A stretch of DNA of 64,000 nucleotides from Thiobacillus sp. (GTDB lineage: Bacteria; Pseudomonadota; Gammaproteobacteria; Burkholderiales; Thiobacillaceae): contig JAIBEI010000050.1 in the NCBI GenBank assembly GCA_019459055.1, positions 124,001 to 188,000 on the forward strand. Reading direction: 5' to 3'. The position numbers and the translations under genes were made by a program. The number at the start of each line of letters is the position of its first letter. Position 1 is the stretch's first letter. Positions 1 through 64,000 of this stretch are shown here, in pieces. The notes below the pieces were generated by a model. It had not been told where the DNA came from. It searched no databases and worked only from the letters and a program-made list of their open reading frames with translations.

Positions 1-662
1 ACACGGCCGTCCGACAGCACGATGATGCGGTCGATAATCGAAAACAGTGTATCCAAGTCGTGGGTAACGAGGAATACGGTGAGGCCGAGGCTGTCGGCCA
101 GCAGCCGGATCAGCGCATCGAAGGCGCGCGCCGAAGTCGGGTCGAGACCCGAGGTCGGCTCATCCAGAAACAGCAGTTCGGGGTCGAGCGCCAGCGCGCG
201 CGCCAGCGCCACCCGCTTGCGCATGCCGCCGGAGAGCTCGCTCGGGCGCTTTTTTGCGGCGTCCGGCGGCAGCCCGGCCAGCGCGAGCTTCAGCCGCGCC
301 AATCGGCGGCAGGTGGCGTGCGGCAGCTCGGTGTGCTCGAACAGGGGGGTGGCGACGTTGTCCTCCACATTCATCGAGGAAAACAGCGCGCCATCCTGGA
401 ACAGCACGCCAAAGCGCTGGCGCAGCTGGTTCATCTGCTCGGGCGTGCTGTCCAAAACCGCCTGCCCGAAAAGCTCGATGCGGCCGGCCTGCGGCTTTAG
501 CAGGCCAATGATTTCGCGCAGCAGCACCGACTTGCCGGAACCGCTGCCACCGATCAGCGCGACCACTTCGCCGCGCGCAACGGAAAGATCCAGATCGCGA
601 TGAATGCTGTTCCCGCCCAGCGTGGTGACGAGGCCGCGAACGTCGATGACGGTTTCTGTCAT
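1..662 (-). CDS. Mla-type lipid ABC transporter ATP-binding protein (partial, runs off the left edge)
   Basis: ATPase subunit of an MlaF/Ttg2A-type transporter, the family that moves phospholipid or hydrophobic substrates between the membranes. Translating the minus strand from the ATG at 662 gives about 220 residues. Walker A is GGSGSGKS (residues 38-45), the ABC signature is LSGGM (143-147), Walker B is LLFLDEP (163-169) and the switch His is 201. The C-terminus lies outside the window. The start codon overlaps the permease stop by one base (TGATG), so the two are translationally coupled and form one transporter. The family call is firm. Whether this is the mla system proper or a paralogue cannot be settled, because the MCE-domain gene expected further downstream is not in view. 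Confidence 0.88.
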   Translation of the reverse strand, partial: MTETVIDVRGLVTTLGGNSIHRDLDLSVARGEVVALIGGSGSGKSVLLREIIGLLKPQAGRIELFGQAVLDSTPEQMNQLRQRFGVLFQDGALFSSMNVEDNVATPLFEHTELPHATCRRLARLKLALAGLPPDAAKKRPSELSGGMRKRVALARALALDPELLFLDEPTSGLDPTSARAFDALIRLLADSLGLTVFLVTHDLDTLFSIIDRIIVLSDGR

Positions 663-1756
663 CAGATCCCCAGCTTCACGAACATGATGGCAAACATGGC
701 ATTGAGGATGATGATGGCGACCAGGCTCTGCACCACGGTGGACGTGGTGTTGGCGCCGACGCTGCGCGCGTCGCGGCTGACCGAAAGCCCCATGCGGCAG
801 GCGATGAGCGCGATGAAGATGGCGAACACCGGCGCCTTGCCCAGGCCCACCAGCAGGGTTTTCAGGTCCAACACGTCCGCCACCCGGTCCATGAACATGG
901 AATAGGAGATATCCAGCTGCTGCTGCGTCACCAGCATGCCGCCGGCCATTCCGGCGATGTCGCCGATGAAGACCAGCAGCGGCAGGGCTAGCAGCAAGGC
1001 CAGGATGCGCGGGATCACCAGCACCGCCAGCGGCGACAGGCCGAGCGTGGCGATGGCGTCGATTTCCTCGGTCACCTTCATGGTGCCGATCTGCGCGGTG
1101 ATGGCGGCGCCGCTGCGCCCGGCCACCAGGACGGCGACAATGATCGGCGAGACTTCGCGCAGGATCGCCAGCAGCAGGCCGTCGACGACGAAAATGTTGG
1201 CGCCGTATTGCTGCGCCTGATCCCCCAGCAGGTAGGCGAACACCACGCCGAGCAGGAACAGCATGCCGATCACGATGGGAATCGCGCCGACGAACACCGT
1301 GCGCACCTGGGCGCCGAATTCGCGCCAGCGCCAGCGCCCCGGGCGCGGCAGCAACGCCATCAATTCGATGGACAGGCGACCGATGAAGTCGAGCAGGCCG
1401 ACCACATGGCCCCACACGGCGATGCTGCCGCGCCCGGTGAGGGCGAGCACGCCTTCGCTGCGCGGGTCGGGCTGGGCGGCGGTGGCCGCGCTGTGCGGCG
1501 CCACCAGCTTGAACATCGCCAGATGCTGCGGCTGGAAGCCGCGCAGTTCGGGCATCGGGTCGCCAGCCTGCGGGCGCGCCGCGGCCAGCAGCAGCCACGC
1601 GCCGTTGGTATCAAGCCGGGTGACGCCGGCGCCGTCAAGGATGCGCACGGACTTGCCGGCCAGCTTCGGCAGCGCGGACGCGGCATCGGCTTGCCAGGCG
1701 CCGCTGGCGATCAGCGCGCCCTGCGCTTCGTCGAAGTGCGCGCTTGCCGCCGTCAT
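662..1756 (-). CDS. MlaE-family ABC permease with an N-terminal STAS domain
   Basis: Inner-membrane permease partner of the ATPase that follows it. Residues about 1-95 look like a STAS/MlaB-like domain; residues about 120-360 are the MlaE permease, with several hydrophobic segments and the cytoplasmic loop EEIDAIATLGLSP that contacts the ATPase in this family. At 364 residues it is longer than E. coli MlaE (about 260) because of the STAS fusion. E. coli carries the STAS part as a separate protein, MlaB. The start overlaps the metAS stop by 4 bases (ATGA). Substrate unknown; a role in outer-membrane lipid asymmetry is inferred from the family. Confidence 0.88.
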   Translation of the reverse strand: MTAASAHFDEAQGALIASGAWQADAASALPKLAGKSVRILDGAGVTRLDTNGAWLLLAAARPQAGDPMPELRGFQPQHLAMFKLVAPHSAATAAQPDPRSEGVLALTGRGSIAVWGHVVGLLDFIGRLSIELMALLPRPGRWRWREFGAQVRTVFVGAIPIVIGMLFLLGVVFAYLLGDQAQQYGANIFVVDGLLLAILREVSPIIVAVLVAGRSGAAITAQIGTMKVTEEIDAIATLGLSPLAVLVIPRILALLLALPLLVFIGDIAGMAGGMLVTQQQLDISYSMFMDRVADVLDLKTLLVGLGKAPVFAIFIALIACRMGLSVSRDARSVGANTTSTVVQSLVAIIILNAMFAIMFVKLGI

Positions 1757-2805
1757 GCGAGATTGAGCGGGTTGCCGGGATCGACGCCCGGCATGAAGGG
1801 CAGGCCGCGCTCGCGGTGGGTGACCTGATAGACGCAGCCGATCCAGTTGCCGATCACCGCCTCGGCGGTGTCGTGCCAGGTGTTGTCGAGCAGCGGCAGC
1901 AGGAGGGATTCCGGGAAGACCAGCGTCTCGCCCGCCTGCGTGCGGCTGCCGAATTCAGCCAGCAGCGCCTGCGCCTGGCGGTCGAAGTAGCGCGCCGGGA
2001 ACGGCGGAAACGAAGCCAGCTTGCCGGCCGCGGCCAGCAGCAGGTCGCGCTTGTATTCCTTCAGCAGCGACACCGTGTCGTATTCGGGATGGCCCTGGAA
2101 GAACACGGTCCTGAGGCCGTCGCGGCTGACCGCCAGATGCACGCCGGCATCCGCGCTTTCGACCAGCACCTTGAGCCCCGCCGCCTCGAACTGCGCATGC
2201 GAGACATCGTTCCAGCGCGAATGCGGCACGTCGAAGCGGGTGTTGACGTCGGCCACCAGCGGATGGCGGACGTCGGTGACGCGGTGCTCGAACACGCCCC
2301 AGATCTTGCGGGACTGCTTCACCCGCGTCTGGCCGTGGCGGAACTGCATCACCGCATGGGTGGCGAGACACGAGCACAGGGTCGAGGTGACGTGGTCCCA
2401 GGCCCAGTCGATCACCTCGATCAGCGGCTCCCAAAACGGCTCGTCGGCAAGGCCGGGGTGGCTGACGTTGGCGCCGGTGATGATGAGCGCATCCAGCCCC
2501 TTCTCGCGAATGGCCTCGAAGGGTTCGTAATACTGCGCGATGTGCGCCTGCGCCGCCGCGCCACGCGGCAGCGTCGGCAGGGTGAAGGGGTGCATGTAGA
2601 ACTGCGCGATCGGGTTGGATTCGCCGACCAGCCGGTAGAACTGCCGTTCGGTCGCCTCCAGCGCCGCATCCGGCATCATGTTCAGCAGGCCGACGTGCAA
2701 CTCACGGATTTCCTGGTTGGCCGCGCGTTCGGTCGACAGCACCGTGATGCCGTCGCGGCGCAGGCGGCCGAAAGTGGGCAGGGCGTTATGCGCGACCAGC
2801 GGCAT
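1753..2805 (-). CDS. metAS: Homoserine O-succinyltransferase
   Basis: Cytoplasmic enzyme that acylates homoserine in the first committed step of methionine synthesis. The 350-residue protein has the class-I glutamine-amidotransferase-like MetA fold. The likely nucleophile is Cys146 in the segment STLCSCLATH, and the downstream FFQGHPEYD supplies the His and the Glu of the active site. Acyl-CoA choice (succinyl or acetyl) in this fold depends on a few residues and is not proven here. The start lies inside the last codons of the upstream ATPase gene (20-base overlap), and its stop overlaps the permease start. Confidence 0.88.
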   Translation of the reverse strand: MPLVAHNALPTFGRLRRDGITVLSTERAANQEIRELHVGLLNMMPDAALEATERQFYRLVGESNPIAQFYMHPFTLPTLPRGAAAQAHIAQYYEPFEAIREKGLDALIITGANVSHPGLADEPFWEPLIEVIDWAWDHVTSTLCSCLATHAVMQFRHGQTRVKQSRKIWGVFEHRVTDVRHPLVADVNTRFDVPHSRWNDVSHAQFEAAGLKVLVESADAGVHLAVSRDGLRTVFFQGHPEYDTVSLLKEYKRDLLLAAAGKLASFPPFPARYFDRQAQALLAEFGSRTQAGETLVFPESLLLPLLDNTWHDTAEAVIGNWIGCVYQVTHRERGLPFMPGVDPGNPLNLA

Positions 2806-3718
2806 GTGCTTCCCCTGAGCCCTGAGCCTTTATGCCCTTCAGGGTACTGGCCCCTGACTCCTTGCGCGCAATGGCCATTTCCAGCAGCGCCAGGAAATCG
2901 CGCTCGTCGCGCACCTGCGCCACCTCCTGCGAGGTCACGGTGTAGCCGTACGGGCCGGCGATCGCCTCGTAGCGCGGGATGCGCGAGTGGAACAGGCGCG
3001 GGAACACCCAGCGCGCGAAATCGTCCGGCTCGACCTGGGCGACGTATTCGAGGCCTTTTTCCCGCAGGTAGACCGGCAGCTGTTCGGACAAAAAGGCCGG
3101 GCGGAAATACAGCGGCTTGGGATCGGACTGCGCGCGGCGGATCAGCGTGTCCTCCTCCTCGCGCGTGGTGGTCTGGATGTAGAGGATCAGCGTGTGTTCG
3201 GCCAGCAATTCGACCACGCCGGGTTCGTCCAGCTCGCACAGGCTGCCGCCGACGTCGTTGACGAAGTGCGGGTAGCCATAAACTTCCTGGCCCTTGCGGA
3301 TGAAGCCCGGGACGTCGTGCATGGCGGCGATCTCGGCATCGCGATAGGCGGCCTGCCGGCGCGAAAACTCGTCCAGCGGCAGCCCGCCCCATTGGGGCCC
3401 GCCGAGCTTGCCGACAAAAGTGAGCACCGGCCCGAGATCGTGGATCTTGATATTGTTCTTGATGTCGATCCAGTCGCGCCGCAGCAGGTCGCGCAAAAAC
3501 GGCACCTGCATCGCCTGATGCTTGATGATGTCCAGAATCGGCTCGTCGAGGTAGCGCGTGCCGATGCGGTAGTCGCCGGAAAAGTGGAACCAGTCGTGGC
3601 CGCGCAGCATGCGCGAGATGTGTGTCTTGCCGACGCCGGACATGCCGAGCAGGGTAATGCGCTTGGTCGGCCAGGCGCGGAAGGAATCGGGGGTGAAGTG
3701 CATGGAAGGCGTTTTCAT
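2786..3718 (-). CDS. P-loop ATPase of unknown role
   Basis: About 310 residues if translation starts at the ATG at 3718; the open frame continues upstream to 3841, but that part is basic and low in information. A Walker A motif, GMSGVGKT, is at residues 25-32. I do not recognise a pathway. Possible Mg2+-binding and tyrosine-rich segments follow, with no membrane segments. The last 20 or so residues (after ARKESGAS) come from a repeat-like stretch at 2815-2868 and overlap the start of metAS, so the original protein may have ended earlier. The start is uncertain: the ATG at 3703 is also possible and neither has a clear ribosome-binding site. Confidence 0.7.
   Translation of the reverse strand: MKTPSMHFTPDSFRAWPTKRITLLGMSGVGKTHISRMLRGHDWFHFSGDYRIGTRYLDEPILDIIKHQAMQVPFLRDLLRRDWIDIKNNIKIHDLGPVLTFVGKLGGPQWGGLPLDEFSRRQAAYRDAEIAAMHDVPGFIRKGQEVYGYPHFVNDVGGSLCELDEPGVVELLAEHTLILYIQTTTREEEDTLIRRAQSDPKPLYFRPAFLSEQLPVYLREKGLEYVAQVEPDDFARWVFPRLFHSRIPRYEAIAGPYGYTVTSQEVAQVRDERDFLALLEMAIARKESGASTLKGIKAQGSGEAHAAGRA
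2815..2868. repeat. Short GC-rich direct repeats at the 3' end of the P-loop ATPase gene
   Basis: On the minus strand this reads as units of CAGGGGC/CAGGGCT separated by CTGAAGGGCATAAAGGC. A close match to the latter, CTGAAGGGTATAAAGGC, occurs near 23240 inside the uvrD tail. Both copies are translated (KGIKAQG and EGYKGAS). It resembles the 7-base decaying repeats found elsewhere in the window. Confidence 0.5.
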
Positions 3719-3937
3719 GGAATCAGCGCGAAGCCTACCTAAAAGCCGTGCAATTAAAAAGGCCGGCGCACGCAGCCGGGTGACGGGCTTGTTCCGCGTG
3801 GCCGCGAGCCTACATTGAGTATGAGGGTTTTCCCGCTGCAATGGCGAAGCCAGCCTGGAGCAGGCGATGCAGGGGAAGCGCTAAACCGCAGCGCGTTGCC
3901 CCCATAATAGGGCCGCATCCCCTCACCCAACACCGCC

Positions 3938-4615
3938 ATGACCGCCCCCCGCCTGCCCATCCTGTCTCTGCTCGAAACGCGCGTCCTCGGCGTGCTGTGC
4001 GAGAAACAGCACACCGTGCCCGACACCTATCCGCTGTCGCTCAACGCCCTGGTGGCCGGCTGCAACCAGAAGACCAGTCGCCACCCCGTCATCGAAGTGA
4101 GCGAGGCCGAGGTGCTATCCGCCATCGACAGCCTCAAGGGCCCGGCCCTGATCATCGAAACCAGCGGCGGTCGCGTCACCCGCTACGCCCACAACATGGA
4201 GCGGGGCCTGCGCCTGCCCTCGCAGTCCATCGCCCTGCTCACCACGCTCATGCTGCGCGGCCCGCAGACCTCGGGCGAGTTGCGCACCAACAGCGAGCGC
4301 CTGCACCGCTTCGCCGACATCTCGGCGGTGGAGGGCTTCCTGCAGGAACTGGCCGAACGCCCGGAAGGCGCCATGGTGGTCGAACTGCCGCGCCAGCCCG
4401 GCGCACGCGAGAACCGCTGGGCCCACCTGCTTTCCGGCGCCCCCGCCGTCGAGGAAACCCCGGTCGCGGCATCCTCGGTGGCCCCCTCCACCGCCGACGT
4501 CACCGTGGGCGAGATCGCCGCGCTCAAGGCCAACGTGGCGCGGCTGGAGGGCGAGGTCGACGCGCTGAAAGGCCTGGTGGGCAAGCTGTGTGCAGAACTC
4601 GGCGTTGCGGGCTGA
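3938..4615 (+). CDS. yceH: YceH/UPF0502 family protein
   Basis: A 225-residue member of the UPF0502 (DUF480) family, which folds as two winged-helix domains. The N-terminal signature LETRVLGVLCEKQ is followed by the conserved TYPLSLNAL and CNQKTSR segments. Residues about 155-225 are variable, with an Ala-rich linker and a predicted coiled coil (LKANVARLEGEVDALKGLV) at the end. No biochemical role is established. It is monocistronic here and convergent with the glycosylase gene. The 219-base gap to its left holds a plausible AT-rich promoter (CATAATAGGG at about 3904) and nothing else recognisable. Confidence 0.88.
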   Translation: MTAPRLPILSLLETRVLGVLCEKQHTVPDTYPLSLNALVAGCNQKTSRHPVIEVSEAEVLSAIDSLKGPALIIETSGGRVTRYAHNMERGLRLPSQSIALLTTLMLRGPQTSGELRTNSERLHRFADISAVEGFLQELAERPEGAMVVELPRQPGARENRWAHLLSGAPAVEETPVAASSVAPSTADVTVGEIAALKANVARLEGEVDALKGLVGKLCAELGVAG

Positions 4616-4686
4616 GCAAGGCCGGCCCGGCATCAAGCCCGCGCGACCGCTGCCGAATTGATGCGCCCCACGGCTGAACGCATCGA

Positions 4687-5313
4687 TCAGTACTGCACCA
4701 CCGCAGGATCCAGGCTGCGCCACAGATACCAGGTGGCGACGGTGCGCCAGGGCGCGTGGCGTTCGCCGTGCTGGCGCAGGCTTTTGGGCGTGGGACGTTC
4801 GCCGCCCAGATAATGCAGGGCGACGGCCTTTTGCAGGCCGATGTCGTCGACCGGCCAGACGTCGGGGCGACGCAGGCTGAAGATGAGAAACATCTCGGCG
4901 GTCCAGCGGCCGATGCCGCGCACGTCGACAAGTTCGGCAATCACGGCCTCGTCTTCCATTTCTTTCCAGCGCGCCGGCTCGATACGGCCGTCGGAGAAAT
5001 GCCCGGCGAGATCGACGATGTATTCCGCCTTGCGGCGCGACAGGCCGCAGGCGGCCAGCGCGTCCAGCTCCAGCGTGGCGATGCGTTCGGGGCTGACGGT
5101 CTGCACATAGCCGGCGAAGCGTCCCCACACGCTGTCGGCCGCCTTGACCGAGATCTGCTGGCCAACGATGGCGCGCGCCAGGGTCTGGAACGGGTCGCCG
5201 CGGTTGCCGAGCACGCAATCGGGATAGCGCGCGATGAGCGCGGCCATCACCGGATCGGCGGCGGCGAGTTCGATGCAGGCGGTTTGCCAGTAGGTGGGCG
5301 GGCGAAGGTTCAC
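4687..5313 (-). CDS. DNA-3-methyladenine glycosylase II-like (HhH-GPD)
   Basis: Base-excision repair enzyme that removes alkylated purines. The 208-residue protein is the compact HhH-GPD type, without the N-terminal domain of E. coli AlkA. The helix-hairpin-helix lies at about 128-145 (DVRGIGRWTAEMF), and the catalytic Asp is 156 or 157 in WPVDDIGLQKAV. No C-terminal Fe-S cysteine cluster is visible, which separates it from MutY/Nth. It is convergent with yceH. The upstream 282 bases contain nested repeats rather than an obvious promoter. Confidence 0.87.
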   Translation of the reverse strand: MNLRPPTYWQTACIELAAADPVMAALIARYPDCVLGNRGDPFQTLARAIVGQQISVKAADSVWGRFAGYVQTVSPERIATLELDALAACGLSRRKAEYIVDLAGHFSDGRIEPARWKEMEDEAVIAELVDVRGIGRWTAEMFLIFSLRRPDVWPVDDIGLQKAVALHYLGGERPTPKSLRQHGERHAPWRTVATWYLWRSLDPAVVQY

Positions 5314-5395
5314 TGAAAATCCTTTTATCCGCGAAGGGCGAAGAAACGCGAAGAAACGTGAAGGAAAACAGGGGAAGCCAGGGAATCGCTAATTT

Positions 5396-5533
5396 GTCAT
5401 TGCGAGGAGCGCAGCGACGCGGCATACGATTCCACATGGGCTTCAGCCCATAGTGGATCGAAATCCTTTAGGGCAATCCAGAAATGCCCGCTTAATCAAA
5501 TACGCTGGATTGCTTCGCTGCGCTCGCAATGAC
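5396..5533. repeat. Inverted-repeat element (CATTGCGAG type) with a nested 51-nt element
   Basis: The left arm GTCATTGCGAGGAGCGCAG (from 5396) is the complement of the right arm CTGCGCTCGCAATGAC (ending 5533). A second pairing, GGCAATCCAG with CTGGATTGC, is restored only if the 51 bases inside the left arm are removed. This looks like a MITE of the widely dispersed CATTGCGAG class, used here as the landing site for the nested element. The rest of the 5314-5595 gap holds short GCGAAG-rich repeats and no gene. Confidence 0.7.
5422..5474 (+). repeat. 51-nt palindromic element, copy 1 (intergenic)
   Basis: Starts GCATACGATTCCACA, has the hairpin tip TGGGC-TTCA-GCCCA, then TAGTGGATC and ends TCCTTTAGGGC. 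The flanking MITE sequence shows the boundaries: removing the 51 bases from ATACGA to GGGC rejoins ...GCGGC to AATCCAG, leaving one GC, so a 2-base GC direct repeat brackets the insert. Confidence 0.85.
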
Positions 5534-5595
5534 AGCCATAAATTAATCAACGCTTCGCGCCCCTTCGCGTCCCTCGCGGACAGGTTTTTCCCGAA

Positions 5596-7047
5596 TCACA
5601 ACAAAATAATGTCGTACTGCTCCTGCGGATAGGTGGTCTCGACCTGCATCGACACCGGCTTGCCGATGAAATCGATGAGTTGGGCAAGACTGTCGGATTC
5701 CTCGTCGAGGAACAGGTCGATCACGTTCTGCGAGGCGACGATGCGGTATTCGCGCGCGTCGAACTGGCGCGCTTCGCGCAGGATTTCGCGCAACACGTCG
5801 TAGCACACGGTCTGCGCGGTCCGGATTTCGCCGCGTCCGGCGCAGGTGGGGCAGGGTTCGCACAGGATGTGTGCCAGGGACTCGCGGGTGCGCTTGCGCG
5901 TCATTTCCACCAGTCCCAGCGCGGAGAAGCCACTGACGGTGGTGCGGGTGGGGTCGCGCGCCAAGGTTTTTTTCAGCTCGGTCAACACCGCTTCCTGGTG
6001 CCCGGCATTGTCCATGTCGATGAAGTCGATGATGACGATGCCGCCGAGGTTCCTGAGGCGCAGCTGGCGCGCGATGGATTGCGCGGCTTCGAGGTTGGTC
6101 TTGAAGATGGTGTCGTCAAAGTTGCGCGCGCCGACGAAGCCACCGGTGTTGACGTCGACGGTGGTCAGCGCCTCGGTCTGGTCGATGATGAGGTAGCCGC
6201 CTGATTTGAGGTCGACGCGCCGCCCCAGTGCCTTGGCGATTTCCTCCTCGATGGCGTGCAGGTCGAACAGCGGCCGGTCGGCGCCGTAATGCTGAAGCTT
6301 GTCGAGCACCGCGGCCGTATAGTTCTGCGCGAATTCGGCCATGCGCTGATAGGTTTCGCGCGAATCGATGAGAATGCGGCTGGTATCGCGATTGACGAAA
6401 TCGCGCAGCACCCGCAGCGACAGGTCGAGATCCTGGTACAGCAGGCACGGCGCCGCGCAGTTGCCGCGCGACTGGATGCTGCTCCACAGCCGCCGCAGGT
6501 AGTCGATGTCGGCCTGCATTTCGGCGTCTTCCGCAGTCTCGGCCATGGTGCGCACGATGAAGCCGCCGGTGGCGTCTTCCGGCATCAGCCGATGCAGTTT
6601 CTGGCGCAACTGCTCGCGCTCTTCCTCGCCTTCGATCTTCTGCGAAATGCCGATGTGGCTTTCCTGCGGCAGATACACCAGATAGCGCCCGGCGAAGCTG
6701 ATCTGGGTGGACAGCCGCGCACCCTTGGTGCCGAGCGGGTCCTTGATCACCTGCACCATCAGGCTCTGGCCCTCATGCAGAATCTGCTCGATCGGGCGCT
6801 CGGGTTCGGCACCGTGACGCTCTTCCCAGATGTCGGCAACATGCAGGAAGGCTGCACGTTCCAGGCCGATGTCGATAAAGGCCGACTGCATGCCTGGCAG
6901 CACGCGCACTACGCGCCCCATGTAAAGGTTGCTCACCAGCCCGCGGCACTGCGCGCGTTCGATGTGCAGTTCCTGCACCGAGCCCAGGTGCAGCACGGCG
7001 ACGCGGGTCTCCTGCGGGGTGACGTTGACGAGGATTTCTTCGCTCAT
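5596..7047 (-). CDS. rng: Ribonuclease G
   Basis: Endoribonuclease of the RNase E/G family, which matures the 5' end of 16S rRNA and cuts mRNAs. The 483-residue length fits RNase G, since it lacks the long scaffold tail of RNase E. An S1 RNA-binding domain lies at about 35-125; the catalytic metal ligands are in IVIIDFIDM and DVNTGGFVG, and the zinc-link cysteines are in CEPCPTCAGRG. It is last in the run leuS to rng, 21 bases after maf. The maf-rng order is common in proteobacteria. Confidence 0.95.
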   Translation of the reverse strand: MSEEILVNVTPQETRVAVLHLGSVQELHIERAQCRGLVSNLYMGRVVRVLPGMQSAFIDIGLERAAFLHVADIWEERHGAEPERPIEQILHEGQSLMVQVIKDPLGTKGARLSTQISFAGRYLVYLPQESHIGISQKIEGEEEREQLRQKLHRLMPEDATGGFIVRTMAETAEDAEMQADIDYLRRLWSSIQSRGNCAAPCLLYQDLDLSLRVLRDFVNRDTSRILIDSRETYQRMAEFAQNYTAAVLDKLQHYGADRPLFDLHAIEEEIAKALGRRVDLKSGGYLIIDQTEALTTVDVNTGGFVGARNFDDTIFKTNLEAAQSIARQLRLRNLGGIVIIDFIDMDNAGHQEAVLTELKKTLARDPTRTTVSGFSALGLVEMTRKRTRESLAHILCEPCPTCAGRGEIRTAQTVCYDVLREILREARQFDAREYRIVASQNVIDLFLDEESDSLAQLIDFIGKPVSMQVETTYPQEQYDIILL

Positions 7048-7068
7048 GACGGAATGGCCCGCAATACT

Positions 7069-7680
7069 TCAGATAGCAAGGCCGAAGGCTCTCAATAAAA
7101 TGGACGTGTCGTATAACGGCAAACCCATGACGCCGCTGTAGCTGCCGTCGACATGTTCGACAAATGCGCCGGCGCGCCCCTGGATGGCGTAGGCGCCGGC
7201 CTTGCCGAGATATTCGCCGGTTTCCAGGTAGCGCGCGATGGTCACGGCATCGAGCGCGGCGAACCGGACCCGGCTGGACGACAGGCGCAGTTCCATCCGC
7301 TCGCCATGCTGCACCGCCACCGCGGTGTGCACCTGGTGCTCGCGGCCGGACAGGCGCTTCAGCATGGCCTCGGCCTCGGTGCGGATGGCCGGCTTGCCGA
7401 GAATGGCGCCGTCCACTTCGACCACCGTATCCGCACCCAGCACCGGAAAGCGCAGCAGGTGGCGCGCATCCACCGCGTGCCAGCCGCAGGCGGCCTTTTC
7501 GGCCGCCATGCGCTGCACGAAGTCGGTCGCGGCCTCGCCGGCGTGCGGGATTTCGATAACGTCCATGCGGCCACGCACGGCGCGCAGCGGCAGCACGTCG
7601 AAGGCAACCCCGATCTGCTTCAGCAGGTCTCGCCGACGCGACGACTGCGAAGCCAGATAAATCCGTTTATCAACCAGCAT
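7069..7680 (-). CDS. maf: Maf-family nucleotide pyrophosphatase
   Basis: Cleaves non-canonical or modified nucleoside triphosphates to monophosphates, a house-cleaning and septum-related function. The 203-residue protein starts with the substrate loop [14 protein letters not shown], and the catalytic Asp is in [11 protein letters not shown]. The motif set matches Maf/YhdE (dTTP/UTP type) at least as well as YceF, but substrate choice cannot be fixed by eye. It sits between rlmH and rng in the same orientation with small gaps, so it is probably co-transcribed. Confidence 0.92.
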
Positions 7681-7698
7681 GTTTCTCGTTATCTCCCC

Positions 7699-8169
7699 TC
7701 AATCCCGATGGTAGGGATGTCCCTTGATAATGCATACGGCACGATATAACTGCTCGACCAGCAGCACCCGCGCCAGCGCATGCGGCAAGGTCAGTTTCGA
7801 CAGTCCCAGCAATTTGCCGGCACGCGCTTTCACGCTGTCGGCGAGGCCGTCCGCCCCACCGATCACGAACGCCGGCGAAACCCCCTCGGCCATCCAGCCC
7901 TGGAGCCAGGCGGCCAGTTCGCGCGTGGTCACTTGCGCGCCGCGCTCGTCGAGCACCACCGGCACACAGCCGGCAGGCAGCGCCGCCAGAATGCGCTCGG
8001 CCTCCAGCTGCCGCGCCCGCGCGCCGTCCTCCCCCGCCACCCGATGCCCTGGCTTGATTTCGGTCAGCGTAAGCGGCAGATCGGGCGGCATGCGGCGAAC
8101 ATAGTCGTCGCAGCCCGCATCGATCCAGCCGGGCATCTTGTGGCCGACTGCGATCAGGTGCAGTTTCAA
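7699..8169 (-). CDS. rlmH: 23S rRNA pseudouridine-1915 N3-methyltransferase
   Basis: SPOUT-class methyltransferase acting on helix 69 of 23S rRNA in assembled ribosomes. At 156 residues it has the usual length. The SAM-binding trefoil-knot motifs FVIGGADGL and the C-terminal LLVEQLYRAVCIIKGHPYH are intact. It follows rsfS directly (the rsfS stop at 8170 abuts its start), as in most proteobacteria. Confidence 0.95.
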   Translation of the reverse strand: MKLHLIAVGHKMPGWIDAGCDDYVRRMPPDLPLTLTEIKPGHRVAGEDGARARQLEAERILAALPAGCVPVVLDERGAQVTTRELAAWLQGWMAEGVSPAFVIGGADGLADSVKARAGKLLGLSKLTLPHALARVLLVEQLYRAVCIIKGHPYHRD

Positions 8170-8529
8170 TTAATGGTCTGTTTGTATATGTCGGGCGCGT
8201 GCCGCTTCGGCCGCACCCCACAACTCTTCCAGATTGTAATGCGCGCGCGTGGCAGGCAGCATCACATGGACGATCACGTCGCCGAGGTCGAGCAGCACCC
8301 ACTCGCCGGTATCTTCGCCTTCCATGTTGCCGACGTATTCGTCGGCTTCCTTCATCTTGACGCGCACATTGTCGGCGAGTGCGCGGGTTTGACGATTGGA
8401 CGTGCCGCTGGCGATTACCATGCGCTCAAACAGCGCGGTGAGCTTGCCGGTGTCGAGCACGGTGATGTCTTGCGCCTTGACGTCTTCAAGGGCGGCGACG
8501 ATCAGTTTGATTTTGTCTTCGATTTTCAT
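8170..8529 (-). CDS. rsfS: Ribosomal silencing factor RsfS
   Basis: Binds ribosomal protein uL14 and blocks subunit joining during starvation. It is 119 residues from the ATG at 8529; the open frame extends further upstream, but that part is the shadow of nadD. The family signature ERMVIASGTSNRQTRALADN is present, followed by GEDTGEWVLLDLGDVIVHVM. The start overlaps the nadD stop by 4 bases, giving the conserved nadD-rsfS-rlmH order. Confidence 0.94.
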   Translation of the reverse strand: MKIEDKIKLIVAALEDVKAQDITVLDTGKLTALFERMVIASGTSNRQTRALADNVRVKMKEADEYVGNMEGEDTGEWVLLDLGDVIVHVMLPATRAHYNLEELWGAAEAARARHIQTDH

Positions 8530-9254
8530 GGGGATAGGTAAAGTTGGTGTTCGTAAATATAGTCGAGCACGGCGTCGGGCAGCAGATAACGGGCGCTGCC
8601 GTGCCGTGCCAGGGTGTCGCGGATGGCGGTTGCCGAAATATCCAGCGGCGTCGTCTGCCGCAACAGCACCGAGCCAGCCGGGCCGGAGACCGGACCGTCG
8701 GTTGGCTGCCGTTGCGAAACTTCCTTTTTCAAAATCTCCGGCATGGCATCGGACTGCAGCGGCCGCGCGCCGGGACGCGCGGCCACCGCAATATGCGCCA
8801 GCCCGAACAGCTGCCGCCATTCGTGCCAGCTGGGCAAACCGAAAAATGCATCCCCCCCCAGCAGCAGCCACAGCGGCTGCTCAAAACCCAGTTCGGCGCG
8901 CAAGGCCGCCAGCGTGTCGACCGTGTAGCTCGGGCGCGGGCTCTCCACTTCGCGCGCATCCAGCACGAAGCGCGGATTGCCGGCAATCGCGCGGCGCACC
9001 ATCTCCAGCCGATGGCCGGCGGCGGTGCGCGGTGTGCCACGGTGCGGCGGCTGCCCGGCGGGGATGAACCGCACCTGCTCCAGGCCAAGCCCTTCGGCCA
9101 TTTCCTCGGCCAGCCGCAGATGGCCGAAATGGATGGGGTCGAAGGTGCCGCCCATCACGCCGATGGCGTGGTGGGGGTGAGGGGTGTCCGCAAGGGATAC
9201 CGTCCCAGGCGCTGACCGCGCCAGTGACATAAGGGGTGAGGGGTGAGGGTTCAT
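8526..9254 (-). CDS. nadD: Nicotinate-nucleotide adenylyltransferase
   Basis: Makes deamido-NAD from nicotinate mononucleotide and ATP in the cytoplasm. The nucleotidyltransferase signature GGTFDPIHFGH and the C-terminal ISATAIRDTL are intact. The start is unclear: from the ATG at 9254 the protein is 242 residues, with about 30 extra N-terminal residues rich in Pro/His that come from 7-base GTGAGGG repeats. Starts close to the VMGGTFDP segment (a GTG or ATG near 9160) would give the usual family length. It is coupled to rsfS downstream. Confidence 0.92.
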   Translation of the reverse strand: MNPHPSPLMSLARSAPGTVSLADTPHPHHAIGVMGGTFDPIHFGHLRLAEEMAEGLGLEQVRFIPAGQPPHRGTPRTAAGHRLEMVRRAIAGNPRFVLDAREVESPRPSYTVDTLAALRAELGFEQPLWLLLGGDAFFGLPSWHEWRQLFGLAHIAVAARPGARPLQSDAMPEILKKEVSQRQPTDGPVSGPAGSVLLRQTTPLDISATAIRDTLARHGSARYLLPDAVLDYIYEHQLYLSP

Positions 9255-9291
9255 GCGCCCACCCTCACCCCTATCGTCTCACGCCTCACCG
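9171..9291. repeat. GTGAGGG-type 7-base repeats around the nadD start
   Basis: Units of GGGGTGA occur at 9175-9186 and 9233-9250. Their complement (CCCTCACCCC, CACGCCTCAC) lies at 9260-9291, so the block can fold back on itself. The first two tracts are translated if nadD starts at 9254. Confidence 0.6.
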
Positions 9292-9297
9292 TTCTGC

Positions 9298-10578
9298 TCA
9301 TCCGCGCACGTGGCCATCCCCCAGCACCACCCATTTCTGGCTGGTCAGCCCTTCCAGGCCGACCGGGCCACGGGCGTGGATCTTGTCGGTGGAGATGCCG
9401 ATCTCGGCGCCGAGACCGTATTCGAAACCATCGGCGAAGCGGGTCGATGCGTTGACCACCACGCTGGCCGAATCGACCTCGCGCAGGAAGCGGCGCGCGC
9501 GGCCGTAATCCTCGGTGACGATGGCGTCGGTGTGCTGCGAGCCGTGGGTGTTGATGTGGGTCATCGCGGCGTCGAGGTCGTCGACCACCTTGACCGCGAT
9601 GATGGGGCCGAGATATTCCTCGGTCCAGTCGGCTTCGACCGCGGCTTTCAATTTGTCCGCCGCGATGCCGACGCCCTGCATGATCGCCAGCGCTTCCGGG
9701 CAGGCGCGCATCTCGACGCCCTTGCCGGCGAGCATGCGGCCGATCTCGGGCAGCGCGACGGCGGCAATGCCGCGCGCCACCAGCAGCGACTCGGTGGTGT
9801 TGCAGGTGCCGTAGCGCTGGGTCTTGGCGTTTTCGACGATCTTCACCGCCTTGGCGAGGTCGGCACGGTCGTCGACGTAGACGTGGCAGTTGCCGTGCAG
9901 GTGCTTGATCACCGGCACCCGCGCCTCGCCGGTGATGCGCTCGATCAGCCCCTTGCCGCCGCGCGGCACGATGACGTCGACGTAGTCCTTCATGGTGATG
10001 AGTTCGCCCACCGCGGCGCGGTCGGTGGTCTCGATCACCTGCACCACGGTTGCGGGCAGCCCGGCGGCTTCCAGCCCTTCGCGCACACAGGCGGCGATCG
10101 CCTGGTTGGAGTGCAGCGCCTCGGAGCCGCCGCGCAGGATCGCCGCGTTGCCGGATTTCAGACACAGCCCGGCGGCGTCCGCCGTCACGTTGGGGCGCGC
10201 TTCGTAAATGATGCCGATGACGCCGAGCGGCACCCGCATCTTGCCGACCTGGATGCCGGAGGGCCGGTACTTGAGGCCGTCGATTTCGCCGACCGGGTCG
10301 GGCAGCGCTGCGATCTGCTCCAGGCCTTCGGCCATGCCGGCCACCGCTTTTTCGTTAATCTGCAGGCGGTCGAGCAGCGCAGCGTCGAGCCCGCCGGCGC
10401 GCGCCTGCTCCATGTCGCGCGCGTTCGCCTCCAGCAGTTTGGCGGCATCGCGCCGGATCGCCGCGGCCATCGCCAGCAGGGCGCGATTCTTCTGATTGGT
10501 GTCGGCGCGGGCAATCGCACGCGAGGCTTCGCGCGCCTGCCGGCCGACCGTCTGCATGTAAGTTTTAACGTCCATCAT
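9298..10578 (-). CDS. proA: Gamma-glutamyl phosphate reductase
   Basis: Second step of proline synthesis: NADPH-dependent reduction of glutamyl-5-phosphate to the semialdehyde. Translation starts at one of two adjacent ATGs (10578 or 10575) after a GGAAAAAG ribosome-binding site; the longer upstream frame is the shadow of holA. The protein is about 426 residues. The catalytic Cys is in [12 protein letters not shown], and the aldehyde-dehydrogenase-fold motifs [11 protein letters not shown] and [12 protein letters not shown] are present. The start overlaps the holA stop (ATGA). Confidence 0.95.
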
Positions 10579-11650
10579 CTTTTTCCATTGCCTACCGGTT
10601 GAGCCAGATTCATGCCCACACGCAACAGCGTGTCCCAGGGATCGCCCACCCGCTCCAGCCCCTTGGCCTGGCGGTCGATCAGCGCCAGATCGGCCAGCGC
10701 AGTTTCGATCTGCGCCAGCCCCAGGCGCTTCACTGCCCGCTCGATCTGCGGCGCGCGCTGCTTGTCGCGCCCCCACAGCGTCCGCGTCAGGCCGGACAAG
10801 CTTTCACCCTGTGTCACCGCCAATTTTAGCCTGAGCAGCAGGCCCACCGCCGACGTCACCTGCCACAGGATCGCCGGCACGGCCTCGCCCGCATCCCTGA
10901 GATCGGTCACGATCTGCGCAAAGCGCGCGCTGTCGCCCGCATACAGCGCATCCGCGAGGGCGTCGGCTTCCAGCCGGCTGACGTCGACCACGGCATGCTC
11001 GACGTCGGTCAGCGTCACCGCCCTAAAGGACTCCGATCCACTAGGCGCTAAAGCGCCTGTGGAATCGTATGCCCCCGGCGGCAGCAGCAGCGCGAGCTTG
11101 TCGATTTCCTGCTGCGCCGCCAGCAGATTGCCCTCGACCTGGTCGGCCAGAAATTCCAGCGCGGCGCGGTCGGCGCGCAGCCCCTGCCTGGCGAGGCGGC
11201 GGTCGATCCAGGCGGGCAGCTGGGCGCGTTCGATCGGCCGCGCCTCGACCACCACGCCGGCGGCCGCCAGCGTGGTGAACCAGCGGCTTTTCATGGCTTT
11301 CCAGTCCAGACCCGGCAGGCTGATCAGAGTGAGCGTGTCGGCCGGAAGCCTGGCGGCATAGGCCTCCAGCGCCTTGGCGCCATCGATGCCGGGCTTGCCG
11401 GAAGGGACGCGGATTTCGGTCAGGCGGCGCTCGGCGAACAGCGAGAGGTTGTCACCGCCGGCAAAAATGCTCTGCCAGTTGTAGCGCCCCTGCACGTTGT
11501 AGACGTTGCGCTCGCTGTGCCCGGCCACACGCGCCGCCGCGCGGATGGCGTCACACGCTTCCTGCGCCGCCAGCGGCTCGTCGCCGACCACCACGTAGAG
11601 CGAGGCAAGGCCACGCGCAAGCTGGTCGGGCAGACGGTCGGCCGCGATGT

Positions 11651-11654
<4 letters not shown>
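10575..11654 (-). CDS. holA: DNA polymerase III delta subunit, carrying an in-frame 17-residue insert
   Basis: Clamp-loader subunit that opens the beta sliding clamp. The 359-residue protein matches HolA throughout ([18 protein letters not shown] near the N-terminus; [19 protein letters not shown] in domain II). The start is a TTG whose last bases overlap the lptE stop (TTGA). Residues about 195-212 ([18 protein letters not shown]) are encoded by a copy of the 51-nt element. Removing the element rejoins LLPPG to [11 protein letters not shown], the expected HolA sequence, so the insert lies at the junction between the second and third domains and presumably leaves the protein functional. Confidence 0.93.
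11020..11072 (-). repeat. 51-nt palindromic element, copy inside holA
   Basis: Full-length copy read on the minus strand. Its hairpin tip is GGCGC-TTTA-GCGCC, different from the TGGGC/GCCCA and CGTGC/GCACG tips of other copies but still fully paired. It is translated as [18 protein letters not shown]. Confidence 0.9.
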
Positions 11655-14763
<3,109 letters not shown>

Positions 14764-14920
14764 TCAAGGCGGCGATTATACCCGCCCGCCCGGCCGCATC
14801 GGCCGAACGCGCGCGATGAGCCACGCCATCTGGCGTCTGTTGCACGGGGCATTTATCATCCCCGGACGCCCCCCCAAACGTGCCCGGCCGGTTTGCTTTC
14901 ATCCCCCACAGGAGTCCCTC

Positions 14921-15412
14921 ATGAAAACGCTGCTTCCGCTTGCCCTGCTTGCCGCCTCCCTGCCTGCCATGGCCGCCCAGCCCGACGTGCTGCCGGTCAG
15001 GCAGATCGGACTGGAACTGGCGCGCGACATCGCCATGGCCGCGATCGAGGCCTGCCGCCAGGACGGCTACAACGTTGCCGCCGTGGTGCTTGACCGCGCC
15101 GGCAACCTCCAGGTGGCGTTGCGCGACACCCTGGCGGCGCGCCACACTCTGGAAATCGCCGAGCGCAAGGCCGGCATGAGCATCATGTCCGGCAGCGGCT
15201 CCGGCGAATTCCGCGCCGCCCGCGGCGACATCCGCCCCGAGCTCAACCACATCGACGGCCTCATCGTCATGGACGGCGCGTTGCCGATCCGCGCCGCCGG
15301 CAGCCTGATCGGCGCCGTCGGAGTATCGGGCGCGCCAGGCGGCGAAAAAGACGCTGCCTGCGCCACAGCTGCGCTGAAAAAAGTCGAGGAAAGGCTGGAG
15401 TTCGCCCTGTAG
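14921..15412 (+). CDS. Secreted GlcG/HbpS-family (DUF336) protein
   Basis: 163 residues starting at an ATG preceded by AGGAG. A Sec signal peptide (MKTLLPLALLAASLPAMAA) is cleaved near residue 19, so the protein is exported to the periplasm. The rest is one GlcG/HbpS domain (ARDIAMAAIEACRQDGYNVAAV...), ending in the typical GSLIGAVGVSGAPGG...DAACA. Family members bind heme or small ligands; no specific ligand can be given. It precedes phosphoribulokinase but the 214-base gap with repeats argues against a tight operon. Confidence 0.8.
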   Translation: MKTLLPLALLAASLPAMAAQPDVLPVRQIGLELARDIAMAAIEACRQDGYNVAAVVLDRAGNLQVALRDTLAARHTLEIAERKAGMSIMSGSGSGEFRAARGDIRPELNHIDGLIVMDGALPIRAAGSLIGAVGVSGAPGGEKDAACATAALKKVEERLEFAL

Positions 15413-15482
15413 GACCGGCCAGCCGGGCTTTCGCACGCGGGTGACAAGCCCTGCCCCGCGCGGGGAGTGCGTGGTTGTTGGC

Positions 15483-15535
15483 GCATACGACTCCACATGG
15501 GCTTCAGCCCATAGTGGATCGGAGTCCTTTAGGGC
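15483..15535 (+). repeat. 51-nt palindromic element, copy upstream of phosphoribulokinase
   Basis: Differs from copy 1 at two or three positions only (GACTCC for GATTCC, GGAGTCC for GAAATCC) and has the same tip TGGGC-TTCA-GCCCA. It lies 91 bases before the prk start codon, inside the region where a prk promoter is expected. Confidence 0.9.
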
Positions 15536-15545
15536 CTCAGCGCCC

Positions 15546-15575
15546 TACTACCACGGCCTGCCCCTTGCGGGTAAA
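15546..15575 (-). repeat. Repeat family B, copy 1
   Basis: Minus strand reads ACCCGCAAGGGGCAGGC then CGTGGTAGTAG. Related copies are at 40937-40962 and 45681-45711. It lies just after the 51-nt element copy in front of prk. Confidence 0.6.
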
Positions 15576-15626
15576 ATGCGGCGTTTTCGCCCAATTTTCA
15601 CCCATCCTTCAGGGAGTCCCAACATC

Positions 15627-16514
15627 ATGTCCAAGAAGCATCCCGTCATTGCGGTCACGGGTTCGTCCGGCGCCGGCACCACCACCGTCAAGCGCGCGTT
15701 CGAGCACATCTTCTTCCGCGAAAAAATCAACGCCGCCGTGATCGAAGGCGACAGCTTCCACAGCCTGTCGCGCGTCGAATTCAAGGAAGCCGTGAAGAAA
15801 GCCGAAACCGAAGGAAACATGTCGTTCAGCCACTTCGGCCCGCAGTCCAACCGCTTCGACAAGCTGGCCGAACTGTTCGAAACCTATGGCAAAACCGGCA
15901 GCGGCAAAAAGCGCTACTACATCCACAGCGACGAAGAAGCCGCCGAGCACAACAAGCGCCTCAGCACCAGCCTCAATCCCGGTGAATTCACCCCGTGGGA
16001 AGACGTGCCGGCCGGCTCCGACGTGCTGTTTTACGAAGGCCTGCACGGCCTGGTGAAGACCGACGACGTCGACGTCTCCAAGCACGTCGACCTCGGCATC
16101 GGCGTGGTGCCCATCGTCAACCTCGAGTGGATCCAGAAAATCCACCGAGACGGCGCCGAGCGCGGCTATTCGGCCGACGTCATCGTCGACACCATCCTGC
16201 GCCGCATGCCGGACTACGTGAACTACATCACCCCGCAGTTCTCGCGCACCGACATCAACTTCCAGCGCGTCTCCACCGTCGACACCTCCAACCCCTTCAT
16301 CTCCCGCGACATCCCAACGCCGGACGAGAGCTTCATCGTGATCCGCTTCCGCGAGCCCAAGGGCGTCGACTTCCCCTACCTGCTGAACATGATCCAGAAC
16401 TCCTTCATGTCGCGCCGCAACACCATCGTGGTGCCGGGCGCCAAGATGGGCTTCGCCATGGAGTTGATCCTGGCACCGATCATCCAGGACATGATCGCCG
16501 GCAAGGGCAAGTAA
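15627..16514 (+). CDS. prk: Phosphoribulokinase
   Basis: Calvin-cycle enzyme that phosphorylates ribulose-5-phosphate to ribulose-1,5-bisphosphate, the RuBisCO substrate. It is 295 residues from the ATG at 15627, with AGGGAG 11 bases upstream; the longer open frame upstream is repeat DNA. The P-loop is GSSGAGTTTVKRAF, and EGDSFHSLSR and the FYEGLHGL catalytic region are typical of the proteobacterial octameric class I enzyme. It indicates CO2 fixation. RuBisCO and cbbR are not in the window. A strong hairpin terminator follows 21 bases after the stop. Confidence 0.95.
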   Translation: MSKKHPVIAVTGSSGAGTTTVKRAFEHIFFREKINAAVIEGDSFHSLSRVEFKEAVKKAETEGNMSFSHFGPQSNRFDKLAELFETYGKTGSGKKRYYIHSDEEAAEHNKRLSTSLNPGEFTPWEDVPAGSDVLFYEGLHGLVKTDDVDVSKHVDLGIGVVPIVNLEWIQKIHRDGAERGYSADVIVDTILRRMPDYVNYITPQFSRTDINFQRVSTVDTSNPFISRDIPTPDESFIVIRFREPKGVDFPYLLNMIQNSFMSRRNTIVVPGAKMGFAMELILAPIIQDMIAGKGK

Positions 16515-16535
16515 GAAAGAAGGTTTGCCTGAATG

Positions 16536-16566
16536 AAAAACGGAGCCTGCGGGCTCCGTTTTTGTT
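16536..16566. terminator. Bidirectional rho-independent terminator after prk
   Basis: Stem CGGAGCC / GGCTCCG (16541-16547 with 16552-16558), loop TGCG, flanked by AAAAA before and TTTTT after. It can stop prk transcription on the plus strand and the OmpA-lipoprotein transcript on the minus strand. Confidence 0.92.
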
Positions 16567-16591
16567 TTGCGTATGCCTGAACAAGCGATCG

Positions 16592-17257
16592 TCAGCGTGC
16601 GGGCTCTGCCACAAAAATCTCGACGCGGCGGTTTTTCGCACGGCCGTCTATCGTGTTGTTGTCAGCGATCGGTTCGCGCGAACCGCGACCATCGATGGCG
16701 ATGCGGTTTGTCGCCACCCCGCGCGCAACGAGGTAATCGCGCGTCGAGGCGGCGCGATTGACCGAAAGCGGGTTATTGATCGCATCCGTGCCGGTGCTGT
16801 CTGTGTGGCCGATGATAGTCACCATCGTCACCGGGTTTTGATTCAGGGTGGTGGCGAAGCGATCGAGGATCGGACGCAGGTTCGATTTGATTTCATAGCG
16901 GTTGGTGTCAAACGAAACATCGCTCGGGATGTCCAGCTTGAGCTGGTTGTCGGCGGTCTGACTCACGCTCACGCCGGTTCCCTCGGTGGCCTGCTCCATC
17001 TCGGCCTTCTGTTTCTCCATGTGCTTCGACCACATGTAGCCACCACCCGCACCCACTGCCGCGCCGATCGCCGCGCCGGTCGCGGCGCTTTTGCCCTTGT
17101 TGCCGCCGGCTGTCGCGGCGCCAATTACCGCTCCGGCAACTGCGCCAATCCCCGCGCCTGTGCCGGTGGTTTTTTGCGTTTCGGACATATTGGCGCAACC
17201 GGAAATACCGCTGAGGCCAAATGCCACGGCACTAAGAGAAGCAATGATTCTTTTCAT
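16592..17257 (-). CDS. OmpA-family lipoprotein with a glycine zipper
   Basis: 221 residues. The signal peptide ends in a lipobox (SGISGC, Cys 21). Residues about 30-75 form a glycine-zipper segment (GTGAGIGAVAGAVIGAA, TGAAIGAAVGAGGG). Residues about 105-218 are an OmpA C-terminal peptidoglycan-binding domain (SFDTNRYEIKSNLRPIL, GHTDSTG, NPLSVNRAASTRDYLV, NRRVEIFV). Its layout resembles YiaD of E. coli. It likely anchors the outer membrane to peptidoglycan. Monocistronic. Confidence 0.88.
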   Translation of the reverse strand: MKRIIASLSAVAFGLSGISGCANMSETQKTTGTGAGIGAVAGAVIGAATAGGNKGKSAATGAAIGAAVGAGGGYMWSKHMEKQKAEMEQATEGTGVSVSQTADNQLKLDIPSDVSFDTNRYEIKSNLRPILDRFATTLNQNPVTMVTIIGHTDSTGTDAINNPLSVNRAASTRDYLVARGVATNRIAIDGRGSREPIADNNTIDGRAKNRRVEIFVAEPAR

Positions 17258-17408
17258 TCGATGACTCCAATTTCTTTAAAAAATTTCGTTGTAGGTACGC
17301 GTGCAAAGCCTCTGCGTCTGCCTTGTCCGAACAGTCCAAGTATGCACCAATTTCACGACCGACCGCTTACCGGGAAACAATCGTGTCCGGCCCCATACCT
17401 ACTCACGC

Positions 17409-19778
17409 TCACCAGACCGCGGGATAACGCGTGCGCACGAATGCCTCGAATTCGTCGGCCGGCTTCGGCTTGCTGAAGTAATAGCCCTGCACTTCGTCGC
17501 ACCCATGCTCGCGCAGGAACGCCAGCTGCGCTTCGGTCTCGACGCCCTCTGCAATGGTCTTCAGGCCCAGGCCTTTCGCCAGGCTGATGATGGCGACGAC
17601 GATGGCCCGGTCCTCCGAATCTTCGCCGATGTCGCGCACAAAGGACTGGTCGATCTTGAGCTTGTAAACCTTGAAACGCTTCAGATAGCTCAGCGACGAA
17701 TAGCCGGTGCCGAAATCGTCGATCGCCAGGCGGATGCCGCACGCGTGCAGGCGATCTATCACCGCGATGGCCGCGGGCGCATCCTCCATGGCCACCCCTT
17801 CGGTCAGTTCCAGTTCCAGATGCTGCGGTGCCAGCTGTTCTTCTTCGAGAATCTGCGTGACCAGCTCCGGCAAGTGCGGGTGACGGAACTGGACGGCAGA
17901 CAGGTTCACCGCCATCACCATCGGCGCGAGGCCGGCTTCCATCCACGCTTTCATCTGCCGTACCGCACTGCGCAGCACCCATTCCCCGATTTGCAGGATC
18001 TGGCCATTTTCTTCGGCGATCGGGATGAAGTCGGCCGGTGCAATCAAGCCCAGCTCGGGATGCTGCCAGCGCACCAGCGCTTCCACGCCGACGATGCGCC
18101 CGTCGCGCAGCGAGATTTGCGGCTGATAGTGCATCAGCAACTGCTTGCGCTCCAGCGCGCGGCGCAGGTCGTTTTCCATGTGCAGGTTGTGGGCCGAACG
18201 CGCCTGCATTTCCGCGGTGAAAAAGCGGTAGGTATTGCGGCCGTCGTGCTTGGCACGATACATGGCGGCGTCCGCGTATTGGGACAATACTTCAAAATCC
18301 CCGCCGTCGCTGGGATACAGGGCGATGCCGATGGACAGCGTCGCGGTCAACTCGAAACCCTCGATCTGATACGGTTGCGCGACGGCTTCCAGCAACTTCC
18401 CGGCCACATGCGCCGCGCCGTCGGCATTGGTGCCGGGCAGGATCAGAACGAACTCATCCCCGCCCTGGCGCGAAACGGTGTCGATTTCGCGCACGACAGC
18501 TTTCAGGCGGGCTGCGACCGCAATCAGCAAGGCGTCGCCGATACAGTGTCCCAGTGTGTCGTTGACGTTCTTGAAATGATCGAGGTCGACGAACATGACG
18601 ACCAGCTGGGTATGGTGGCGCCGGGCGGCACTCAGTGCATGGCTGACGCGATCGCTGAGCAAGGCCCGGTTCGGCAACCCTGTGAGCGGATCGAAATGCG
18701 CCAGCCGCTGAATGTGCGCCTGGGCAGCCTTGTGCTGGGTGATATCGGCGAACGTCGCGATCGCACCCACCACCACGCCATCGGCAACGATGGGGTTTGA
18801 CCAGTACTCGACCGGTATTGCCGTGCCGTCTTTGCGCCAGAACACCTCGTCGGTCACATTGATTGACTGATTGGACAGATAGGCGCGATACATTTTGCAT
18901 TCGTTTTCCGGATAGTGGCTGCCATCGACATAAGAATGGTGAATGAGCGCATGGGAATTCTTGCCCAGCACCTCGTTTTCATCCTGATAGCCCATTAGTC
19001 TCAGGAAGGTCCGGTTGACGAAGGTGAAATTGCCCTCAAAATCGACCCCGTAGACTGCTTCAGCCATCGAATCGAGCAGCAGTTGCAGGCGCTCGCGTGA
19101 GTCACGCAAGGCCTGCTCCGCCCGTTTTCGCTCGGTGATGTCCTCGCCCGAAGCGAGCACGCCGCTGATCCTGTCCGTCTCGTCCCGCAAGACCGCGTTA
19201 TGCCATGCCACCTCGCGTTCCTCGCCGCCGCAGGTCAATATTGCATTTTCCATGTATTCGACAAGGGGAATCTCGCCCGCCAGCATCTGGATGATCGACG
19301 CCCGGACCCCGTTTCGCATGCGTTCGGGCAGGAAATGCTCGACCCAGTCTTTTCCCAGAATATCCGCCTCGGCTGCACCCAGCATTTCGCAGCCCTTGCG
19401 ATTGACGAGTTGCACCCGCCCTTCCGCATTGATTGCAATCAGCATCACGCCGGCGACATTCAGGTATTGCTGCGCCTGCTGCCGGGATTGCAGAAACGCC
19501 TGCTCCGCCTGGGCGCGTTTGGTGATGTCGCGGGAGATGCCAAGTACCCCGGTGGGCCTGCCTTCGCCATCCAGCATGGGCGTCTTGATCGTCTCGAACA
19601 ATCTCCGACTGCCATCCTCGACGAAAGTCAGCCATTCCTCGTTGATGATGGGGTTGCCGGACAGCATTGCCTGGCGATCGTGCTCGCGAAAGAAGTCGGC
19701 CTGCGCGCGATCGACAAAATCGTAATCGCTCTTGCCGACGATTGCGGCCTCTCTGGCGCCGAAAAAGCGCTCAAACAT
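17409..19778 (-). CDS. C-terminal part of a frameshifted sensor: PAS x3-4, GGDEF, EAL
   Basis: Cyclic-di-GMP turnover protein fragment, 789 residues from the first Met, although the open frame reaches back to about 19876. It holds at least three PAS domains with PAC motifs, then a GGDEF domain with an intact SRQGGDEFVLIL and an EAL domain with intact GVEALVRWQHPE, LELTEG and DDFGTGYSSLSYLKRF. Both synthase and phosphodiesterase active sites therefore look functional. Upstream, the sensing domain and membrane segments lie in another frame (19853-20782). The two join smoothly if one base (T in GAATTACTC) is restored near 19875, so they are parts of one gene of about 1,120 codons. Confidence 0.88.
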   Translation of the reverse strand: MFERFFGAREAAIVGKSDYDFVDRAQADFFREHDRQAMLSGNPIINEEWLTFVEDGSRRLFETIKTPMLDGEGRPTGVLGISRDITKRAQAEQAFLQSRQQAQQYLNVAGVMLIAINAEGRVQLVNRKGCEMLGAAEADILGKDWVEHFLPERMRNGVRASIIQMLAGEIPLVEYMENAILTCGGEEREVAWHNAVLRDETDRISGVLASGEDITERKRAEQALRDSRERLQLLLDSMAEAVYGVDFEGNFTFVNRTFLRLMGYQDENEVLGKNSHALIHHSYVDGSHYPENECKMYRAYLSNQSINVTDEVFWRKDGTAIPVEYWSNPIVADGVVVGAIATFADITQHKAAQAHIQRLAHFDPLTGLPNRALLSDRVSHALSAARRHHTQLVVMFVDLDHFKNVNDTLGHCIGDALLIAVAARLKAVVREIDTVSRQGGDEFVLILPGTNADGAAHVAGKLLEAVAQPYQIEGFELTATLSIGIALYPSDGGDFEVLSQYADAAMYRAKHDGRNTYRFFTAEMQARSAHNLHMENDLRRALERKQLLMHYQPQISLRDGRIVGVEALVRWQHPELGLIAPADFIPIAEENGQILQIGEWVLRSAVRQMKAWMEAGLAPMVMAVNLSAVQFRHPHLPELVTQILEEEQLAPQHLELELTEGVAMEDAPAAIAVIDRLHACGIRLAIDDFGTGYSSLSYLKRFKVYKLKIDQSFVRDIGEDSEDRAIVVAIISLAKGLGLKTIAEGVETEAQLAFLREHGCDEVQGYYFSKPKPADEFEAFVRTRYPAVW

Positions 19779-19852
19779 CGGATTGCAGCTGAGATAGACC
19801 CCGTCCGTATTCTTCAGCCAGACCAGATCGGGAAGCGCATCGAGCGTGGCTT

Positions 19853-20782
19853 TCAGATTGTGCTGGGCATCGAGTATTCGGCAGTGCGCTGGGCAACCCT
19901 CGCTTCGAGCAAGTGTTTACTCGCTTTCATCTCGACGAACAGCTTTGCCAGATAACCCAGCATCAGGCTGAAAAGCAGCCCCAGCGCCAGCTTGAACGAG
20001 AGTCCGAGCGGATCGGCCCAGCCCTTGACCGGGGCGAGACTCAGTGTCCAGCTTGCATTGGGTTCTTGCAGGGCTTGATTCATCGGTTCGATCAGGAGCG
20101 CGGGTGAGGAGCGGGCAATGACCTGTTTTTTTTCGCTGTCCGGGTGGATACGCCAGAGTTCATAGGCCAGGCCTTGCTCGTCCAGACGGGACATATGGGC
20201 CAAATTCAGGCCCTCGGGCAGGCGTATGGCCACCAGGGCGAAGCCCCAGAAAAAGGGCTTGCCCTGGCTGTCGTCGAGAAACACCGGCAAGCGTCCGATC
20301 ACTCCCATCCCACCCTGCGCCAGTTCCAGCGGGCCAGCCAGCGTGAGCTTGCCGCTGTCGCGGGCGTGAAGGGATTCCTTGCGTTGTGTCGGGGCGGTCA
20401 ACAGGTCCAGGCCGATGACCGCCTCGTTGCCGGACATCGGCATGACGTGCCGGACAACCCCGCCAGGCGCCAGCGCCAAGTGGGAGACGCCGGGGTAAAA
20501 CGGCAACATGGCGCCGGCAATCGCTTCAAATTGGGGGACGCTGCCGTTGCCCTGCCGCACCAGCGCTGCCAGGGCATGCGCTGCATACATCACATGCTGG
20601 AGGCTGCGTTCGACCTCATGGGCATGGTAGCCGGCCACCCGGGCAACGTGCTCGCGCTCGTGTTGGCGGGCATGCTGGTCCAGCTGCCAGACAAGCAATC
20701 CCGACAGGATGGCAGCAACCAGAAAAACGAGCCACCCCACCATCAGCGGAACGATTGGGTTACGGGTGTTTGATGCTGCCAT
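19853..20782 (-). CDS. N-terminal part of the frameshifted sensor: membrane anchor and periplasmic CHASE-like domain
   Basis: 309 residues. A transmembrane helix at about 11-32 (VGWLVFLVAAILSGLLVW) is followed by a periplasmic CHASE-type sensor region (HEVERSLQHVMYAAHALAALV... FWGFALVAIRLP) and a second helix at about 263-283. The frame then runs into ARVAQRTAE and ends prematurely with YSMPSTI. In the neighbouring frame the sequence continues as LDAQHNLKATLDALPDLVWLKN, a PAS-domain start, so a single-base loss at 19874-19877 breaks the gene. This may be a true mutation or a sequencing error. Confidence 0.85.
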   Translation of the reverse strand: MAASNTRNPIVPLMVGWLVFLVAAILSGLLVWQLDQHARQHEREHVARVAGYHAHEVERSLQHVMYAAHALAALVRQGNGSVPQFEAIAGAMLPFYPGVSHLALAPGGVVRHVMPMSGNEAVIGLDLLTAPTQRKESLHARDSGKLTLAGPLELAQGGMGVIGRLPVFLDDSQGKPFFWGFALVAIRLPEGLNLAHMSRLDEQGLAYELWRIHPDSEKKQVIARSSPALLIEPMNQALQEPNASWTLSLAPVKGWADPLGLSFKLALGLLFSLMLGYLAKLFVEMKASKHLLEARVAQRTAEYSMPSTI

Positions 20783-20911
20783 TGCGTGTACCGGTTGTCG
20801 CAGGATGGCGGGACGAATAGGCTGCCGCTTTGTTTTCGCGAGAGAGAGACTCCGTCAGATCCCTAAGGCGAATATAGTTCGTTTTGCCGGTGGGTGTTGG
20901 CCTGTGCCGGG

Positions 20912-21163
20912 TCAGACCACCGAAAACCCCACCAGGGCGATCTCGTCGCCATCCTTGATCGGCGCGGACTTTTCTGCGAACTGCTTGTTGATGGTGATAT
21001 TGAGCTTGGGGTTGCCGAGCAGCATTTTCTTCCACATCTCGCCGCGCCTGGACAGCACGAACAGCAGGCGCTCGACGTCGGTCACGTCGGGCGGCAGGGG
21101 GATTTCGTCGGCGGCCATGCCGAGCGTATCCACCAGGTCGCCGAAAAACAAAATCTTCACCAT
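20912..21163 (-). CDS. MoaD/ThiS-like ubiquitin-fold protein lacking the terminal Gly-Gly
   Basis: 83 residues with a beta-grasp MoaD-type pattern (MVKILFFGDLVDTLG start, KPIKDGDEIAL-like end). MoaD and ThiS work as sulfur carriers through a C-terminal Gly-Gly thiocarboxylate. Here the chain ends GFSVV, so that chemistry is not possible without processing or a different role. No moaE neighbour is in view. The gene is divergent from uvrD with only 47 bases between starts. Confidence 0.65.
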   Translation of the reverse strand: MVKILFFGDLVDTLGMAADEIPLPPDVTDVERLLFVLSRRGEMWKKMLLGNPKLNITINKQFAEKSAPIKDGDEIALVGFSVV

Positions 21164-21210
21164 CCCCAGCCCTTTATAATCTGCATTCGATCGCCCGATT
21201 CTACCCCCGT

Positions 21211-23472
21211 ATGTCTGCCTCCCTGCTGGAAAACCTCAACCCCGAACAGCGCGCCGCGGTGACGCTGCCGCACGAGTCCGCGCTGATCCTGGCGGGCGCC
21301 GGCTCGGGCAAGACGCGGGTGCTGACCACGCGCATGGTGTGGCTGATCCAGACCGGCCAGGTGTCGCCGCTGGGAGTGTTGGCGGTGACCTTCACCAACA
21401 AGGCGGCGAAGGAAATGATGACGCGCGTCTCGGCGATGCTGCCGATCAACACGCGCGGCATGTGGGTCGGCACTTTCCATGGCCTCGCCAACCGCCTGCT
21501 GCGCACGCATTACCGCGAGGCGGGACTGCCGCAGTCGTTCCAGATTCTCGATTCGCAGGACCAACTGTCGGCGATCAAGCGGCTGATGAAGGCGATGAAC
21601 GTCGACACCGAGAAGTACGAGCCGAAGAAGGTGCAGCGCTTCATCAACGGCAACAAGGAGGCCGGGCTGCGCGCGCGCGACGTCGAGGCGTTCGACGACT
21701 ACTCGATGCGCATGACCGAGCTGTACGAGGCCTACGACGCGCAATGCCAGCGCGAGGGGGTGGCGGATTTCCCCGAACTGCTGCTGCGCGCCTACGAACT
21801 GCTGTACCGCAACGAGCCGCTGCGCCAGCATTACCAGGACCGCTTCCGCCACATCCTGATCGACGAGTTCCAGGACACCAACACGCTGCAGTACCGCTGG
21901 CTGAAATTGTTCGCCGGCCCGCGCACGGCGCTGTTCGCGGTAGGCGACGACGATCAGTCGATCTACGCGTTCCGCGGCGCCAACACCGCCAACATGGCCG
22001 AGTTCGAGCGCGAATTCGCGCACGGCAACGTGATCAAGCTGGAGCAGAATTACCGCAGCCACGGCAACATCCTCACCGCCGCCAACACGCTGATCTCGCA
22101 GAATGCGCACCGCCTCGGCAAGAACCTGTGGACGGCGGAAGGCGAAGGCGAGCCGATCCGCGTGTTCCACGCCTATTCCGACCAGGAGGAGGCGAGCTTC
22201 GTGGTCGACGAGGTGCGCGCGCTCAACCGCGAGGGGATGAACCTGTCCGACATGGCGCTGTTGTACCGCTCCAACGCGCAGTCGCGGGTGCTGGAGCACG
22301 CGCTGTTTTCAGCCAGCGTGCCGTATCGGGTGTATGGCGGGCTGCGCTTTTTCGAACGCCAGGAAGTCAAGCACGCACTGGCCTACCTGCGCCTCCTGAC
22401 CAACCCGGAAGACGACGGCGCGTTTCTGCGGGTGGTGAACTTCCCCACCCGCGGCATCGGCGCGCGCACCCTGGGACAGCTGGCCGACGGCGCTGCGCGC
22501 GCAGGCACGAGCCTGTGGCAGGCGGCCTGCACCGCCGGCGGCAAGGTGGCCGGCTTCGCCAAGCTGATCGAGGACATCAAGCAGGTCACCGCCGACCTGC
22601 CGCTGGCCGAGGCGATCGACCATGTGATCGAGGCCAGCGGGCTGGCCGACTACTACCGCGCCGACAAGGAAGGCGCCGACCGTCTGGAGAACCTCAACGA
22701 ACTGATCAACGCGGCCGCGCTGTTTGCCGAGGAATCCGAGGCGGCAACCTACGACGCCGTCGACGCTTCAGCGCCTGCCGGAGCGGAGTCCTTCCGGGCG
22801 CTCGACACCTTTCTCGCCCACGCCGCATTGGAAGCCGGCGAGCACCAGGCCGGCGCCGGCCACGACGCGCTGCAACTGATGACGGTGCATGCCGCCAAGG
22901 GGCTGGAGTTTCACGCGGTGTTCATCACCGGGCTGGAGGAAGGGCTGTTCCCGCACGAGCAGAGTGCATACGATTCCACACGTGCTTCAGCACGTAGTGG
23001 ATCGGAGTCCTTTAGGGCGAACGAGGAAAGCGGCCTGGAGGAAGAGCGGCGGCTGATGTATGTGGCGATCACCCGCGCCCGGCGCCGCCTGTATCTGTCG
23101 CACGCGCAGTCGCGCATGCTGCACGGACAGACCCGCTACAGCCTGCCGTCGCGCTTTCTGGACGAACTGCCGGAGCAGGTCTTGCTCAACCTCAACCGCC
23201 GCAACGAGCCGGCCTATTCGTCAGGCAGCCCGAAGCCCGCTGAAGGGTATAAAGGCGCGAGCGGCTACAGTGCGCCCGCAGCACCGCGCAGCCCACAGAC
23301 AGGCAACGACACCGGCTACAAGGTGGGGCAGAGCGTCGTCCATGCCAAGTTCGGCACCGGCATCATCATCGACTTCGAGGGCCGCGGCGCTGACGCGCGG
23401 GTGCAGGTGAAATTCCGCAACGCAGGGAGCAAGTGGCTGGCGCTGGCGTACGCCAAGCTGGCGCCGGCCTGA
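21211..23472 (+). CDS. uvrD: UvrD/Rep-type DNA helicase II with two in-frame 51-nt-element inserts
   Basis: 3'-5' superfamily 1A helicase for nucleotide-excision and mismatch repair. It is 753 residues. Walker A GAGSGKTRVLTTR, DEFQDTN (motif II), GDDDQSIYAFRGA (motif III) and MTVHAAKGLEF, EEERRLMYVAITRAR (motifs V/VI) are intact, and a C-terminal Tudor-like tail (VHAKFGTGIIIDFEGRG) is present. Residues about 586-603 ([18 protein letters not shown]) are a clear element insert just before motif VI. Residues about 513-530 (TYDAVDASAPAGAESFRA) look like an older, decayed copy. The start is the ATG at 21211. Confidence 0.95.
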   Translation: MSASLLENLNPEQRAAVTLPHESALILAGAGSGKTRVLTTRMVWLIQTGQVSPLGVLAVTFTNKAAKEMMTRVSAMLPINTRGMWVGTFHGLANRLLRTHYREAGLPQSFQILDSQDQLSAIKRLMKAMNVDTEKYEPKKVQRFINGNKEAGLRARDVEAFDDYSMRMTELYEAYDAQCQREGVADFPELLLRAYELLYRNEPLRQHYQDRFRHILIDEFQDTNTLQYRWLKLFAGPRTALFAVGDDDQSIYAFRGANTANMAEFEREFAHGNVIKLEQNYRSHGNILTAANTLISQNAHRLGKNLWTAEGEGEPIRVFHAYSDQEEASFVVDEVRALNREGMNLSDMALLYRSNAQSRVLEHALFSASVPYRVYGGLRFFERQEVKHALAYLRLLTNPEDDGAFLRVVNFPTRGIGARTLGQLADGAARAGTSLWQAACTAGGKVAGFAKLIEDIKQVTADLPLAEAIDHVIEASGLADYYRADKEGADRLENLNELINAAALFAEESEAATYDAVDASAPAGAESFRALDTFLAHAALEAGEHQAGAGHDALQLMTVHAAKGLEFHAVFITGLEEGLFPHEQSAYDSTRASARSGSESFRANEESGLEEERRLMYVAITRARRRLYLSHAQSRMLHGQTRYSLPSRFLDELPEQVLLNLNRRNEPAYSSGSPKPAEGYKGASGYSAPAAPRSPQTGNDTGYKVGQSVVHAKFGTGIIIDFEGRGADARVQVKFRNAGSKWLALAYAKLAPA
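22747..22799 (+). repeat. 51-nt palindromic element, decayed copy inside uvrD
   Basis: Aligns over its whole length with the other copies. TACGA, CGCTTCAGCGCC and CGGAGTCCTT are kept, while the outer stem has drifted to GC-rich codons. It is read in the same frame as the other genic copies (YDA...ASAPAGAESFRA). Confidence 0.7.
22966..23018 (+). repeat. 51-nt palindromic element, intact copy inside uvrD
   Basis: Full match to the intergenic copies except for the tip, here CGTGC-TTCA-GCACG. Taking out the 51 bases rejoins EQSA to NEESGLEEERR, the usual helicase sequence before motif VI. Confidence 0.92.
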
Positions 23473-23485
23473 ACGCAATGCCCTT

Positions 23486-24262
23486 TTAGAGGGATACCAC
23501 GTTGTCGGGAGGCGGCGTGCTGTCGTCCGCCCACACCGCGAATATCGCCTGGTACGAGGCATACAGCGAACCGAACAGTACCGGCATCGCCACCAGCAGG
23601 CCGAGCAGCATCGGCACCAGCGCGGCGAGGAACAGTAGCAGGCCGAGCGCGATGCCGTTCATCATCATCGCCGCCCAGTTCCTGGCGACGGCCTTGAGGC
23701 TCACGCCCAGCGCGGTGGCCGGACGGGCGCCCCCGAACAGGATCAGCGCGGGGGCAAACCAGGTGGCCATGATCAGCGGGGTAAACAGCACCAGCCCGGT
23801 GAGCACCGCCGGCATGGCCTGGTTCAAGATCGTCTGCATTTCGGCCGGGTCTTTTTGCGATTGCGCCGCGGTCATGACGGCCTGCGGATCGAAACCCATG
23901 CCAAGCATGATCTTGCCGATCAGCAAGGTGCCGAGCAACTGCACCGCGCCGACCGCCATCAACGGGATCGCGGGACCCTGCACGCCGGCCAGAAAATTCG
24001 GCAGTTCGAGTTCGCCGCCGCCGTCGAGCGCGCGATACGCCGCCAGGAAACCTGCCACCATCAGGGGCGAAGCCAGTTCCGACAGCGCACCCCCCACCAT
24101 GGGAATCAGGCCGAGCGCCATCACCACGCCGAACAGCATGGCGAAGGCGGCGGACAGCAGCAGGGGGGTCTTGCGATACAGGCGGAAGCCTGCGGCCACC
24201 CACTGGAAACCCTGGCTGGCCGCGACCTTGCGCGGGATGTCTTGATTGGATGCGGAAGTCAT
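23486..24262 (-). CDS. BPSS1780-family integral membrane protein
   Basis: 258 residues with about six hydrophobic segments (for example LLLSAAFAMLFGVVMALGLIP, GLLLFLAALVPMLLGLLVAMPVL) after an N-terminal soluble stretch. It matches the pattern of the betaproteobacterial BPSS1780 membrane family, which has no known function. It is convergent with uvrD, with 13 bases between stops, and followed on the same strand by nothing obviously coupled. Confidence 0.78.
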   Translation of the reverse strand: MTSASNQDIPRKVAASQGFQWVAAGFRLYRKTPLLLSAAFAMLFGVVMALGLIPMVGGALSELASPLMVAGFLAAYRALDGGGELELPNFLAGVQGPAIPLMAVGAVQLLGTLLIGKIMLGMGFDPQAVMTAAQSQKDPAEMQTILNQAMPAVLTGLVLFTPLIMATWFAPALILFGGARPATALGVSLKAVARNWAAMMMNGIALGLLLFLAALVPMLLGLLVAMPVLFGSLYASYQAIFAVWADDSTPPPDNVVSL

Positions 24263-24295
24263 GCGGCGGATTTTACCCGACGCACAAGCAAAGAT

Positions 24296-24619
24296 TCAGA
24301 ACTCCTTGACCACCCACATCGGCGGCCGCATGCCGGAATCGAGGCTGTCCTGACGCGCAAACTGGCCGTCGCCCCGCTGGTCGATCAGGTAATACGGCTT
24401 GCCGTACTTGGGGATGACTTTCAGCATGTAGAGCCTGCCGTTGGCGCGGTATTCGACGACGCGTCCCGCGCTGCTCGGCTTGATCGTCACCGGCGGGGCA
24501 TCATCGGGGCCCGGTGCACCATCGGGAACCGGATTCAGATCGGGCGGACGGTCGGACGGCGAGGCGGCAACGGCGAGGCCACTCAGCAGCAGAGTCAACA
24601 GCAAAACAGGGGTACGCAT
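24296..24619 (-). CDS. DUF2782-family small exported protein
   Basis: 107 residues with a signal peptide (MRTPVLLLTLLLSGLAVAA) and a Pro/Asp-rich linker. The conserved core is VTIKPSSAGRVVEYRANGRLYMLKVIPKYGKPYYLID. This is the DUF2782 pattern, often encoded beside polA or DNA-repair genes in Betaproteobacteria. Function unknown; probably periplasmic. Confidence 0.8.
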   Translation of the reverse strand: MRTPVLLLTLLLSGLAVAASPSDRPPDLNPVPDGAPGPDDAPPVTIKPSSAGRVVEYRANGRLYMLKVIPKYGKPYYLIDQRGDGQFARQDSLDSGMRPPMWVVKEF

Positions 24620-24671
24620 GACAGGCTCCAGGAAAGAATTATGACACTTGGATCACAGGCATTCGGGCACG

Positions 24672-25400
24672 CTACAGACTGAACTGGATTTCGCGCTCGG
24701 CAGGCGACGGCATGAAGCCGCGTTTCTCATAATGGCTGAAGATGGCATCGACCACCTCTTCGGGTTTGTCGATGATACGCATGAGGTTGATGTCCTCGGG
24801 CGAAATCATGCCGTCATCCACCATCCTGGTCTTCACCCAGTCGGCCAGTCCCGCCCAGTACGCCGATCCGACCAGGATGATGGGGATGGGCGCGATTTTC
24901 CCGGTCTGCACCAGGGTCAGCGCCTCGAACAGCTCGTCCAGCGTACCGAAGCCGCCGGGCATGACGACATAGGCGGCGGCAAACTTGACGAACATGACCT
25001 TGCGCGCAAAAAAATGCCGGAAGGTCTGGCTGATGTCCTGATATGTATTGGCGCTCTGCTCGTGCGGCAGCTGGATGTTGAGGCCGACGCTAGGCGATTT
25101 GCCGAAATACGCGCCCTTGTTGGCGGCTTCCATGACGCCGGGGCCGCCGCCGGAAATGACCGAGAACCCCGCGTCGGAAAGCTTGCGCGCGATCTCCTCG
25201 GTGAGCATGTAATTCGCATGGTCGGGCGGCGTGCGTGCGCTGCCGAAGATCGAGACGGCCGGGCGGATCGACGCCAGCCGTTCGGTCGCCTCGACGAACT
25301 CTGCCATAATCCCCAGCATCCGCCACGACTCGCGCGCCGAATAGTCGATCTCGGCGGTGCGCCGCGGGTCGGCGGCGGCAGGCAATTTATCAAAGTGCAT
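24672..25400 (-). CDS. LOG-family protein (nucleotide 5'-monophosphate phosphoribohydrolase type)
   Basis: 242 residues of the TIGR00730/LOG family, with SIFGSARTPPDHANY, the phosphate-loop SGGGPGVMEAANKGA and the catalytic PGGFGTLDELFE. Family members cleave the ribose-adenine bond of nucleotide monophosphates, which in plants yields cytokinins; the bacterial role is often PpnN-like purine salvage. It is divergent from polA with about 13 bases between the annotated starts. An internal Met (25319) could be the real start, leaving room for a promoter. Confidence 0.85.
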   Translation of the reverse strand: MHFDKLPAAADPRRTAEIDYSARESWRMLGIMAEFVEATERLASIRPAVSIFGSARTPPDHANYMLTEEIARKLSDAGFSVISGGGPGVMEAANKGAYFGKSPSVGLNIQLPHEQSANTYQDISQTFRHFFARKVMFVKFAAAYVVMPGGFGTLDELFEALTLVQTGKIAPIPIILVGSAYWAGLADWVKTRMVDDGMISPEDINLMRIIDKPEEVVDAIFSHYEKRGFMPSPAEREIQFSL

Positions 25401-25413
25401 TTTCGAGCGCCTC

Positions 25414-28203
25414 GTGAACGAATCTAGTGTAAGTCAAGCCGGAAAAACCCTGCTGCTGGTGGACGGTTCGTCCTACCTGTATCGCGCATTTCATGCGCTG
25501 CCCGATTTTCGCAACCAGGCGGGCGAACCGACCAATGCGATCAAGGGCGTGCTGTCCATGCTCCACAAACTGCGCCGCGACCATGCGGCCGATTATATCG
25601 CCTGCGTGTTCGACGCGAAGGGCAAGACCTTCCGCGACGATCTTTATCCCGACTACAAGGCCAACCGTCCCGCAATGCCGGACGATCTGCGTTGCCAGAT
25701 CGAGCCGCTGCACGCGCTGATCCGCGCCGAGGGCTGGCCGCTCGTCATCATCGACGGGGTCGAGGCCGACGACGTCATCGGCACCCTGGTGCAGCATGCG
25801 ACGCAAAAAGGGATCCACAGCATCGTCTCCACCGGCGACAAGGACATGGCGCAACTGGTCAACGACCGGGTGACGCTGGTCAACACCATGAGCGAAGAGA
25901 CGCTCGACGCCGCCGGGGTGGCCGCCAAGTTCGGCGTGCCGCCGGAACGCATCATCGATTACCTCACGCTGATCGGCGACGCCGTCGACAACGTGCCCGG
26001 CGTCGCCAAGGTCGGCCCAAAAACTGCCGTCAAGTGGCTGGCCGAATATGGCACGCTCGACAACTTGATGGCGCACGCGGACGAGATCAAGGGCGTGGCC
26101 GGCGACAACCTGCGCGCCGCTAGCGACTGGCTGCCGCAAGCGCGCGCGCTGCTGACCATCAAGATGGATGTGGCGCTGCCGTTCGATTTCGACGATCTGG
26201 TGCTGAAGCCGCGTGACACCGATGCGTTGCGGGCGCTGTTCGAGCGCTACGAATTCCGCGCCTGGCTGCGCGAGCTCGATACCGCCGGCGCCCCGGCAGC
26301 CCAAAAGGACGCCGCCCCATCCCGCGCCAAGACCGCGCAAGACGGAACGGGATCGGATGCGCCTGTCTTGCCGGAACAGAATTGCAGCGGCGAGCATCGC
26401 GCCCACTACGAAACGATCCTCAGTGAGGCCGCGCTCGACGCCTGGATCGCCAGGCTCGATGCGGCGCCGGCGTTTGCGCTCGACACCGAAACCACCGGCC
26501 TCAACCCGATGCAGGCTGAGCTGGTCGGCATTTCGTTCGCCATCACCCACGGCTGCGCGGCCTACCTGCCGCTGGCGCACCACTACGCCGGCGCGCCCGC
26601 GCAGCTGGACCGCACGGCCGCGCTGGCGAGGCTGAAGCCGCTGCTGGAAAACCCGGCACCCAGGATCGTCGGCCAGCACCTCAAGTACGACCGCCACATC
26701 TTTGCCAACTACGGCATCGCGCTCGGCGGCGTGGTCGACGACACCCTGCTGCAGTCCTACGTGCTCGAAGCCCACCAGTCGCACGAGCTCGGCAACCTGG
26801 CGGCACGCCACCTGGGCCTGGCGACGATCCGCTACGACGACGTCACCGGCAAGGGTGCGTCGCGCATCGGCTTCGAGCAGGTCGACATCGCGCGCGCCAG
26901 CGAATATGCGGCGGAAGACGCCGACATCACGCTGCGCGTGCGCGATGCGCTGGCGCCGCAGATCGCCGCCTCCGACAAGCTCGCCTTCGTTTATCGCAAC
27001 ATCGAACTGCCGGTGGCGCAGATCCTGTTCCGCATGGAGCGCGCCGGCGTGCTGCTCGACCGCAACCTGCTCGCGGTGCAAAGCGGTGAGCTCGGCCGCA
27101 AGATGCTGGAACTGGAACAGCGCGCCTACCAGGAGGCCGGGCAGCCGTTCAACCTCGGCTCGCCCAAGCAGATCGGCGACATCCTGTTCACGAAAAAAGG
27201 CCTGCCGGTGGTCAGGAAAACCCCCGGCGGCGCGCCGTCCACCGACGAGGAAACGCTGGCGCTGCTGGCGCTCGACCACCCCATCGCGCGGGCGATTCTC
27301 GATTATCGCGGCATGGCCAAGCTGAAATCGACCTACACCGACAAGCTGCCGCAGATGGTGCATCCGCTCACCGGGCGCCTGCACACCAGCTATTCGCAGG
27401 CGACTGCCGTCACCGGGCGGCTGTCGAGCGCCGAGCCCAACCTGCAGAACATCCCCGCGCGCACCGCCGAGGGCCGCCGCATCCGCGAAGCCTTCATCGC
27501 GCCGCCGGGGCATGTGCTGGTGTCGGCCGACTATTCGCAGATCGAGCTGCGCATCATGGCGCACCTGTCGGACGACGCCGGCCTGCTGCACGCATTTGCC
27601 CACGATCTGGACATCCATACCGCCACCGCCGCCGAGGTGTTCGGCGTGCCGCTGGAGGACGTGAGCAACGATCAGCGGCGCATGGCCAAGGTGATCAACT
27701 TTGGCCTGATCTACGGCATGTCGGCCTTCGGCCTGGCGTCGCAGCTGAATCTCGAGCGCGCCGCCGCGCAGGCCTACATCGACCGCTACTTCGCGCGCTA
27801 TCCCGGGGTGGCCGACTACATGCAGCGCACGCGCGAGGCCGCGCGCAGCCAGGGTTACGTCGAGACCGTGTTCGGCCGCCGCCTGTACCTGCCCGAGATC
27901 AACGCCAAAAACGGCCAGCGCCGCCAGGGTGCCGAGCGTGCCGCCATCAACGCGCCGATGCAGGGCACCGCCGCCGACCTCATCAAGCTGGCGATGATCG
28001 CGGTGCAGGGCTGGCTCGATAGCGAAAAGCTGGCCAGCCGCCTGCTGCTACAGGTGCATGACGAATTGATCCTCGAAGTGCCCGAGCGTGAACTCGACCG
28101 CGTGCGCGCCGAGCTGCCTGGGCACATGTGCAATGTTGCCGCGCTCAAGGTGCCATTGCGCGTTGGCGTAGGGGTAGGCAGCAACTGGGAAGCGGCGCAC
28201 TGA
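25414..28203 (+). CDS. polA: DNA polymerase I
   Basis: Repair and Okazaki-fragment polymerase. The GTG at 25414 after CGAGCG is the likely start, giving about 929 residues. An N-terminal 5'-3' exonuclease domain (LLLVDGSSYLYRAFHAL, DYKANRP, SIVSTGDKDMAQL) is followed by a 3'-5' exonuclease with the complete DTETTGLNP motif and DITLRVRD. The family A polymerase domain has SADYSQIELRIMAHL (motif A), RRMAKVINFGLIYGMSAFGL (motif B) and LLQVHDELILEVP (motif C). All three active sites look intact. Confidence 0.97.
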   Translation: MNESSVSQAGKTLLLVDGSSYLYRAFHALPDFRNQAGEPTNAIKGVLSMLHKLRRDHAADYIACVFDAKGKTFRDDLYPDYKANRPAMPDDLRCQIEPLHALIRAEGWPLVIIDGVEADDVIGTLVQHATQKGIHSIVSTGDKDMAQLVNDRVTLVNTMSEETLDAAGVAAKFGVPPERIIDYLTLIGDAVDNVPGVAKVGPKTAVKWLAEYGTLDNLMAHADEIKGVAGDNLRAASDWLPQARALLTIKMDVALPFDFDDLVLKPRDTDALRALFERYEFRAWLRELDTAGAPAAQKDAAPSRAKTAQDGTGSDAPVLPEQNCSGEHRAHYETILSEAALDAWIARLDAAPAFALDTETTGLNPMQAELVGISFAITHGCAAYLPLAHHYAGAPAQLDRTAALARLKPLLENPAPRIVGQHLKYDRHIFANYGIALGGVVDDTLLQSYVLEAHQSHELGNLAARHLGLATIRYDDVTGKGASRIGFEQVDIARASEYAAEDADITLRVRDALAPQIAASDKLAFVYRNIELPVAQILFRMERAGVLLDRNLLAVQSGELGRKMLELEQRAYQEAGQPFNLGSPKQIGDILFTKKGLPVVRKTPGGAPSTDEETLALLALDHPIARAILDYRGMAKLKSTYTDKLPQMVHPLTGRLHTSYSQATAVTGRLSSAEPNLQNIPARTAEGRRIREAFIAPPGHVLVSADYSQIELRIMAHLSDDAGLLHAFAHDLDIHTATAAEVFGVPLEDVSNDQRRMAKVINFGLIYGMSAFGLASQLNLERAAAQAYIDRYFARYPGVADYMQRTREAARSQGYVETVFGRRLYLPEINAKNGQRRQGAERAAINAPMQGTAADLIKLAMIAVQGWLDSEKLASRLLLQVHDELILEVPERELDRVRAELPGHMCNVAALKVPLRVGVGVGSNWEAAH

Positions 28204-28222
28204 ATCCGTCGCGCACATGAAA

Positions 28223-28255
28223 GAAGGGCAGCCCGGCCAAGCCGGGATGCCCTTC
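28223..28255. terminator. Hairpin between the convergent polA and mscL genes
   Basis: Arms GAAGGGCAGCCCGGC and GCCGGGATGCCCTTC pair with a single mismatch around the loop CAA. There is no long T-run, so termination may need Rho, but the stem is strong and lies between two convergent stops. Confidence 0.8.
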
Positions 28256-28273
28256 TGGCCCGCGTGGGTCGCC

Positions 28274-28696
28274 TTACTTTTTCAGGCTGTCGCGGATCTC
28301 GCGCAGCAGCACGATATCTTCCGGCGTGGCCGCGGGCACTTCAGGCGGGGCTTCCTTGTTCAGCCGGTTGAGCTGCTTGACGATGAGGAAGACAACGAAC
28401 GCCAGAATGATGAAATTGATCAGGATGGTGATGAAATTGCCGTAGGCGAACACCGGCACGTTGGCTTCCCTCAAGCCATCCAGCGTCATCACCGCGCCTT
28501 CCGGCACGGTCCCGAGGGCGACGAACAGATTGGAAAAGTCGAAGCCGCCAAATACCGCGCCGATAATCGGCATGATCAGATCCTTGACGATGGAGTCGAC
28601 GATCTTGCCGAAGGCCGCGCCGATGATGACGCCCACCGCCAGGTCCATGGCGTTGCCCTTGACCGCGAACTCCTTGAATTCCGAAACAATACTCAT
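28274..28696 (-). CDS. mscL: Large-conductance mechanosensitive channel
   Basis: Inner-membrane channel that opens under hypo-osmotic shock. It is 140 residues from the ATG at 28696 (ribosome-binding site AGAGGGGGAAGC), with the N-terminal [21 protein letters not shown], the pore helix [23 protein letters not shown] and the second helix [19 protein letters not shown], then the C-terminal helix bundle. Convergent with polA. Confidence 0.95.
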
Positions 28697-28812
28697 GCTT
28701 CCCCCTCTATTGATGTAAGGCACCCGCCTCATAGTAGGCAGCGCAAAGGCCTACCGCAAATACTGAATGTAAATTCTTCCCGGCTTGGTGGGGGGCCGGA
28801 GGGGAGGGTAAA

Positions 28813-29877
28813 ATGCCATCCCTTATGCGCATCGGCAGCCACCTCCTCAAGAACCGCCTGATCGTCGCCCCCATGGCCGGGGTGACCGATCGGCCCTTCC
28901 GTCAGCTTTGCAAGAGGCTGGGCGCGGGCATGGCGGTGTCCGAGATGGTGACGTCGAATTCGCTGCTGTACGGCTCGGCCAAGACAGCGCGGCGCGCCAA
29001 CCACGAAGGCGAAGTCGACCCGATCAGCGTGCAGATCGCCGGCGCCGACCCGGCCATGATGGCCGAAGCCGCGCGCCACAACGTCGACCGCGGCGCGCAG
29101 ATCATCGACATCAACATGGGCTGCCCGGCGAAGAAGGTGTGCAACGTGATGGCCGGCTCCGCGCTGCTGCAGGACGAGGCGCTGGTCGGACGCATCCTCG
29201 ACGCCGTGGTCAAAGCGGTGCCCGAAGTGCCGGTGACGCTGAAGATCCGCACCGGCTGGGACCGCGAGCACCGCAATGCGCTCAACATCCTGAAGATCGC
29301 CGAGAATGCCGGGGTGCAGGCGCTGGCGATGCACGGCCGCACCCGCGCCTGCGGCTACACCGGCGAGGCCGAATACGACACCATCCGCGCGGTCAAGGCG
29401 GAAGCCAGAATCCCCGTCATCGCCAACGGCGACATCACCACCCCGGAGAAGGCGAAATTCGTCCTGGAATACACCGGCGCCGACGCCGTGATGATCGGCC
29501 GCGCCGCGCAGGGCCGCCCATGGATCTTCCGCGAGATTGCGCATTTCCTCGCCACCGGCGTTCACCTGCCGCAGCCCGAAGTGGCCGAAATCCACGCCGT
29601 CCTGCTCGAACATATTCACGACCTATACTTGTTTTATGGTGACGTTACCGGGGTGCGCGTGGCACGCAAGCACATCTCCTGGTACACCCGCGGTCTGGTC
29701 GGCAGCAGCGCCTTCCGCCACACCATGAACCGGCTTGATTCGGTGGCTGAGCAACTCGCCGTCGTCAATGAATACTTTGCCCAGGCGGCACGTGCCGACA
29801 GCCGCCTGCGCTACGCGATCGGCCACGAAAATAATTGCGCGCAAGACATGCCACCGGCATCCCGGCTCGCAGCATAA
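28813..29877 (+). CDS. dusB: tRNA-dihydrouridine synthase B
   Basis: FMN-dependent reduction of uridine to dihydrouridine in tRNA. It is 354 residues. The family signature MGCPAKKVCNVMAGSAL contains the catalytic Cys, and APMAGVTDRPFRQL and IANGDITTPEKAK follow. GGGAGGG precedes the ATG at 28813; the Met at 28825 is an alternative. It is followed by fis, the operon order known from E. coli and most Betaproteobacteria. Confidence 0.95.
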   Translation: MPSLMRIGSHLLKNRLIVAPMAGVTDRPFRQLCKRLGAGMAVSEMVTSNSLLYGSAKTARRANHEGEVDPISVQIAGADPAMMAEAARHNVDRGAQIIDINMGCPAKKVCNVMAGSALLQDEALVGRILDAVVKAVPEVPVTLKIRTGWDREHRNALNILKIAENAGVQALAMHGRTRACGYTGEAEYDTIRAVKAEARIPVIANGDITTPEKAKFVLEYTGADAVMIGRAAQGRPWIFREIAHFLATGVHLPQPEVAEIHAVLLEHIHDLYLFYGDVTGVRVARKHISWYTRGLVGSSAFRHTMNRLDSVAEQLAVVNEYFAQAARADSRLRYAIGHENNCAQDMPPASRLAA

Positions 29878-29890
29878 GGGGAGCTTCAAA

Positions 29891-30130
29891 ATGATCGAAG
29901 AAAACGAGATCGCCGCCTGCATGCGGCGGTCGCTCAATCGCTATTTCAAGGATCTTGACGGCGAAGCGCCGAACGAGATCTACGGCATGGTGGTAAGCGC
30001 GGTTGAAAAACCGCTGCTGGCCTACATCCTCGACCGCGCCGAGGGCAACCAGACCCGCGCCGCCGACATGCTCGGCATCAACCGCAACACCCTGCGCAAG
30101 AAAATGCGCGAACACGGCCTCTCCGACTGA
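29891..30130 (+). CDS. fis: DNA-binding protein Fis
   Basis: Nucleoid-associated regulator that bends DNA and activates stable-RNA promoters. It is 79 residues from the ATG at 29891, the short betaproteobacterial form. The C-terminal helix-turn-helix is [21 protein letters not shown], and the dimerisation helices lie before it. It is 13 bases after dusB and 8 bases before purH. Confidence 0.93.
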
Positions 30131-30138
30131 AATCCATC

Positions 30139-31713
30139 ATGACCATCGCCCCCTCGAAAATACAGCGTGCCCTCCTCTCCGTATCGGATAAAACCGGCCT
30201 TGTCGATTTCGCCCGCGCGCTCGCCGATGCCGGCGTCGAACTGCTGTCCACCGGCGGCACCGCCAAAGCCTTGCGCGATGCCGGCCTGCCGGTGATCGAT
30301 GTCAGCGAGTACACCGGCTTCCCGGAAATGCTCGACGGCCGCGTCAAGACGCTGCATCCCAAGGTGCATGCCGGCATCCTGGCGCGGCGCGATCTCGCGG
30401 ATCACGTCGCCACCATGGCCGCGCACGGCATGCCTTACATCGATCTGGTGTGCGTCAACCTGTATCCCTTCGTCGCCACGGTATCGAAGCCGCACACGCT
30501 GGACGACGCCATCGAGAACATCGACATCGGCGGCCCGGCGATGGTGCGCTCGTCGGCCAAGAACTACCACCATGTCGCCATCGTCACCGACCCCGCCGAC
30601 TACCCGGCGCTGGTTGCCGAGATGCAGGCCCACGGCGGCGCGCTGACCGACGCCACCCGCTTCAATCTGGCGAAGAAGGCCTTTACCCACACCGCGCAGT
30701 ACGACGGCCACATCAGCAACTACCTCACCGCGCTGAACGAAAACGGCGAACGCGAGACCTTCGGCGAACAACTGACGCTGCAGTTTTCCCGCGCGCAGAC
30801 CTGCCGCTACGGCGAGAATCCGCACCAGGCCGGCGCCTTCTACGTCGAGGCCAATGCGCCGGCCGGCACCATTGCGACGGCGCGGCAGATCCAGGGCAAG
30901 GAGCTGTCCTACAACAACATCGCCGACACCGACGCCGCGCTCGAATGCGTCAAGCTGTTCGATACCGCGCCCGCCTGCGTCATCGTCAAGCACGCCAACC
31001 CCTGCGGCGTCGCCTACGGCGCGGACCTGCTGGATGCCTACAACCGTGCCTACCAGACCGACCCCGAGTCGGCCTTCGGCGGCATCATCGCCTTCAATGG
31101 CCGGCTGGACGGCGCGACCGCCGCCGCCATCGTCGAGCGCCAGTTCGTCGAGGTCATCATCGCGCCCGAAGTCAGCCCCGAGGCCTCCGCCGCCGTCGCT
31201 GCGAAGAAGAACGTGCGCCTGCTCGAATGCGGAAAATGGAGCGGCGCAGTGGCCCAGCTCGACATGAAGCGCGTGGCCGGCGGCCTCTTGGTGCAGGACG
31301 CCGACATTCTTCTGCACGGCGAGCTGAGGACCGTCACCGACCGCGCGCCGACCCCACAGGAAATGGACGACCTGCTGTTCGCATGGCGCGTCGCCAAGTT
31401 CGTCAAGTCCAACGCCATCGTCTACGCGAAAGACCGCATGACCGTCGGCGTCGGCGCCGGACAGATGAGCCGCATCAACTCCGCGCGCATCGCCGCAATC
31501 AAGGCCGAGCACGCCGGCCTCGTGGTGCCCGGCTCGGTGATGGCAAGCGACGCCTTCTTCCCCTTCCGCGACGGCATCGACCAGGCTGGCGCCGCCGGCA
31601 TCAAGGCGGTGATCCAGCCCGGCGGCTCGATGCGCGACGACGAAGTCATCGCGGCAGCCAACGAGCACGGGATCGCGATGGTGTTTACCGGAACGCGGCA
31701 TTTCAGACACTGA
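30139..31713 (+). CDS. purH: Bifunctional AICAR formyltransferase/IMP cyclohydrolase
   Basis: Last two steps of purine synthesis to IMP. It is 524 residues: an N-terminal methylglyoxal-synthase-like cyclohydrolase domain ([33 protein letters not shown]), then the AICAR transformylase with [14 protein letters not shown] and a C-terminal [29 protein letters not shown]. It lies immediately after fis and is probably part of the same transcript. Confidence 0.97.
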
Positions 31714-31715
31714 TA

Positions 31716-31790
31716 TGCCGGTGAGGCGTAAGGGGTGAGGGCATTCCGCCACCGCTTCGAGCCTTCCCTCACGCCTCACGCCTTACCATA
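31716..31790. repeat. Inverted tracts of 7-base repeats between purH and purD
   Basis: GGTGAGGCGTAAGGGGTGAGG (31721-31741) and its near complement, ending CTCACGCCTTACC (about 31768-31790), flank a 26-base spacer. The hairpin could end part of the purH transcript. The whole 100-base gap is this element plus the purD leader. Confidence 0.65.
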
Positions 31791-31813
31791 CCCATGCCCC
31801 CCCTCACACACTC

Positions 31814-33094
31814 ATGAAAATCCTTGTCATCGGCTCCGGCGGACGCGAACACGCTCTGGCGTGGAAGCTTGCGCAATCCCCCCGCGTCTCGCAGGTTTTT
31901 GTCGCGCCCGGCAACGGCGGCACGGCGACCGAGGACGGGCTCATCAATGTGCCTGTGATGGAGATTTCGTCGCTGGTTGAATTTGTCCGCCGCGACTCGA
32001 ACATTGCATTCACCGTGGTCGGTCCGGAAGCCCCGCTGGCGGCCGGTGTGGTCGACGCCTTCCGCGCCGCCGGACTAAAAATATTCGGCCCCACGCAGGC
32101 CGCCGCCCAGCTCGAAAGCTCGAAGGATTTTGCCAAGCAGTTCATGGCACGTCACAGCATTCCCACCGCGGCCTTTGGCACCTTCACCGATGCCGCCGCG
32201 GCACATGCCTACATCGACGCACACGGCGCGCCCATTGTGGTGAAGGCCGACGGGCTGGCCGCCGGCAAGGGCGTGGTCGTCGCGTCGACTGCCGCCGAGG
32301 CGCACGCCGCGGTCGACGCCATGCTCGCCGGCAACAGCATGGGGGACGCCGGCCATCGGGTGGTGATCGAGGAATGCCTCCTGGGCGAGGAAGCCAGCTT
32401 CATCGTCATGGTCGACGGCGAGCACGTGCTGGCGCTGGCCTCCAGCCAGGACCACAAGCGCCTCCTGGACGGCGACCAGGGGCCCAACACCGGCGGCATG
32501 GGCGCGTATTCGCCGGCGCCGGTGGTCACCCCGGAGCTACACGCGCGCATCATGCGCGAGGTCATCCACCCCAGCGTCGAAGGCATGGCAGCCGATGGCA
32601 TCCGCTACACCGGCTTTCTCTATGCCGGCATCATGGTGGGGGCGGACGGCGCGCCCAGGGTGCTCGAATTCAACTGCCGCATGGGCGACCCCGAAACCCA
32701 GCCGATCATGATGCGGCTGAAGTCCGACCTGGCGACCCTGCTGGAAGCCGCCGTCCACGGCAGGCTCGACCAGGTCGAGGCCGAATGGGACCGCCGCACC
32801 GCGCTCGCGGTGGTGCTGGCTGCAGCCGGCTATCCCGACGCGCCGCAAAAGGGGGCCGTCCTCAGCGCGCTGCCCGCCGCGGCCGACGACCTGCACGTCT
32901 TCCACGCCGGCACCACGGAACTGGACGGCCTGACCGTGGTCAGCGGCGGCCGCGTGCTGGCGGTGACCGCGCTCGGCGACAGCGTGCGCATGGCGCAGAA
33001 ACGCGCCTACGAAGCGGTGGCGGCCATCCACTTCGACGGCATGCAATACCGCCGCGACATCGGCTGGCGCGCGCTGGATCGCAGCAAGAAGTGA
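31814..33094 (+). CDS. purD: Phosphoribosylamine-glycine ligase
   Basis: ATP-grasp enzyme of purine synthesis (GAR synthetase), 426 residues. It has the N-terminal [15 protein letters not shown], the ATP-grasp segments [18 protein letters not shown] and [18 protein letters not shown], and a complete C-terminal domain. The purH-purD pair is common in proteobacteria. Confidence 0.97.
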
Positions 33095-33111
33095 GGCGTG
33101 AGGCGTGAGGA
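33091..33111. repeat. GTGAGGC repeats overlapping the purD stop and tsaC start
   Basis: Three units (GTGAGGC, GTGAGGC, GTGAGGA). The first contains the purD TGA, and the third supplies the GTG start codon used for tsaC. Confidence 0.7.
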
Positions 33112-33653
33112 ACGATGCGGCGGACCTGCGGGCCTGGCTGCGGCGCGGCGGCATCATCGCCTACCCGACCGAATCCTGCTACGGCCTCGGCTGCGATCCG
33201 CGCAACCCACATGCATTGCAACGGCTCATCCGGCTCAAGGGCCGCAGCACCGCCAGGGGCATGCTGTTGATCGCCGACCGTTTCAAGCGACTGAAGCCTT
33301 TTGTTCGCCCTTTGCATGCGGCCGACCTGGCGCGGATGCAGCACACCTGGCCCGGCCCCGTCACCTGGGTGGCGCCGGCCTCAAACGCCTGTCCGCCGCT
33401 GCTCACCGGCGGGCGCCCCACCATCGCGGTACGCGTCACCGCCCATCCCGTTGCGGCGCAACTCTGCCGCAGCCTCGGCATGGCGCTGGTTTCCACCAGC
33501 GCCAACAAAAGTGGCAATAAACCAGCCAAAACCGCAGCGGAATGCCGCAGAATATTCGGTGCGCGGGTGCGCGTGATCGTCGGCCGCATCGGCCGCCGCC
33601 GCCGCCCGTCCACCCTGATCGACCTTGCCACCGGAAACATCCTTCGCCCCTGA
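33105..33653 (+). CDS. tsaC: Threonylcarbamoyl-AMP synthase (YrdC/TsaC type)
   Basis: Forms threonylcarbamoyl-AMP for the universal t6A37 tRNA modification. It is 182 residues, a YrdC single-domain protein without the Sua5 C-terminal domain. [18 protein letters not shown], the [14 protein letters not shown] catalytic Lys/Arg segment and VSTSANKSG are present. The only in-frame start is the GTG at 33105 inside a 7-base repeat, just after purD. The stop overlaps the hemF start by one base. Confidence 0.92.
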
Positions 33654-34567
33654 TGCCTGCCAACACCTTCGATACCGCAATCGTCAGAACCTGGCTGCTC
33701 GACCTGCAGGCGCGCATCGTCGCCGCGCTTGAAACCGCCGACGGCCTGCCTTTCCGCACCGATGCCTGGGAGCGCCCCGAAGGCGGCGGCGGCATTTCGC
33801 GGCTGATCGAAGAGGGAAACGTGCTGGAGCGCGGCGGGGTGAACTTCTCGCACGTGCTCGGCAGCCGGCTGCCGCCATCGGCCAGCGCGCATCGGCCAGA
33901 ACTTGCCGGGCGGCGCTGGGAGGCGATGGGGGTGTCGCTGGTGCTGCACCCGCGCAACCCCTACGCGCCGACGGTGCACATGAACGTGCGCTGCTTCGTC
34001 GCGATGAAGGACGGCGAAGCGCCGGTGTGGTGGTTCGGCGGCGGCATGGATCTCACGCCCTACTACGGCTTCGAGGATGACGCGCGCCACTTTCACGCCA
34101 CCTGCAGGAACGCGCTCGACCCCTTCGGCACCGACCTGCATCCGCGCTTCAAGGACGGGTGCGACCGCTACTTCTTCCTCAAGCACCGCAACGAGCCGCG
34201 CGGCATCGGCGGCGTGTTCTTCGACGACTTCGCCGAAGGCGGCTTCGAGCACGCGTTCGCCATGACCCAAAGCGTGGGCGACGCCTTCCTCGGCGCCTAC
34301 CTGCCCATCCTTCAGCGCCGCCGCGACACCGCCTACGGCGAGCGCGAGCGAGATTTCCAGGCCTACCGGCGCGGGCGCTACGTCGAATTCAACCTGGTGT
34401 ATGATCGCGGCACGCTGTTCGGCCTGCAGTCGGGCGGGCGCACCGAGTCGATCCTGATGTCGCTGCCGCCGGTCGTGAAATGGCGCTACGACTGGCACCC
34501 GGAACCGGGCACGCCAGAGGCGGCGTTGTACACCGATTTCCTGATCGCGCGCGACTGGCATGAATAA
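33653..34567 (+). CDS. hemF: Oxygen-dependent coproporphyrinogen III oxidase
   Basis: Oxidative decarboxylation of coproporphyrinogen III to protoporphyrinogen IX using O2, which indicates aerobic heme synthesis. It is 304 residues, with the strongly conserved [37 protein letters not shown] and [19 protein letters not shown]. It is coupled to tsaC (TGATG) and overlaps the next gene by 8 bases. Confidence 0.97.
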
Positions 34568-37500
34568 AATCCCGCGTCGCATCCTCATCGGCATTGGCAT
34601 CCTGCTGCTGGTCGTCGGCCTGATCGGGCTCGTCGCCTGGGAGGTGCTGTCGTCCGCGCTGGAAGCGAAATATCTCGCCCAGGCGGCGCAGAAGATGACC
34701 TGGCAAATCCGGCCGGGGCCGTCCGGTCGAATTCGCTACCCCGGCCAGGGGCCGTATGACGTACGCCTCGGCTACAGCAAGCTGCCGGATTATCTGGCAC
34801 GGCTGGAGAAGGCTGGCTGGCAGATCGACCAGCAGGCCAGGATCAGTATCCGAATGGCACGGGCGGCCGACCTCGGCCTGTTCCTGCCCTATCACGAAAA
34901 GAACCAGGCCGGCCTCAGCCTGGTCGACAGCAACGACAAGCCGCTGTACCAGGCGAAATATCCGACACGCGGCTATAGCCGCTTTGAGGACATTCCCCCG
35001 GTACTGGTGAACGCGCTGCTCCACATCGAGAACCGCGAGTTGCTGACCGAGCAGTACCCCACCCGCAACCCGGCGGTGGAATGGAGCCGCCTGGCGCAAG
35101 CCCTGCTCGAAAAGGGCATCAGCCTGGTCGACCGCAATCGCAATGTGCCGGGCGGCAGCACCCTGCCGACGCAGATCGAGAAATACCGCCACTCGCCCGA
35201 GGGCCTCACCACCAGCATGGGCGAGAAACTCCGGCAGATGGGCACCGCCAGCCTGCGCGCCTACCTGAACGGGCCCAACACGCTTGAAATGCGGCGCGAA
35301 ACCGTGACCGCCTACCTCAACACCGTGCCGCTGGCGGCCGCGCCGCGCTATGGCGAAGTCAACGGTATCGGCGACGGCCTGTGGGCGTGGTACGGCCTCG
35401 ATTTCGACAAAGTCAACCGCATCCTGGCCAAGCCGCCGCGCGGCAAGGACGCCGCCTATGCCAGCATGCTCAAGCACACGCTGTCGCTGATCGTTGCCGA
35501 ACGCCGTCCGTCGTATTACCTCGCTGCCAACCGCAAGGCCCTGGATGCGCTGACCGACGACCACCTTGCTCTGCTGGCCAGTGCCGAACTGATTCCGCGC
35601 GAGTTGGCCGAGCAGGCCAAGCAGGTCGTGTTGCGCACGACCAGTCAGCGCGTCGACCCGCCGCCGCCCCGTTTTGTCGAGCAGAAAGCCGCCAATGCGC
35701 AGCGCATCCGCGTCGCCGCGCTACTGGGCGAGCGGCGCCTGTATGACCTCGACCGGCTCGACCTGCAAGTCGTCACCACCATCGACCAGCCGGCGCAAAA
35801 AATCGTCAGCGCCTATCTGCAAAGCCTGGCCAAGCCCGAAGCCGCCGCCGCATCGGGCCTGATCGGGCATCGTCTCCTGCAACCCGAAAACCCGCTGGCC
35901 AATGTGATCTACAGCTTCACGCTGTACGAAAGAACGCCTTCCGGCAATCTTCTGCGCATCCAGGCGGACAACCTCAACCAGCCGTTCGACATCAACAGCC
36001 AGGCACGCCTGGACCTCGGTTCCACCGCCAAGCTGCGCACCCTGGTGACCTATCTGGAAATCATTGCACGGCTGCACGCCGACTACCGTTCGCTCGATGC
36101 CGCAACGCTCAAGCAGAAGGCGCAGCCACAGCGCGACGTTCTGGCCCAATGGGTGGCCGCGCGGCTGCTGAGCCAGCCCGACATCGCGCTGGGCGATCTG
36201 CTCAACGGCGCAATGAGCCGTCGCTATTCCGCCTCGCCGGAAACCTTCTTCACCGGCGGGGGCCTGCACAACTTCGCCAACTTCGACGTCAAGGACAACG
36301 ACCGCGTGATGGACGTGTCGGAGGCCACGCGTAACTCGGTCAACCTGGTGTTCATCCGCATCATGCGCGACATCGTCCGCCATTACGCCAGCAGCACCCC
36401 GGGGGCGGCGGCACGAATCATGGACGACGCCAGCAATCCGCTGCGGGAAAGCTATCTTGCCCGCTTCGTCGACCAGGAAGGCCGCGTCTTCACCAACCGT
36501 TTTTACCAGCGCCACAAAAAACGCACGCCGGCACAAATGGCCGAGGACCTGTACGCGCGCGCCCGCCTCAACCCCCGCCGCTTCACCTCGGTGTACCGCT
36601 ATCTGGAACCGCGGGCGAGTTTCAAAGCCTATGTCAGCGCGTTGCACGAGCAGGTGCCCGCCAGCGCCAGCCTGAGCCAGAAAACGCTCGAGTCGCTGTA
36701 CGAAACCAATGCCCCGGATGCCTACAGCCTGACCGACCGAGGCTATCTCACACAGATCCATCCGCTCGAATTGTGGGTGGTGAAAACCCTGCGCGCCGCG
36801 CCGAAAACCGACCTCGGCGGCCTGTACGAATCCGGCACCGGGGTGCGTCTCGAAGTCTATGAATGGCTATTCAAGACCAGCCGCAAGAATGCGCAGGACA
36901 TTCGCATCCAGTCGCTGCTGGAAGTGGAGGCCTTCGACCGCCTGCTGGTCGACTGGAAGCGCCTCGGCTACCCATTCGACAACATCACGCCATCCTACGC
37001 CACCTCGATCGGCAGCTCCGGCGACCGTCCCGCGGCGCTGGCCGAGCTGATGGGCATTCTGGTCAACGACGGAATGCGCGTGCCGATGGTGAGCCTGAGC
37101 GGTCTGCGCTTCGCCGCCAACACGCCCTACGACACGCGGCTCTCGCCCAAACCGCCCAAGGGCCAACGGCTGATGCCCGCCGAAGTCGCGCAGACGGTGC
37201 GCCGCGCGCTGGCCCAGGTGGTGGAAACGGGAACCGCTGTCCGTCTGGCCGGCGCACTCAAGGACTCAGCCGGCCAGCCGCTCACCATGGGTGGCAAGAC
37301 CGGCACCGGCGACCACCGTTTCGAACGCTATGGCAAGGCCGGCCAACTGCTCGAATCGCGCGTGGTCAACCGCACCGCCACTTTCGTGTTCTACCTGGGC
37401 GACCACCACTTCGGCACGCTGACCGCACTGGTTCAGGGCGAGCAGGCCGGGCAGTTCGGCTTCACCAGTTCACTCACTGCGCAGATCCTGAAAACCTTGT

Positions 37501-37766
37501 TGCCACAGCTGAAGCCACTTCTGAATCTGCAACCGTCGGCGCCACCCAGGGTTGCCGCCGACGCGGCGGCCGAGCCCCTGCCCGCCGTTGTTGTGCCGCC
37601 CAGGCCACAAGCGCCTGCACAGGAAAAACCCGACGGCTCGACCAGCCAGGCCGACCCTCCGGTCAAACAACCCGCGCCGTCTCAGGGCGGCTTCCCCGAG
37701 GATCTTGAACCCAGCGTGGTGCTGCCGGTCCCACTTATGCCCGAACCGGCCCTCCCGGCGCCGTGA
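34560..37766 (+). CDS. Large membrane-anchored penicillin-binding/transglycosylase-like protein
   Basis: 1068 residues: one N-terminal membrane helix (about 8-29, [18 protein letters not shown]), a GT51-like peptidoglycan glycosyltransferase region (about 120-340) and a transpeptidase-like domain. The transpeptidase SxxK motif is STAK at about 488-491 and the KTG motif is at about 913 (GGKTGTGDH). The GT51 motifs are unusual: IENREL and [12 protein letters not shown] replace the common EDxxFxxHxG and GGSTITQQ. A Pro-rich tail (about 975-1068) ends the chain. It is about 250 residues longer than typical class A PBPs. Whether the glycosyltransferase is active is uncertain. Confidence 0.82.
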
Positions 37767-37817
37767 CGCCCGGCAGGAGATTGCGTACAAATCGGATATG
37801 CTGAAGACGGATTCCCC

Positions 37818-39017
37818 ATGAATGACATCCACCCCCTGATCCGGCACGCCCCCGCCGACGCCGGCAATGACAGCATCCCGGCGTTGCGGGTGCTGTCGGA
37901 AATCACCACCAGCCTGTCCTCCGACGCCAATGTCGAGCAGTTGCTGGGGCGTTTCCTGTCGACCATGATCCGCCTGGCCGGCGCGCAGGCAGGTGCGGTG
38001 CGCGTCATCACCGACGATCGCACCCACCTGCGGCTGATCGGATCGGTGGGGCTGCCGCCCGACCTGGTCGAGCACGAAAGCATCGTCAGCGTTGATTGCG
38101 GCGTGTGCGGCAAGGCCGCGCGCGAAGTGACGGTAAGCAGCTGGAACAACGTCGCCTACTGCAAGCGCCAGGCCAACGACGCCTATTTCAGCGACACCTG
38201 CAACACCGTGGTGGCAGTGCCGCTGATGCACAAAAACCAGGTCATGGGGGTCTACAACCTGTTCATGGAGGAAGGCAAGGCCGTTCCCGAGGACGTGCGC
38301 CTGTTGTTCCGCTCGATCAGCGAGCACCTCGGAATCGCGCTGGAAAACGCGCGGCTGACCCGCGAAAACATGCGCATCTCGCTGATGAACGAACGCCAGA
38401 TGCTGGCCAACCAGATCCACGATTCGCTGGCGCAGACGCTGGCCTACGCCAAGATGCGGCTCACTGTTTTGAGCGACGCCATGCGCCACGAGGACTACCC
38501 CAAGGCGAACCGCTATCTCGGCGATGTCGAGGAAGCCGTCGACCTCGCGTACGCCGATCTGCGCGACCTCATCACCCAGTACCGCGACCGCATCAACCCG
38601 CGCGGGCTGGTGCCGGCGATCCAGGAACTCGCCAAGAGCTTCCGCAAGAAGGCCAATGCCGACGTCGACTTCCTCAACCTGGTGCAGGACGTGTCGCTCA
38701 CGCCCGACGAGGAAATCCAGGTCTTCCACATCATCCAGGAATCGCTCTACAACATCGCCAAGCACGCCCGCGCGCGCCACGTCGTCATCACCTTCGACCT
38801 CGAAAATGGCCAGTACATCGTCAACGTCGCCGACGACGGCGTCGGCGTGCAGAAAAAGAACGACGAATCGTCCACCATGGGCAAGAGCTTCGGCCTCACC
38901 ATCATGCGCGAGCGTGCCGCCCGGCTGAACGGCAAGCTCATCGTGGAGTCCCGCCCCGCCGGCGGCACCGTCATCCGCCTCGTCTTCCCCCAGCGCAAAT
39001 CCGAGCACACCGCATGA
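37818..39017 (+). CDS. Soluble NarX-type sensor histidine kinase with a four-cysteine GAF domain
   Basis: 399 residues without membrane segments. A GAF-like domain (about 25-175) carries Cys94, Cys97, Cys115 and Cys128, in a C-x2-C-x17-C-x12-C pattern. A HisKA_3 dimerisation segment follows (QIHDSLAQTLAYAK, phospho-acceptor His201), then an HATPase domain (IIQESLYNIAKHARA, NVADDGVGV, GLTIMRERAARLNG). It is coupled to a NarL-type regulator by an ATGA overlap. The cysteines suggest a metal or Fe-S redox sensor, by analogy with NreB, where the cluster sits in a PAS domain. The signal is not known. Confidence 0.87.
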   Translation: MNDIHPLIRHAPADAGNDSIPALRVLSEITTSLSSDANVEQLLGRFLSTMIRLAGAQAGAVRVITDDRTHLRLIGSVGLPPDLVEHESIVSVDCGVCGKAAREVTVSSWNNVAYCKRQANDAYFSDTCNTVVAVPLMHKNQVMGVYNLFMEEGKAVPEDVRLLFRSISEHLGIALENARLTRENMRISLMNERQMLANQIHDSLAQTLAYAKMRLTVLSDAMRHEDYPKANRYLGDVEEAVDLAYADLRDLITQYRDRINPRGLVPAIQELAKSFRKKANADVDFLNLVQDVSLTPDEEIQVFHIIQESLYNIAKHARARHVVITFDLENGQYIVNVADDGVGVQKKNDESSTMGKSFGLTIMRERAARLNGKLIVESRPAGGTVIRLVFPQRKSEHTA

Positions 39018-39679
39018 GCCTCACCCGCATCATCCTCGTCGACGATCACACCTTGTTCCGCAAGGGCCTGGCCGAACTGCTCGAGCAGAGCGGCGAGATC
39101 GAGGTCACCGCCTTCACCGGCAATCCCGACGAAGTCGGGATGCTGCTGCGGGCGCATCGCCCCGACGTCCTGATCCTCGACCTCAACATGCCCGGCACCG
39201 ACGGCATCACCCTGATGCAGCAGCTGCGCGCCGACGGCTTCGAGCTGCCGGTGCTGATCCTCACCCTCTCCGAAGCCGAGGACGACCTCGCCCGGGCCCT
39301 GCGCGCCGGCGCCAACGGCTATCTGTTGAAGAGCATGGAACCCGACGAAGTGGTCGACGCCATCCTGCGCGCCCAGCGCGGCGAAACCGTCGTCGCCCCC
39401 GCGATGACCGCCAAGCTCGTCAATCTGTACGACCAGAAGGGCCAGGACTCGACTTCCCTGCTCGACGCGCTGACTCCGCGCGAACGCGAAATCCTCTCCC
39501 ATCTGTCGCGCGGCGAGAGCAACAAGGCCATTGCCCGCAACCTGGACATCAGCCACGACACCGTCAAGCTGCACGTGCGCCACATCCTCGCCAAGCTGAA
39601 CCTGTCGTCGCGGGTGGAAGCGGCGGTATTCGCGGTGGAGCACCGGGTGGCGCCGGGGGGGCGCGGCGAGGGAAGATAA
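39014..39679 (+). CDS. NarL/FixJ-family response regulator
   Basis: 221 residues. The receiver domain has the acidic pair VDDH (10-12), the phosphorylation site Asp56 (LILDLNMPGTDG) and Lys105 (YLLKSM). A C-terminal LuxR-type helix-turn-helix follows (LTPREREILSHLSRGESNKAIARNL). It is the cognate partner of the preceding kinase. Its targets are not in evidence; nitrate/oxygen control is inferred only from the NarX-NarL resemblance. Confidence 0.93.
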   Translation: MSLTRIILVDDHTLFRKGLAELLEQSGEIEVTAFTGNPDEVGMLLRAHRPDVLILDLNMPGTDGITLMQQLRADGFELPVLILTLSEAEDDLARALRAGANGYLLKSMEPDEVVDAILRAQRGETVVAPAMTAKLVNLYDQKGQDSTSLLDALTPREREILSHLSRGESNKAIARNLDISHDTVKLHVRHILAKLNLSSRVEAAVFAVEHRVAPGGRGEGR

Positions 39680-39766
39680 GCTTTACCTTGGAATTCCTTG
39701 CCTATCACGCCCGCAAGCGGGAGTGTGACGCATGTCAGATGCTGTGGCCTGAATAAGGAGGTCGAT

Positions 39767-40180
39767 ATGTACACAGGGGGTTGTCTGTGCGGCTCCGTCC
39801 GATTCGCGATCCAGGGGCCGATCCGCAACATCGTGTACTGCCATTGTTCCCGCTGCCGGAAGGCGCAAGGCAGCGCCTTCGCCACCAATGGCATTGTGCG
39901 CGCCAACGAGTTCACGCTCCTCTCCGGCGCCGAGCTCCTCACCGGCTATGAATCGTCGCCCGGACAGACCAAGTACTTCTGCAAGACATGTGGATCCCCG
40001 ATCCTGAGTCGAACCGAATCGCTGCCGGAGCAGGTGCGCGTACGGCTCGGTACCATCGACTCCGATATTGTGGAACGGCCCACGGCACATATTTTTGCAA
40101 GCTCCAAGGCCAACTGGGAAGAGATCTCCGATGACCTGCCGCAATATGAAGGCTATGAGCCAAACCGGGGCGCATTCTAG
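39767..40180 (+). CDS. GFA-family (glutathione-dependent formaldehyde-activating-like) protein
   Basis: 137 residues after an excellent AAGGAG ribosome-binding site. The zinc-binding cysteines of the GFA/CENP-V fold are all present: GGCLCGSVRF, YCHCSRCRKAQGS and FCKTCGSP. Many members have no proven activity. The stop codon TAG lies inside the CTAG target site of the adjacent MITE; the empty site would also read TAG, so the protein end is unaffected. Confidence 0.85.
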   Translation: MYTGGCLCGSVRFAIQGPIRNIVYCHCSRCRKAQGSAFATNGIVRANEFTLLSGAELLTGYESSPGQTKYFCKTCGSPILSRTESLPEQVRVRLGTIDSDIVERPTAHIFASSKANWEEISDDLPQYEGYEPNRGAF

Positions 40181-40343
40181 TGTCGTGAATCAGAAATATC
40201 TGAAACCTAAAACGGCGTCTTTTTCCGCATGACGGCGTTGCTCGTCGTTGCCATAGTCCGGGCTATGTCGCCTCCTCGCGCCTTGCCCTGCGAAAAAATC
40301 CATCCGTTTTATTTGTCCCGCTATTTCTGATTCACGACACTAG
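40177..40343. mobile_element. MITE with 18-bp perfect terminal inverted repeats and CTAG target duplication
   Basis: 167 bases including the CTAG copies at each end (40177-40180 and 40340-40343). The termini TGTCGTGAATCAGAAATA and TATTTCTGATTCACGACA are exact complements. The inside also folds back (AAAACGG with CCGTTTT; TTTTTCCGCA with TGCGAAAAAA) and has no coding capacity. A CTAG duplication is the IS5-family preference (YTAR). The rest of the 359-base gap (40344-40539) holds nothing recognisable before the phnA-like leader. Confidence 0.85.
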
Positions 40344-40539
40344 CAGCCACTTCGAGTCGGGCAGCATGCGTCGCCGGACACCAGGCAGACGCAGCCCGAT
40401 CCATCTCCGCGAGGCCCTCGATTTTGAGCGGCACGGCTACAGCTTTAGAATTGTGCCCCCTCCATCGCTTCCAGCCGGCGCACCGCGCGCGTCCGCCCGG
40501 CGGAAGCATGGCCGCTCGCGCACACACCAAAGGATCATC

Positions 40540-40878
40540 ATGAGCAGCCTCCCCCCATGCCCGAAATGCGGCTCCGAATTCACCTACGAAGACGGCGACC
40601 AGTATGTCTGTCCGGAATGCGCACAGGAGTGGCCGAAGAACGCGGCGGAGAGCGTCGAGCAGGCTCGCGTGGTGCGCGACGCCAACGGCAACGAACTGCA
40701 CGACGGCGACACGGTCACCGTGATCAAGGATCTGAAGGTGAAGGGGTCGTCGTCGATGGTGAAGGTCGGGACCAAGGTCAAGAACATTCGCCTGGTCGAG
40801 GGCGACCACGATATCGACTGCAAGATCGAAGGTATCGGCGCCATGGGCCTGAAGTCGGAATTCGTGAGGAAGGCGTAG
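40540..40878 (+). CDS. PhnA/YjdM-family zinc-ribbon protein
   Basis: 112 residues from the ATG at 40540 (AAAGGATC upstream). An N-terminal zinc ribbon [21 protein letters not shown] is followed by an SH3-like domain ([28 protein letters not shown]). Although the family is named for phosphonate use, E. coli YjdM is not needed for that and its function is unknown. No phn genes are nearby. Confidence 0.88.
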
Positions 40879-40936
40879 GGACGCGCTGCATCGTCGTCAC
40901 CCCGACGGTACACGGTTGTTACAGCTTTAGTTTTTT

Positions 40937-40962
40937 ACAACCGCGTACCTCTTGCGGGTGAA
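40937..40962 (-). repeat. Repeat family B, copy 2
   Basis: Minus strand reads TTCACCCGCAAGAGGTACGC then GGTTGT. It lies in the 164-base gap after the phnA-like gene. Confidence 0.55.
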
Positions 40963-40992
40963 GGCCGGGGTCCAGGCATCTACTTTGGCTGG

Positions 40993-41012
40993 ATTCCGGC
41001 ATACACCGGAAT
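40993..41012. repeat. Short palindrome ATTCCGG-CATACA-CCGGAAT
   Basis: A 7-bp stem with a 6-base loop, of the ATTCCxG...CxGGAAT type dispersed in many betaproteobacterial genomes. It may also act as a transcription stop between the convergent phnA-like and DHOD-like genes. Confidence 0.5.
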
Positions 41013-41042
41013 GATAAATATGGTGCCCCGCCCCGTACCTCC

Positions 41043-42056
41043 CTACGACCACACCCCCGGCCGGGGTGAAAAACTGTCCAGCACCCGCAGGTAGCTGGCG
41101 CGCGCGACGATAGAGGGGTCGGGCAGGTTCTGCTGGCTCATGCTGCCCTTCATCTGGGCGACCGATTCGTATTCCTTTTCCTCCATCCAGTTCTGCATCG
41201 CAGCCAGGATTTCGGTCAGCTTGTCCGGCCCGTGCTGCAGCAGGCAGGACGCGAGATGCACGACGTCGGCGCCGGCCAATAAAAGCTTGAGCGCCTCGCT
41301 TTCGCTGTGAACGCCGCCGGTGGCGGCGAGCGTCAGTCGGGTGCGGCCGTGCAGGATGGCGATCCAGCGGATGCGCAGCAGCGCCTCGGCGGCCGAGGAA
41401 AGATGCAGCTGATCGGTCATGCGCAGCGCGTCGAGGTCGATGTCCGGCTGATAGAAGCGGTTGAACAGGGCGACGCCCTGTGCGCCGGCATGTTCGAGCT
41501 GCTGCACGAAATGCGGCAGCGAGGAAAAATAGGGCGACAGCTTCATCACGATGGGCAGGCTCACCGCGCGGCGCAATTCGATGAGCAGGCTGAGATAACG
41601 CGCCTCCACCATCACGCCGGAATGTCGGGCACTGGCGGCGACGTGGTAGACGTTGAGCTCCAGCGCATCGGCCCCGGCTTTCTCCAGTTCGCGGCCGAGC
41701 TCCACCCAACCGGACGGGGACACGCCGTTGAGGCTCGCCACCACGGGAATTTCGAGCCGACGCTTGAGCTGATGCAGGTGCGTCAGATAACGTTCGAGAC
41801 CGCCCTGAAATTCACCATGATCGGGCAGAAAGCCATCCGCTTCGCTATGCCCGAGACCGGCATGCAGCAGAAAACGGTCCAACATCGCGTCCTCCATCCG
41901 CAATTCCTCCTCGAACAGCGAATACATCACCAGCGCGGCGGCGCCGGCGTCCTCCAGACGCAGCGCGGTGTCGATATCTTTCGACAGCGGCGAGGCGGAG
42001 GGCACCAGCGGGTTCTTCAGCTTGAGGCCGAGGTAGTCGGTGGAGAGGTCGATCAT
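41043..42056 (-). CDS. Dihydroorotate dehydrogenase-like FMN protein
   Basis: 337 residues of the DHOD/dihydropyrimidine dehydrogenase C-terminal-like TIM-barrel family (MIDLSTDYLGLKLKNPLVPSASPLSKD; ALELNVYHVAASARHSG; LTLAATGGVHSESEALKLLLAGADVVHLASCLL). It follows nifJ within a base or two, and this pairing with pyruvate:ferredoxin oxidoreductase is common, so it probably uses reduced ferredoxin or acts on a related substrate. Its true substrate is not established, and pyrimidine synthesis is unlikely to be its main job. Confidence 0.82.
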   Translation of the reverse strand: MIDLSTDYLGLKLKNPLVPSASPLSKDIDTALRLEDAGAAALVMYSLFEEELRMEDAMLDRFLLHAGLGHSEADGFLPDHGEFQGGLERYLTHLHQLKRRLEIPVVASLNGVSPSGWVELGRELEKAGADALELNVYHVAASARHSGVMVEARYLSLLIELRRAVSLPIVMKLSPYFSSLPHFVQQLEHAGAQGVALFNRFYQPDIDLDALRMTDQLHLSSAAEALLRIRWIAILHGRTRLTLAATGGVHSESEALKLLLAGADVVHLASCLLQHGPDKLTEILAAMQNWMEEKEYESVAQMKGSMSQQNLPDPSIVARASYLRVLDSFSPRPGVWS

Positions 42057-42057
42057 A

Positions 42058-45000
42058 TCAGGCTCCGGATTTGGGTTCGTCGGCATGGCCCTGCACCATG
42101 TCCTGATAGGCCTTGAAGCGCCGTTCGGCCTCCTTCTGCGCTTCTTCCAGGAAATGCTGCGCGGCTTCGGGATGGCTGCGCGCGAGCATGGCAAAGCGGG
42201 TTTCCGATTCCATGAAGGCCTTGATCGGCTGGCTGGGCGCGGCGGAATCGAGCTTGAAGGGATTGCCGCCCGCCTCCGCCAGCCGCGGGTCGAAACGGAA
42301 CAGCGGCCAGTGCCCGCTCTTCACCGCGAGTTCCTGCTGGCGCTGGTTGTAGAGCATGTCGTAGCCGTGGGCGATGCACGGGCTGTAGGCGACGATGAGC
42401 GCGGGACCGGGATAGGCTTCGGCCTCCTGGAACACGCGCAGAGTCTGGGTGTCCTTGGCGCCGTAGGCGACGGTGGCGACATAGACGTGGTTGTAGTTGC
42501 TCGCCAGCCGGGCGAGATCCTTCTTTGCCGTGGCCTTGCCGCCGGAAGAGAACTTGGCGACCGCGCCGATCGGCGTGGCCTTGGAGGTCTGGCCACCGGT
42601 GTTCGAGTACACCTCGGTGTCGAGCACCAGGATGTTGACGTCGTACGGCAGCGCCAGCACATGGTCGAGGCCGCCGAAACCGATGTCGTAGGCCCAGCCG
42701 TCGCCGCCGATGATCCATACCGAGCGGCGGATCAGCCACTCGGCGACGCTGGCGAGCTCCTTCGCACGAGGGTGATTTGATGCCGCCAGTTTTTCGAGTA
42801 GCAGGGCGACGCGGCCGCGCTGCTCGTAAAGCCCCGCCTCCTCGCGCTGGTCCGCTTTGACCAGCGCTTCGGCAAGGTCGCCGCCGATTTCGCCGGCCAT
42901 CTCTTTCACCAGCTGCTGCGCGTAGCCCATCAACTGGTCGGCGGCAAGGCGCATGCCGAGGCCGAATTCGGCATTGTCCTCGAACAGCGAATTGCTCCAC
43001 GCCGGGCCGCGGCCGGCGCCGTTCACCGTATAGGGCGTGGAGGGCAGGTTGCCGCCATAAATCGACGAGCATCCGGTGGCGTTGGCGATCAGCATGCGGT
43101 CGCCGAAGAGTTGCGTAGCCAGCCGGATGTAGGGCGTCTCGCCACAGCCGGCGCAGGCGCCGGAAAACTCGAACAGCGGATCGAGCAGCATGGCGCTGGG
43201 GATGGTGTTGTGCTTGATCGTGCCGCGGTCAAACTCGGGCAGGCGCAGGAAGAAGGCGAGGTTGTCACGTTCCTGATCCAGCAGCGGCGCGATCGGCGCC
43301 ATGTTCACCGCGCGCCGACTGACGTTCGACTTATCGTGGATCGGGCAGGCTTCGACGCAGTCGCCGCAGCCGGTGCAGTCCTCCGGCGCCGTCTGATAGC
43401 TGATGTGGGTGCCGACGGGAAAGTCCTTGCTCTTCGCCGGAACGTGCTTGAAGGTCGGCGGGGCATCCTTCGCTGCCGCCGCATCGAAGGCGCGCGCGCG
43501 GATCGCGGTATGCGGGCAGACGAACACGCACTTGCCGCACTGAGTGCACAGATCCGCATCCCACACCGGGATTTCCAGCGCGATGGTGCGCTTCTCGTAT
43601 TGCGCGGTGCCAAGCGGATAGGTGCCGTCGGCGGGCATCCGGGACACCGGGAGGCGATCGCCATGGCCCCGGTAGATCGGCAGGGTGAGGTCGCGCACGA
43701 AGTCGGGAATGCCCGCATCCGTCGCACCATCCGGTGCCGGCCCGGACTCGCTTCCGATGGCTTCTGCTGGCGGAATGGCGACCTGGTGCAGCTCCGCCAG
43801 CGTCGTGTCGATGGCACGGTAGTTCAGTTCCACCAGGCGACGGCTCTTCTTGCCGTAGGTCTTGTCGACCGCGTGCTTGATCGCGGCAATCGCCTCGTCC
43901 TTCGGCAGGATGCCGGAGATGGCGAAGAAGCAGGTCTGCATGATGGTGTTGATGCGCCGCCCCATGCCGGCTTCCGCGGCGACGGCGTAGGCGTCAATCA
44001 CCCACAGCCGCAGGCGCTTGTCGCGAATCTGCGCGCGCATCTTCTGCGGCAAGCTGTCCCAGACCCGATCCGGCGCCGCCGGGGTGTTGAGCAGGAAAAC
44101 CCCTTCCGGCGCGGCGTGTTCCAGCAGGTCGTAGCGTTCGACGAACACCGGCTGGTGGCAAGCGACGAAGCCGGCCATGCCCGCCTCCACCAGGTAGGTG
44201 GAACGGATCGTCGCCGGGCCGAAGCGCAGGTGCGACACCGTCACCGCGCCGGACTTCTTCGAGTCGTAGACGAAGTATCCCTGCGCCTGCAGCGCGGTGG
44301 TCTCCCCGAGGATCTTGATCGAGTTCTTGTTGGCCGACACCGTGCCGTCGGCGCCGAGCCCCCAGAACACGGCGTGCTGAAGCTGCCGCGAGGCGTCGGT
44401 GCGGAAGTCCGTATCCCATGCCAGCGACAGGTGGGTGAGGTCATCGTGGATGCCGACGGTGAACGCGCGTTTGGGCGCGGCCTGCGCCAGTTCGTCGAAC
44501 ACCGCCTTCGCCATGCCGGGGGTGAACTCCTTGCTCGCCAGGCCGTAGCGGCCGCCGATGACCCTGGACATGGCCCGCGCGCCGTCCGCCGCCGCCTGCG
44601 CCAGCGCGGTCACCACGTCCTTGTAGAGCGGCTCGCCGTCGGCACCAGGCTCCTTGCTGCGGTCGAGCACGGCGATGGACTTCGCCGTGGGCGGCAGCGC
44701 ATCGAGCAGCGCGCCCGGCGAAAACGGCCGGTACAGCCGCACCTTGAGCACGCCGACCCGCTCACCGTGCGCATTGAGGTGCTCGACGGTCTCATGCACG
44801 GTTTCGGCGCCGGAGCCCATCAGCACGATCACCCGCCCGGCATCCGCTGCGCCTACGTATTCGAACAGCTTGTAATGCCGCCCGGTGAGCGCGCCAAAGT
44901 GGTCCATCGCGTCCTGCACGATCCGCGGAAATCCGTCGTAGAAAGGATTGGCGCGCTCGCGCGACTGGAAGAATACGTCCGGGTTCTGCGAGGTGCCGCG

Positions 45001-45723
45001 CAGCACCGGATGCTCGGGCGACAGCGCGCGCGCCCGGTGTGCGGCGATGAGTCCGGCGTCGAGCATGGCACACACGGTGTCAGCTTCCACCGCGACGATC
45101 TTCGCCACCTCGTGCGAGGTGCGGAAGCCGTCGAAGAAATGGATGACGGGGATGCGCCCGGCCAGCGTGATCGCCTGCGCGATCAGGGCGAAATCCTGTG
45201 CTTCCTGCGGCGAATTGGCGGCGAGCATGGCGCAGCCGGTAGCCCTGGCCGCCATGACGTCGGAATGGTCGCCGAAGATCGACAGCGCATGGGTCGCCAG
45301 CGCGCGCGCTGCAACATGCAGCACGAACGGGGTCAGCTCGCCGGCGATCTTATAGAGGTTGGGAATCATCAGGAGCAGGCCCTGGCTGGCGGTGAAGCTG
45401 GTCGCCAGCGCGCCGGCAGTGAGCGCGCCGTGCAGTGCGCCGGCGGCGCCGCCCTCCGACTGCATCTCGATGATTTTCGGCACCGCGCCCCACAGGTTGG
45501 GACGGCCCTGCGCGGCCCACTCGTCGGCCCACTCGCCCATGCTGGACGCCGGGGTGATGGGATAGATGGCGATCACCTCGTTGCCGAGGTAGGCGATGCG
45601 GGCAACGGCCTCGTTGCCGTCGATGGTAAGCGTGGTTCCTGACGCTTGATCCGAAGGGGTATCCCTTGGGATAGCGTCTGTAGAACCACTGCCTACCCCT
45701 TGCGGGTGAAGTGTGGTGGTCAT
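42058..45723 (-). CDS. nifJ: Pyruvate:ferredoxin (flavodoxin) oxidoreductase
   Basis: Thiamine-dependent, CoA-dependent interconversion of pyruvate and acetyl-CoA with ferredoxin. It is 1221 residues from the ATG at 45723, a single-chain homodimer type. Domain I starts TIDGNEAVARIAYLGNEV. Two ferredoxin motifs are present, CTQCGKCVFVCPH and CTGCGDCVEACP, with a C-terminal cluster Cys in CAGCGETPYIR and TPP binding in GDGWAYDIGFGGLDHV. The first 30 or so codons come from repeat DNA (family B). The enzyme is oxygen-sensitive, so it points to microaerobic or anaerobic phases or to electron balancing with CO2 fixation. Confidence 0.95.
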   Translation of the reverse strand: MTTTLHPQGVGSGSTDAIPRDTPSDQASGTTLTIDGNEAVARIAYLGNEVIAIYPITPASSMGEWADEWAAQGRPNLWGAVPKIIEMQSEGGAAGALHGALTAGALATSFTASQGLLLMIPNLYKIAGELTPFVLHVAARALATHALSIFGDHSDVMAARATGCAMLAANSPQEAQDFALIAQAITLAGRIPVIHFFDGFRTSHEVAKIVAVEADTVCAMLDAGLIAAHRARALSPEHPVLRGTSQNPDVFFQSRERANPFYDGFPRIVQDAMDHFGALTGRHYKLFEYVGAADAGRVIVLMGSGAETVHETVEHLNAHGERVGVLKVRLYRPFSPGALLDALPPTAKSIAVLDRSKEPGADGEPLYKDVVTALAQAAADGARAMSRVIGGRYGLASKEFTPGMAKAVFDELAQAAPKRAFTVGIHDDLTHLSLAWDTDFRTDASRQLQHAVFWGLGADGTVSANKNSIKILGETTALQAQGYFVYDSKKSGAVTVSHLRFGPATIRSTYLVEAGMAGFVACHQPVFVERYDLLEHAAPEGVFLLNTPAAPDRVWDSLPQKMRAQIRDKRLRLWVIDAYAVAAEAGMGRRINTIMQTCFFAISGILPKDEAIAAIKHAVDKTYGKKSRRLVELNYRAIDTTLAELHQVAIPPAEAIGSESGPAPDGATDAGIPDFVRDLTLPIYRGHGDRLPVSRMPADGTYPLGTAQYEKRTIALEIPVWDADLCTQCGKCVFVCPHTAIRARAFDAAAAKDAPPTFKHVPAKSKDFPVGTHISYQTAPEDCTGCGDCVEACPIHDKSNVSRRAVNMAPIAPLLDQERDNLAFFLRLPEFDRGTIKHNTIPSAMLLDPLFEFSGACAGCGETPYIRLATQLFGDRMLIANATGCSSIYGGNLPSTPYTVNGAGRGPAWSNSLFEDNAEFGLGMRLAADQLMGYAQQLVKEMAGEIGGDLAEALVKADQREEAGLYEQRGRVALLLEKLAASNHPRAKELASVAEWLIRRSVWIIGGDGWAYDIGFGGLDHVLALPYDVNILVLDTEVYSNTGGQTSKATPIGAVAKFSSGGKATAKKDLARLASNYNHVYVATVAYGAKDTQTLRVFQEAEAYPGPALIVAYSPCIAHGYDMLYNQRQQELAVKSGHWPLFRFDPRLAEAGGNPFKLDSAAPSQPIKAFMESETRFAMLARSHPEAAQHFLEEAQKEAERRFKAYQDMVQGHADEPKSGA
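45681..45711 (-). repeat. Repeat family B, copy 3, in the first codons of nifJ
   Basis: Minus strand reads CTTCACCCGCAAGGGGTAGG then CAGTGGTTCTA, translated as LHPQGVGSGST at the start of NifJ. Just beyond it is the short palindrome TATCCCTTGGGATA (45660-45673). Confidence 0.65.
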
Positions 45724-45961
45724 GGCAGGTACTTGCAGGACAAATCCATCCTGCATTCTAGACCTGTGCTGCGAATCGACCAGTCAAAGGCGGCGAATCG
45801 GCCCGATGCGTACGCTGCAGCAGTAACGCGTCAACGCCCGGCTATGGGGCAGGCGCGCTACGGTTTTGCACGCCAGCGGAATACCGCACGCTGCCGCCTC
45901 GCGCCTTCGGTGTGATGCCAGGTCCTGGCCAACGCCGGCTACGCGCGCAGCCATCCCTTGG

Positions 45962-47401
45962 TCAGGACAGGTGGTCCGGCGCTTCGAGCGGGGTGCGGGG
46001 TGCCTTGCCGCCGTGCAGTTCGGGCTGAAACCAGCCGAGCTTTTCGCGCAGCTTGACGACGTTGCCGACGATGATGAGGGTGGGTGCCTTGAGTCCGGCC
46101 TCCACCGCCAGCGCGGGCAGCGTGTCGAGGTCGCCGGTGATGACGCGCTGGGTCGGCAGCGTGCCGTGCTGCACGATGGCGGCCGGAGTGTCGAGCGCCA
46201 GACCGTGCCTGACCAGTTCTTCGCACAGCAGCGGCAGGCCTTTCAGCCCCATGTAGATGACGATGGTCTGGTCTTTCCGCGCGATGCCTTCCCAGTTCAT
46301 GTTGAAGGTATTTTCCTTCAGGTGGCCGGTGACGAAGACGACCGACTGCGCGTAGTCGCGGTGGGTGAGCGGAATCCCTGCGTAGGATGCCACGCCGGCG
46401 GCTGCGGTGATGCCGGGCACCACCTGGAAAGGCACGCCGTGCTCGGCCAGGGTCTCGATTTCCTCGCCGCCACGGCCGAAGATGAAGGGGTCGCCGCCCT
46501 TGAGGCGCAGCACGCGCTTGCCTTCCTGGGCCAGGCGCACCAGCATGAGGTTGATTTCCTCCTGCGGCACCGCGTGGTCGTCGCGTTCCTTGCCGACGTA
46601 GATGCGCTCGGCATCGCGCCGGCACATGTCCAGAATCGGCTGCGAGACGAGGCGGTCGTGCACGATGACGTCGGCCTGCTGCATCAGCCGCAGCGCACGG
46701 AAGGTCAAGAGGTCCGGGTTGCCCGGGCCGGCGCCGACCAGATAGACCTCGCCACGGGGGATCTCGTGTTCGGCGCCATCCTTGATCATGGCGTCGAGCT
46801 GCGACTCGGCTTCGACGTCGCGCCCGGAAAACACCATTTCTGCAACGGGCGAGAGGAACACCTTTTCCCAGAAGGCGCGCCGCTGTTCCGGCTTGATCGC
46901 CGCGCGCACACGGTCCTTGTAGCGCCCGGCCAGGGTGGAGAGGCGGCCGTAGGCGGCAGGAACCAGGGTTTCCAGGCGCGCGCGCAGCATGCGGGCCAGC
47001 ACCGGCGATTCGCCGCCGCTTGAGACCGCCACCATGATCGGCGAACGGTCGATGATCGACGGCAGGATGAAGCTGCACAGCGCCGGCTTGTCCGCCACGT
47101 TGACCGGGATGTGCCGCGCGCGCGCCGCATCGGCGATGGCCTTGGCGGCATCCACATCCTCCTCGACCACGATCACCGCATCCTTGCCGTCGAGCAGAGC
47201 GGGCGTGAACGTATCCGCCACCCGGTTCAAATTTTCGGCATGCGGCAGGCGCGCGAAACCTTCATGCAAGCTGGGGGCGGCGACATCGACCCGGGCGCCA
47301 GCGCGCAACAGCAGTTCGGCCTTGCGCGCGGCGGTTTCGGATCCGCCCACCACCAGACAATGGCGGTCGCGCAGGTCGAGGAAAATGGGCAGGTAATTCA
47401 T
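45962..47401 (-). CDS. cysG: Siroheme synthase (trifunctional CysG)
   Basis: Makes siroheme from uroporphyrinogen III: two methylations, NAD-dependent dehydrogenation and iron insertion. It is 479 residues. The N-terminal CysG-B domain has the NAD site LVVGGSETAARKAELLLRAGA; the C-terminal methyltransferase has GAGPGNPDLLTFRALR, LKGGDPFIFGRGGEE and PGITAAAGVASYAGIPLTHR. It is 7 bases after dsrR, so it appears to be the last gene of the dsr operon, supplying the siroheme for DsrAB. The 238-base gap to nifJ holds no gene and no clear terminator. Confidence 0.94.
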   Translation of the reverse strand: MNYLPIFLDLRDRHCLVVGGSETAARKAELLLRAGARVDVAAPSLHEGFARLPHAENLNRVADTFTPALLDGKDAVIVVEEDVDAAKAIADAARARHIPVNVADKPALCSFILPSIIDRSPIMVAVSSGGESPVLARMLRARLETLVPAAYGRLSTLAGRYKDRVRAAIKPEQRRAFWEKVFLSPVAEMVFSGRDVEAESQLDAMIKDGAEHEIPRGEVYLVGAGPGNPDLLTFRALRLMQQADVIVHDRLVSQPILDMCRRDAERIYVGKERDDHAVPQEEINLMLVRLAQEGKRVLRLKGGDPFIFGRGGEEIETLAEHGVPFQVVPGITAAAGVASYAGIPLTHRDYAQSVVFVTGHLKENTFNMNWEGIARKDQTIVIYMGLKGLPLLCEELVRHGLALDTPAAIVQHGTLPTQRVITGDLDTLPALAVEAGLKAPTLIIVGNVVKLREKLGWFQPELHGGKAPRTPLEAPDHLS

Positions 47402-47408
47402 GGGGTTT

Positions 47409-47729
47409 TTACTCGGCGGAGGCAGCTTCGTCCGCCGGCTCGGCGGAATACGGCGGAATGAAGATGAAGCGCATGTCGCCCGGGCTCATTTCGACGAAAT
47501 CGAGCGTGACGCCCTGCAGGTAGGGGGTGCTGGAGCTGGCAATCAGCACTTCGATGCCGTTGATGATCAATTGCTCGTCCGCTTCGCGCTCCTGGTCGAA
47601 ACCCATGCCGAAGTTCACGCTGCCGTCGTCTTCCTGATAGGCAGCGACGCGCAGCACCATGCCGTGGACGTCTGGATTGTTGGCGGCGACACGAATCTGT
47701 TCGGCAGCTGCATCGGTAATCTTGATCAT
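47409..47729 (-). CDS. dsrR: DsrR, A-type-carrier-like protein without cluster cysteines
   Basis: 106 residues with the IscA/A-type scaffold fold (MIKITDAAAEQIRVAAN; NFGMGFDQEREADEQLIINGIEVLI). The three cysteines that bind Fe-S in IscA are absent, which is the known hallmark of DsrR. In Allochromatium vinosum DsrR is needed for normal DsrAB levels, probably after transcription. It lies between dsrN and cysG. Confidence 0.9.
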   Translation of the reverse strand: MIKITDAAAEQIRVAANNPDVHGMVLRVAAYQEDDGSVNFGMGFDQEREADEQLIINGIEVLIASSSTPYLQGVTLDFVEMSPGDMRFIFIPPYSAEPADEAASAE

Positions 47730-47746
47730 GGAATGTCCTTCAGAAA

Positions 47747-49165
47747 TTAAGCGGCGACGCGCGCCTTGTGCGCACGCACCTCGTTCAAAAACGGCGCAAT
47801 CCAGCCCTGCGCCCCGGCGCCCCGGCGGTGCACGTAACCGGCCAGCAGCTTGTGTTGCTGATACCCGTCGTGCTGGCCATCAATGCCATGGCCGCGCGTC
47901 ACTCGATAAGCGTATATGGAGTCGGCAGGCAGATTTTCCAAGCTCGAATAGTGAAATTCGTGCGCCGGAATACTCGCAGCCTCCTGCCAGCGATCGTCTC
48001 CGGTCGGCTGTAGACGCGCATAGCCGCGGCCGACGGGACGCTCATGCATCACGGTGTCGCCCGGCACCACGCCCACCATATTGCGCGTCTGTCCCTGCCA
48101 GCTGAGGCTCTTCGACAGATACATCAGGCCGCCGCATTCGGCATAGGTGGGCAAGCCGGCCTCGATGGCGCCGCGAATCTGCTTCCGTAAAGCGGTATTG
48201 GCCTCCAGTTCCGCCATGAACACCTCGGGGAAACCGCCGCCGATGATGAGACCATCGACCTCGGGCAGGGCCTGCGCATGCAGGGTATCGATTTCCACCA
48301 GGTCCACGTTGGCGGCACGCAGTGTGTCGAGATCCTCGCTGTAGTAAAAGCCGAAGGCCTGGTCGTGCGCGATGCCGATACGCACCCGCTCGGCGCGGAT
48401 TTCTGTTTCAGGCGGTAGGTCGATGTCCAGATCCGGCGCACTGTCGCCAATTGCCAGCAAGCGATCCAGATCGACCTGCGCCGCCACGCGCTCGCCGACA
48501 TGCCGAATCCGTGCGCGTGCGGCATCCTGCTCGTTGGCCGGCACCAGCCCCAGATGGCGCTCGGCGATCCGAATGCCGGGGTCGTGCTGGACTGCACCGA
48601 TCACCTCGACGTCGGTGTAATGCCCGATCACCGCGCGCAGCTTCGACTCGTGGCGGCTGCCGCCGAGGTTGTTGAGGATTACGCCGGCGATGCGGATGTC
48701 CGGGTCAAACGCCTGGTAGCCCAGAATCAGCGGCGCCACCCCGCGGGTCATGCCGCGCGCGTCGATCACCAGCACCACCGGCACGCCCAGCAGCTTGGCG
48801 AGCGCCGCATTGCTGTTGCTGCCATCGAGATCGAGCCCGTCGTACAGGCCCTTGTTGCCCTCGATCAGGCTGATGCGGGCGTCCGCTGCGGCGCGGGCAA
48901 ACTGTCGCTCGATTTCATCGCGCCGCATCATGTGGAAATCGAGGTTGTAGCAGGGGCGTTGCGCCGCCATCCCCAGCCACAGCGGATCGATGTAGTCGGG
49001 CCCTTTCTTGAAAGGCTGCACCCGATGGCCGCGCGCATGCAGCGCCGCACACAGGCCAAGCGTGAGCGTGGTTTTGCCGGACGATTTATGCGCAGCGGAA
49101 ATGAAGACGCGGGACAATTGAGTCCCGCGCTTCGCTGGTTCGTTCGTGGTGGCTTGCTGGCTCAT
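47747..49165 (-). CDS. dsrN: DsrN, cobyrinic acid a,c-diamide synthase-like (siroheme amidation)
   Basis: 472 residues from the ATG at 49165; the open frame upstream is a shadow of dsrP. An N-terminal P-loop ATPase domain of the CobB/CbiA type (SAAHKSSGKTTLTLGL, GPDYIDPLW, EGNKGLYDGL) is followed by a class I glutamine amidotransferase domain with the nucleophile Cys in TYAECGGLMYLS. DsrN is thought to amidate siroheme to siroamide for DsrAB. It lies 43 bases after dsrP. Confidence 0.93.
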   Translation of the reverse strand: MSQQATTNEPAKRGTQLSRVFISAAHKSSGKTTLTLGLCAALHARGHRVQPFKKGPDYIDPLWLGMAAQRPCYNLDFHMMRRDEIERQFARAAADARISLIEGNKGLYDGLDLDGSNSNAALAKLLGVPVVLVIDARGMTRGVAPLILGYQAFDPDIRIAGVILNNLGGSRHESKLRAVIGHYTDVEVIGAVQHDPGIRIAERHLGLVPANEQDAARARIRHVGERVAAQVDLDRLLAIGDSAPDLDIDLPPETEIRAERVRIGIAHDQAFGFYYSEDLDTLRAANVDLVEIDTLHAQALPEVDGLIIGGGFPEVFMAELEANTALRKQIRGAIEAGLPTYAECGGLMYLSKSLSWQGQTRNMVGVVPGDTVMHERPVGRGYARLQPTGDDRWQEAASIPAHEFHYSSLENLPADSIYAYRVTRGHGIDGQHDGYQQHKLLAGYVHRRGAGAQGWIAPFLNEVRAHKARVAA

Positions 49166-49208
49166 ACCGGACGATCTCCTGCCGGGCTTGCGCCTGGCAG
49201 GGGATGCA

Positions 49209-50411
49209 TCAATGCTCCAGCTTGGCGACGGTGGCGTCGTCCAGGCTGACTGGCAGCAGGCGCAGCACCTTGACTGCGAAGGTGGTCGCCAGCAGCGCGA
49301 TTGCCACCCCGCCCAGGCCGAGGAAGAGTTCGGGCACGCTGGGCATGTAGCCGTGCACTTCGCCATCGAAGAAACTGCTCTGCTCGGTCAGGCCGGGAAA
49401 CATGTCCAGGGGGAATGCCTGCGCGCCGATGATGGTGACGTACATCTGCGCCACACCGCCCACAATGACGAGGGCACACGCAATCATGATCCATGCACGC
49501 TGCTTGCCCAGACCGCTCAGCAGGATCACCAGCGGCGCCACGCAGCCGATGATGATCTGGCCCACCCAGAACAGCGTGGTGAAGAGGCCGCCATCGCGCA
49601 GGATGAAGGCTTCCACCGCCTGATACTTGGCGAAATACAGATTGGTCATGTGGTGGACGACGACGAAATACAGCACGGCCGCGACGAACACCACGAGCAG
49701 GGTCTTCAGGCGCGTCATCACGGCATCGCCGAGGGTACGGCCGGTCCAGGCATAGGCCGCGACCAGCACCATCAGGTAGATGGCCAGGCCATAGGCAAAC
49801 GACATGATGATGAACATCGGCGCCAGCATGGCGGTGCCGTACAGTTCACGCGCGATCAGGAAGCCGAACAGCGAGCCGGTACCGGTCGTCAGGATCAGGC
49901 GCCAGATGAAGGCCGCGGTGCCCGCCGCCTTCGACCAGGACTTGACGCTACGGTCCAGCATGGTCCACAGGTAGACGCCCACCAGGCCGAAGAAGCCGGA
50001 ATACAGAAACACGTTCCAGGTGAACATCGATTTGAAGTTGAAATGGGTCATCGCCACGATCAGGCGGTCGGAGCGTCCCAGGTCGAGCACCAGCACCAGC
50101 AGGCCGCCGAGCATCAGCGCCAGCGCCAGGATCGCCGACAGCGGCGCCAACGGCTTGTACATCGGCTTGTTGAACACCGACGCGATCGACGCGACGTTGA
50201 GTGCGCCGGAGGCCGCCACGATGAGGAACACCGCGAACACGTGCGGCAGGCCCCAGACAATCTGGTTGTCCATTCCGGTCACGACGTGCCCGTAGTGGTG
50301 CATGTAGTTCCAGGCCAGCGCGCCGAACAGCACGAACAGGCCGAGAAAACCGAATAACAGCCAGTATTTCAGGCTGCTGCCCTCTACTTCGCGGAAGGTA
50401 ATGCTTGCCAT
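49209..50411 (-). CDS. dsrP: DsrP, NrfD-type quinone-interacting membrane protein
   Basis: 400 residues with about ten transmembrane helices (for example WLLFGFLGLFVLFGALAW, LAPLSAILALALMLGGLLVLVL) typical of the NrfD/PsrC family. It is the inner-membrane quinone-reacting part of the DsrMKJOP complex, partnering DsrJ and DsrO. It is six bases after dsrO. Confidence 0.94.
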   Translation of the reverse strand: MASITFREVEGSSLKYWLLFGFLGLFVLFGALAWNYMHHYGHVVTGMDNQIVWGLPHVFAVFLIVAASGALNVASIASVFNKPMYKPLAPLSAILALALMLGGLLVLVLDLGRSDRLIVAMTHFNFKSMFTWNVFLYSGFFGLVGVYLWTMLDRSVKSWSKAAGTAAFIWRLILTTGTGSLFGFLIARELYGTAMLAPMFIIMSFAYGLAIYLMVLVAAYAWTGRTLGDAVMTRLKTLLVVFVAAVLYFVVVHHMTNLYFAKYQAVEAFILRDGGLFTTLFWVGQIIIGCVAPLVILLSGLGKQRAWIMIACALVIVGGVAQMYVTIIGAQAFPLDMFPGLTEQSSFFDGEVHGYMPSVPELFLGLGGVAIALLATTFAVKVLRLLPVSLDDATVAKLEH

Positions 50412-50417
50412 ATCGTT

Positions 50418-51194
50418 TTAGATTCCGTGATAGCGAACGCCGAGGTTGAGATTGAGGTCGGCGCGCACCTGCTTGGTCGGCAGTTCACGCAGACGCCGGG
50501 AAATCTCGCTTTCGGGGTCATTCATGTCGCCGAACAGCAGGGCGTTATGGCCGGCGGCTGTGCAAGCCTCGGCACACGCGGTGTTGCCGTCGCCACGATC
50601 CACCTTCTGCACGCAGAAGGTACAGGCCTCGACGCAGCCCATTCCACGCGGCACATCCGGCTTCTGGGTGTCATTCAGCGGTTCGTGCACCAGCGAACGC
50701 GCCTTGTAGGGGCAGGCCATCATGCAGTAACGGCAGCCGATGCAGGTATGGCGATTGACCAGCACGATGCCGTCGGCGCGCTTGAACGACGCCCCTGTCG
50801 GGCACACATCCACGCAGGGCGGCTCGGCGCAATGCTGGCACATCATCGGCAGATTGGTTTCCCTCTGCGTCAGCGGATCCTCAAGTTCGAGCTTGCGGAT
50901 CCACTGGGGTGCCTGCCTTGGATGCTCGCTTTCGGCCACCGGCGTCCAGCCGTTTTCGGTGCTGCACGCGGAGACACAGTCGTTGCAACCGGTGGCGCAC
51001 TTGGTGGAATCGACCAACATGCCCCAGCGCACAGCGCTGCTGGCCGGCTGGTCGTCCGGACGGCCATGCGCCACCTGATACAGCATCACGCCTGGGGCAA
51101 TCGCCAGGCCGGCCGCAGCCGTGGCGGCGCCGACGAAGCGGCGACGCTCGGGCGATTCAGGCGCCTGATTTGACATTGAATTCAGTTCGCTCAT
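50418..51194 (-). CDS. dsrO: DsrO, periplasmic ferredoxin-like subunit
   Basis: 258 residues with a Tat signal (ERRRFVGAATAAAGLAIAPG, residues about 16-35), so it is exported folded. Four [4Fe-4S] motif sets are visible (CATGCNDCVSAC; CQHCAEPPCVDVCP; CIGCRYCMMACP; CVEACTFC). It carries electrons between DsrJ/DsrP and the periplasm. The start overlaps the dsrJ stop region by 4 bases. Confidence 0.94.
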   Translation of the reverse strand: MSELNSMSNQAPESPERRRFVGAATAAAGLAIAPGVMLYQVAHGRPDDQPASSAVRWGMLVDSTKCATGCNDCVSACSTENGWTPVAESEHPRQAPQWIRKLELEDPLTQRETNLPMMCQHCAEPPCVDVCPTGASFKRADGIVLVNRHTCIGCRYCMMACPYKARSLVHEPLNDTQKPDVPRGMGCVEACTFCVQKVDRGDGNTACAEACTAAGHNALLFGDMNDPESEISRRLRELPTKQVRADLNLNLGVRYHGI

Positions 51195-51688
51195 TGGGCA
51201 ACCCCAGCCATCTCTTCTGCGCTGGCCTCGCTTGTCGTCCGGGCGGCCAGCTTGTGCTTGTAATGCGCCGTTTCAGCGTTCAGCGGATGCATCGACATCG
51301 GGCCTTGCGGCTTGGTGGAATGGCATTCGAAGCAATCGATCTTCACCGCGGCATAGCTGTGGCAACTCACGCAAAAATCATCCTTGGCGGCGGCAACGCT
51401 GCCCGTCTTTTCGCTGGCGTGGCACTCGATGCATTCCTTGAGGCTGTGCTTCTTGGTGCGGACGCCTTCGATCACGGTTTTGTCGCGCTGATGGTTCAAC
51501 AACTTCATGTGGTTGCGCCGCATGAAGTCGGTATCTTCCACGCACTGCTCACCCTTGACGGCCTTGGTGATTACCGGCTTGGGGGCACCGTTGGCCTGGG
51601 CCGGAGCGTCCGCCCCGGCCCAGGCCAGGGCAGCCGTCGTCAGCACGACCGCACCCAGCGCCAGGAGGCTTTTTATTTTGCCTGCCAC
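51191..51688 (-). CDS. dsrJ: DsrJ, periplasmic triheme cytochrome c
   Basis: 165 residues with an N-terminal signal or anchor (about 8-24). Three CxxCH heme sites are present: CIECH, CVSCH and CFECH. DsrJ is a periplasmic cytochrome of DsrMKJOP; in A. vinosum one heme has unusual His/Met/Cys ligation. The candidate extra cysteine here is in EQCVEDTDF. It is two bases after dsrL. Confidence 0.94.
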   Translation of the reverse strand: MAGKIKSLLALGAVVLTTAALAWAGADAPAQANGAPKPVITKAVKGEQCVEDTDFMRRNHMKLLNHQRDKTVIEGVRTKKHSLKECIECHASEKTGSVAAAKDDFCVSCHSYAAVKIDCFECHSTKPQGPMSMHPLNAETAHYKHKLAARTTSEASAEEMAGVAQ

Positions 51689-51690
51689 GC

Positions 51691-53652
51691 TTAGTCACCC
51701 ATACCCATGATGATGTAACCGGTGGGGCAGACATCGGCACAAATGTGGCAGCCGATGCACTTGCCGTAGTCGGTGTCGACGTAACGACCAACGGTCGGGT
51801 TGTCTTTCTTCTTCACCTTGAACACGGCACCCTGCGGGCAATAGACCACGCAGTTATCGCATTCGAAGCACTGGCCGCAGGACATGCAGCGCTTGGCTTC
51901 GTCGACGATGTCCTTTTCGGACAACGCACGCAGGCGCTCTTCGAAGTTGCCCAGTGCGCCTTCCTTGTCCAGCGTGATCACTCCACGAACATGACGCTGC
52001 ACGTTGGGGAAATGCCCCAGGAACAGGTCGTTGTGCGGGATGATGTGACGCGCCGAACGGTCATCGAAGTTGTGCAGGATGTCCTTGCGATCGGACGTGC
52101 CCCAGATCCCGCCATGCAGGTCTTCGCTGTATTCGTGCCCGGTTTCGAGCCACTTGCGGATTTCATCGAAGTGGTGAACGTCCACTTTCGGACGCTTGTC
52201 GAGTTCCTTGCCCTTGAGGAAAGCGTCGATGCCGTCAACTGCAATGGATGCGTGACCGATCGCGGTGGTCAGCAGGTGCGGGCGCAGCACGTCGCCGCCG
52301 ACAAAGATGTGTTCCTTGCCGGGGAAGCGATAGTTCTTGTCGACCTTCATCAGGCCGTTGTTGTTGTTGAATTGCTCAAGGCCGGTGAAGTCGACGCCCT
52401 GGCCGATGGCTGAGACGATCAGGTCGGCCGGCAGGTCGCGCTCGGTGCCTTCGACAATCTTGGTTTCCTTGCCTTCCATCACGAAGTCGGCGACGCGCAA
52501 CGCCGTTGCACGGCCCTTTTCGTCGACGACCACGCCCACCGGGGTCACGCCGCCGATGATTTCGATGCCTTCCTGCATCGCCTGCTCGACTTCGTGCTTG
52601 TTGGCGGCCATCTTGTCGATGGTGGAGCGCGACACCAGCACCACCTCGGCACCGCCGCGGGCGGAGATGGCGGCGACATCATGGGCCATGTGGCCGGCGA
52701 TGACGGCTTCCGGACGATCATCCGCAGTGCCCGACTTGGTGACATTGCCCAGACGACGGGCAACGGTCGCAACGTCGATCGAGGTATCGCCGCCGCCGAT
52801 GACCACCACGCGGTTGCCGACGTGCTGCAGACGGCCTTCGTTGAAGGCGCGCAGGAACGCCACGGCGGTCACGCAGTTGGGCGCTTCGGCGCCGGGCACC
52901 GGCAGCGGACGGCCAGCCTGGGCGCCCATCGCCATGAAGATGGCGTCGAATTCCTTCTCGATTTCGTCGAAGGTCACGTCGGAACCGATGCGGGTCTTCA
53001 GGCGGGTTTCGACACCCAAGTCGATGATGCGCTTGATTTCGGCATCGAGCATTTCGCGCGGGGTGCGGAAACCGGGAATGCCGTAACGCATCATGCCGCC
53101 GAGCTCTTCATGCTCGTCGAAAATGGTCACGCCATGGCCACGCAGGCGCAGCTGATAGGCGGCAGCCAGACCGGCTGGGCCGGCACCGATCACGGCGACC
53201 TTCTTGCCGGATTCGGCAGCCGTGGAAGTGTAGGCCATGCTGTTTTCAATGCCCCAGTCGCCGATGAAGTGCTCGACCGAGTTGATGCCGACATGGTCTT
53301 CGACCATGTTGCGGTTGCAGCCGGATTCGCACGGCGCAGGACAGACGCGGCCCATCACGGCCGGGAAGGGGTTGGCTTCCGTCACGCGGCGGAAAGCGTA
53401 TTCCTGCCAGGTCATGCCTGCGGGCGGCTTCTCGATGCCGCGCGCGATGTTGAGGTAACCACGGATGTCTTCACCGGCCGGGCAGGAGCCCTGGCAGGGC
53501 GGCGTGGAAAGCATGTACTCCGGGCATTTGTGCGTCCAGCCCGCCTGAAAAATCATGTCCTGGGCAGAGCGAATGTCACCCAGTGATTCGCCATCCTTAT
53601 AACGACGCCATGTAACGCCTTCGGTTTTTGCTTTGCTCGTCGTGACAGCCAT
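51691..53652 (-). CDS. dsrL: DsrL, iron-sulfur flavoprotein NAD(P)H:acceptor oxidoreductase
   Basis: 653 residues from the ATG at 53652 (AGGAGAACCACC ribosome-binding site); the longer frame upstream is not expected. It resembles the small subunit of glutamate synthase: N-terminal Fe-S cysteines (CPEYMLSTPPCQGSCPAG), an FAD site ([15 protein letters not shown]), an NAD(P) site (VVIGGGDTSIDVATVA) and two C-terminal ferredoxin motifs (CMSCGQCFECDNCVVYCP; CIGCHICADVCP). It is essential for Dsr-dependent sulfur oxidation in A. vinosum, and it supports the oxidative direction of this cluster. Confidence 0.95.
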   Translation of the reverse strand: MAVTTSKAKTEGVTWRRYKDGESLGDIRSAQDMIFQAGWTHKCPEYMLSTPPCQGSCPAGEDIRGYLNIARGIEKPPAGMTWQEYAFRRVTEANPFPAVMGRVCPAPCESGCNRNMVEDHVGINSVEHFIGDWGIENSMAYTSTAAESGKKVAVIGAGPAGLAAAYQLRLRGHGVTIFDEHEELGGMMRYGIPGFRTPREMLDAEIKRIIDLGVETRLKTRIGSDVTFDEIEKEFDAIFMAMGAQAGRPLPVPGAEAPNCVTAVAFLRAFNEGRLQHVGNRVVVIGGGDTSIDVATVARRLGNVTKSGTADDRPEAVIAGHMAHDVAAISARGGAEVVLVSRSTIDKMAANKHEVEQAMQEGIEIIGGVTPVGVVVDEKGRATALRVADFVMEGKETKIVEGTERDLPADLIVSAIGQGVDFTGLEQFNNNNGLMKVDKNYRFPGKEHIFVGGDVLRPHLLTTAIGHASIAVDGIDAFLKGKELDKRPKVDVHHFDEIRKWLETGHEYSEDLHGGIWGTSDRKDILHNFDDRSARHIIPHNDLFLGHFPNVQRHVRGVITLDKEGALGNFEERLRALSEKDIVDEAKRCMSCGQCFECDNCVVYCPQGAVFKVKKKDNPTVGRYVDTDYGKCIGCHICADVCPTGYIIMGMGD

Positions 53653-53711
53653 GGTGGTTCTCCTAATGTCTGTGTAACTAAAATAGATAAAACGCAATCA
53701 ACCAGCCGACT

Positions 53712-55235
53712 TCAGTCCAGTTTGATCGCCTTGCTAACCAATTGATGCACTCCGCCCACCATGCTCATGTCGAAGCCATACTTGGGCAATACTTTGGTGA
53801 ACTGCGCCTTGCAGATGGCGCAGATCATGGCCATGAAATTGACCTGGTGTTCCTTGACCACATTGTTCAGCGCGGTGGCGCGCGGCAATGCGCCCTTGAC
53901 CCGGACTTCCATCAGGTCGTCGGTCAGCAGGCCGCCGCCGCCGCCGCAGCAGAAGGTGGACTCGCCGATGGTTTCGTCCGCCATGTCGTGGAAATTGTTC
54001 ACCACCGACTTGATCAATTCGCGCGGAATGGTGAACTGGCCGCCGGGCTCCGTACCCATGCGCGACGCCCGCGCCACGTTGCACGAGTCGTGATAGGTCA
54101 CGACCAGATTGTCGTTGGCGGACGGGTCGACCTTGATCTTGCCAGACTTGATCAGATCGTTGGTCAGTTCGCAAATGTGCTGCGGCTGCGGATAGGCCGG
54201 ATCGAGCTGCTTTTGCAGTTCGATCGAGAACGGATCGTTGCCGCCGTATCCGATTCCCGTCAGCGTGTTCCAGAAGCTGTAGGCAACACGCCAGGCGTGG
54301 CCGCATTCGCCGACCACGATGCGCTTGACGCCGAGTTCGAGCGCGGCATCGCGAATCCGCATGGCGACCTTGCGCATGCTTTCGTAGTTGCCGTTGAACA
54401 GGCCGAAGTTGCCGGCCTCCGAAGCGTGGGTGGACAGGGTCCAGTTGATGCCGGCAGCGTGAAACACCTTGGCGTAGCCGATCAAGGACTCGACGTGCGG
54501 CTCGGAGAAGAAGTCCGCCGACGGCGTGACCAGCAGCACTTCCGCGCCTTTCACATCAAGCGGCATTTTCACCGCCACGCCGGTGTCGGCCTCGATATCT
54601 TCTTCCAGGCCCTCCAGGGTGTCTTCCAGCGCGGGGCCGGGCAGACCGAGGTTGTTACCGATCCTGTGGACCTTGGTCAGAATCTCGTTCGAATACTTCT
54701 GCCCCATGCCGACATGGTTGAGGATTTCACGACCGGCCATGGTGATTTCAGCGGTGTCGATGCCGTATGGGCAAAACACCGAGCAACGACGGCATTCCGA
54801 ACACTGATAATAATAGCTGTACCAGTCGTCGAGGATTTCCTTGGTCAGATCCTTGGCGCCCACCAGCTTGGGGAACAACTTGCCCGCCGTGGTGAAGTAG
54901 CGGCGATAGACCTGGCGCATCAGATCCTGGCGCGCCACCGGCATGTTCTTGGGGTCGGATGTGCCCAGGTAATAATGACATTTGTCCGTGCACGCTCCGC
55001 AGTGCACGCAGGCATCCATGAACACTTTCAGCGAACGGTACTTGCCCAGCAGGTCGCCCATCTTGTCGAGGGCACGCTCTTTCCAGTCCTCACCCAGTTC
55101 ATGCGGGTAGCCCATGGAGTCCTGGACCGGCTTGGCCGCCGGGAAGGTCTTGGCATGCGCCATCGCACCTTCCCGCAGCTTGGGAACTTCGATGTCGTCC
55201 TTGATTACCGGAATGTCAAATTCAGCAGCAGCCAC
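53712..55235 (-). CDS. dsrK: DsrK, HdrD-like Fe-S subunit
   Basis: 507 residues starting at a GTG (AAAGGACCCTCAA upstream). It resembles the catalytic subunit of heterodisulfide reductase HdrD: two ferredoxin motifs (CVHCGACTDKCHYY; CSECRRCSVFCPYG), then cysteine-rich CCG-type segments (YHDSCNVAR; TFCCGGGGGLLTDD; MICAICKAQF). It is proposed to oxidise or reduce the DsrC trisulfide/disulfide at the cytoplasmic side of DsrMKJOP. It is 50 bases after dsrM. Confidence 0.95.
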   Translation of the reverse strand: MAAAEFDIPVIKDDIEVPKLREGAMAHAKTFPAAKPVQDSMGYPHELGEDWKERALDKMGDLLGKYRSLKVFMDACVHCGACTDKCHYYLGTSDPKNMPVARQDLMRQVYRRYFTTAGKLFPKLVGAKDLTKEILDDWYSYYYQCSECRRCSVFCPYGIDTAEITMAGREILNHVGMGQKYSNEILTKVHRIGNNLGLPGPALEDTLEGLEEDIEADTGVAVKMPLDVKGAEVLLVTPSADFFSEPHVESLIGYAKVFHAAGINWTLSTHASEAGNFGLFNGNYESMRKVAMRIRDAALELGVKRIVVGECGHAWRVAYSFWNTLTGIGYGGNDPFSIELQKQLDPAYPQPQHICELTNDLIKSGKIKVDPSANDNLVVTYHDSCNVARASRMGTEPGGQFTIPRELIKSVVNNFHDMADETIGESTFCCGGGGGLLTDDLMEVRVKGALPRATALNNVVKEHQVNFMAMICAICKAQFTKVLPKYGFDMSMVGGVHQLVSKAIKLD

Positions 55236-55285
55236 TTGAGGGTCCTTTGTCCGTACTTACGCGTTCGTCAATCGATGTCAACGAA

Positions 55286-56026
55286 TCAGTTTTTCTGTTC
55301 GAGCCGGGCCGCCCAAGCCGCCAGATGGCGATGCTCGCGCGGATTGTCCGCCTGGTTGCGGGTCGGGCTGAAGAAGAGGCCCGGCGCATGAAGCAGCTTG
55401 CTGATCGGGAAGATCGCCATCAGCAGCGCCACCATGGCAAGGTGGGCCAGCAGGATCGGATCCTGCGGCACCGGCTGCAGGTCGAGATACATCAGACCCA
55501 TGAAGAAGGCCTTCAGCGCCACGATGTCGGTATGCACGACGAAGGTCATCAACATGCCCGACAGGCCGATGCCAATGAGCAGCACCAGCATCAGGTAGTC
55601 GGACGGGGTCGAAATGTAGCGCACCCGGTCGACCAGGAAACGGCGCGCCAGCAAGCCGGTCAGGCCGATCACCATCATGATGCTGGCGTATTTTCCGAAC
55701 GGCTGCATGATGTCGACCCAGAACCAGACCGGCTCGGTGAAATAGCGCAGGTGGCGCACCAGCACCAGGAACAGTCCCAGGTGGAACAGCCAGCCGAATA
55801 CCCAGATCCACTTGTTGGATTTGAATAGCGATTCGAACAGCACCACTTCTTTCGCCATCCGGTACACGACACCCTTTTGCGTGGTCGGTGCGGGCGTGGT
55901 CGGGATCTTCAACGGCGCGGGGGTGCGGCTATAATCAAAAATCTTGTAGCCCAGGCCCACCACCAGCAACAGGGTGGCGATGTAAAACATCCCGGCATAA
56001 ATCATCGTCACAGTAGACAAACCCAT
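55286..56026 (-). CDS. dsrM: DsrM, diheme membrane cytochrome b-like subunit
   Basis: 246 residues with about five transmembrane helices (IYAGMFYIATLLLVVGLGY, WIWVFGWLFHLGLFLVLV, MLVLLIGIGLSGMLMTF) and conserved histidines (WLFHLG, HTDIVAL, LLAHLAMVAL) of the NarI-like cytochrome b family. It hands electrons between DsrK and the quinone pool. It is separated from dsrC by 129 bases carrying a strong hairpin. Confidence 0.93.
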   Translation of the reverse strand: MGLSTVTMIYAGMFYIATLLLVVGLGYKIFDYSRTPAPLKIPTTPAPTTQKGVVYRMAKEVVLFESLFKSNKWIWVFGWLFHLGLFLVLVRHLRYFTEPVWFWVDIMQPFGKYASIMMVIGLTGLLARRFLVDRVRYISTPSDYLMLVLLIGIGLSGMLMTFVVHTDIVALKAFFMGLMYLDLQPVPQDPILLAHLAMVALLMAIFPISKLLHAPGLFFSPTRNQADNPREHRHLAAWAARLEQKN

Positions 56027-56117
56027 CTCCCAACAACGTTATGTTTACGAATCAAACGCGAGCGCCGGCACAGCCTGGCAGCATTCGATTGGGAAACACA
56101 GCCTGAAAATCGGAGTC

Positions 56118-56136
56118 GCCCCGGAAACTCCGGGGC
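56118..56136 (-). terminator. Strong hairpin just downstream of dsrC
   Basis: A perfect 8-bp stem GCCCCGGA / TCCGGGGC around a 3-base loop, 20-38 bases after the dsrC stop, followed on the minus strand by GACTCCGATTTTC. The T-run is short and offset, so partial termination or protection of the upstream mRNA is more likely than a full stop. Confidence 0.72.
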
Positions 56137-56155
56137 AACCCGATGGTGTTACAAC

Positions 56156-56491
56156 TTAAATACAGCCAGTCGGCTTGGGCAAGCCGGCGATTTTGCAAGC
56201 CTGCTTGGCGGGGCCGTAGGGGAACAACTCGTACAGGTACTTGTTGTTGCCTTTTTCAGGTCCGAGCTTTTTGCCGATGGCCTTGGTCAGAACGCGCACA
56301 GCGGGCGCGATCTGGTATTCGGCGTAGTACTCACGCAGGAAGTTGACAACTTCCCAGTGGCTGTCGGTCAGCTCGACTTTTTCTTCGACAGCCATGTATT
56401 TGGCAATGTCTTCGTTCCACTGCGACAGGTCGACCAGATAGCCTTCTTCGTCGACTTCGACTTCTTTTCCGGCGATGTTCACCATGGGCAT
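56156..56491 (-). CDS. dsrC: DsrC, sulfur-carrying protein
   Basis: 111 residues. It has the DsrC core (VDEEGYLVDLSQWNEDIAKY; LTDSHWEVVNFLREYY) and the mobile C-terminal arm CKIAGLPKPTGCI with both redox cysteines: Cys99 and the penultimate Cys110. It accepts sulfur from DsrEFH and forms a trisulfide used by DsrAB and DsrMKJOP. A second DsrC-family gene with only one cysteine lies at 61380. Confidence 0.97.
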   Translation of the reverse strand: MPMVNIAGKEVEVDEEGYLVDLSQWNEDIAKYMAVEEKVELTDSHWEVVNFLREYYAEYQIAPAVRVLTKAIGKKLGPEKGNNKYLYELFPYGPAKQACKIAGLPKPTGCI

Positions 56492-56514
56492 AGCAATACT
56501 CCTTTAATTAAAAG

Positions 56515-56820
56515 TTACAGCCAAGACTGACAGTTGCTGTGCTCTGCGACCAGATCCACAAAACCGCCGTAATCCACGACATTGACTCCGTCCAGCACGC
56601 GCCCGGCCATGCCGCGCGCCGCCAGATCAGGACCGAGTGCGTAAATCTTGAGGTCAGCCGCTGCTGCCTGGATTTTCGCTGCCGCCGCATTGCCGGTTGT
56701 CGCGGCGTACACCGCGTCTTCGATCAGCAGTACAGCAGAACCTTTGGTGGCCATGCGCAGGCAGCTTTCCAGCGAGCCGCGATCCGTAGCCGATTTGTTC
56801 ACAATATGCAGCATATCCAT
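56515..56820 (-). CDS. dsrH: DsrH, sulfur-relay protein
   Basis: 101 residues, TusB-like. The segment SLESCLRMATKGSAVLLIEDAVYAAT carries the single active-type Cys at about 20. It is a subunit of the DsrE2F2H2 sulfur transferase that hands persulfide sulfur to DsrC. It is four bases after dsrF. Confidence 0.94.
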   Translation of the reverse strand: MDMLHIVNKSATDRGSLESCLRMATKGSAVLLIEDAVYAATTGNAAAAKIQAAAADLKIYALGPDLAARGMAGRVLDGVNVVDYGGFVDLVAEHSNCQSWL

Positions 56821-56824
56821 CCCC

Positions 56825-57220
56825 TTAGAAGCTGATCACGACGTCTTGCTCAGCCATGAGATTTGCCATCTCATCGACGGCGAGCACCGTCACATCCACA
56901 ATCAGGTCGTCCTCGGTCAAGCCACGCGCATCCATCGACGCCTGGTCGACATAGAGCTTCTCGATGTCGTAGCCTTCCAGCGCACGGTAGGTCTTGGAGA
57001 AATCCTTGACTTCGATGCCCTTGCTGTCGATGCCCTTCATCAACTGGTAGACACCGTCATCGGTGAACACCATGCTCACATCCTGATCGAAAGCAGCCGT
57101 AATCAGCACCACTTCCAGCCCTTCCAGGGCGTACACGGTGCCATGCGGCGCCTTGCGGTTCAGGAACATGAATTTTTTGACGATGCCGGAGCCGTCTTCC
57201 ATTTCATCCATATCGCTCAT
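56825..57220 (-). CDS. dsrF: DsrF, sulfur-relay protein
   Basis: 131 residues, TusC-like (RKAPHGTVYALEGLEVVLITAAFDQDVSMVF). No cysteine is visible, in line with a structural role in the DsrEFH hexamer, where DsrE carries the main active Cys. It is nine bases after dsrE. Confidence 0.93.
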   Translation of the reverse strand: MSDMDEMEDGSGIVKKFMFLNRKAPHGTVYALEGLEVVLITAAFDQDVSMVFTDDGVYQLMKGIDSKGIEVKDFSKTYRALEGYDIEKLYVDQASMDARGLTEDDLIVDVTVLAVDEMANLMAEQDVVISF

Positions 57221-57229
57221 CTCGTTTCC

Positions 57230-57589
57230 TTAATCTCCGAACGTCACGAGACGGTCGTACTGAATGCCCATCTCAACCAATTGACCCAGACCCGAGATGC
57301 GGAAGTTATCGCCCAGCACGCCGTCCGTGATGCCGCGACGCTGTGCAGCCGCCACGCAGACAACCAGATCCACGCCATGATCCGCAGCCAGCTTGGACCA
57401 GCGCGCACCGACGTTGCGATCATCCTGCGGCGGGGTTGCGAGACGCGAAGCGTTATACACGCCATCGTGATAGAAAAAAACGCGCGGGACTTTGTAGCCC
57501 TTTTCAAGCGCAGCGCGCGCGAAAAGAAAGGCCGAGTCACTGGCTTGATGGCTGTAGGGCCCTTCGTTCACAAGAATACCGAATTGCAT
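57230..57589 (-). CDS. dsrE: DsrE, sulfur-relay protein with the active cysteine
   Basis: 119 residues, TusD-like. It has the N-terminal FGILVNEGPYSHQASDSAFLFARAAL and the active Cys in DLVVCVAAAQRRGI (about residue 78), which receives and donates persulfide sulfur. Together with dsrF and dsrH it marks an oxidative Dsr system, since sulfate reducers usually lack this trio. Confidence 0.96.
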   Translation of the reverse strand: MQFGILVNEGPYSHQASDSAFLFARAALEKGYKVPRVFFYHDGVYNASRLATPPQDDRNVGARWSKLAADHGVDLVVCVAAAQRRGITDGVLGDNFRISGLGQLVEMGIQYDRLVTFGD

Positions 57590-57661
57590 GTAACCACTCC
57601 GAAAAATCGATTCTTAAATCCAGATTAACCCCCGCAACCCTCGCGGAGGCAACCTGCTTGA

Positions 57662-58732
57662 TTAGAAGCGGATGTGAGCAGAAGCGTTCAGCGTTGAACG
57701 GCTGCCGCGCCAGTTATCAATGTGATACTTGGTGAAGGGCAGACCGGTCTTCTCGAAGAATGCGGGCCAGCCGATCCGATCGATCCAGTCATTCATGCGC
57801 TCCCAAGGCTTGCCGTCTTCCTTGTAGGTCATGAGGATCTTCTTGACCACCTCGGCGACTTCCGGCCAACGCGGCGCATTGTTCGGCAGGCCAGCAGCGA
57901 CCAGCTTGTGGAAGGTCGGCTTGGAGCGGGCATTGGAGTTCTTGCCACCCACCCAGATCGCAATCTTGGAATGCACGGGATCGTTGATCTGCATTGGTGG
58001 GCAGGGCGGGAAGCAGGCGCCGCAACAGATGCACTTCTTCTCGTCGACTTCAAGCGAGGGCTTGCCATTCACCAGGGCGGGGCGGATCGCCGCCACCGGG
58101 CAGCGTGCCACGACGGAGGGACGCTCACACACGTTGGCAACCAGATCATGGTTGATCTTCGGCGGCTTGGTGTGCTGCACGATGATGGCGAGGTCGGCCT
58201 GGCCGCCGCAGTTGATTTCGCAGCAGGAGGTGGACAGCTTGACGCGGTTGGGCATCTCGCACTTGACGAAGTCGTCGTACAGCTCGTCCATCAGCGCCTT
58301 GACCACGCCGGAAGCGTCGGTAGCAGGAATGTCGCAATGCAGGAAACCCTGGGTATGCGCAATCATGGAAATCGAGTTGGCGGTGCCACCGATGGGGTAG
58401 CCCTTGTCGTTGAGCGCCTTGATCAGCGGCTCGACCTTGGAGCCATCGGCCACCATGTACTCAATATTGGAACGCGCGGTGAAACGCACGAAGCCGTCAG
58501 CATACTGGTCGGCAATGTCGGCCAGTTCGCGGATGGTGTAGTGGTCCATCTGGCGCTGGGTGCCGGCCTTGACGGTCCAGATTTCGTCGCCAGACTCGGC
58601 GCGGTGATACAGGACACCCGGCTTCGGATGGTTGTGGAAAGCCCACTTACCATAGTTCTTCACCATCACGGGGTGCATGTAGGGCATCGGATCCGGTGCG
58701 CCGGACTCGATAGGCGGACGTAGTTCTGCCAT
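57662..58732 (-). CDS. dsrB: DsrB, dissimilatory sulfite reductase beta subunit
   Basis: 356 residues. It has siroheme/[4Fe-4S] cysteines in STSCCEINCGGQADLA, with further ligands around CERPSVVARCP, and an inserted ferredoxin domain CICCGACFPPCPP. With DsrA it forms the alpha2beta2 enzyme, which here probably works in reverse, oxidising DsrC-bound sulfur to sulfite. It is separated from dsrA by 65 bases with a hairpin. Confidence 0.97.
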   Translation of the reverse strand: MAELRPPIESGAPDPMPYMHPVMVKNYGKWAFHNHPKPGVLYHRAESGDEIWTVKAGTQRQMDHYTIRELADIADQYADGFVRFTARSNIEYMVADGSKVEPLIKALNDKGYPIGGTANSISMIAHTQGFLHCDIPATDASGVVKALMDELYDDFVKCEMPNRVKLSTSCCEINCGGQADLAIIVQHTKPPKINHDLVANVCERPSVVARCPVAAIRPALVNGKPSLEVDEKKCICCGACFPPCPPMQINDPVHSKIAIWVGGKNSNARSKPTFHKLVAAGLPNNAPRWPEVAEVVKKILMTYKEDGKPWERMNDWIDRIGWPAFFEKTGLPFTKYHIDNWRGSRSTLNASAHIRF

Positions 58733-58763
58733 GTTTTATCTCCAACTTGATTTATACACGGAT

Positions 58764-58779
58764 CCCGGCTCGCGCCGGG
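58764..58779 (-). promoter_or_regulatory. Hairpin between dsrA and dsrB
   Basis: Stem CCCGGC / GCCGGG with loop TCGC in the 65-base dsrA-dsrB spacer. There is no T-run, so it is more likely an mRNA-stability or processing element than a terminator. Confidence 0.5.
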
Positions 58780-58797
58780 GCCCGGGGTAAGCAAAAA

Positions 58798-60099
58798 TTA
58801 GGCGGCTGACTGCTTGTTCTCGTTCCACTTCTCGACCTGCTCATCCCAGTCGTCGCCACGGAAGTACGGGTTGGCGCGCGGCTGGCTGATCATGTTGGGA
58901 TCGACCGGAATATCCAGGCCTTCCAGGAAGTTGGCCAGGCCGATACGCTCGATCATTTCGCCGGTGCGCTCGTGCTCCAGCGCGTTTTCCGCGAAGAAGT
59001 CGATGACATTGCGCGACAGCTCGTTCAGCTTTTCGAAGTCCTCGTCGGACTCCATCTTCATGAACGGAATCACCACGGTACCCATGGTCGCGCCGATCTT
59101 CAGAACGCTCTTGCCGCCCACCAGGATGGTGACGCCCTTGTCGTTGCCGGGCAGCAGGCCGCCAGGAATGACGTTCAGGCAATGCATGCAGCGCACGCAG
59201 TTCTTGTTGTCGATGCACAGGGCATTGCCGTCGCCCAGCTTGGCAACCGACACGGTGTCGCTGGCGACAACCTTGTCAGCGGCAACCAGGGTGATGGCCT
59301 TGGTCGGGCACTTGCTGATCACGTCGTTGACGAGATCGGACATGCCGTGCGCCTTGTAATAATCCTGAACCTGCGCCTCGTTGACGCGGATGTTGTCGCG
59401 CCAGGTGCCGATGGTGGCCATGTCGGAACGCTGGATGGCGTTGACGCAGTCGTTCGGGCAGCCGGAGAACTTGAACTTGAATTTGTACGGCAGGGACGGG
59501 CGGTGCATGTCGTCGATGTTGTTGTTGATGACGATACGCAGGGCCTTGGCTTCATCGAAGCAGGACATTTCGCAGCGGGCAGCGCCCACGCAGGACATCG
59601 AGGTGCGCAGAGCAGGGCCGGCGCCACCGAGGTCGAAGCCCATATCGTTGAACCTGTCGAAAGCCTTCTGGACATCCTCCGTCTTACAGCCCTGCAGCAT
59701 GATGTCGCCGGACTGGCCGTGGAACGCGATCATGCCCGAACCACCGGTCTCCATCCAGGCGTCGCACATCTCGCGCAGCAGGTTGGAGGTGTAATGCATG
59801 CCGGCCGGCGGCATGATGCGCAGAGTATGGAACTCGGCCGCCTCGGGGAACAGCGGCTTGTGATTCTCGTCCTTCAGCTCGGTAAAGCGCGGAATGATGC
59901 CGCCGCCGTAACCGAACACACCGACCGTACCGCCCTTCCAGTATCCCTTCATATGCTGGTAGGACGTTTCCAGCTGACCCATCAGGTCAACCATCATGTC
60001 GTTATCCTTGGCCAGACGCTTGAAGCCGGTCACGAAGCTGGGCCACGGGCCTTTCTCGAGCTCGTCCAGATTGGGCGTATCAATCATTTGCTTTGCCAT
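58798..60099 (-). CDS. dsrA: DsrA, dissimilatory sulfite reductase alpha subunit
   Basis: 433 residues, first gene of the dsr cluster, with a clear AGGAGAGAAGA ribosome-binding site. The siroheme-coupled cluster cysteines are in SCVGAARCEMSC and SGCPNDCVNAI, and the ferredoxin domain is CIDNKNCVRCMHC. It oxidises sulfane sulfur to sulfite in partnership with DsrB. The sequence is of the proteobacterial oxidative type judged by context (dsrEFH and dsrL present, no dsrD). Tree placement would confirm this. Confidence 0.97.
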   Translation of the reverse strand: MAKQMIDTPNLDELEKGPWPSFVTGFKRLAKDNDMMVDLMGQLETSYQHMKGYWKGGTVGVFGYGGGIIPRFTELKDENHKPLFPEAAEFHTLRIMPPAGMHYTSNLLREMCDAWMETGGSGMIAFHGQSGDIMLQGCKTEDVQKAFDRFNDMGFDLGGAGPALRTSMSCVGAARCEMSCFDEAKALRIVINNNIDDMHRPSLPYKFKFKFSGCPNDCVNAIQRSDMATIGTWRDNIRVNEAQVQDYYKAHGMSDLVNDVISKCPTKAITLVAADKVVASDTVSVAKLGDGNALCIDNKNCVRCMHCLNVIPGGLLPGNDKGVTILVGGKSVLKIGATMGTVVIPFMKMESDEDFEKLNELSRNVIDFFAENALEHERTGEMIERIGLANFLEGLDIPVDPNMISQPRANPYFRGDDWDEQVEKWNENKQSAA

Positions 60100-60483
60100 T
60101 CTCTTCTCTCCTAGAAAATTCGAAGTGCCCGCTCAGCAGATGGCTCAACGGTATATCTAATATTTTATTGACTGGGCAGCCGCGCCACCATCATTCTCAT
60201 GGGTAAATCACCTACTCCATTGCGGTAGGTCGGCACCTACCCACATGGGGTATGGCGATTTCCCCAACACGGGTATGCCCCATTCAGGCAAAGAATGAGA
60301 CATTACACGCCTGCCACCGGAACCGATAAGAGTATTAAAATATAACCGCTAAGGCAAGCCCTTGCCAAAAACAGGGTTGAAATACCATGCGTTGCCCTCA
60401 TAACGCATACCAGTCTTTACACACAATGTGCGCCAGGCAAAACAGGACACCGATGAAACTTGGAGCACCGCGGATGAAATCCC
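60100..60483. promoter_or_regulatory. Divergent control region of the dsr cluster
   Basis: 384 bases with no gene. A 7-bp palindrome GGTAGGT-CGGC-ACCTACC lies at 60224-60241, and a second, wider one (TGGGG ... CCCCA, 60246-60282) contains the direct repeat GGGTATGSC (60248 and 60271). AT-rich stretches suitable for -10 boxes are at about 60152-60171 (for dsrA) and at 60332-60345 (TATTAAAATATAA, for the plus-strand genes). These are the best candidate operators for sulfur-responsive control. No binding protein can be named. Confidence 0.6.
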
Positions 60484-60705
60484 ATGCCTGAAATCACCCC
60501 CCTAGACAAAATGCGCCTGCCCTTCGGCGGCCAGGAGGTCGAATTCCAGCACCTGACCCACGAATCGGGCGGCGTGCCCTTCCTGCGTATCCGTATCCGG
60601 GAAAACAAGCGCTTCACCATTTTTGACGTCGACCCGGTCAGCGCGCAGAAATGGGCCGACATCATGCAGGCCTGGGCCCGCGATCATGCGGGAGACGCGC
60701 CATGA
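60484..60705 (+). CDS. Small protein of unknown function (first gene of the dsr-divergent unit)
   Basis: 73 residues: a short beta-rich N-terminal part (LPFGGQEVEFQHLTHESGGVPFLRIRIRENKRFTIFDVDP) and an amphipathic C-terminal helix. It has no cysteine and no signal peptide. I do not recognise a family. It overlaps the start of the next gene by 4 bases (ATGA), so the two are translationally coupled and may act together. Confidence 0.65.
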   Translation: MPEITPLDKMRLPFGGQEVEFQHLTHESGGVPFLRIRIRENKRFTIFDVDPVSAQKWADIMQAWARDHAGDAP

Positions 60706-61358
60706 ACTGGGATTGGCCGGAAAACAAGCCCGAGATCTACACGCCCCACATGACCGATCTGCAGTTCGATCTGGTCGGCACGACCATCCCGACCGACAAT
60801 GCGCAGATGCTGGCGGATGCGCTGCAGGACCTGCTGCCGTGGCTGAACGAGGACAGCGGCACCGGCATCCAGCACCTGAAAGGTGCGGAAACCAACAGTG
60901 GCGACGCCTCGCTTAACATCAACCGGCGCACCAAACTGTTCGTGCGCGTGCCCAGGACGCGGGTGGCCGACATGCAGAAACTGGTCGGACAAAGGCTCGA
61001 CTTGGCTGGTCACGCCCTGCACATCGGCAGTTTCAAGACTCGTGAATTCAGCCCGTTCAGCAACATCTACGCCCATTTCGTTGACACGGGCAGCGCCACT
61101 GAAGAACAATTCGTGCAGGACGTGATGCACGAACTGGATGGCCATTTCCAGCTACGTTGCGGGTTTATCTGCGGCATGCCGCAAACGCTGCATAGCGCAT
61201 CCGGCCCCCTCCATGGCTACAGCCTGATGCTCCACGACGTACCGCCGCACAAGTCGCTGCAATTGCAGGACGAGGGCATGGGGCGCAACCGCCTGTTAGG
61301 CTGCGGGATTTTCATCCCGCATAAATCCATCGCGCCTGTGGCTCAGGCGAATTTTTGA
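60702..61358 (+). CDS. Cas6/Cmx6-like RAMP-fold protein in the dsr locus
   Basis: 218 residues. The N-terminal pattern FDLVGTTIPTDNAQMLADAL...LLPWL (residues 22-48), GIQHLKG (56-62) and RRTKLFVRVP (75-84) match the compact Cas6 family known as Cmx6 (type I-MYXAN). The C-terminal end has the RAMP glycine-rich loop EGMGRNRLLGCGIFIPHKS (191-209). Cas6 proteins cut CRISPR precursor RNA; a candidate general base is His58. No CRISPR repeats or other cas genes are in the window, so a non-CRISPR RNA-related role within the sulfur locus is plausible. The family call is from memory of the pattern. Confidence 0.68.
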   Translation: MNWDWPENKPEIYTPHMTDLQFDLVGTTIPTDNAQMLADALQDLLPWLNEDSGTGIQHLKGAETNSGDASLNINRRTKLFVRVPRTRVADMQKLVGQRLDLAGHALHIGSFKTREFSPFSNIYAHFVDTGSATEEQFVQDVMHELDGHFQLRCGFICGMPQTLHSASGPLHGYSLMLHDVPPHKSLQLQDEGMGRNRLLGCGIFIPHKSIAPVAQANF

Positions 61359-61379
61359 AACCAACCGAAAGGAGAAAAC

Positions 61380-61712
61380 ATGTCTTATGTTGTAAATGGT
61401 GAAGAGCTCGAAACCGGCGATGAGGACTTTCTGCTGGAAGCCAATTTCAGTGACGATGTTCCCCCGGTCATCGCCGCGGCGGAAAAAATCACGCTGACCG
61501 ACGAGCACTGGCAGGTCATCAACTACCTGCGCGAAAAATACAAGGACGACGGCCAAACCCCCAACTTCCGCAACATGCTGGCCGAAATACAGGAACTCCA
61601 TCCGGGCACCGACTGGAAGAAAAAACTGTATGAGCTGTTCCCCAACATGCCGGCTCGCCAGGGTTGCCGCGTCGCCGGCCTGCCCAAGCCTTTCGGCAAG
61701 GGCGGCTACTGA
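61380..61712 (+). CDS. DsrC/TusE-family protein lacking the penultimate cysteine
   Basis: 110 residues. The DsrC core is clear (AAAEKITLTDEHWQVINYLREKY, WKKKLYELFPNMPARQGCRVAGLPKP). Cys96 matches Cys99 of DsrC, but the C-terminal arm ends FGKGGY with no penultimate Cys. It can therefore bind sulfur on the inner cysteine but cannot form the intramolecular disulfide/trisulfide of DsrC. It is preceded by AAAGGAGAAAAC and followed by a rhodanese, so a dedicated sulfur-transfer role is likely. Confidence 0.88.
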   Translation: MSYVVNGEELETGDEDFLLEANFSDDVPPVIAAAEKITLTDEHWQVINYLREKYKDDGQTPNFRNMLAEIQELHPGTDWKKKLYELFPNMPARQGCRVAGLPKPFGKGGY

Positions 61713-61802
61713 TTCAGGATTACGGGGTCGGGAATCAGGATTCAGACATGACGCGGCGAAGCCGTACTACCCCTGGCCCCTGTATCCTGATCCCTACGCC
61801 CC

Positions 61803-62651
61803 ATGTTCACCAATACCCTCGTCACCACCGAAGACCTGGCCGCGCATCTGGATGACCCGAACTGGGTCATTCTGGATTGCCGTTTCACCCTGACCGATCC
61901 CGATGCCGGCCGCCAGGCCTACGCGAAAGCCCATATCCCGGGCGCACGCTATGTTCATCTGGACGACGATCTTTCCGCCTCCGTCGGCGAAACCACGGGG
62001 CGGCATCCGCTGCCCGACCCCCACGCGCTGGCCGAAAAGCTCTGCACGTGGGGGGTCGGTGTCAACAAGCAGGTGGTGGTGTACGACGACAGTTATGGCT
62101 CCATGGCTGTGCGGCTGTGGTGGATGATGCGCTGGCTCGGTCACCCCGGGGTGGCGTTGCTGGACGGCGGCTATCCGAAATGGCTGCGCGAAAAACGCCC
62201 GGTCAATGCCGAAGTGCCGACACCGCACAAGGCGGCTTGCGCCTGCCTGCCCGAACCCACCCAGATCGTGGCGACGGACGAAGTGTTGCGTGCCTCGCAG
62301 ACCGGCGAGCAACTCATTATCGACGCGCGTCCGGATCGCCGCTTCTCCGGCGAATTCGAGCCGCTCGACCCGGTGGCCGGGCACGTGCCCGGCGCCATCA
62401 ACTGGCCGTTTGACGAAAACCTCGACGTGGACGGCACCTATCTGCCGCCCGAGGCGTTGCGCGAAAATTATCAGGCGCTGCTGAAAGGCAAGCCGGCCTG
62501 GCAGGTCATCCACATGTGCGGCTCCGGTGTCACCGCCTGCCACAATATTCTGGCGATGGAAATCGCCGGCCTTCCCGGTTCACGGCTCTACCCCGGTTCA
62601 TGGAGCGAGTGGATCACCGATCCAGCGCGCCCCGTTGCCACCGGCGAATAA
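61803..62651 (+). CDS. Two-domain sulfurtransferase (rhodanese/3-mercaptopyruvate type)
   Basis: 282 residues with two rhodanese domains. The N-terminal one is inactive (WVILDCRFTLTDPDAGRQAY); the C-terminal one has the catalytic loop CGSGVTA with Cys239. CGSGVTA is the loop usual for 3-mercaptopyruvate sulfurtransferases (SseA). It is probably a source of persulfide sulfur for the adjacent DsrC-like protein. A short stretch of decaying repeats (GGAATCAGGATTCAG, about 61731-61745) fills the gap before it. Confidence 0.88.
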   Translation: MFTNTLVTTEDLAAHLDDPNWVILDCRFTLTDPDAGRQAYAKAHIPGARYVHLDDDLSASVGETTGRHPLPDPHALAEKLCTWGVGVNKQVVVYDDSYGSMAVRLWWMMRWLGHPGVALLDGGYPKWLREKRPVNAEVPTPHKAACACLPEPTQIVATDEVLRASQTGEQLIIDARPDRRFSGEFEPLDPVAGHVPGAINWPFDENLDVDGTYLPPEALRENYQALLKGKPAWQVIHMCGSGVTACHNILAMEIAGLPGSRLYPGSWSEWITDPARPVATGE

Positions 62652-62663
62652 AGGAAAACGCTC

Positions 62664-63284
62664 ATGGTCAAACCCGTCAAAGTCCGCACCATCTGGTTCA
62701 AGAAGGACGGCGAACGCAGCGCCGGGGAAATCGCCAGCGCGGTTGCCTCGACCATCTGGCGCGTTGCCGACAAGGCCGTCGACAACCTCGGCCGCGAAAA
62801 TTACGACATCATCACCCCGGCGCGCGGGTTCAAGCTGATCGCCGAGTTTGTCGCCTTCCTGGCGCATTACTGCGACCGCATGGCCTACACCTCGCAGACG
62901 CCCGAACGCCGCATCGAAGTGCTGCAGGCGATCGCCAACCGGCTGGGCGAAGTGATGGAGGAAAACATCATCGAGTCGGCCGGCCCCGATCCCAGCCGCA
63001 ACTTCAAGGCCGAATTCATCGACTTCCTGAACCGCCGCTTTGCCGATTACGCCGAGTTCGAGTTCCCTGACGACGACAAGGCCAGCTTCCCCGCACTGCG
63101 CTTCCTCAGCCTGCAGATCCGCGAGGAGATGGGCGACGACGACAAGACCTGGATCATGGACCAGATCATGGACATCGAAATGCCGGAGATGATGGGCACG
63201 GTGAGGAAGAGCTTCAAGGGCCTGCTGTCCGACGCGCCGGTCAAGCGCGGTTTCGGCTCGCCCGACATGCTGCCCCCAGAGTAA
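62664..63284 (+). CDS. Conserved-looking helical protein of unknown function
   Basis: 206 residues, mainly predicted alpha-helix with no signal peptide or membrane segment. Features are an N-terminal VRTIWFKKDGERSAGEIASAVASTIW, a central FKLIAEFVAFLAHYCDRMAYTSQTPERR and an acidic C-terminal half rich in D/E/M. It has one cysteine (in AHYCDR). I do not recognise the family. Its place between a rhodanese and a dioxygenase-like gene in the dsr-divergent unit suggests a link to sulfur metabolism. Confidence 0.75.
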   Translation: MVKPVKVRTIWFKKDGERSAGEIASAVASTIWRVADKAVDNLGRENYDIITPARGFKLIAEFVAFLAHYCDRMAYTSQTPERRIEVLQAIANRLGEVMEENIIESAGPDPSRNFKAEFIDFLNRRFADYAEFEFPDDDKASFPALRFLSLQIREEMGDDDKTWIMDQIMDIEMPEMMGTVRKSFKGLLSDAPVKRGFGSPDMLPPE

Positions 63285-63290
63285 TTTCAA

Positions 63291-64000
63291 ATGCCGTCGC
63301 CGTTCGATCTGGCCAACGAGAGCGGCTACCGCGCCTGGCGCGCTGCGCGGCTTGCCGCCTACCCGCGCAGCGTCGACGAACTGGTCGTGCCGCTGGCCGA
63401 TCCGCGCCATCTCACGCCAGACGAAATCGACGCCCTCGAAACCCGCTGCGCGCGCGCCAACATGGCGATCTATAGCGCGCCGCACCTGCCCGCCGCCGAC
63501 AAGTCGATCCCCAAACAGCTAGGGCAGCAGCTCGGCCTGGTCCGCCTGGAAGGCAACTACCTTGCCGACGAGGACGGGCTGTCCAGCATCACCCCGGCGG
63601 ACGACGAGGGCGGCGGGCGCGGCGAATTCATTCCCTACACCCACAAGCCGATCAACTGGCACACCGACGGCTACTACAATGCGCCCGACCGCCGCATCCT
63701 CGGCATGACCCTGCACTGCGCGCAGGACGCCGAAGAAGGCGGCGAGAACGCCCTGCTCGATCATGAAATCGCCTATATCCAGCTGCGTGATGCCAGCCCC
63801 GATTACGTCGCCGCGCTGATGCAACCTGACGCGATGACCATCCCCGCGCGCATGGACGAGGGCAACATTGCCCGGGCCGAGCAGTGCGGGCCGGTGTTCG
63901 CGATCGATCCCGAGCAGGGCTTTCTTACCATGCGCTACACCGCGCGCACCCGCTCCATCGTGTGGAAAGAGGACGCCGTCACCCAAGCCGCGGTCAGAAT
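63291..64000 (+). CDS. TauD/TfdA-like Fe(II)/2-oxoglutarate dioxygenase (partial, runs off the right edge)
   Basis: The first 236 codons are in the window, starting at the ATG at 63291, seven bases after the previous stop. The iron-ligand motif HTD (His124, Asp126) is in PINWHTDGYYN, preceded by NYLADEDGLSSITPADDEGG and followed by a cluster typical of the TauD superfamily (EGGENALLDHEIAY). The second His and the 2-oxoglutarate Arg should lie beyond the edge. Substrate unknown. A role in opening an organosulfur compound would fit the context but is inference. Confidence 0.8.
   Translation, partial: MPSPFDLANESGYRAWRAARLAAYPRSVDELVVPLADPRHLTPDEIDALETRCARANMAIYSAPHLPAADKSIPKQLGQQLGLVRLEGNYLADEDGLSSITPADDEGGGRGEFIPYTHKPINWHTDGYYNAPDRRILGMTLHCAQDAEEGGENALLDHEIAYIQLRDASPDYVAALMQPDAMTIPARMDEGNIARAEQCGPVFAIDPEQGFLTMRYTARTRSIVWKEDAVTQAAVR

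Follow-up and report, generated by a model that had tools for sequence, protein, structure and literature searches.

A 51-nt palindromic element inserted in frame in uvrD and holA and within intergenic repeats of a Thiobacillus genome

In the analyzed window, a stretch of 64 kb from Thiobacillus sp., a 51-nt hairpin element occurs in four strong copies and a fifth, decayed one. Two of the strong copies lie between genes, as had been described previously, and each of them is inside another intergenic palindromic repeat. The first (5423..5473, + strand) is located between G5422 and C5474 in a GTCATTGCGAGG...GCAATCC palindromic repeat, the two parts of which occupy about 5396-5421 and 5474-5481; empty forms of this host repeat are present at other loci. 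The second (15484..15534, + strand; 15483 in the earlier count) is found in the hairpin of an intergenic GCGTGGTTGTTG...CCACGGCC repeat, for which both empty and filled forms were seen. The remaining two strong copies are genic. One of them (11021..11071, − strand) lies in frame within holA (10575..11654, − strand), which encodes DNA polymerase III delta (Pfam DNA_pol3_delta, 8.6e-9, residues 20-138) and was detected in 33 of 40 genomes of the genus; this copy is read in the sense of the gene. The other (22967..23017, + strand) lies in frame within uvrD (21211..23472, + strand; Pfam UvrD-helicase, 4.5e-84, and UvrD_C, 4.4e-75) and encodes the peptide AYDSTRASARSGSESFR. At 11020-11072 and 22966-23018, both genic copies read AYDST...SGSESFRA in the same frame, in agreement with the preliminary description. 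Covariance model R1 matched the four strong copies with E values of 2e-21 to 9e-20; these are mostly sequence scores, as the structure was offset by one column in R1, and model R2 has the right structure. The terminal 22 bases of the element, with up to three mismatches allowed, were found at four places in the window and at none in 100 shuffles. A search of Rfam with the stretch 5380-5520 yielded no matches up to E 1.

The fifth copy (22747..22799, + strand) lies in the variable linker of uvrD (TYDAVDASAPAGAESFR) and reached 24.3 bits (E 5.7e-5) with R1. Because its orthologue in another locus (L056) scores higher, at 33.3 bits, 22747-22799 was accepted as a probable decayed copy of the element. 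The linker around it is short in many relatives and contains unrelated filler in some other species. All five copies proposed for the window read as stated, one of the two copies assigned to uvrD being a probable one.

The 51-nt unit has the layout CATACGAYTCCAC-[variable stem, TTYA loop]-GTGGATCGGAGTCCTTTAGGG, with two hairpins. Its ends are CATACG... and ...AGGG, or CCCTAA... and ...CGTATG on the reverse strand. The terminal sequences CATACGA and CCTTTAGGG are not inverted copies of each other, and therefore terminal inverted repeats are absent. Longer forms reach about 70 nt, and ten of the long forms carry a micro-insert; decayed and shortened copies also exist. In the covariation analysis, 41 double-change cells were counted, compared to a shuffle mean of 12.4, and this value was reached by none of 500 shuffles; six pairs with a double change were observed, a number reached by 11 of 500 shuffles. 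These comparisons of aligned copies show that the main hairpin is maintained through compensatory changes despite the varying stem sequence. Therefore, what is recognized in the element is probably a fold.

A search of the genome and its relatives, as had been suggested, recovered further copies. The own genome has 21 model matches (E ≤ 1e-5). Of the 35 other genomes searched within the genus, 23 contain matches, and a sample of 399 genomes from the order, in which the own genome is counted, includes 23 with the element. Outside the order, a class sample searched with strict filters, with 15 candidates scored per genome, gave matches in 0 of 368 other genomes (1 of 369 when the own genome is counted). 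Carriage by phages, plasmids, or viruses was indicated by 0 matches.

The inserts in uvrD and holA comprise exactly 17 codons each. Alignments of orthologues, proposed at the outset to distinguish an insert from ordinary protein sequence, revealed for either gene that 27 of the 30 loci compared within the genus have no insert at this base (the own locus being one of the 30); E. coli UvrD likewise lacks the 17 residues (2is1 alignment). The empty site of holA is clean, with the insertion boundaries resolved at the DNA junctions. A rare stem is common to the holA inserts of G000, G061, and G063, whereas two nested relatives, G006 and G002, have exact empty sites in this gene. In uvrD, G061 and G063 carry identical copies, although the two genes share 88% identity. 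Upstream of xthA, a copy occupies one shared position in 18 of 30 loci of the genus. The same element DNA is also present between genes and within unrelated ones, occurring in three reading frames and in either orientation. Its length is divisible by three, and of the six possible frames two or three are open. Judged from the flanks alone, the genic sites are open and in phase in 27 of 27 cases, and stop-giving insertions were not found among these 27 coding sites, compared to a null expectation of a fraction of 0.27-0.50 open genic insertions, that is, about half at most. These results show that the insertions observed are those that keep a gene open, adding 17 residues, and they bear out the claim that the element can enter genes without shifting the frame.

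Comparison with empty sites revealed that the insertion is a precise block, CATACG...AGGG, between G and N, and that target duplication is absent. Empty G^A sites were identified in the comparisons of L047 with L155 and of L109, L133, and L142 with L104, in which the relatives are diverged (74-79% identical). Because the second GC is missing at G^A targets, GC is not duplicated upon insertion. Of the earlier view of a 51-base insert flanked by a GC direct repeat, the length was confirmed, whereas the flanking GC is mostly made up of the G^C of the target and of a C and a G that belong to the element. Across 41 site clusters, G was found at −1 in 34 and at −3 in 33, and C at +1 in 28; the clustering was loose, and 41 is an undercount of the sites. 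One cluster of 15 members combines a histidine-kinase site with a CTGCCGC repeat, and the pair L090/L117 and the trio headed by L011 each mix different sites. The target GNG^C is a preference and is not strict, as GT, GA, GG, AC, and CC targets also occur, and it is similar to the 3' end of the element itself. A general preference for hairpin loops was also considered. A stem of at least 5 was found at 5 of 41 sites versus 4.2% of control GC positions (p 0.027), with no excess at 6 or more, which is too weak to claim.

The element is found in single-copy genes, in other repeats, and beside its own 3' end. In the latter case, head-to-tail arrays with a period of 51 result, with one GC between the units, and several of these arrays are built of units with different stems. 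Insertions occur in both orientations; relative to the local GC skew, used as a proxy for the lagging strand, no bias was observed (23/41, p 0.53; 64/113). In some cases the element is present at an identical position in copies of another intergenic repeat, so that part of its spread between genes is composite; here, element and host repeat may have been moved as one. The genome G101 contains seven near-identical copies, six of them with an equal top score, all in one kind of host repeat.

The most convincing explanation, which we regard as likely, is a non-autonomous mobile palindromic element. A trans-acting enzyme would recognize its hairpin in the single-stranded state; our tentative best guess is a Y1/HUH transposase related to RAYTs or to those of IS200/IS605, which would cut the target after GNG and the element end after AGGG and would join the ends without duplication. 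For the cell, the insertions would mostly be neutral passengers.

A link to such enzymes was searched for at 54 transposase loci (30 Y1 and 24 IS110, best matches), which contained one weak match to the element, at L261 (26 bits), more than 1 kb from its Y1 gene. At 33 loci (mostly Y1, best matches), no match to the element was better than E 0.83, and Y1 genes flanked by the element were not seen in the loci examined. G359 has no Y1 match despite nine matches to the element. The two Y1 (RAYT-like) genes of the own genome are set among other repeats. A parent transposon with the same ends was not found in the own genome, nor was a lone pair of element ends seen there: of its 15 exact 5' ends, 14 lie within model matches and the 15th belongs to a shortened second unit that directly follows a complete one in tandem. 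As the element is not beside Y1 genes, a RAYT/IS200 link is rejected for the loci examined (best matches). The missing Y1 link and the lack of a bias in the GC-skew proxy count against the Y1 step, as does the right cut of the element, which lies inside the small 3' hairpin. The right cut of IS608 is not known to be placed in this way. The composite part of the intergenic spread is a further point against the explanation. Transposition of IS200/IS605 elements has been described as strand-specific (PMC8266576).

Instead of a transposase, a site-specific recombinase could act on the hairpin sites, as an integron integrase does on attC, so that circles or single strands recombine at G^C and also give rise to arrays. 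The period-51 arrays with one GC between units, some with mixed stems, the absence of target duplication, and the conserved structure with a variable stem all fit this proposal, which we nevertheless consider doubtful: no recombinase was tied to the element in the two families surveyed (Y1 and IS110), and conserved attC boxes were not recognized by eye, which is weak evidence. In a further and similarly unlikely scenario, a dedicated recombination system would insert the 51-nt hairpin and also remove it precisely, the model target being the 3' end of the element itself. If this were true, the 17-residue segment in UvrD and HolA and the array before xthA would be gained and lost cleanly between species.

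An element that no longer moves, with old copies distributed by vertical descent, gene conversion, and unequal crossing-over in arrays, appears improbable to us. The existence of decayed and shortened copies and the common position upstream of xthA are compatible with such a history, and the identical uvrD copies in the otherwise diverged genes of G061 and G063 are as expected from conversion. However, several insertions are restricted to single species and have clean empty sites in close relatives, and the near-identical copies of G101 also speak against immobility, though all are in one kind of host repeat. We give still less credence to a miniature relic of the IS110 family, which would have a GC donor/target core, no terminal inverted repeats, a bridge RNA acting in trans, and a taste for palindromic repeats. 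GC at both junctions in most copies, the lack of terminal repeats, and the insertions in intergenic palindromes agree with such a relic, but the core is not strictly kept, the element is absent from the 24 IS110 loci, and an IS110-type match (E ≤ 0.001), found in 16 of 40 genomes, is lacking in G000, G002, and G006, all of which carry many copies. For the own genome, an IS110 link is therefore rejected. That the residues are ordinary uvrD and holA protein sequence and the repeats elsewhere coincidental has no supporting point and is refuted by the many loci without the insert and by the same DNA between genes and in unrelated genes, in different frames and orientations.

Among known systems, the Rickettsia palindromic elements (RPEs) had been proposed as a parallel. 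RPEs, described by Ogata and co-workers, are palindromic repeats that lie in frame in conserved genes, some orthologues being without the insert; they measure about 100-150 bp and have terminal inverted repeats of about 12 bp (PMC3767692, PMC10969869, PMC2229807); their hosts include genes for DNA polymerase III alpha and the RecB family (PMC3767692) and uvrB (PMC3733652). Mobility, palindromic structure, in-frame location in conserved genes, and empty orthologues are shared, and no dedicated transposase was found. In contrast, the present element has 51 nt (about 70 in longer forms), no terminal inverted repeats, a GNG^C target preference, and self-tandem insertion, and its hosts are free-living Betaproteobacteria. 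Judged by these features and by its tag, it does not belong to the RPEs, and the parallel is a functional one.

CGTC REPs have a single stem of 8-9 bp with a CCA tail and are reported without an associated transposase (PMC3733652). The present element resembles them as a short palindrome with intragenic copies and no associated transposase (for the Y1 and IS110 loci examined), but has no unpaired CGTC tag at either end and has a 51-nt, two-hairpin layout; the GTCATTGCGAGG...GCAATCC repeat that served as the target at 5422 appears, by its look, to be of the CGTC-REP class. With GTAG REPs and their RAYTs (REPtrons) the element shares single-strand hairpins spread through genomes, some of them intragenic, but it lacks a terminal GTAG, and no RAYT lies beside it in the loci examined. 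Non-autonomous IS200/IS605-type elements (PATEs and similar) cause no target duplication and have a subterminal hairpin, a 5' target motif, and a target-like 3' end. All four features are found here as well, whereas no parent element with these ends was found in the genome, the length is only 51 nt, and the GC-skew proxy is without bias. In most of the ERIC/RU-1, RU-2, RU-3, and Correia elements, terminal inverted repeats are present and the target is duplicated, and many of them have TA ends (PMC2229807, PMC2759123). They share with the present element small size and open frames that fuse in frame to genes, but it has neither terminal inverted repeats nor target duplication.

Sequence comparisons support the earlier reading of an in-frame palindromic element, and neither of the two outcomes named beforehand as speaking against it was obtained. 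Discussion of in-frame palindromic inserts has centered on Rickettsia, an organism whose biology hampers testing. The present family is independent and belongs to free-living Betaproteobacteria; it offers base-exact empty sites, a target motif, tandem growth, and close relatives that either have or lack the insert. Two old questions thereby become testable, namely how such elements are moved and how the additional peptide affects a protein. The claimed novelty in sulfur-oxidizing Betaproteobacteria holds for the element itself, of which our literature search found no description. Thauera is a betaproteobacterium. REP-encoded protein regions in Thauera are among those recorded in a 2013 survey, and to that extent the claim needs qualifying (PMC3733652). 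For several species, the same survey lists REPs located within genes of replication and repair, and it mentions REP-decorated UvrD/REP helicases for tagged REPs in general (PMC3733652). The sites listed here, for which no excess over chance is claimed, include uvrD, holA, and the region upstream of xthA, a replication and repair landing pattern like that of REPs and RPEs.

The 64-kb window (64% GC) harbors four strong copies of the 51-nt element, at positions 5422–5474 (+ strand), 11020–11072 (− strand), 15483–15535 (+ strand) and 22966–23018 (+ strand), each span including one flanking base on either side. These copies scored 78–84 bits with a first covariance model, in which the structure line was shifted by one column so that the scores mostly reflect sequence. 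Together with a decayed copy at 22747–22799 (24 bits, E 5.7e-5), all five copies of the preliminary description were recovered. Their layout is GCATACGAYTCCAC-stem-TTYA-stem-GTGGATCGRARTCCTTTAGGGC. The 22-base 3' half had four matches in the window versus none in 100 shuffles, and all seven foldings (four window copies, three of them on both strands) beat all 200 shuffles, with z from −3.4 to −4.4. A second intergenic repeat family, GCGTGGTTGTTG-hairpin-CAACCACGGCC, with varying hairpin tips and frequent tandem copies, was seen at 15441–15560 and at three other loci (L057, L066, L107).

From loci L001–L157, 158 distinct copies were excised, leaving out those close to locus ends. The spacing was standard in 133 of these; in three, the 5' end was unrecognisable. 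Across 95 distinct 53-mers the ends are nearly invariant, and stem columns 16–19 and 26–29 change pairwise. In an alignment of 34 sequences, pairing was found in 92.3% of the cells and 41 cells were doubly changed (shuffled mean 12.4), neither value being reached in 500 shuffles; both sides had changed in six pairs, a number also attained by 11 of 500 shuffles. Double changes are absent from the 3' mini-hairpin in these 34 sequences. Its sequence and loop differ in other families of the order (TCC-TTTA-GGG, TCCC-CTTGTG-GGG and others), where, judged by eye, it can still form. Longer forms of the element, from 10 distinct contexts, carry an additional mini-hairpin in the loop.

Empty sites defined the limits of the element. 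For UvrD and HolA alike, the alignment comprised 30 loci, own genome included, drawn from a search across 40 genomes of the genus. For each protein the insert, 17 residues in UvrD, was present in three loci (own genome G000 and congeners G061 and G063) and missing in 27, the comparison with orthologues that the preliminary description had proposed; E. coli UvrD (2is1) also has a gap at this position. Two genomes without the 17-residue UvrD insert, G013 and G011, have another short insert at the same place. Joining the flanks gave a junction-spanning homologue for 76 of 155 copies, a count that includes tandem neighbours and copies in host repeats and is thus not one of independent empty sites. 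Four copies have an empty relative with G^A at the junction (L155 for L047; L104 for L109, L133 and L142); in these, the filled site shows GC to the left of the insert and GA to its right. Therefore, the insert is CATACG...AGGG and nothing is duplicated: the length of 51 nt originally described holds, and the flanking GC repeat is mostly the target's G^C together with the element's own C and G. With one site taken per cluster (41 clusters), the target has G at −1 in 34, G at −3 in 33 and C at +1 in 28. The element's own end, AGGG^C, shows the same signs, which would explain why arrays of period 51 share one GC.

In a first scan of the 155 copies, an open scoring frame ran through the element in 36. 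For a fairer test, the flanks of 111 non-tandem sites were joined and coding was called from the flanks alone. An open 80-codon frame was found in 81 sites, 27 of which passed the codon score, and at each of these 27 the length of the inserted copy is divisible by three and the frame remains open; the genic count by frame thus bore out the proposed in-frame insertion. By our own grouping, these sites represent 17 independent loci. When three window copies were placed at GNGC positions of 32 window genes, the frame stayed open in 27–50% of cases, so that 17 of 17 would arise by chance with a probability of at most about 8e-6 (0.5 to the 17th power). The element is read in the frames AYDST.. (+), ALKDSDP.. 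(−) and HTIP.. (+), and in one longer form. The insert lies within the matched Pfam domain in eight hosts (UvrD, YicC, HypF, an HI0933-like protein, YhdP, two P-type ATPases and a nuclease-domain protein), and at its edge or beyond in the other recognised hosts (among them HolA, an ABC protein, an NADH:quinone oxidoreductase-like protein, MurB, an alpha/beta hydrolase, peptidase M3, a histidine kinase, a CHAD protein and an HlyD-like protein). Four of the 19 proteins scanned matched no Pfam family (L045, L022, L147, L032), and these frames may be spurious.

In the uvrD and holA trees, G063 falls outside the group of G000, G061, G006 and G002 (group support 0.98 and 0.94). Both inserts are present in the outlying G063, and neither in G006 or G002. 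The three holA inserts have in common the uncommon stem AGGCGC/GCGCCT (2 of 95 distinct 53-mers), which argues for a single old insertion with later exact losses or recombination. In uvrD, G061 and G063 have identical inserts though the genes are only 88% identical, and the G000 insert differs. The data fit precise excision, gene conversion or transfer alike.

The element extends well beyond the window. In the own genome (2.93 Mb in 51 contigs), the 3' half had 18 matches (reversed control, 0), and the first model, with 150 of 1111 candidates scored, had at least 21 matches at E ≤ 1e-5 and at least 33 at E ≤ 1; the search of genome and relatives suggested earlier thus yielded further copies. 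The 3' half matched in 25 of 60 genomes, namely the own, 23 of 35 congeners and one of 24 from other families (G049); there the reversed control also gave one match, and the genome bears a clear full-length copy. Among the matches listed (80 of 110 stretches), the record titles are Thiobacillus, MAGs labelled Sulfuricella, Sulfuriferula or Hydrogenophilales, and MAGs labelled only Proteobacteria, Gammaproteobacteria, Betaproteobacteria or Pseudomonadota. A later model with the right structure matched, at E ≤ 1e-4, 23 of 399 genomes of the order (own included), in nine of 159 genera and six families, one of which (f25) had two weak matches of 29–30 bits. Within the own family, the nine listed genomes belonging to other genera had no match; in the class sample the own genome alone matched (1 of 369), and the viral contigs, plasmids and phages searched gave no match. 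In one genome (G101, L335–L341), seven near-identical copies all occupy one position within a CCCTCTCCCGC-GCGGGAGAGGG-like repeat, a pattern suggesting that they spread as composites or have a strong preference for this site.

One copy, or an array of as many as five units, precedes the start of xthA (exonuclease III, judging from the sequence) by about 15 nt in the own genome (contig C45; L388, L006) and among L382–L411; this position is shared by 18 of 30 Thiobacillus loci. Several other species have GTACCGCAG or similar there, apparently the empty site. The element may shape the leader or promoter of xthA.

As to movement, single-strand chemistry of the Y1 transposase class, established for IS200/IS605 (PMC8266576), is tentatively the best fit: nothing is duplicated, the hairpin is sub-terminal, the target motif lies 5' of the cut, and the 3' end resembles the target. 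A Y1-type enzyme acting in trans would cut and join the single-stranded element. Against it stand the lack of orientation bias by a GC-skew proxy and of a linked gene in the loci fetched. Of the Y1 loci fetched, from the genus and from 16 genomes with copies, none has an element beside the gene, and one weak match lies more than 1 kb away; the own genome's two RAYT-like Y1 genes (L272 in contig C42, L302 in C4) each lie among their own distinct repeats. By eye, the C4 locus also has a RuBisCO-like large-subunit gene. A search of the own genome for a parent element detected none: it gave 15 exact 5' ends, 14 of them within model matches and one a truncated second unit. An origin as a miniature IS110-family element is opposed by the lack of any IS110 match at E ≤ 0.001 in three copy-rich genomes (G000, G002 and G006).

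That the element represents a family of mobile palindromes coding in frame is well supported. No description of it was found in the literature searched, which mostly excluded subscription papers, and to that extent the family is previously undescribed. By analogy of behaviour it is comparable to the Rickettsia palindromic elements (RPEs), and this part of the parallel drawn in the preliminary description stands; length and ends differ (PMC3767692, PMC10969869 and PMC2229807). According to PMC3733652, the CGTC and GTAG REP classes are tagged, whereas our element lacks those tags; REPs are reported there within genes of replication and repair, UvrD/REP helicases among them, and no transposase is assigned to CGTC REPs. 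Different RPEs occur close to one place in orthologous genes (PMC3767692), a pattern resembled by the uvrD site, with a 51-nt insert in G000 and an 18-nt insert in G013.

A micro-insert of about 18 nt, CCC-NNNN-GGGCACAAG, occupies the loop of the long element forms (10 distinct contexts) and recurs at three uvrD places in other species (L196, the G013 uvrD; L194, L195, L200, L207), one at the exact base of the 51-nt insert of G000. A motif search returned 31 rows, some overlapping or chance-like, versus four for the backwards motif. The holA gene of G063 (L220) has an extra 21-nt in-frame insertion within the element's 3' hairpin.
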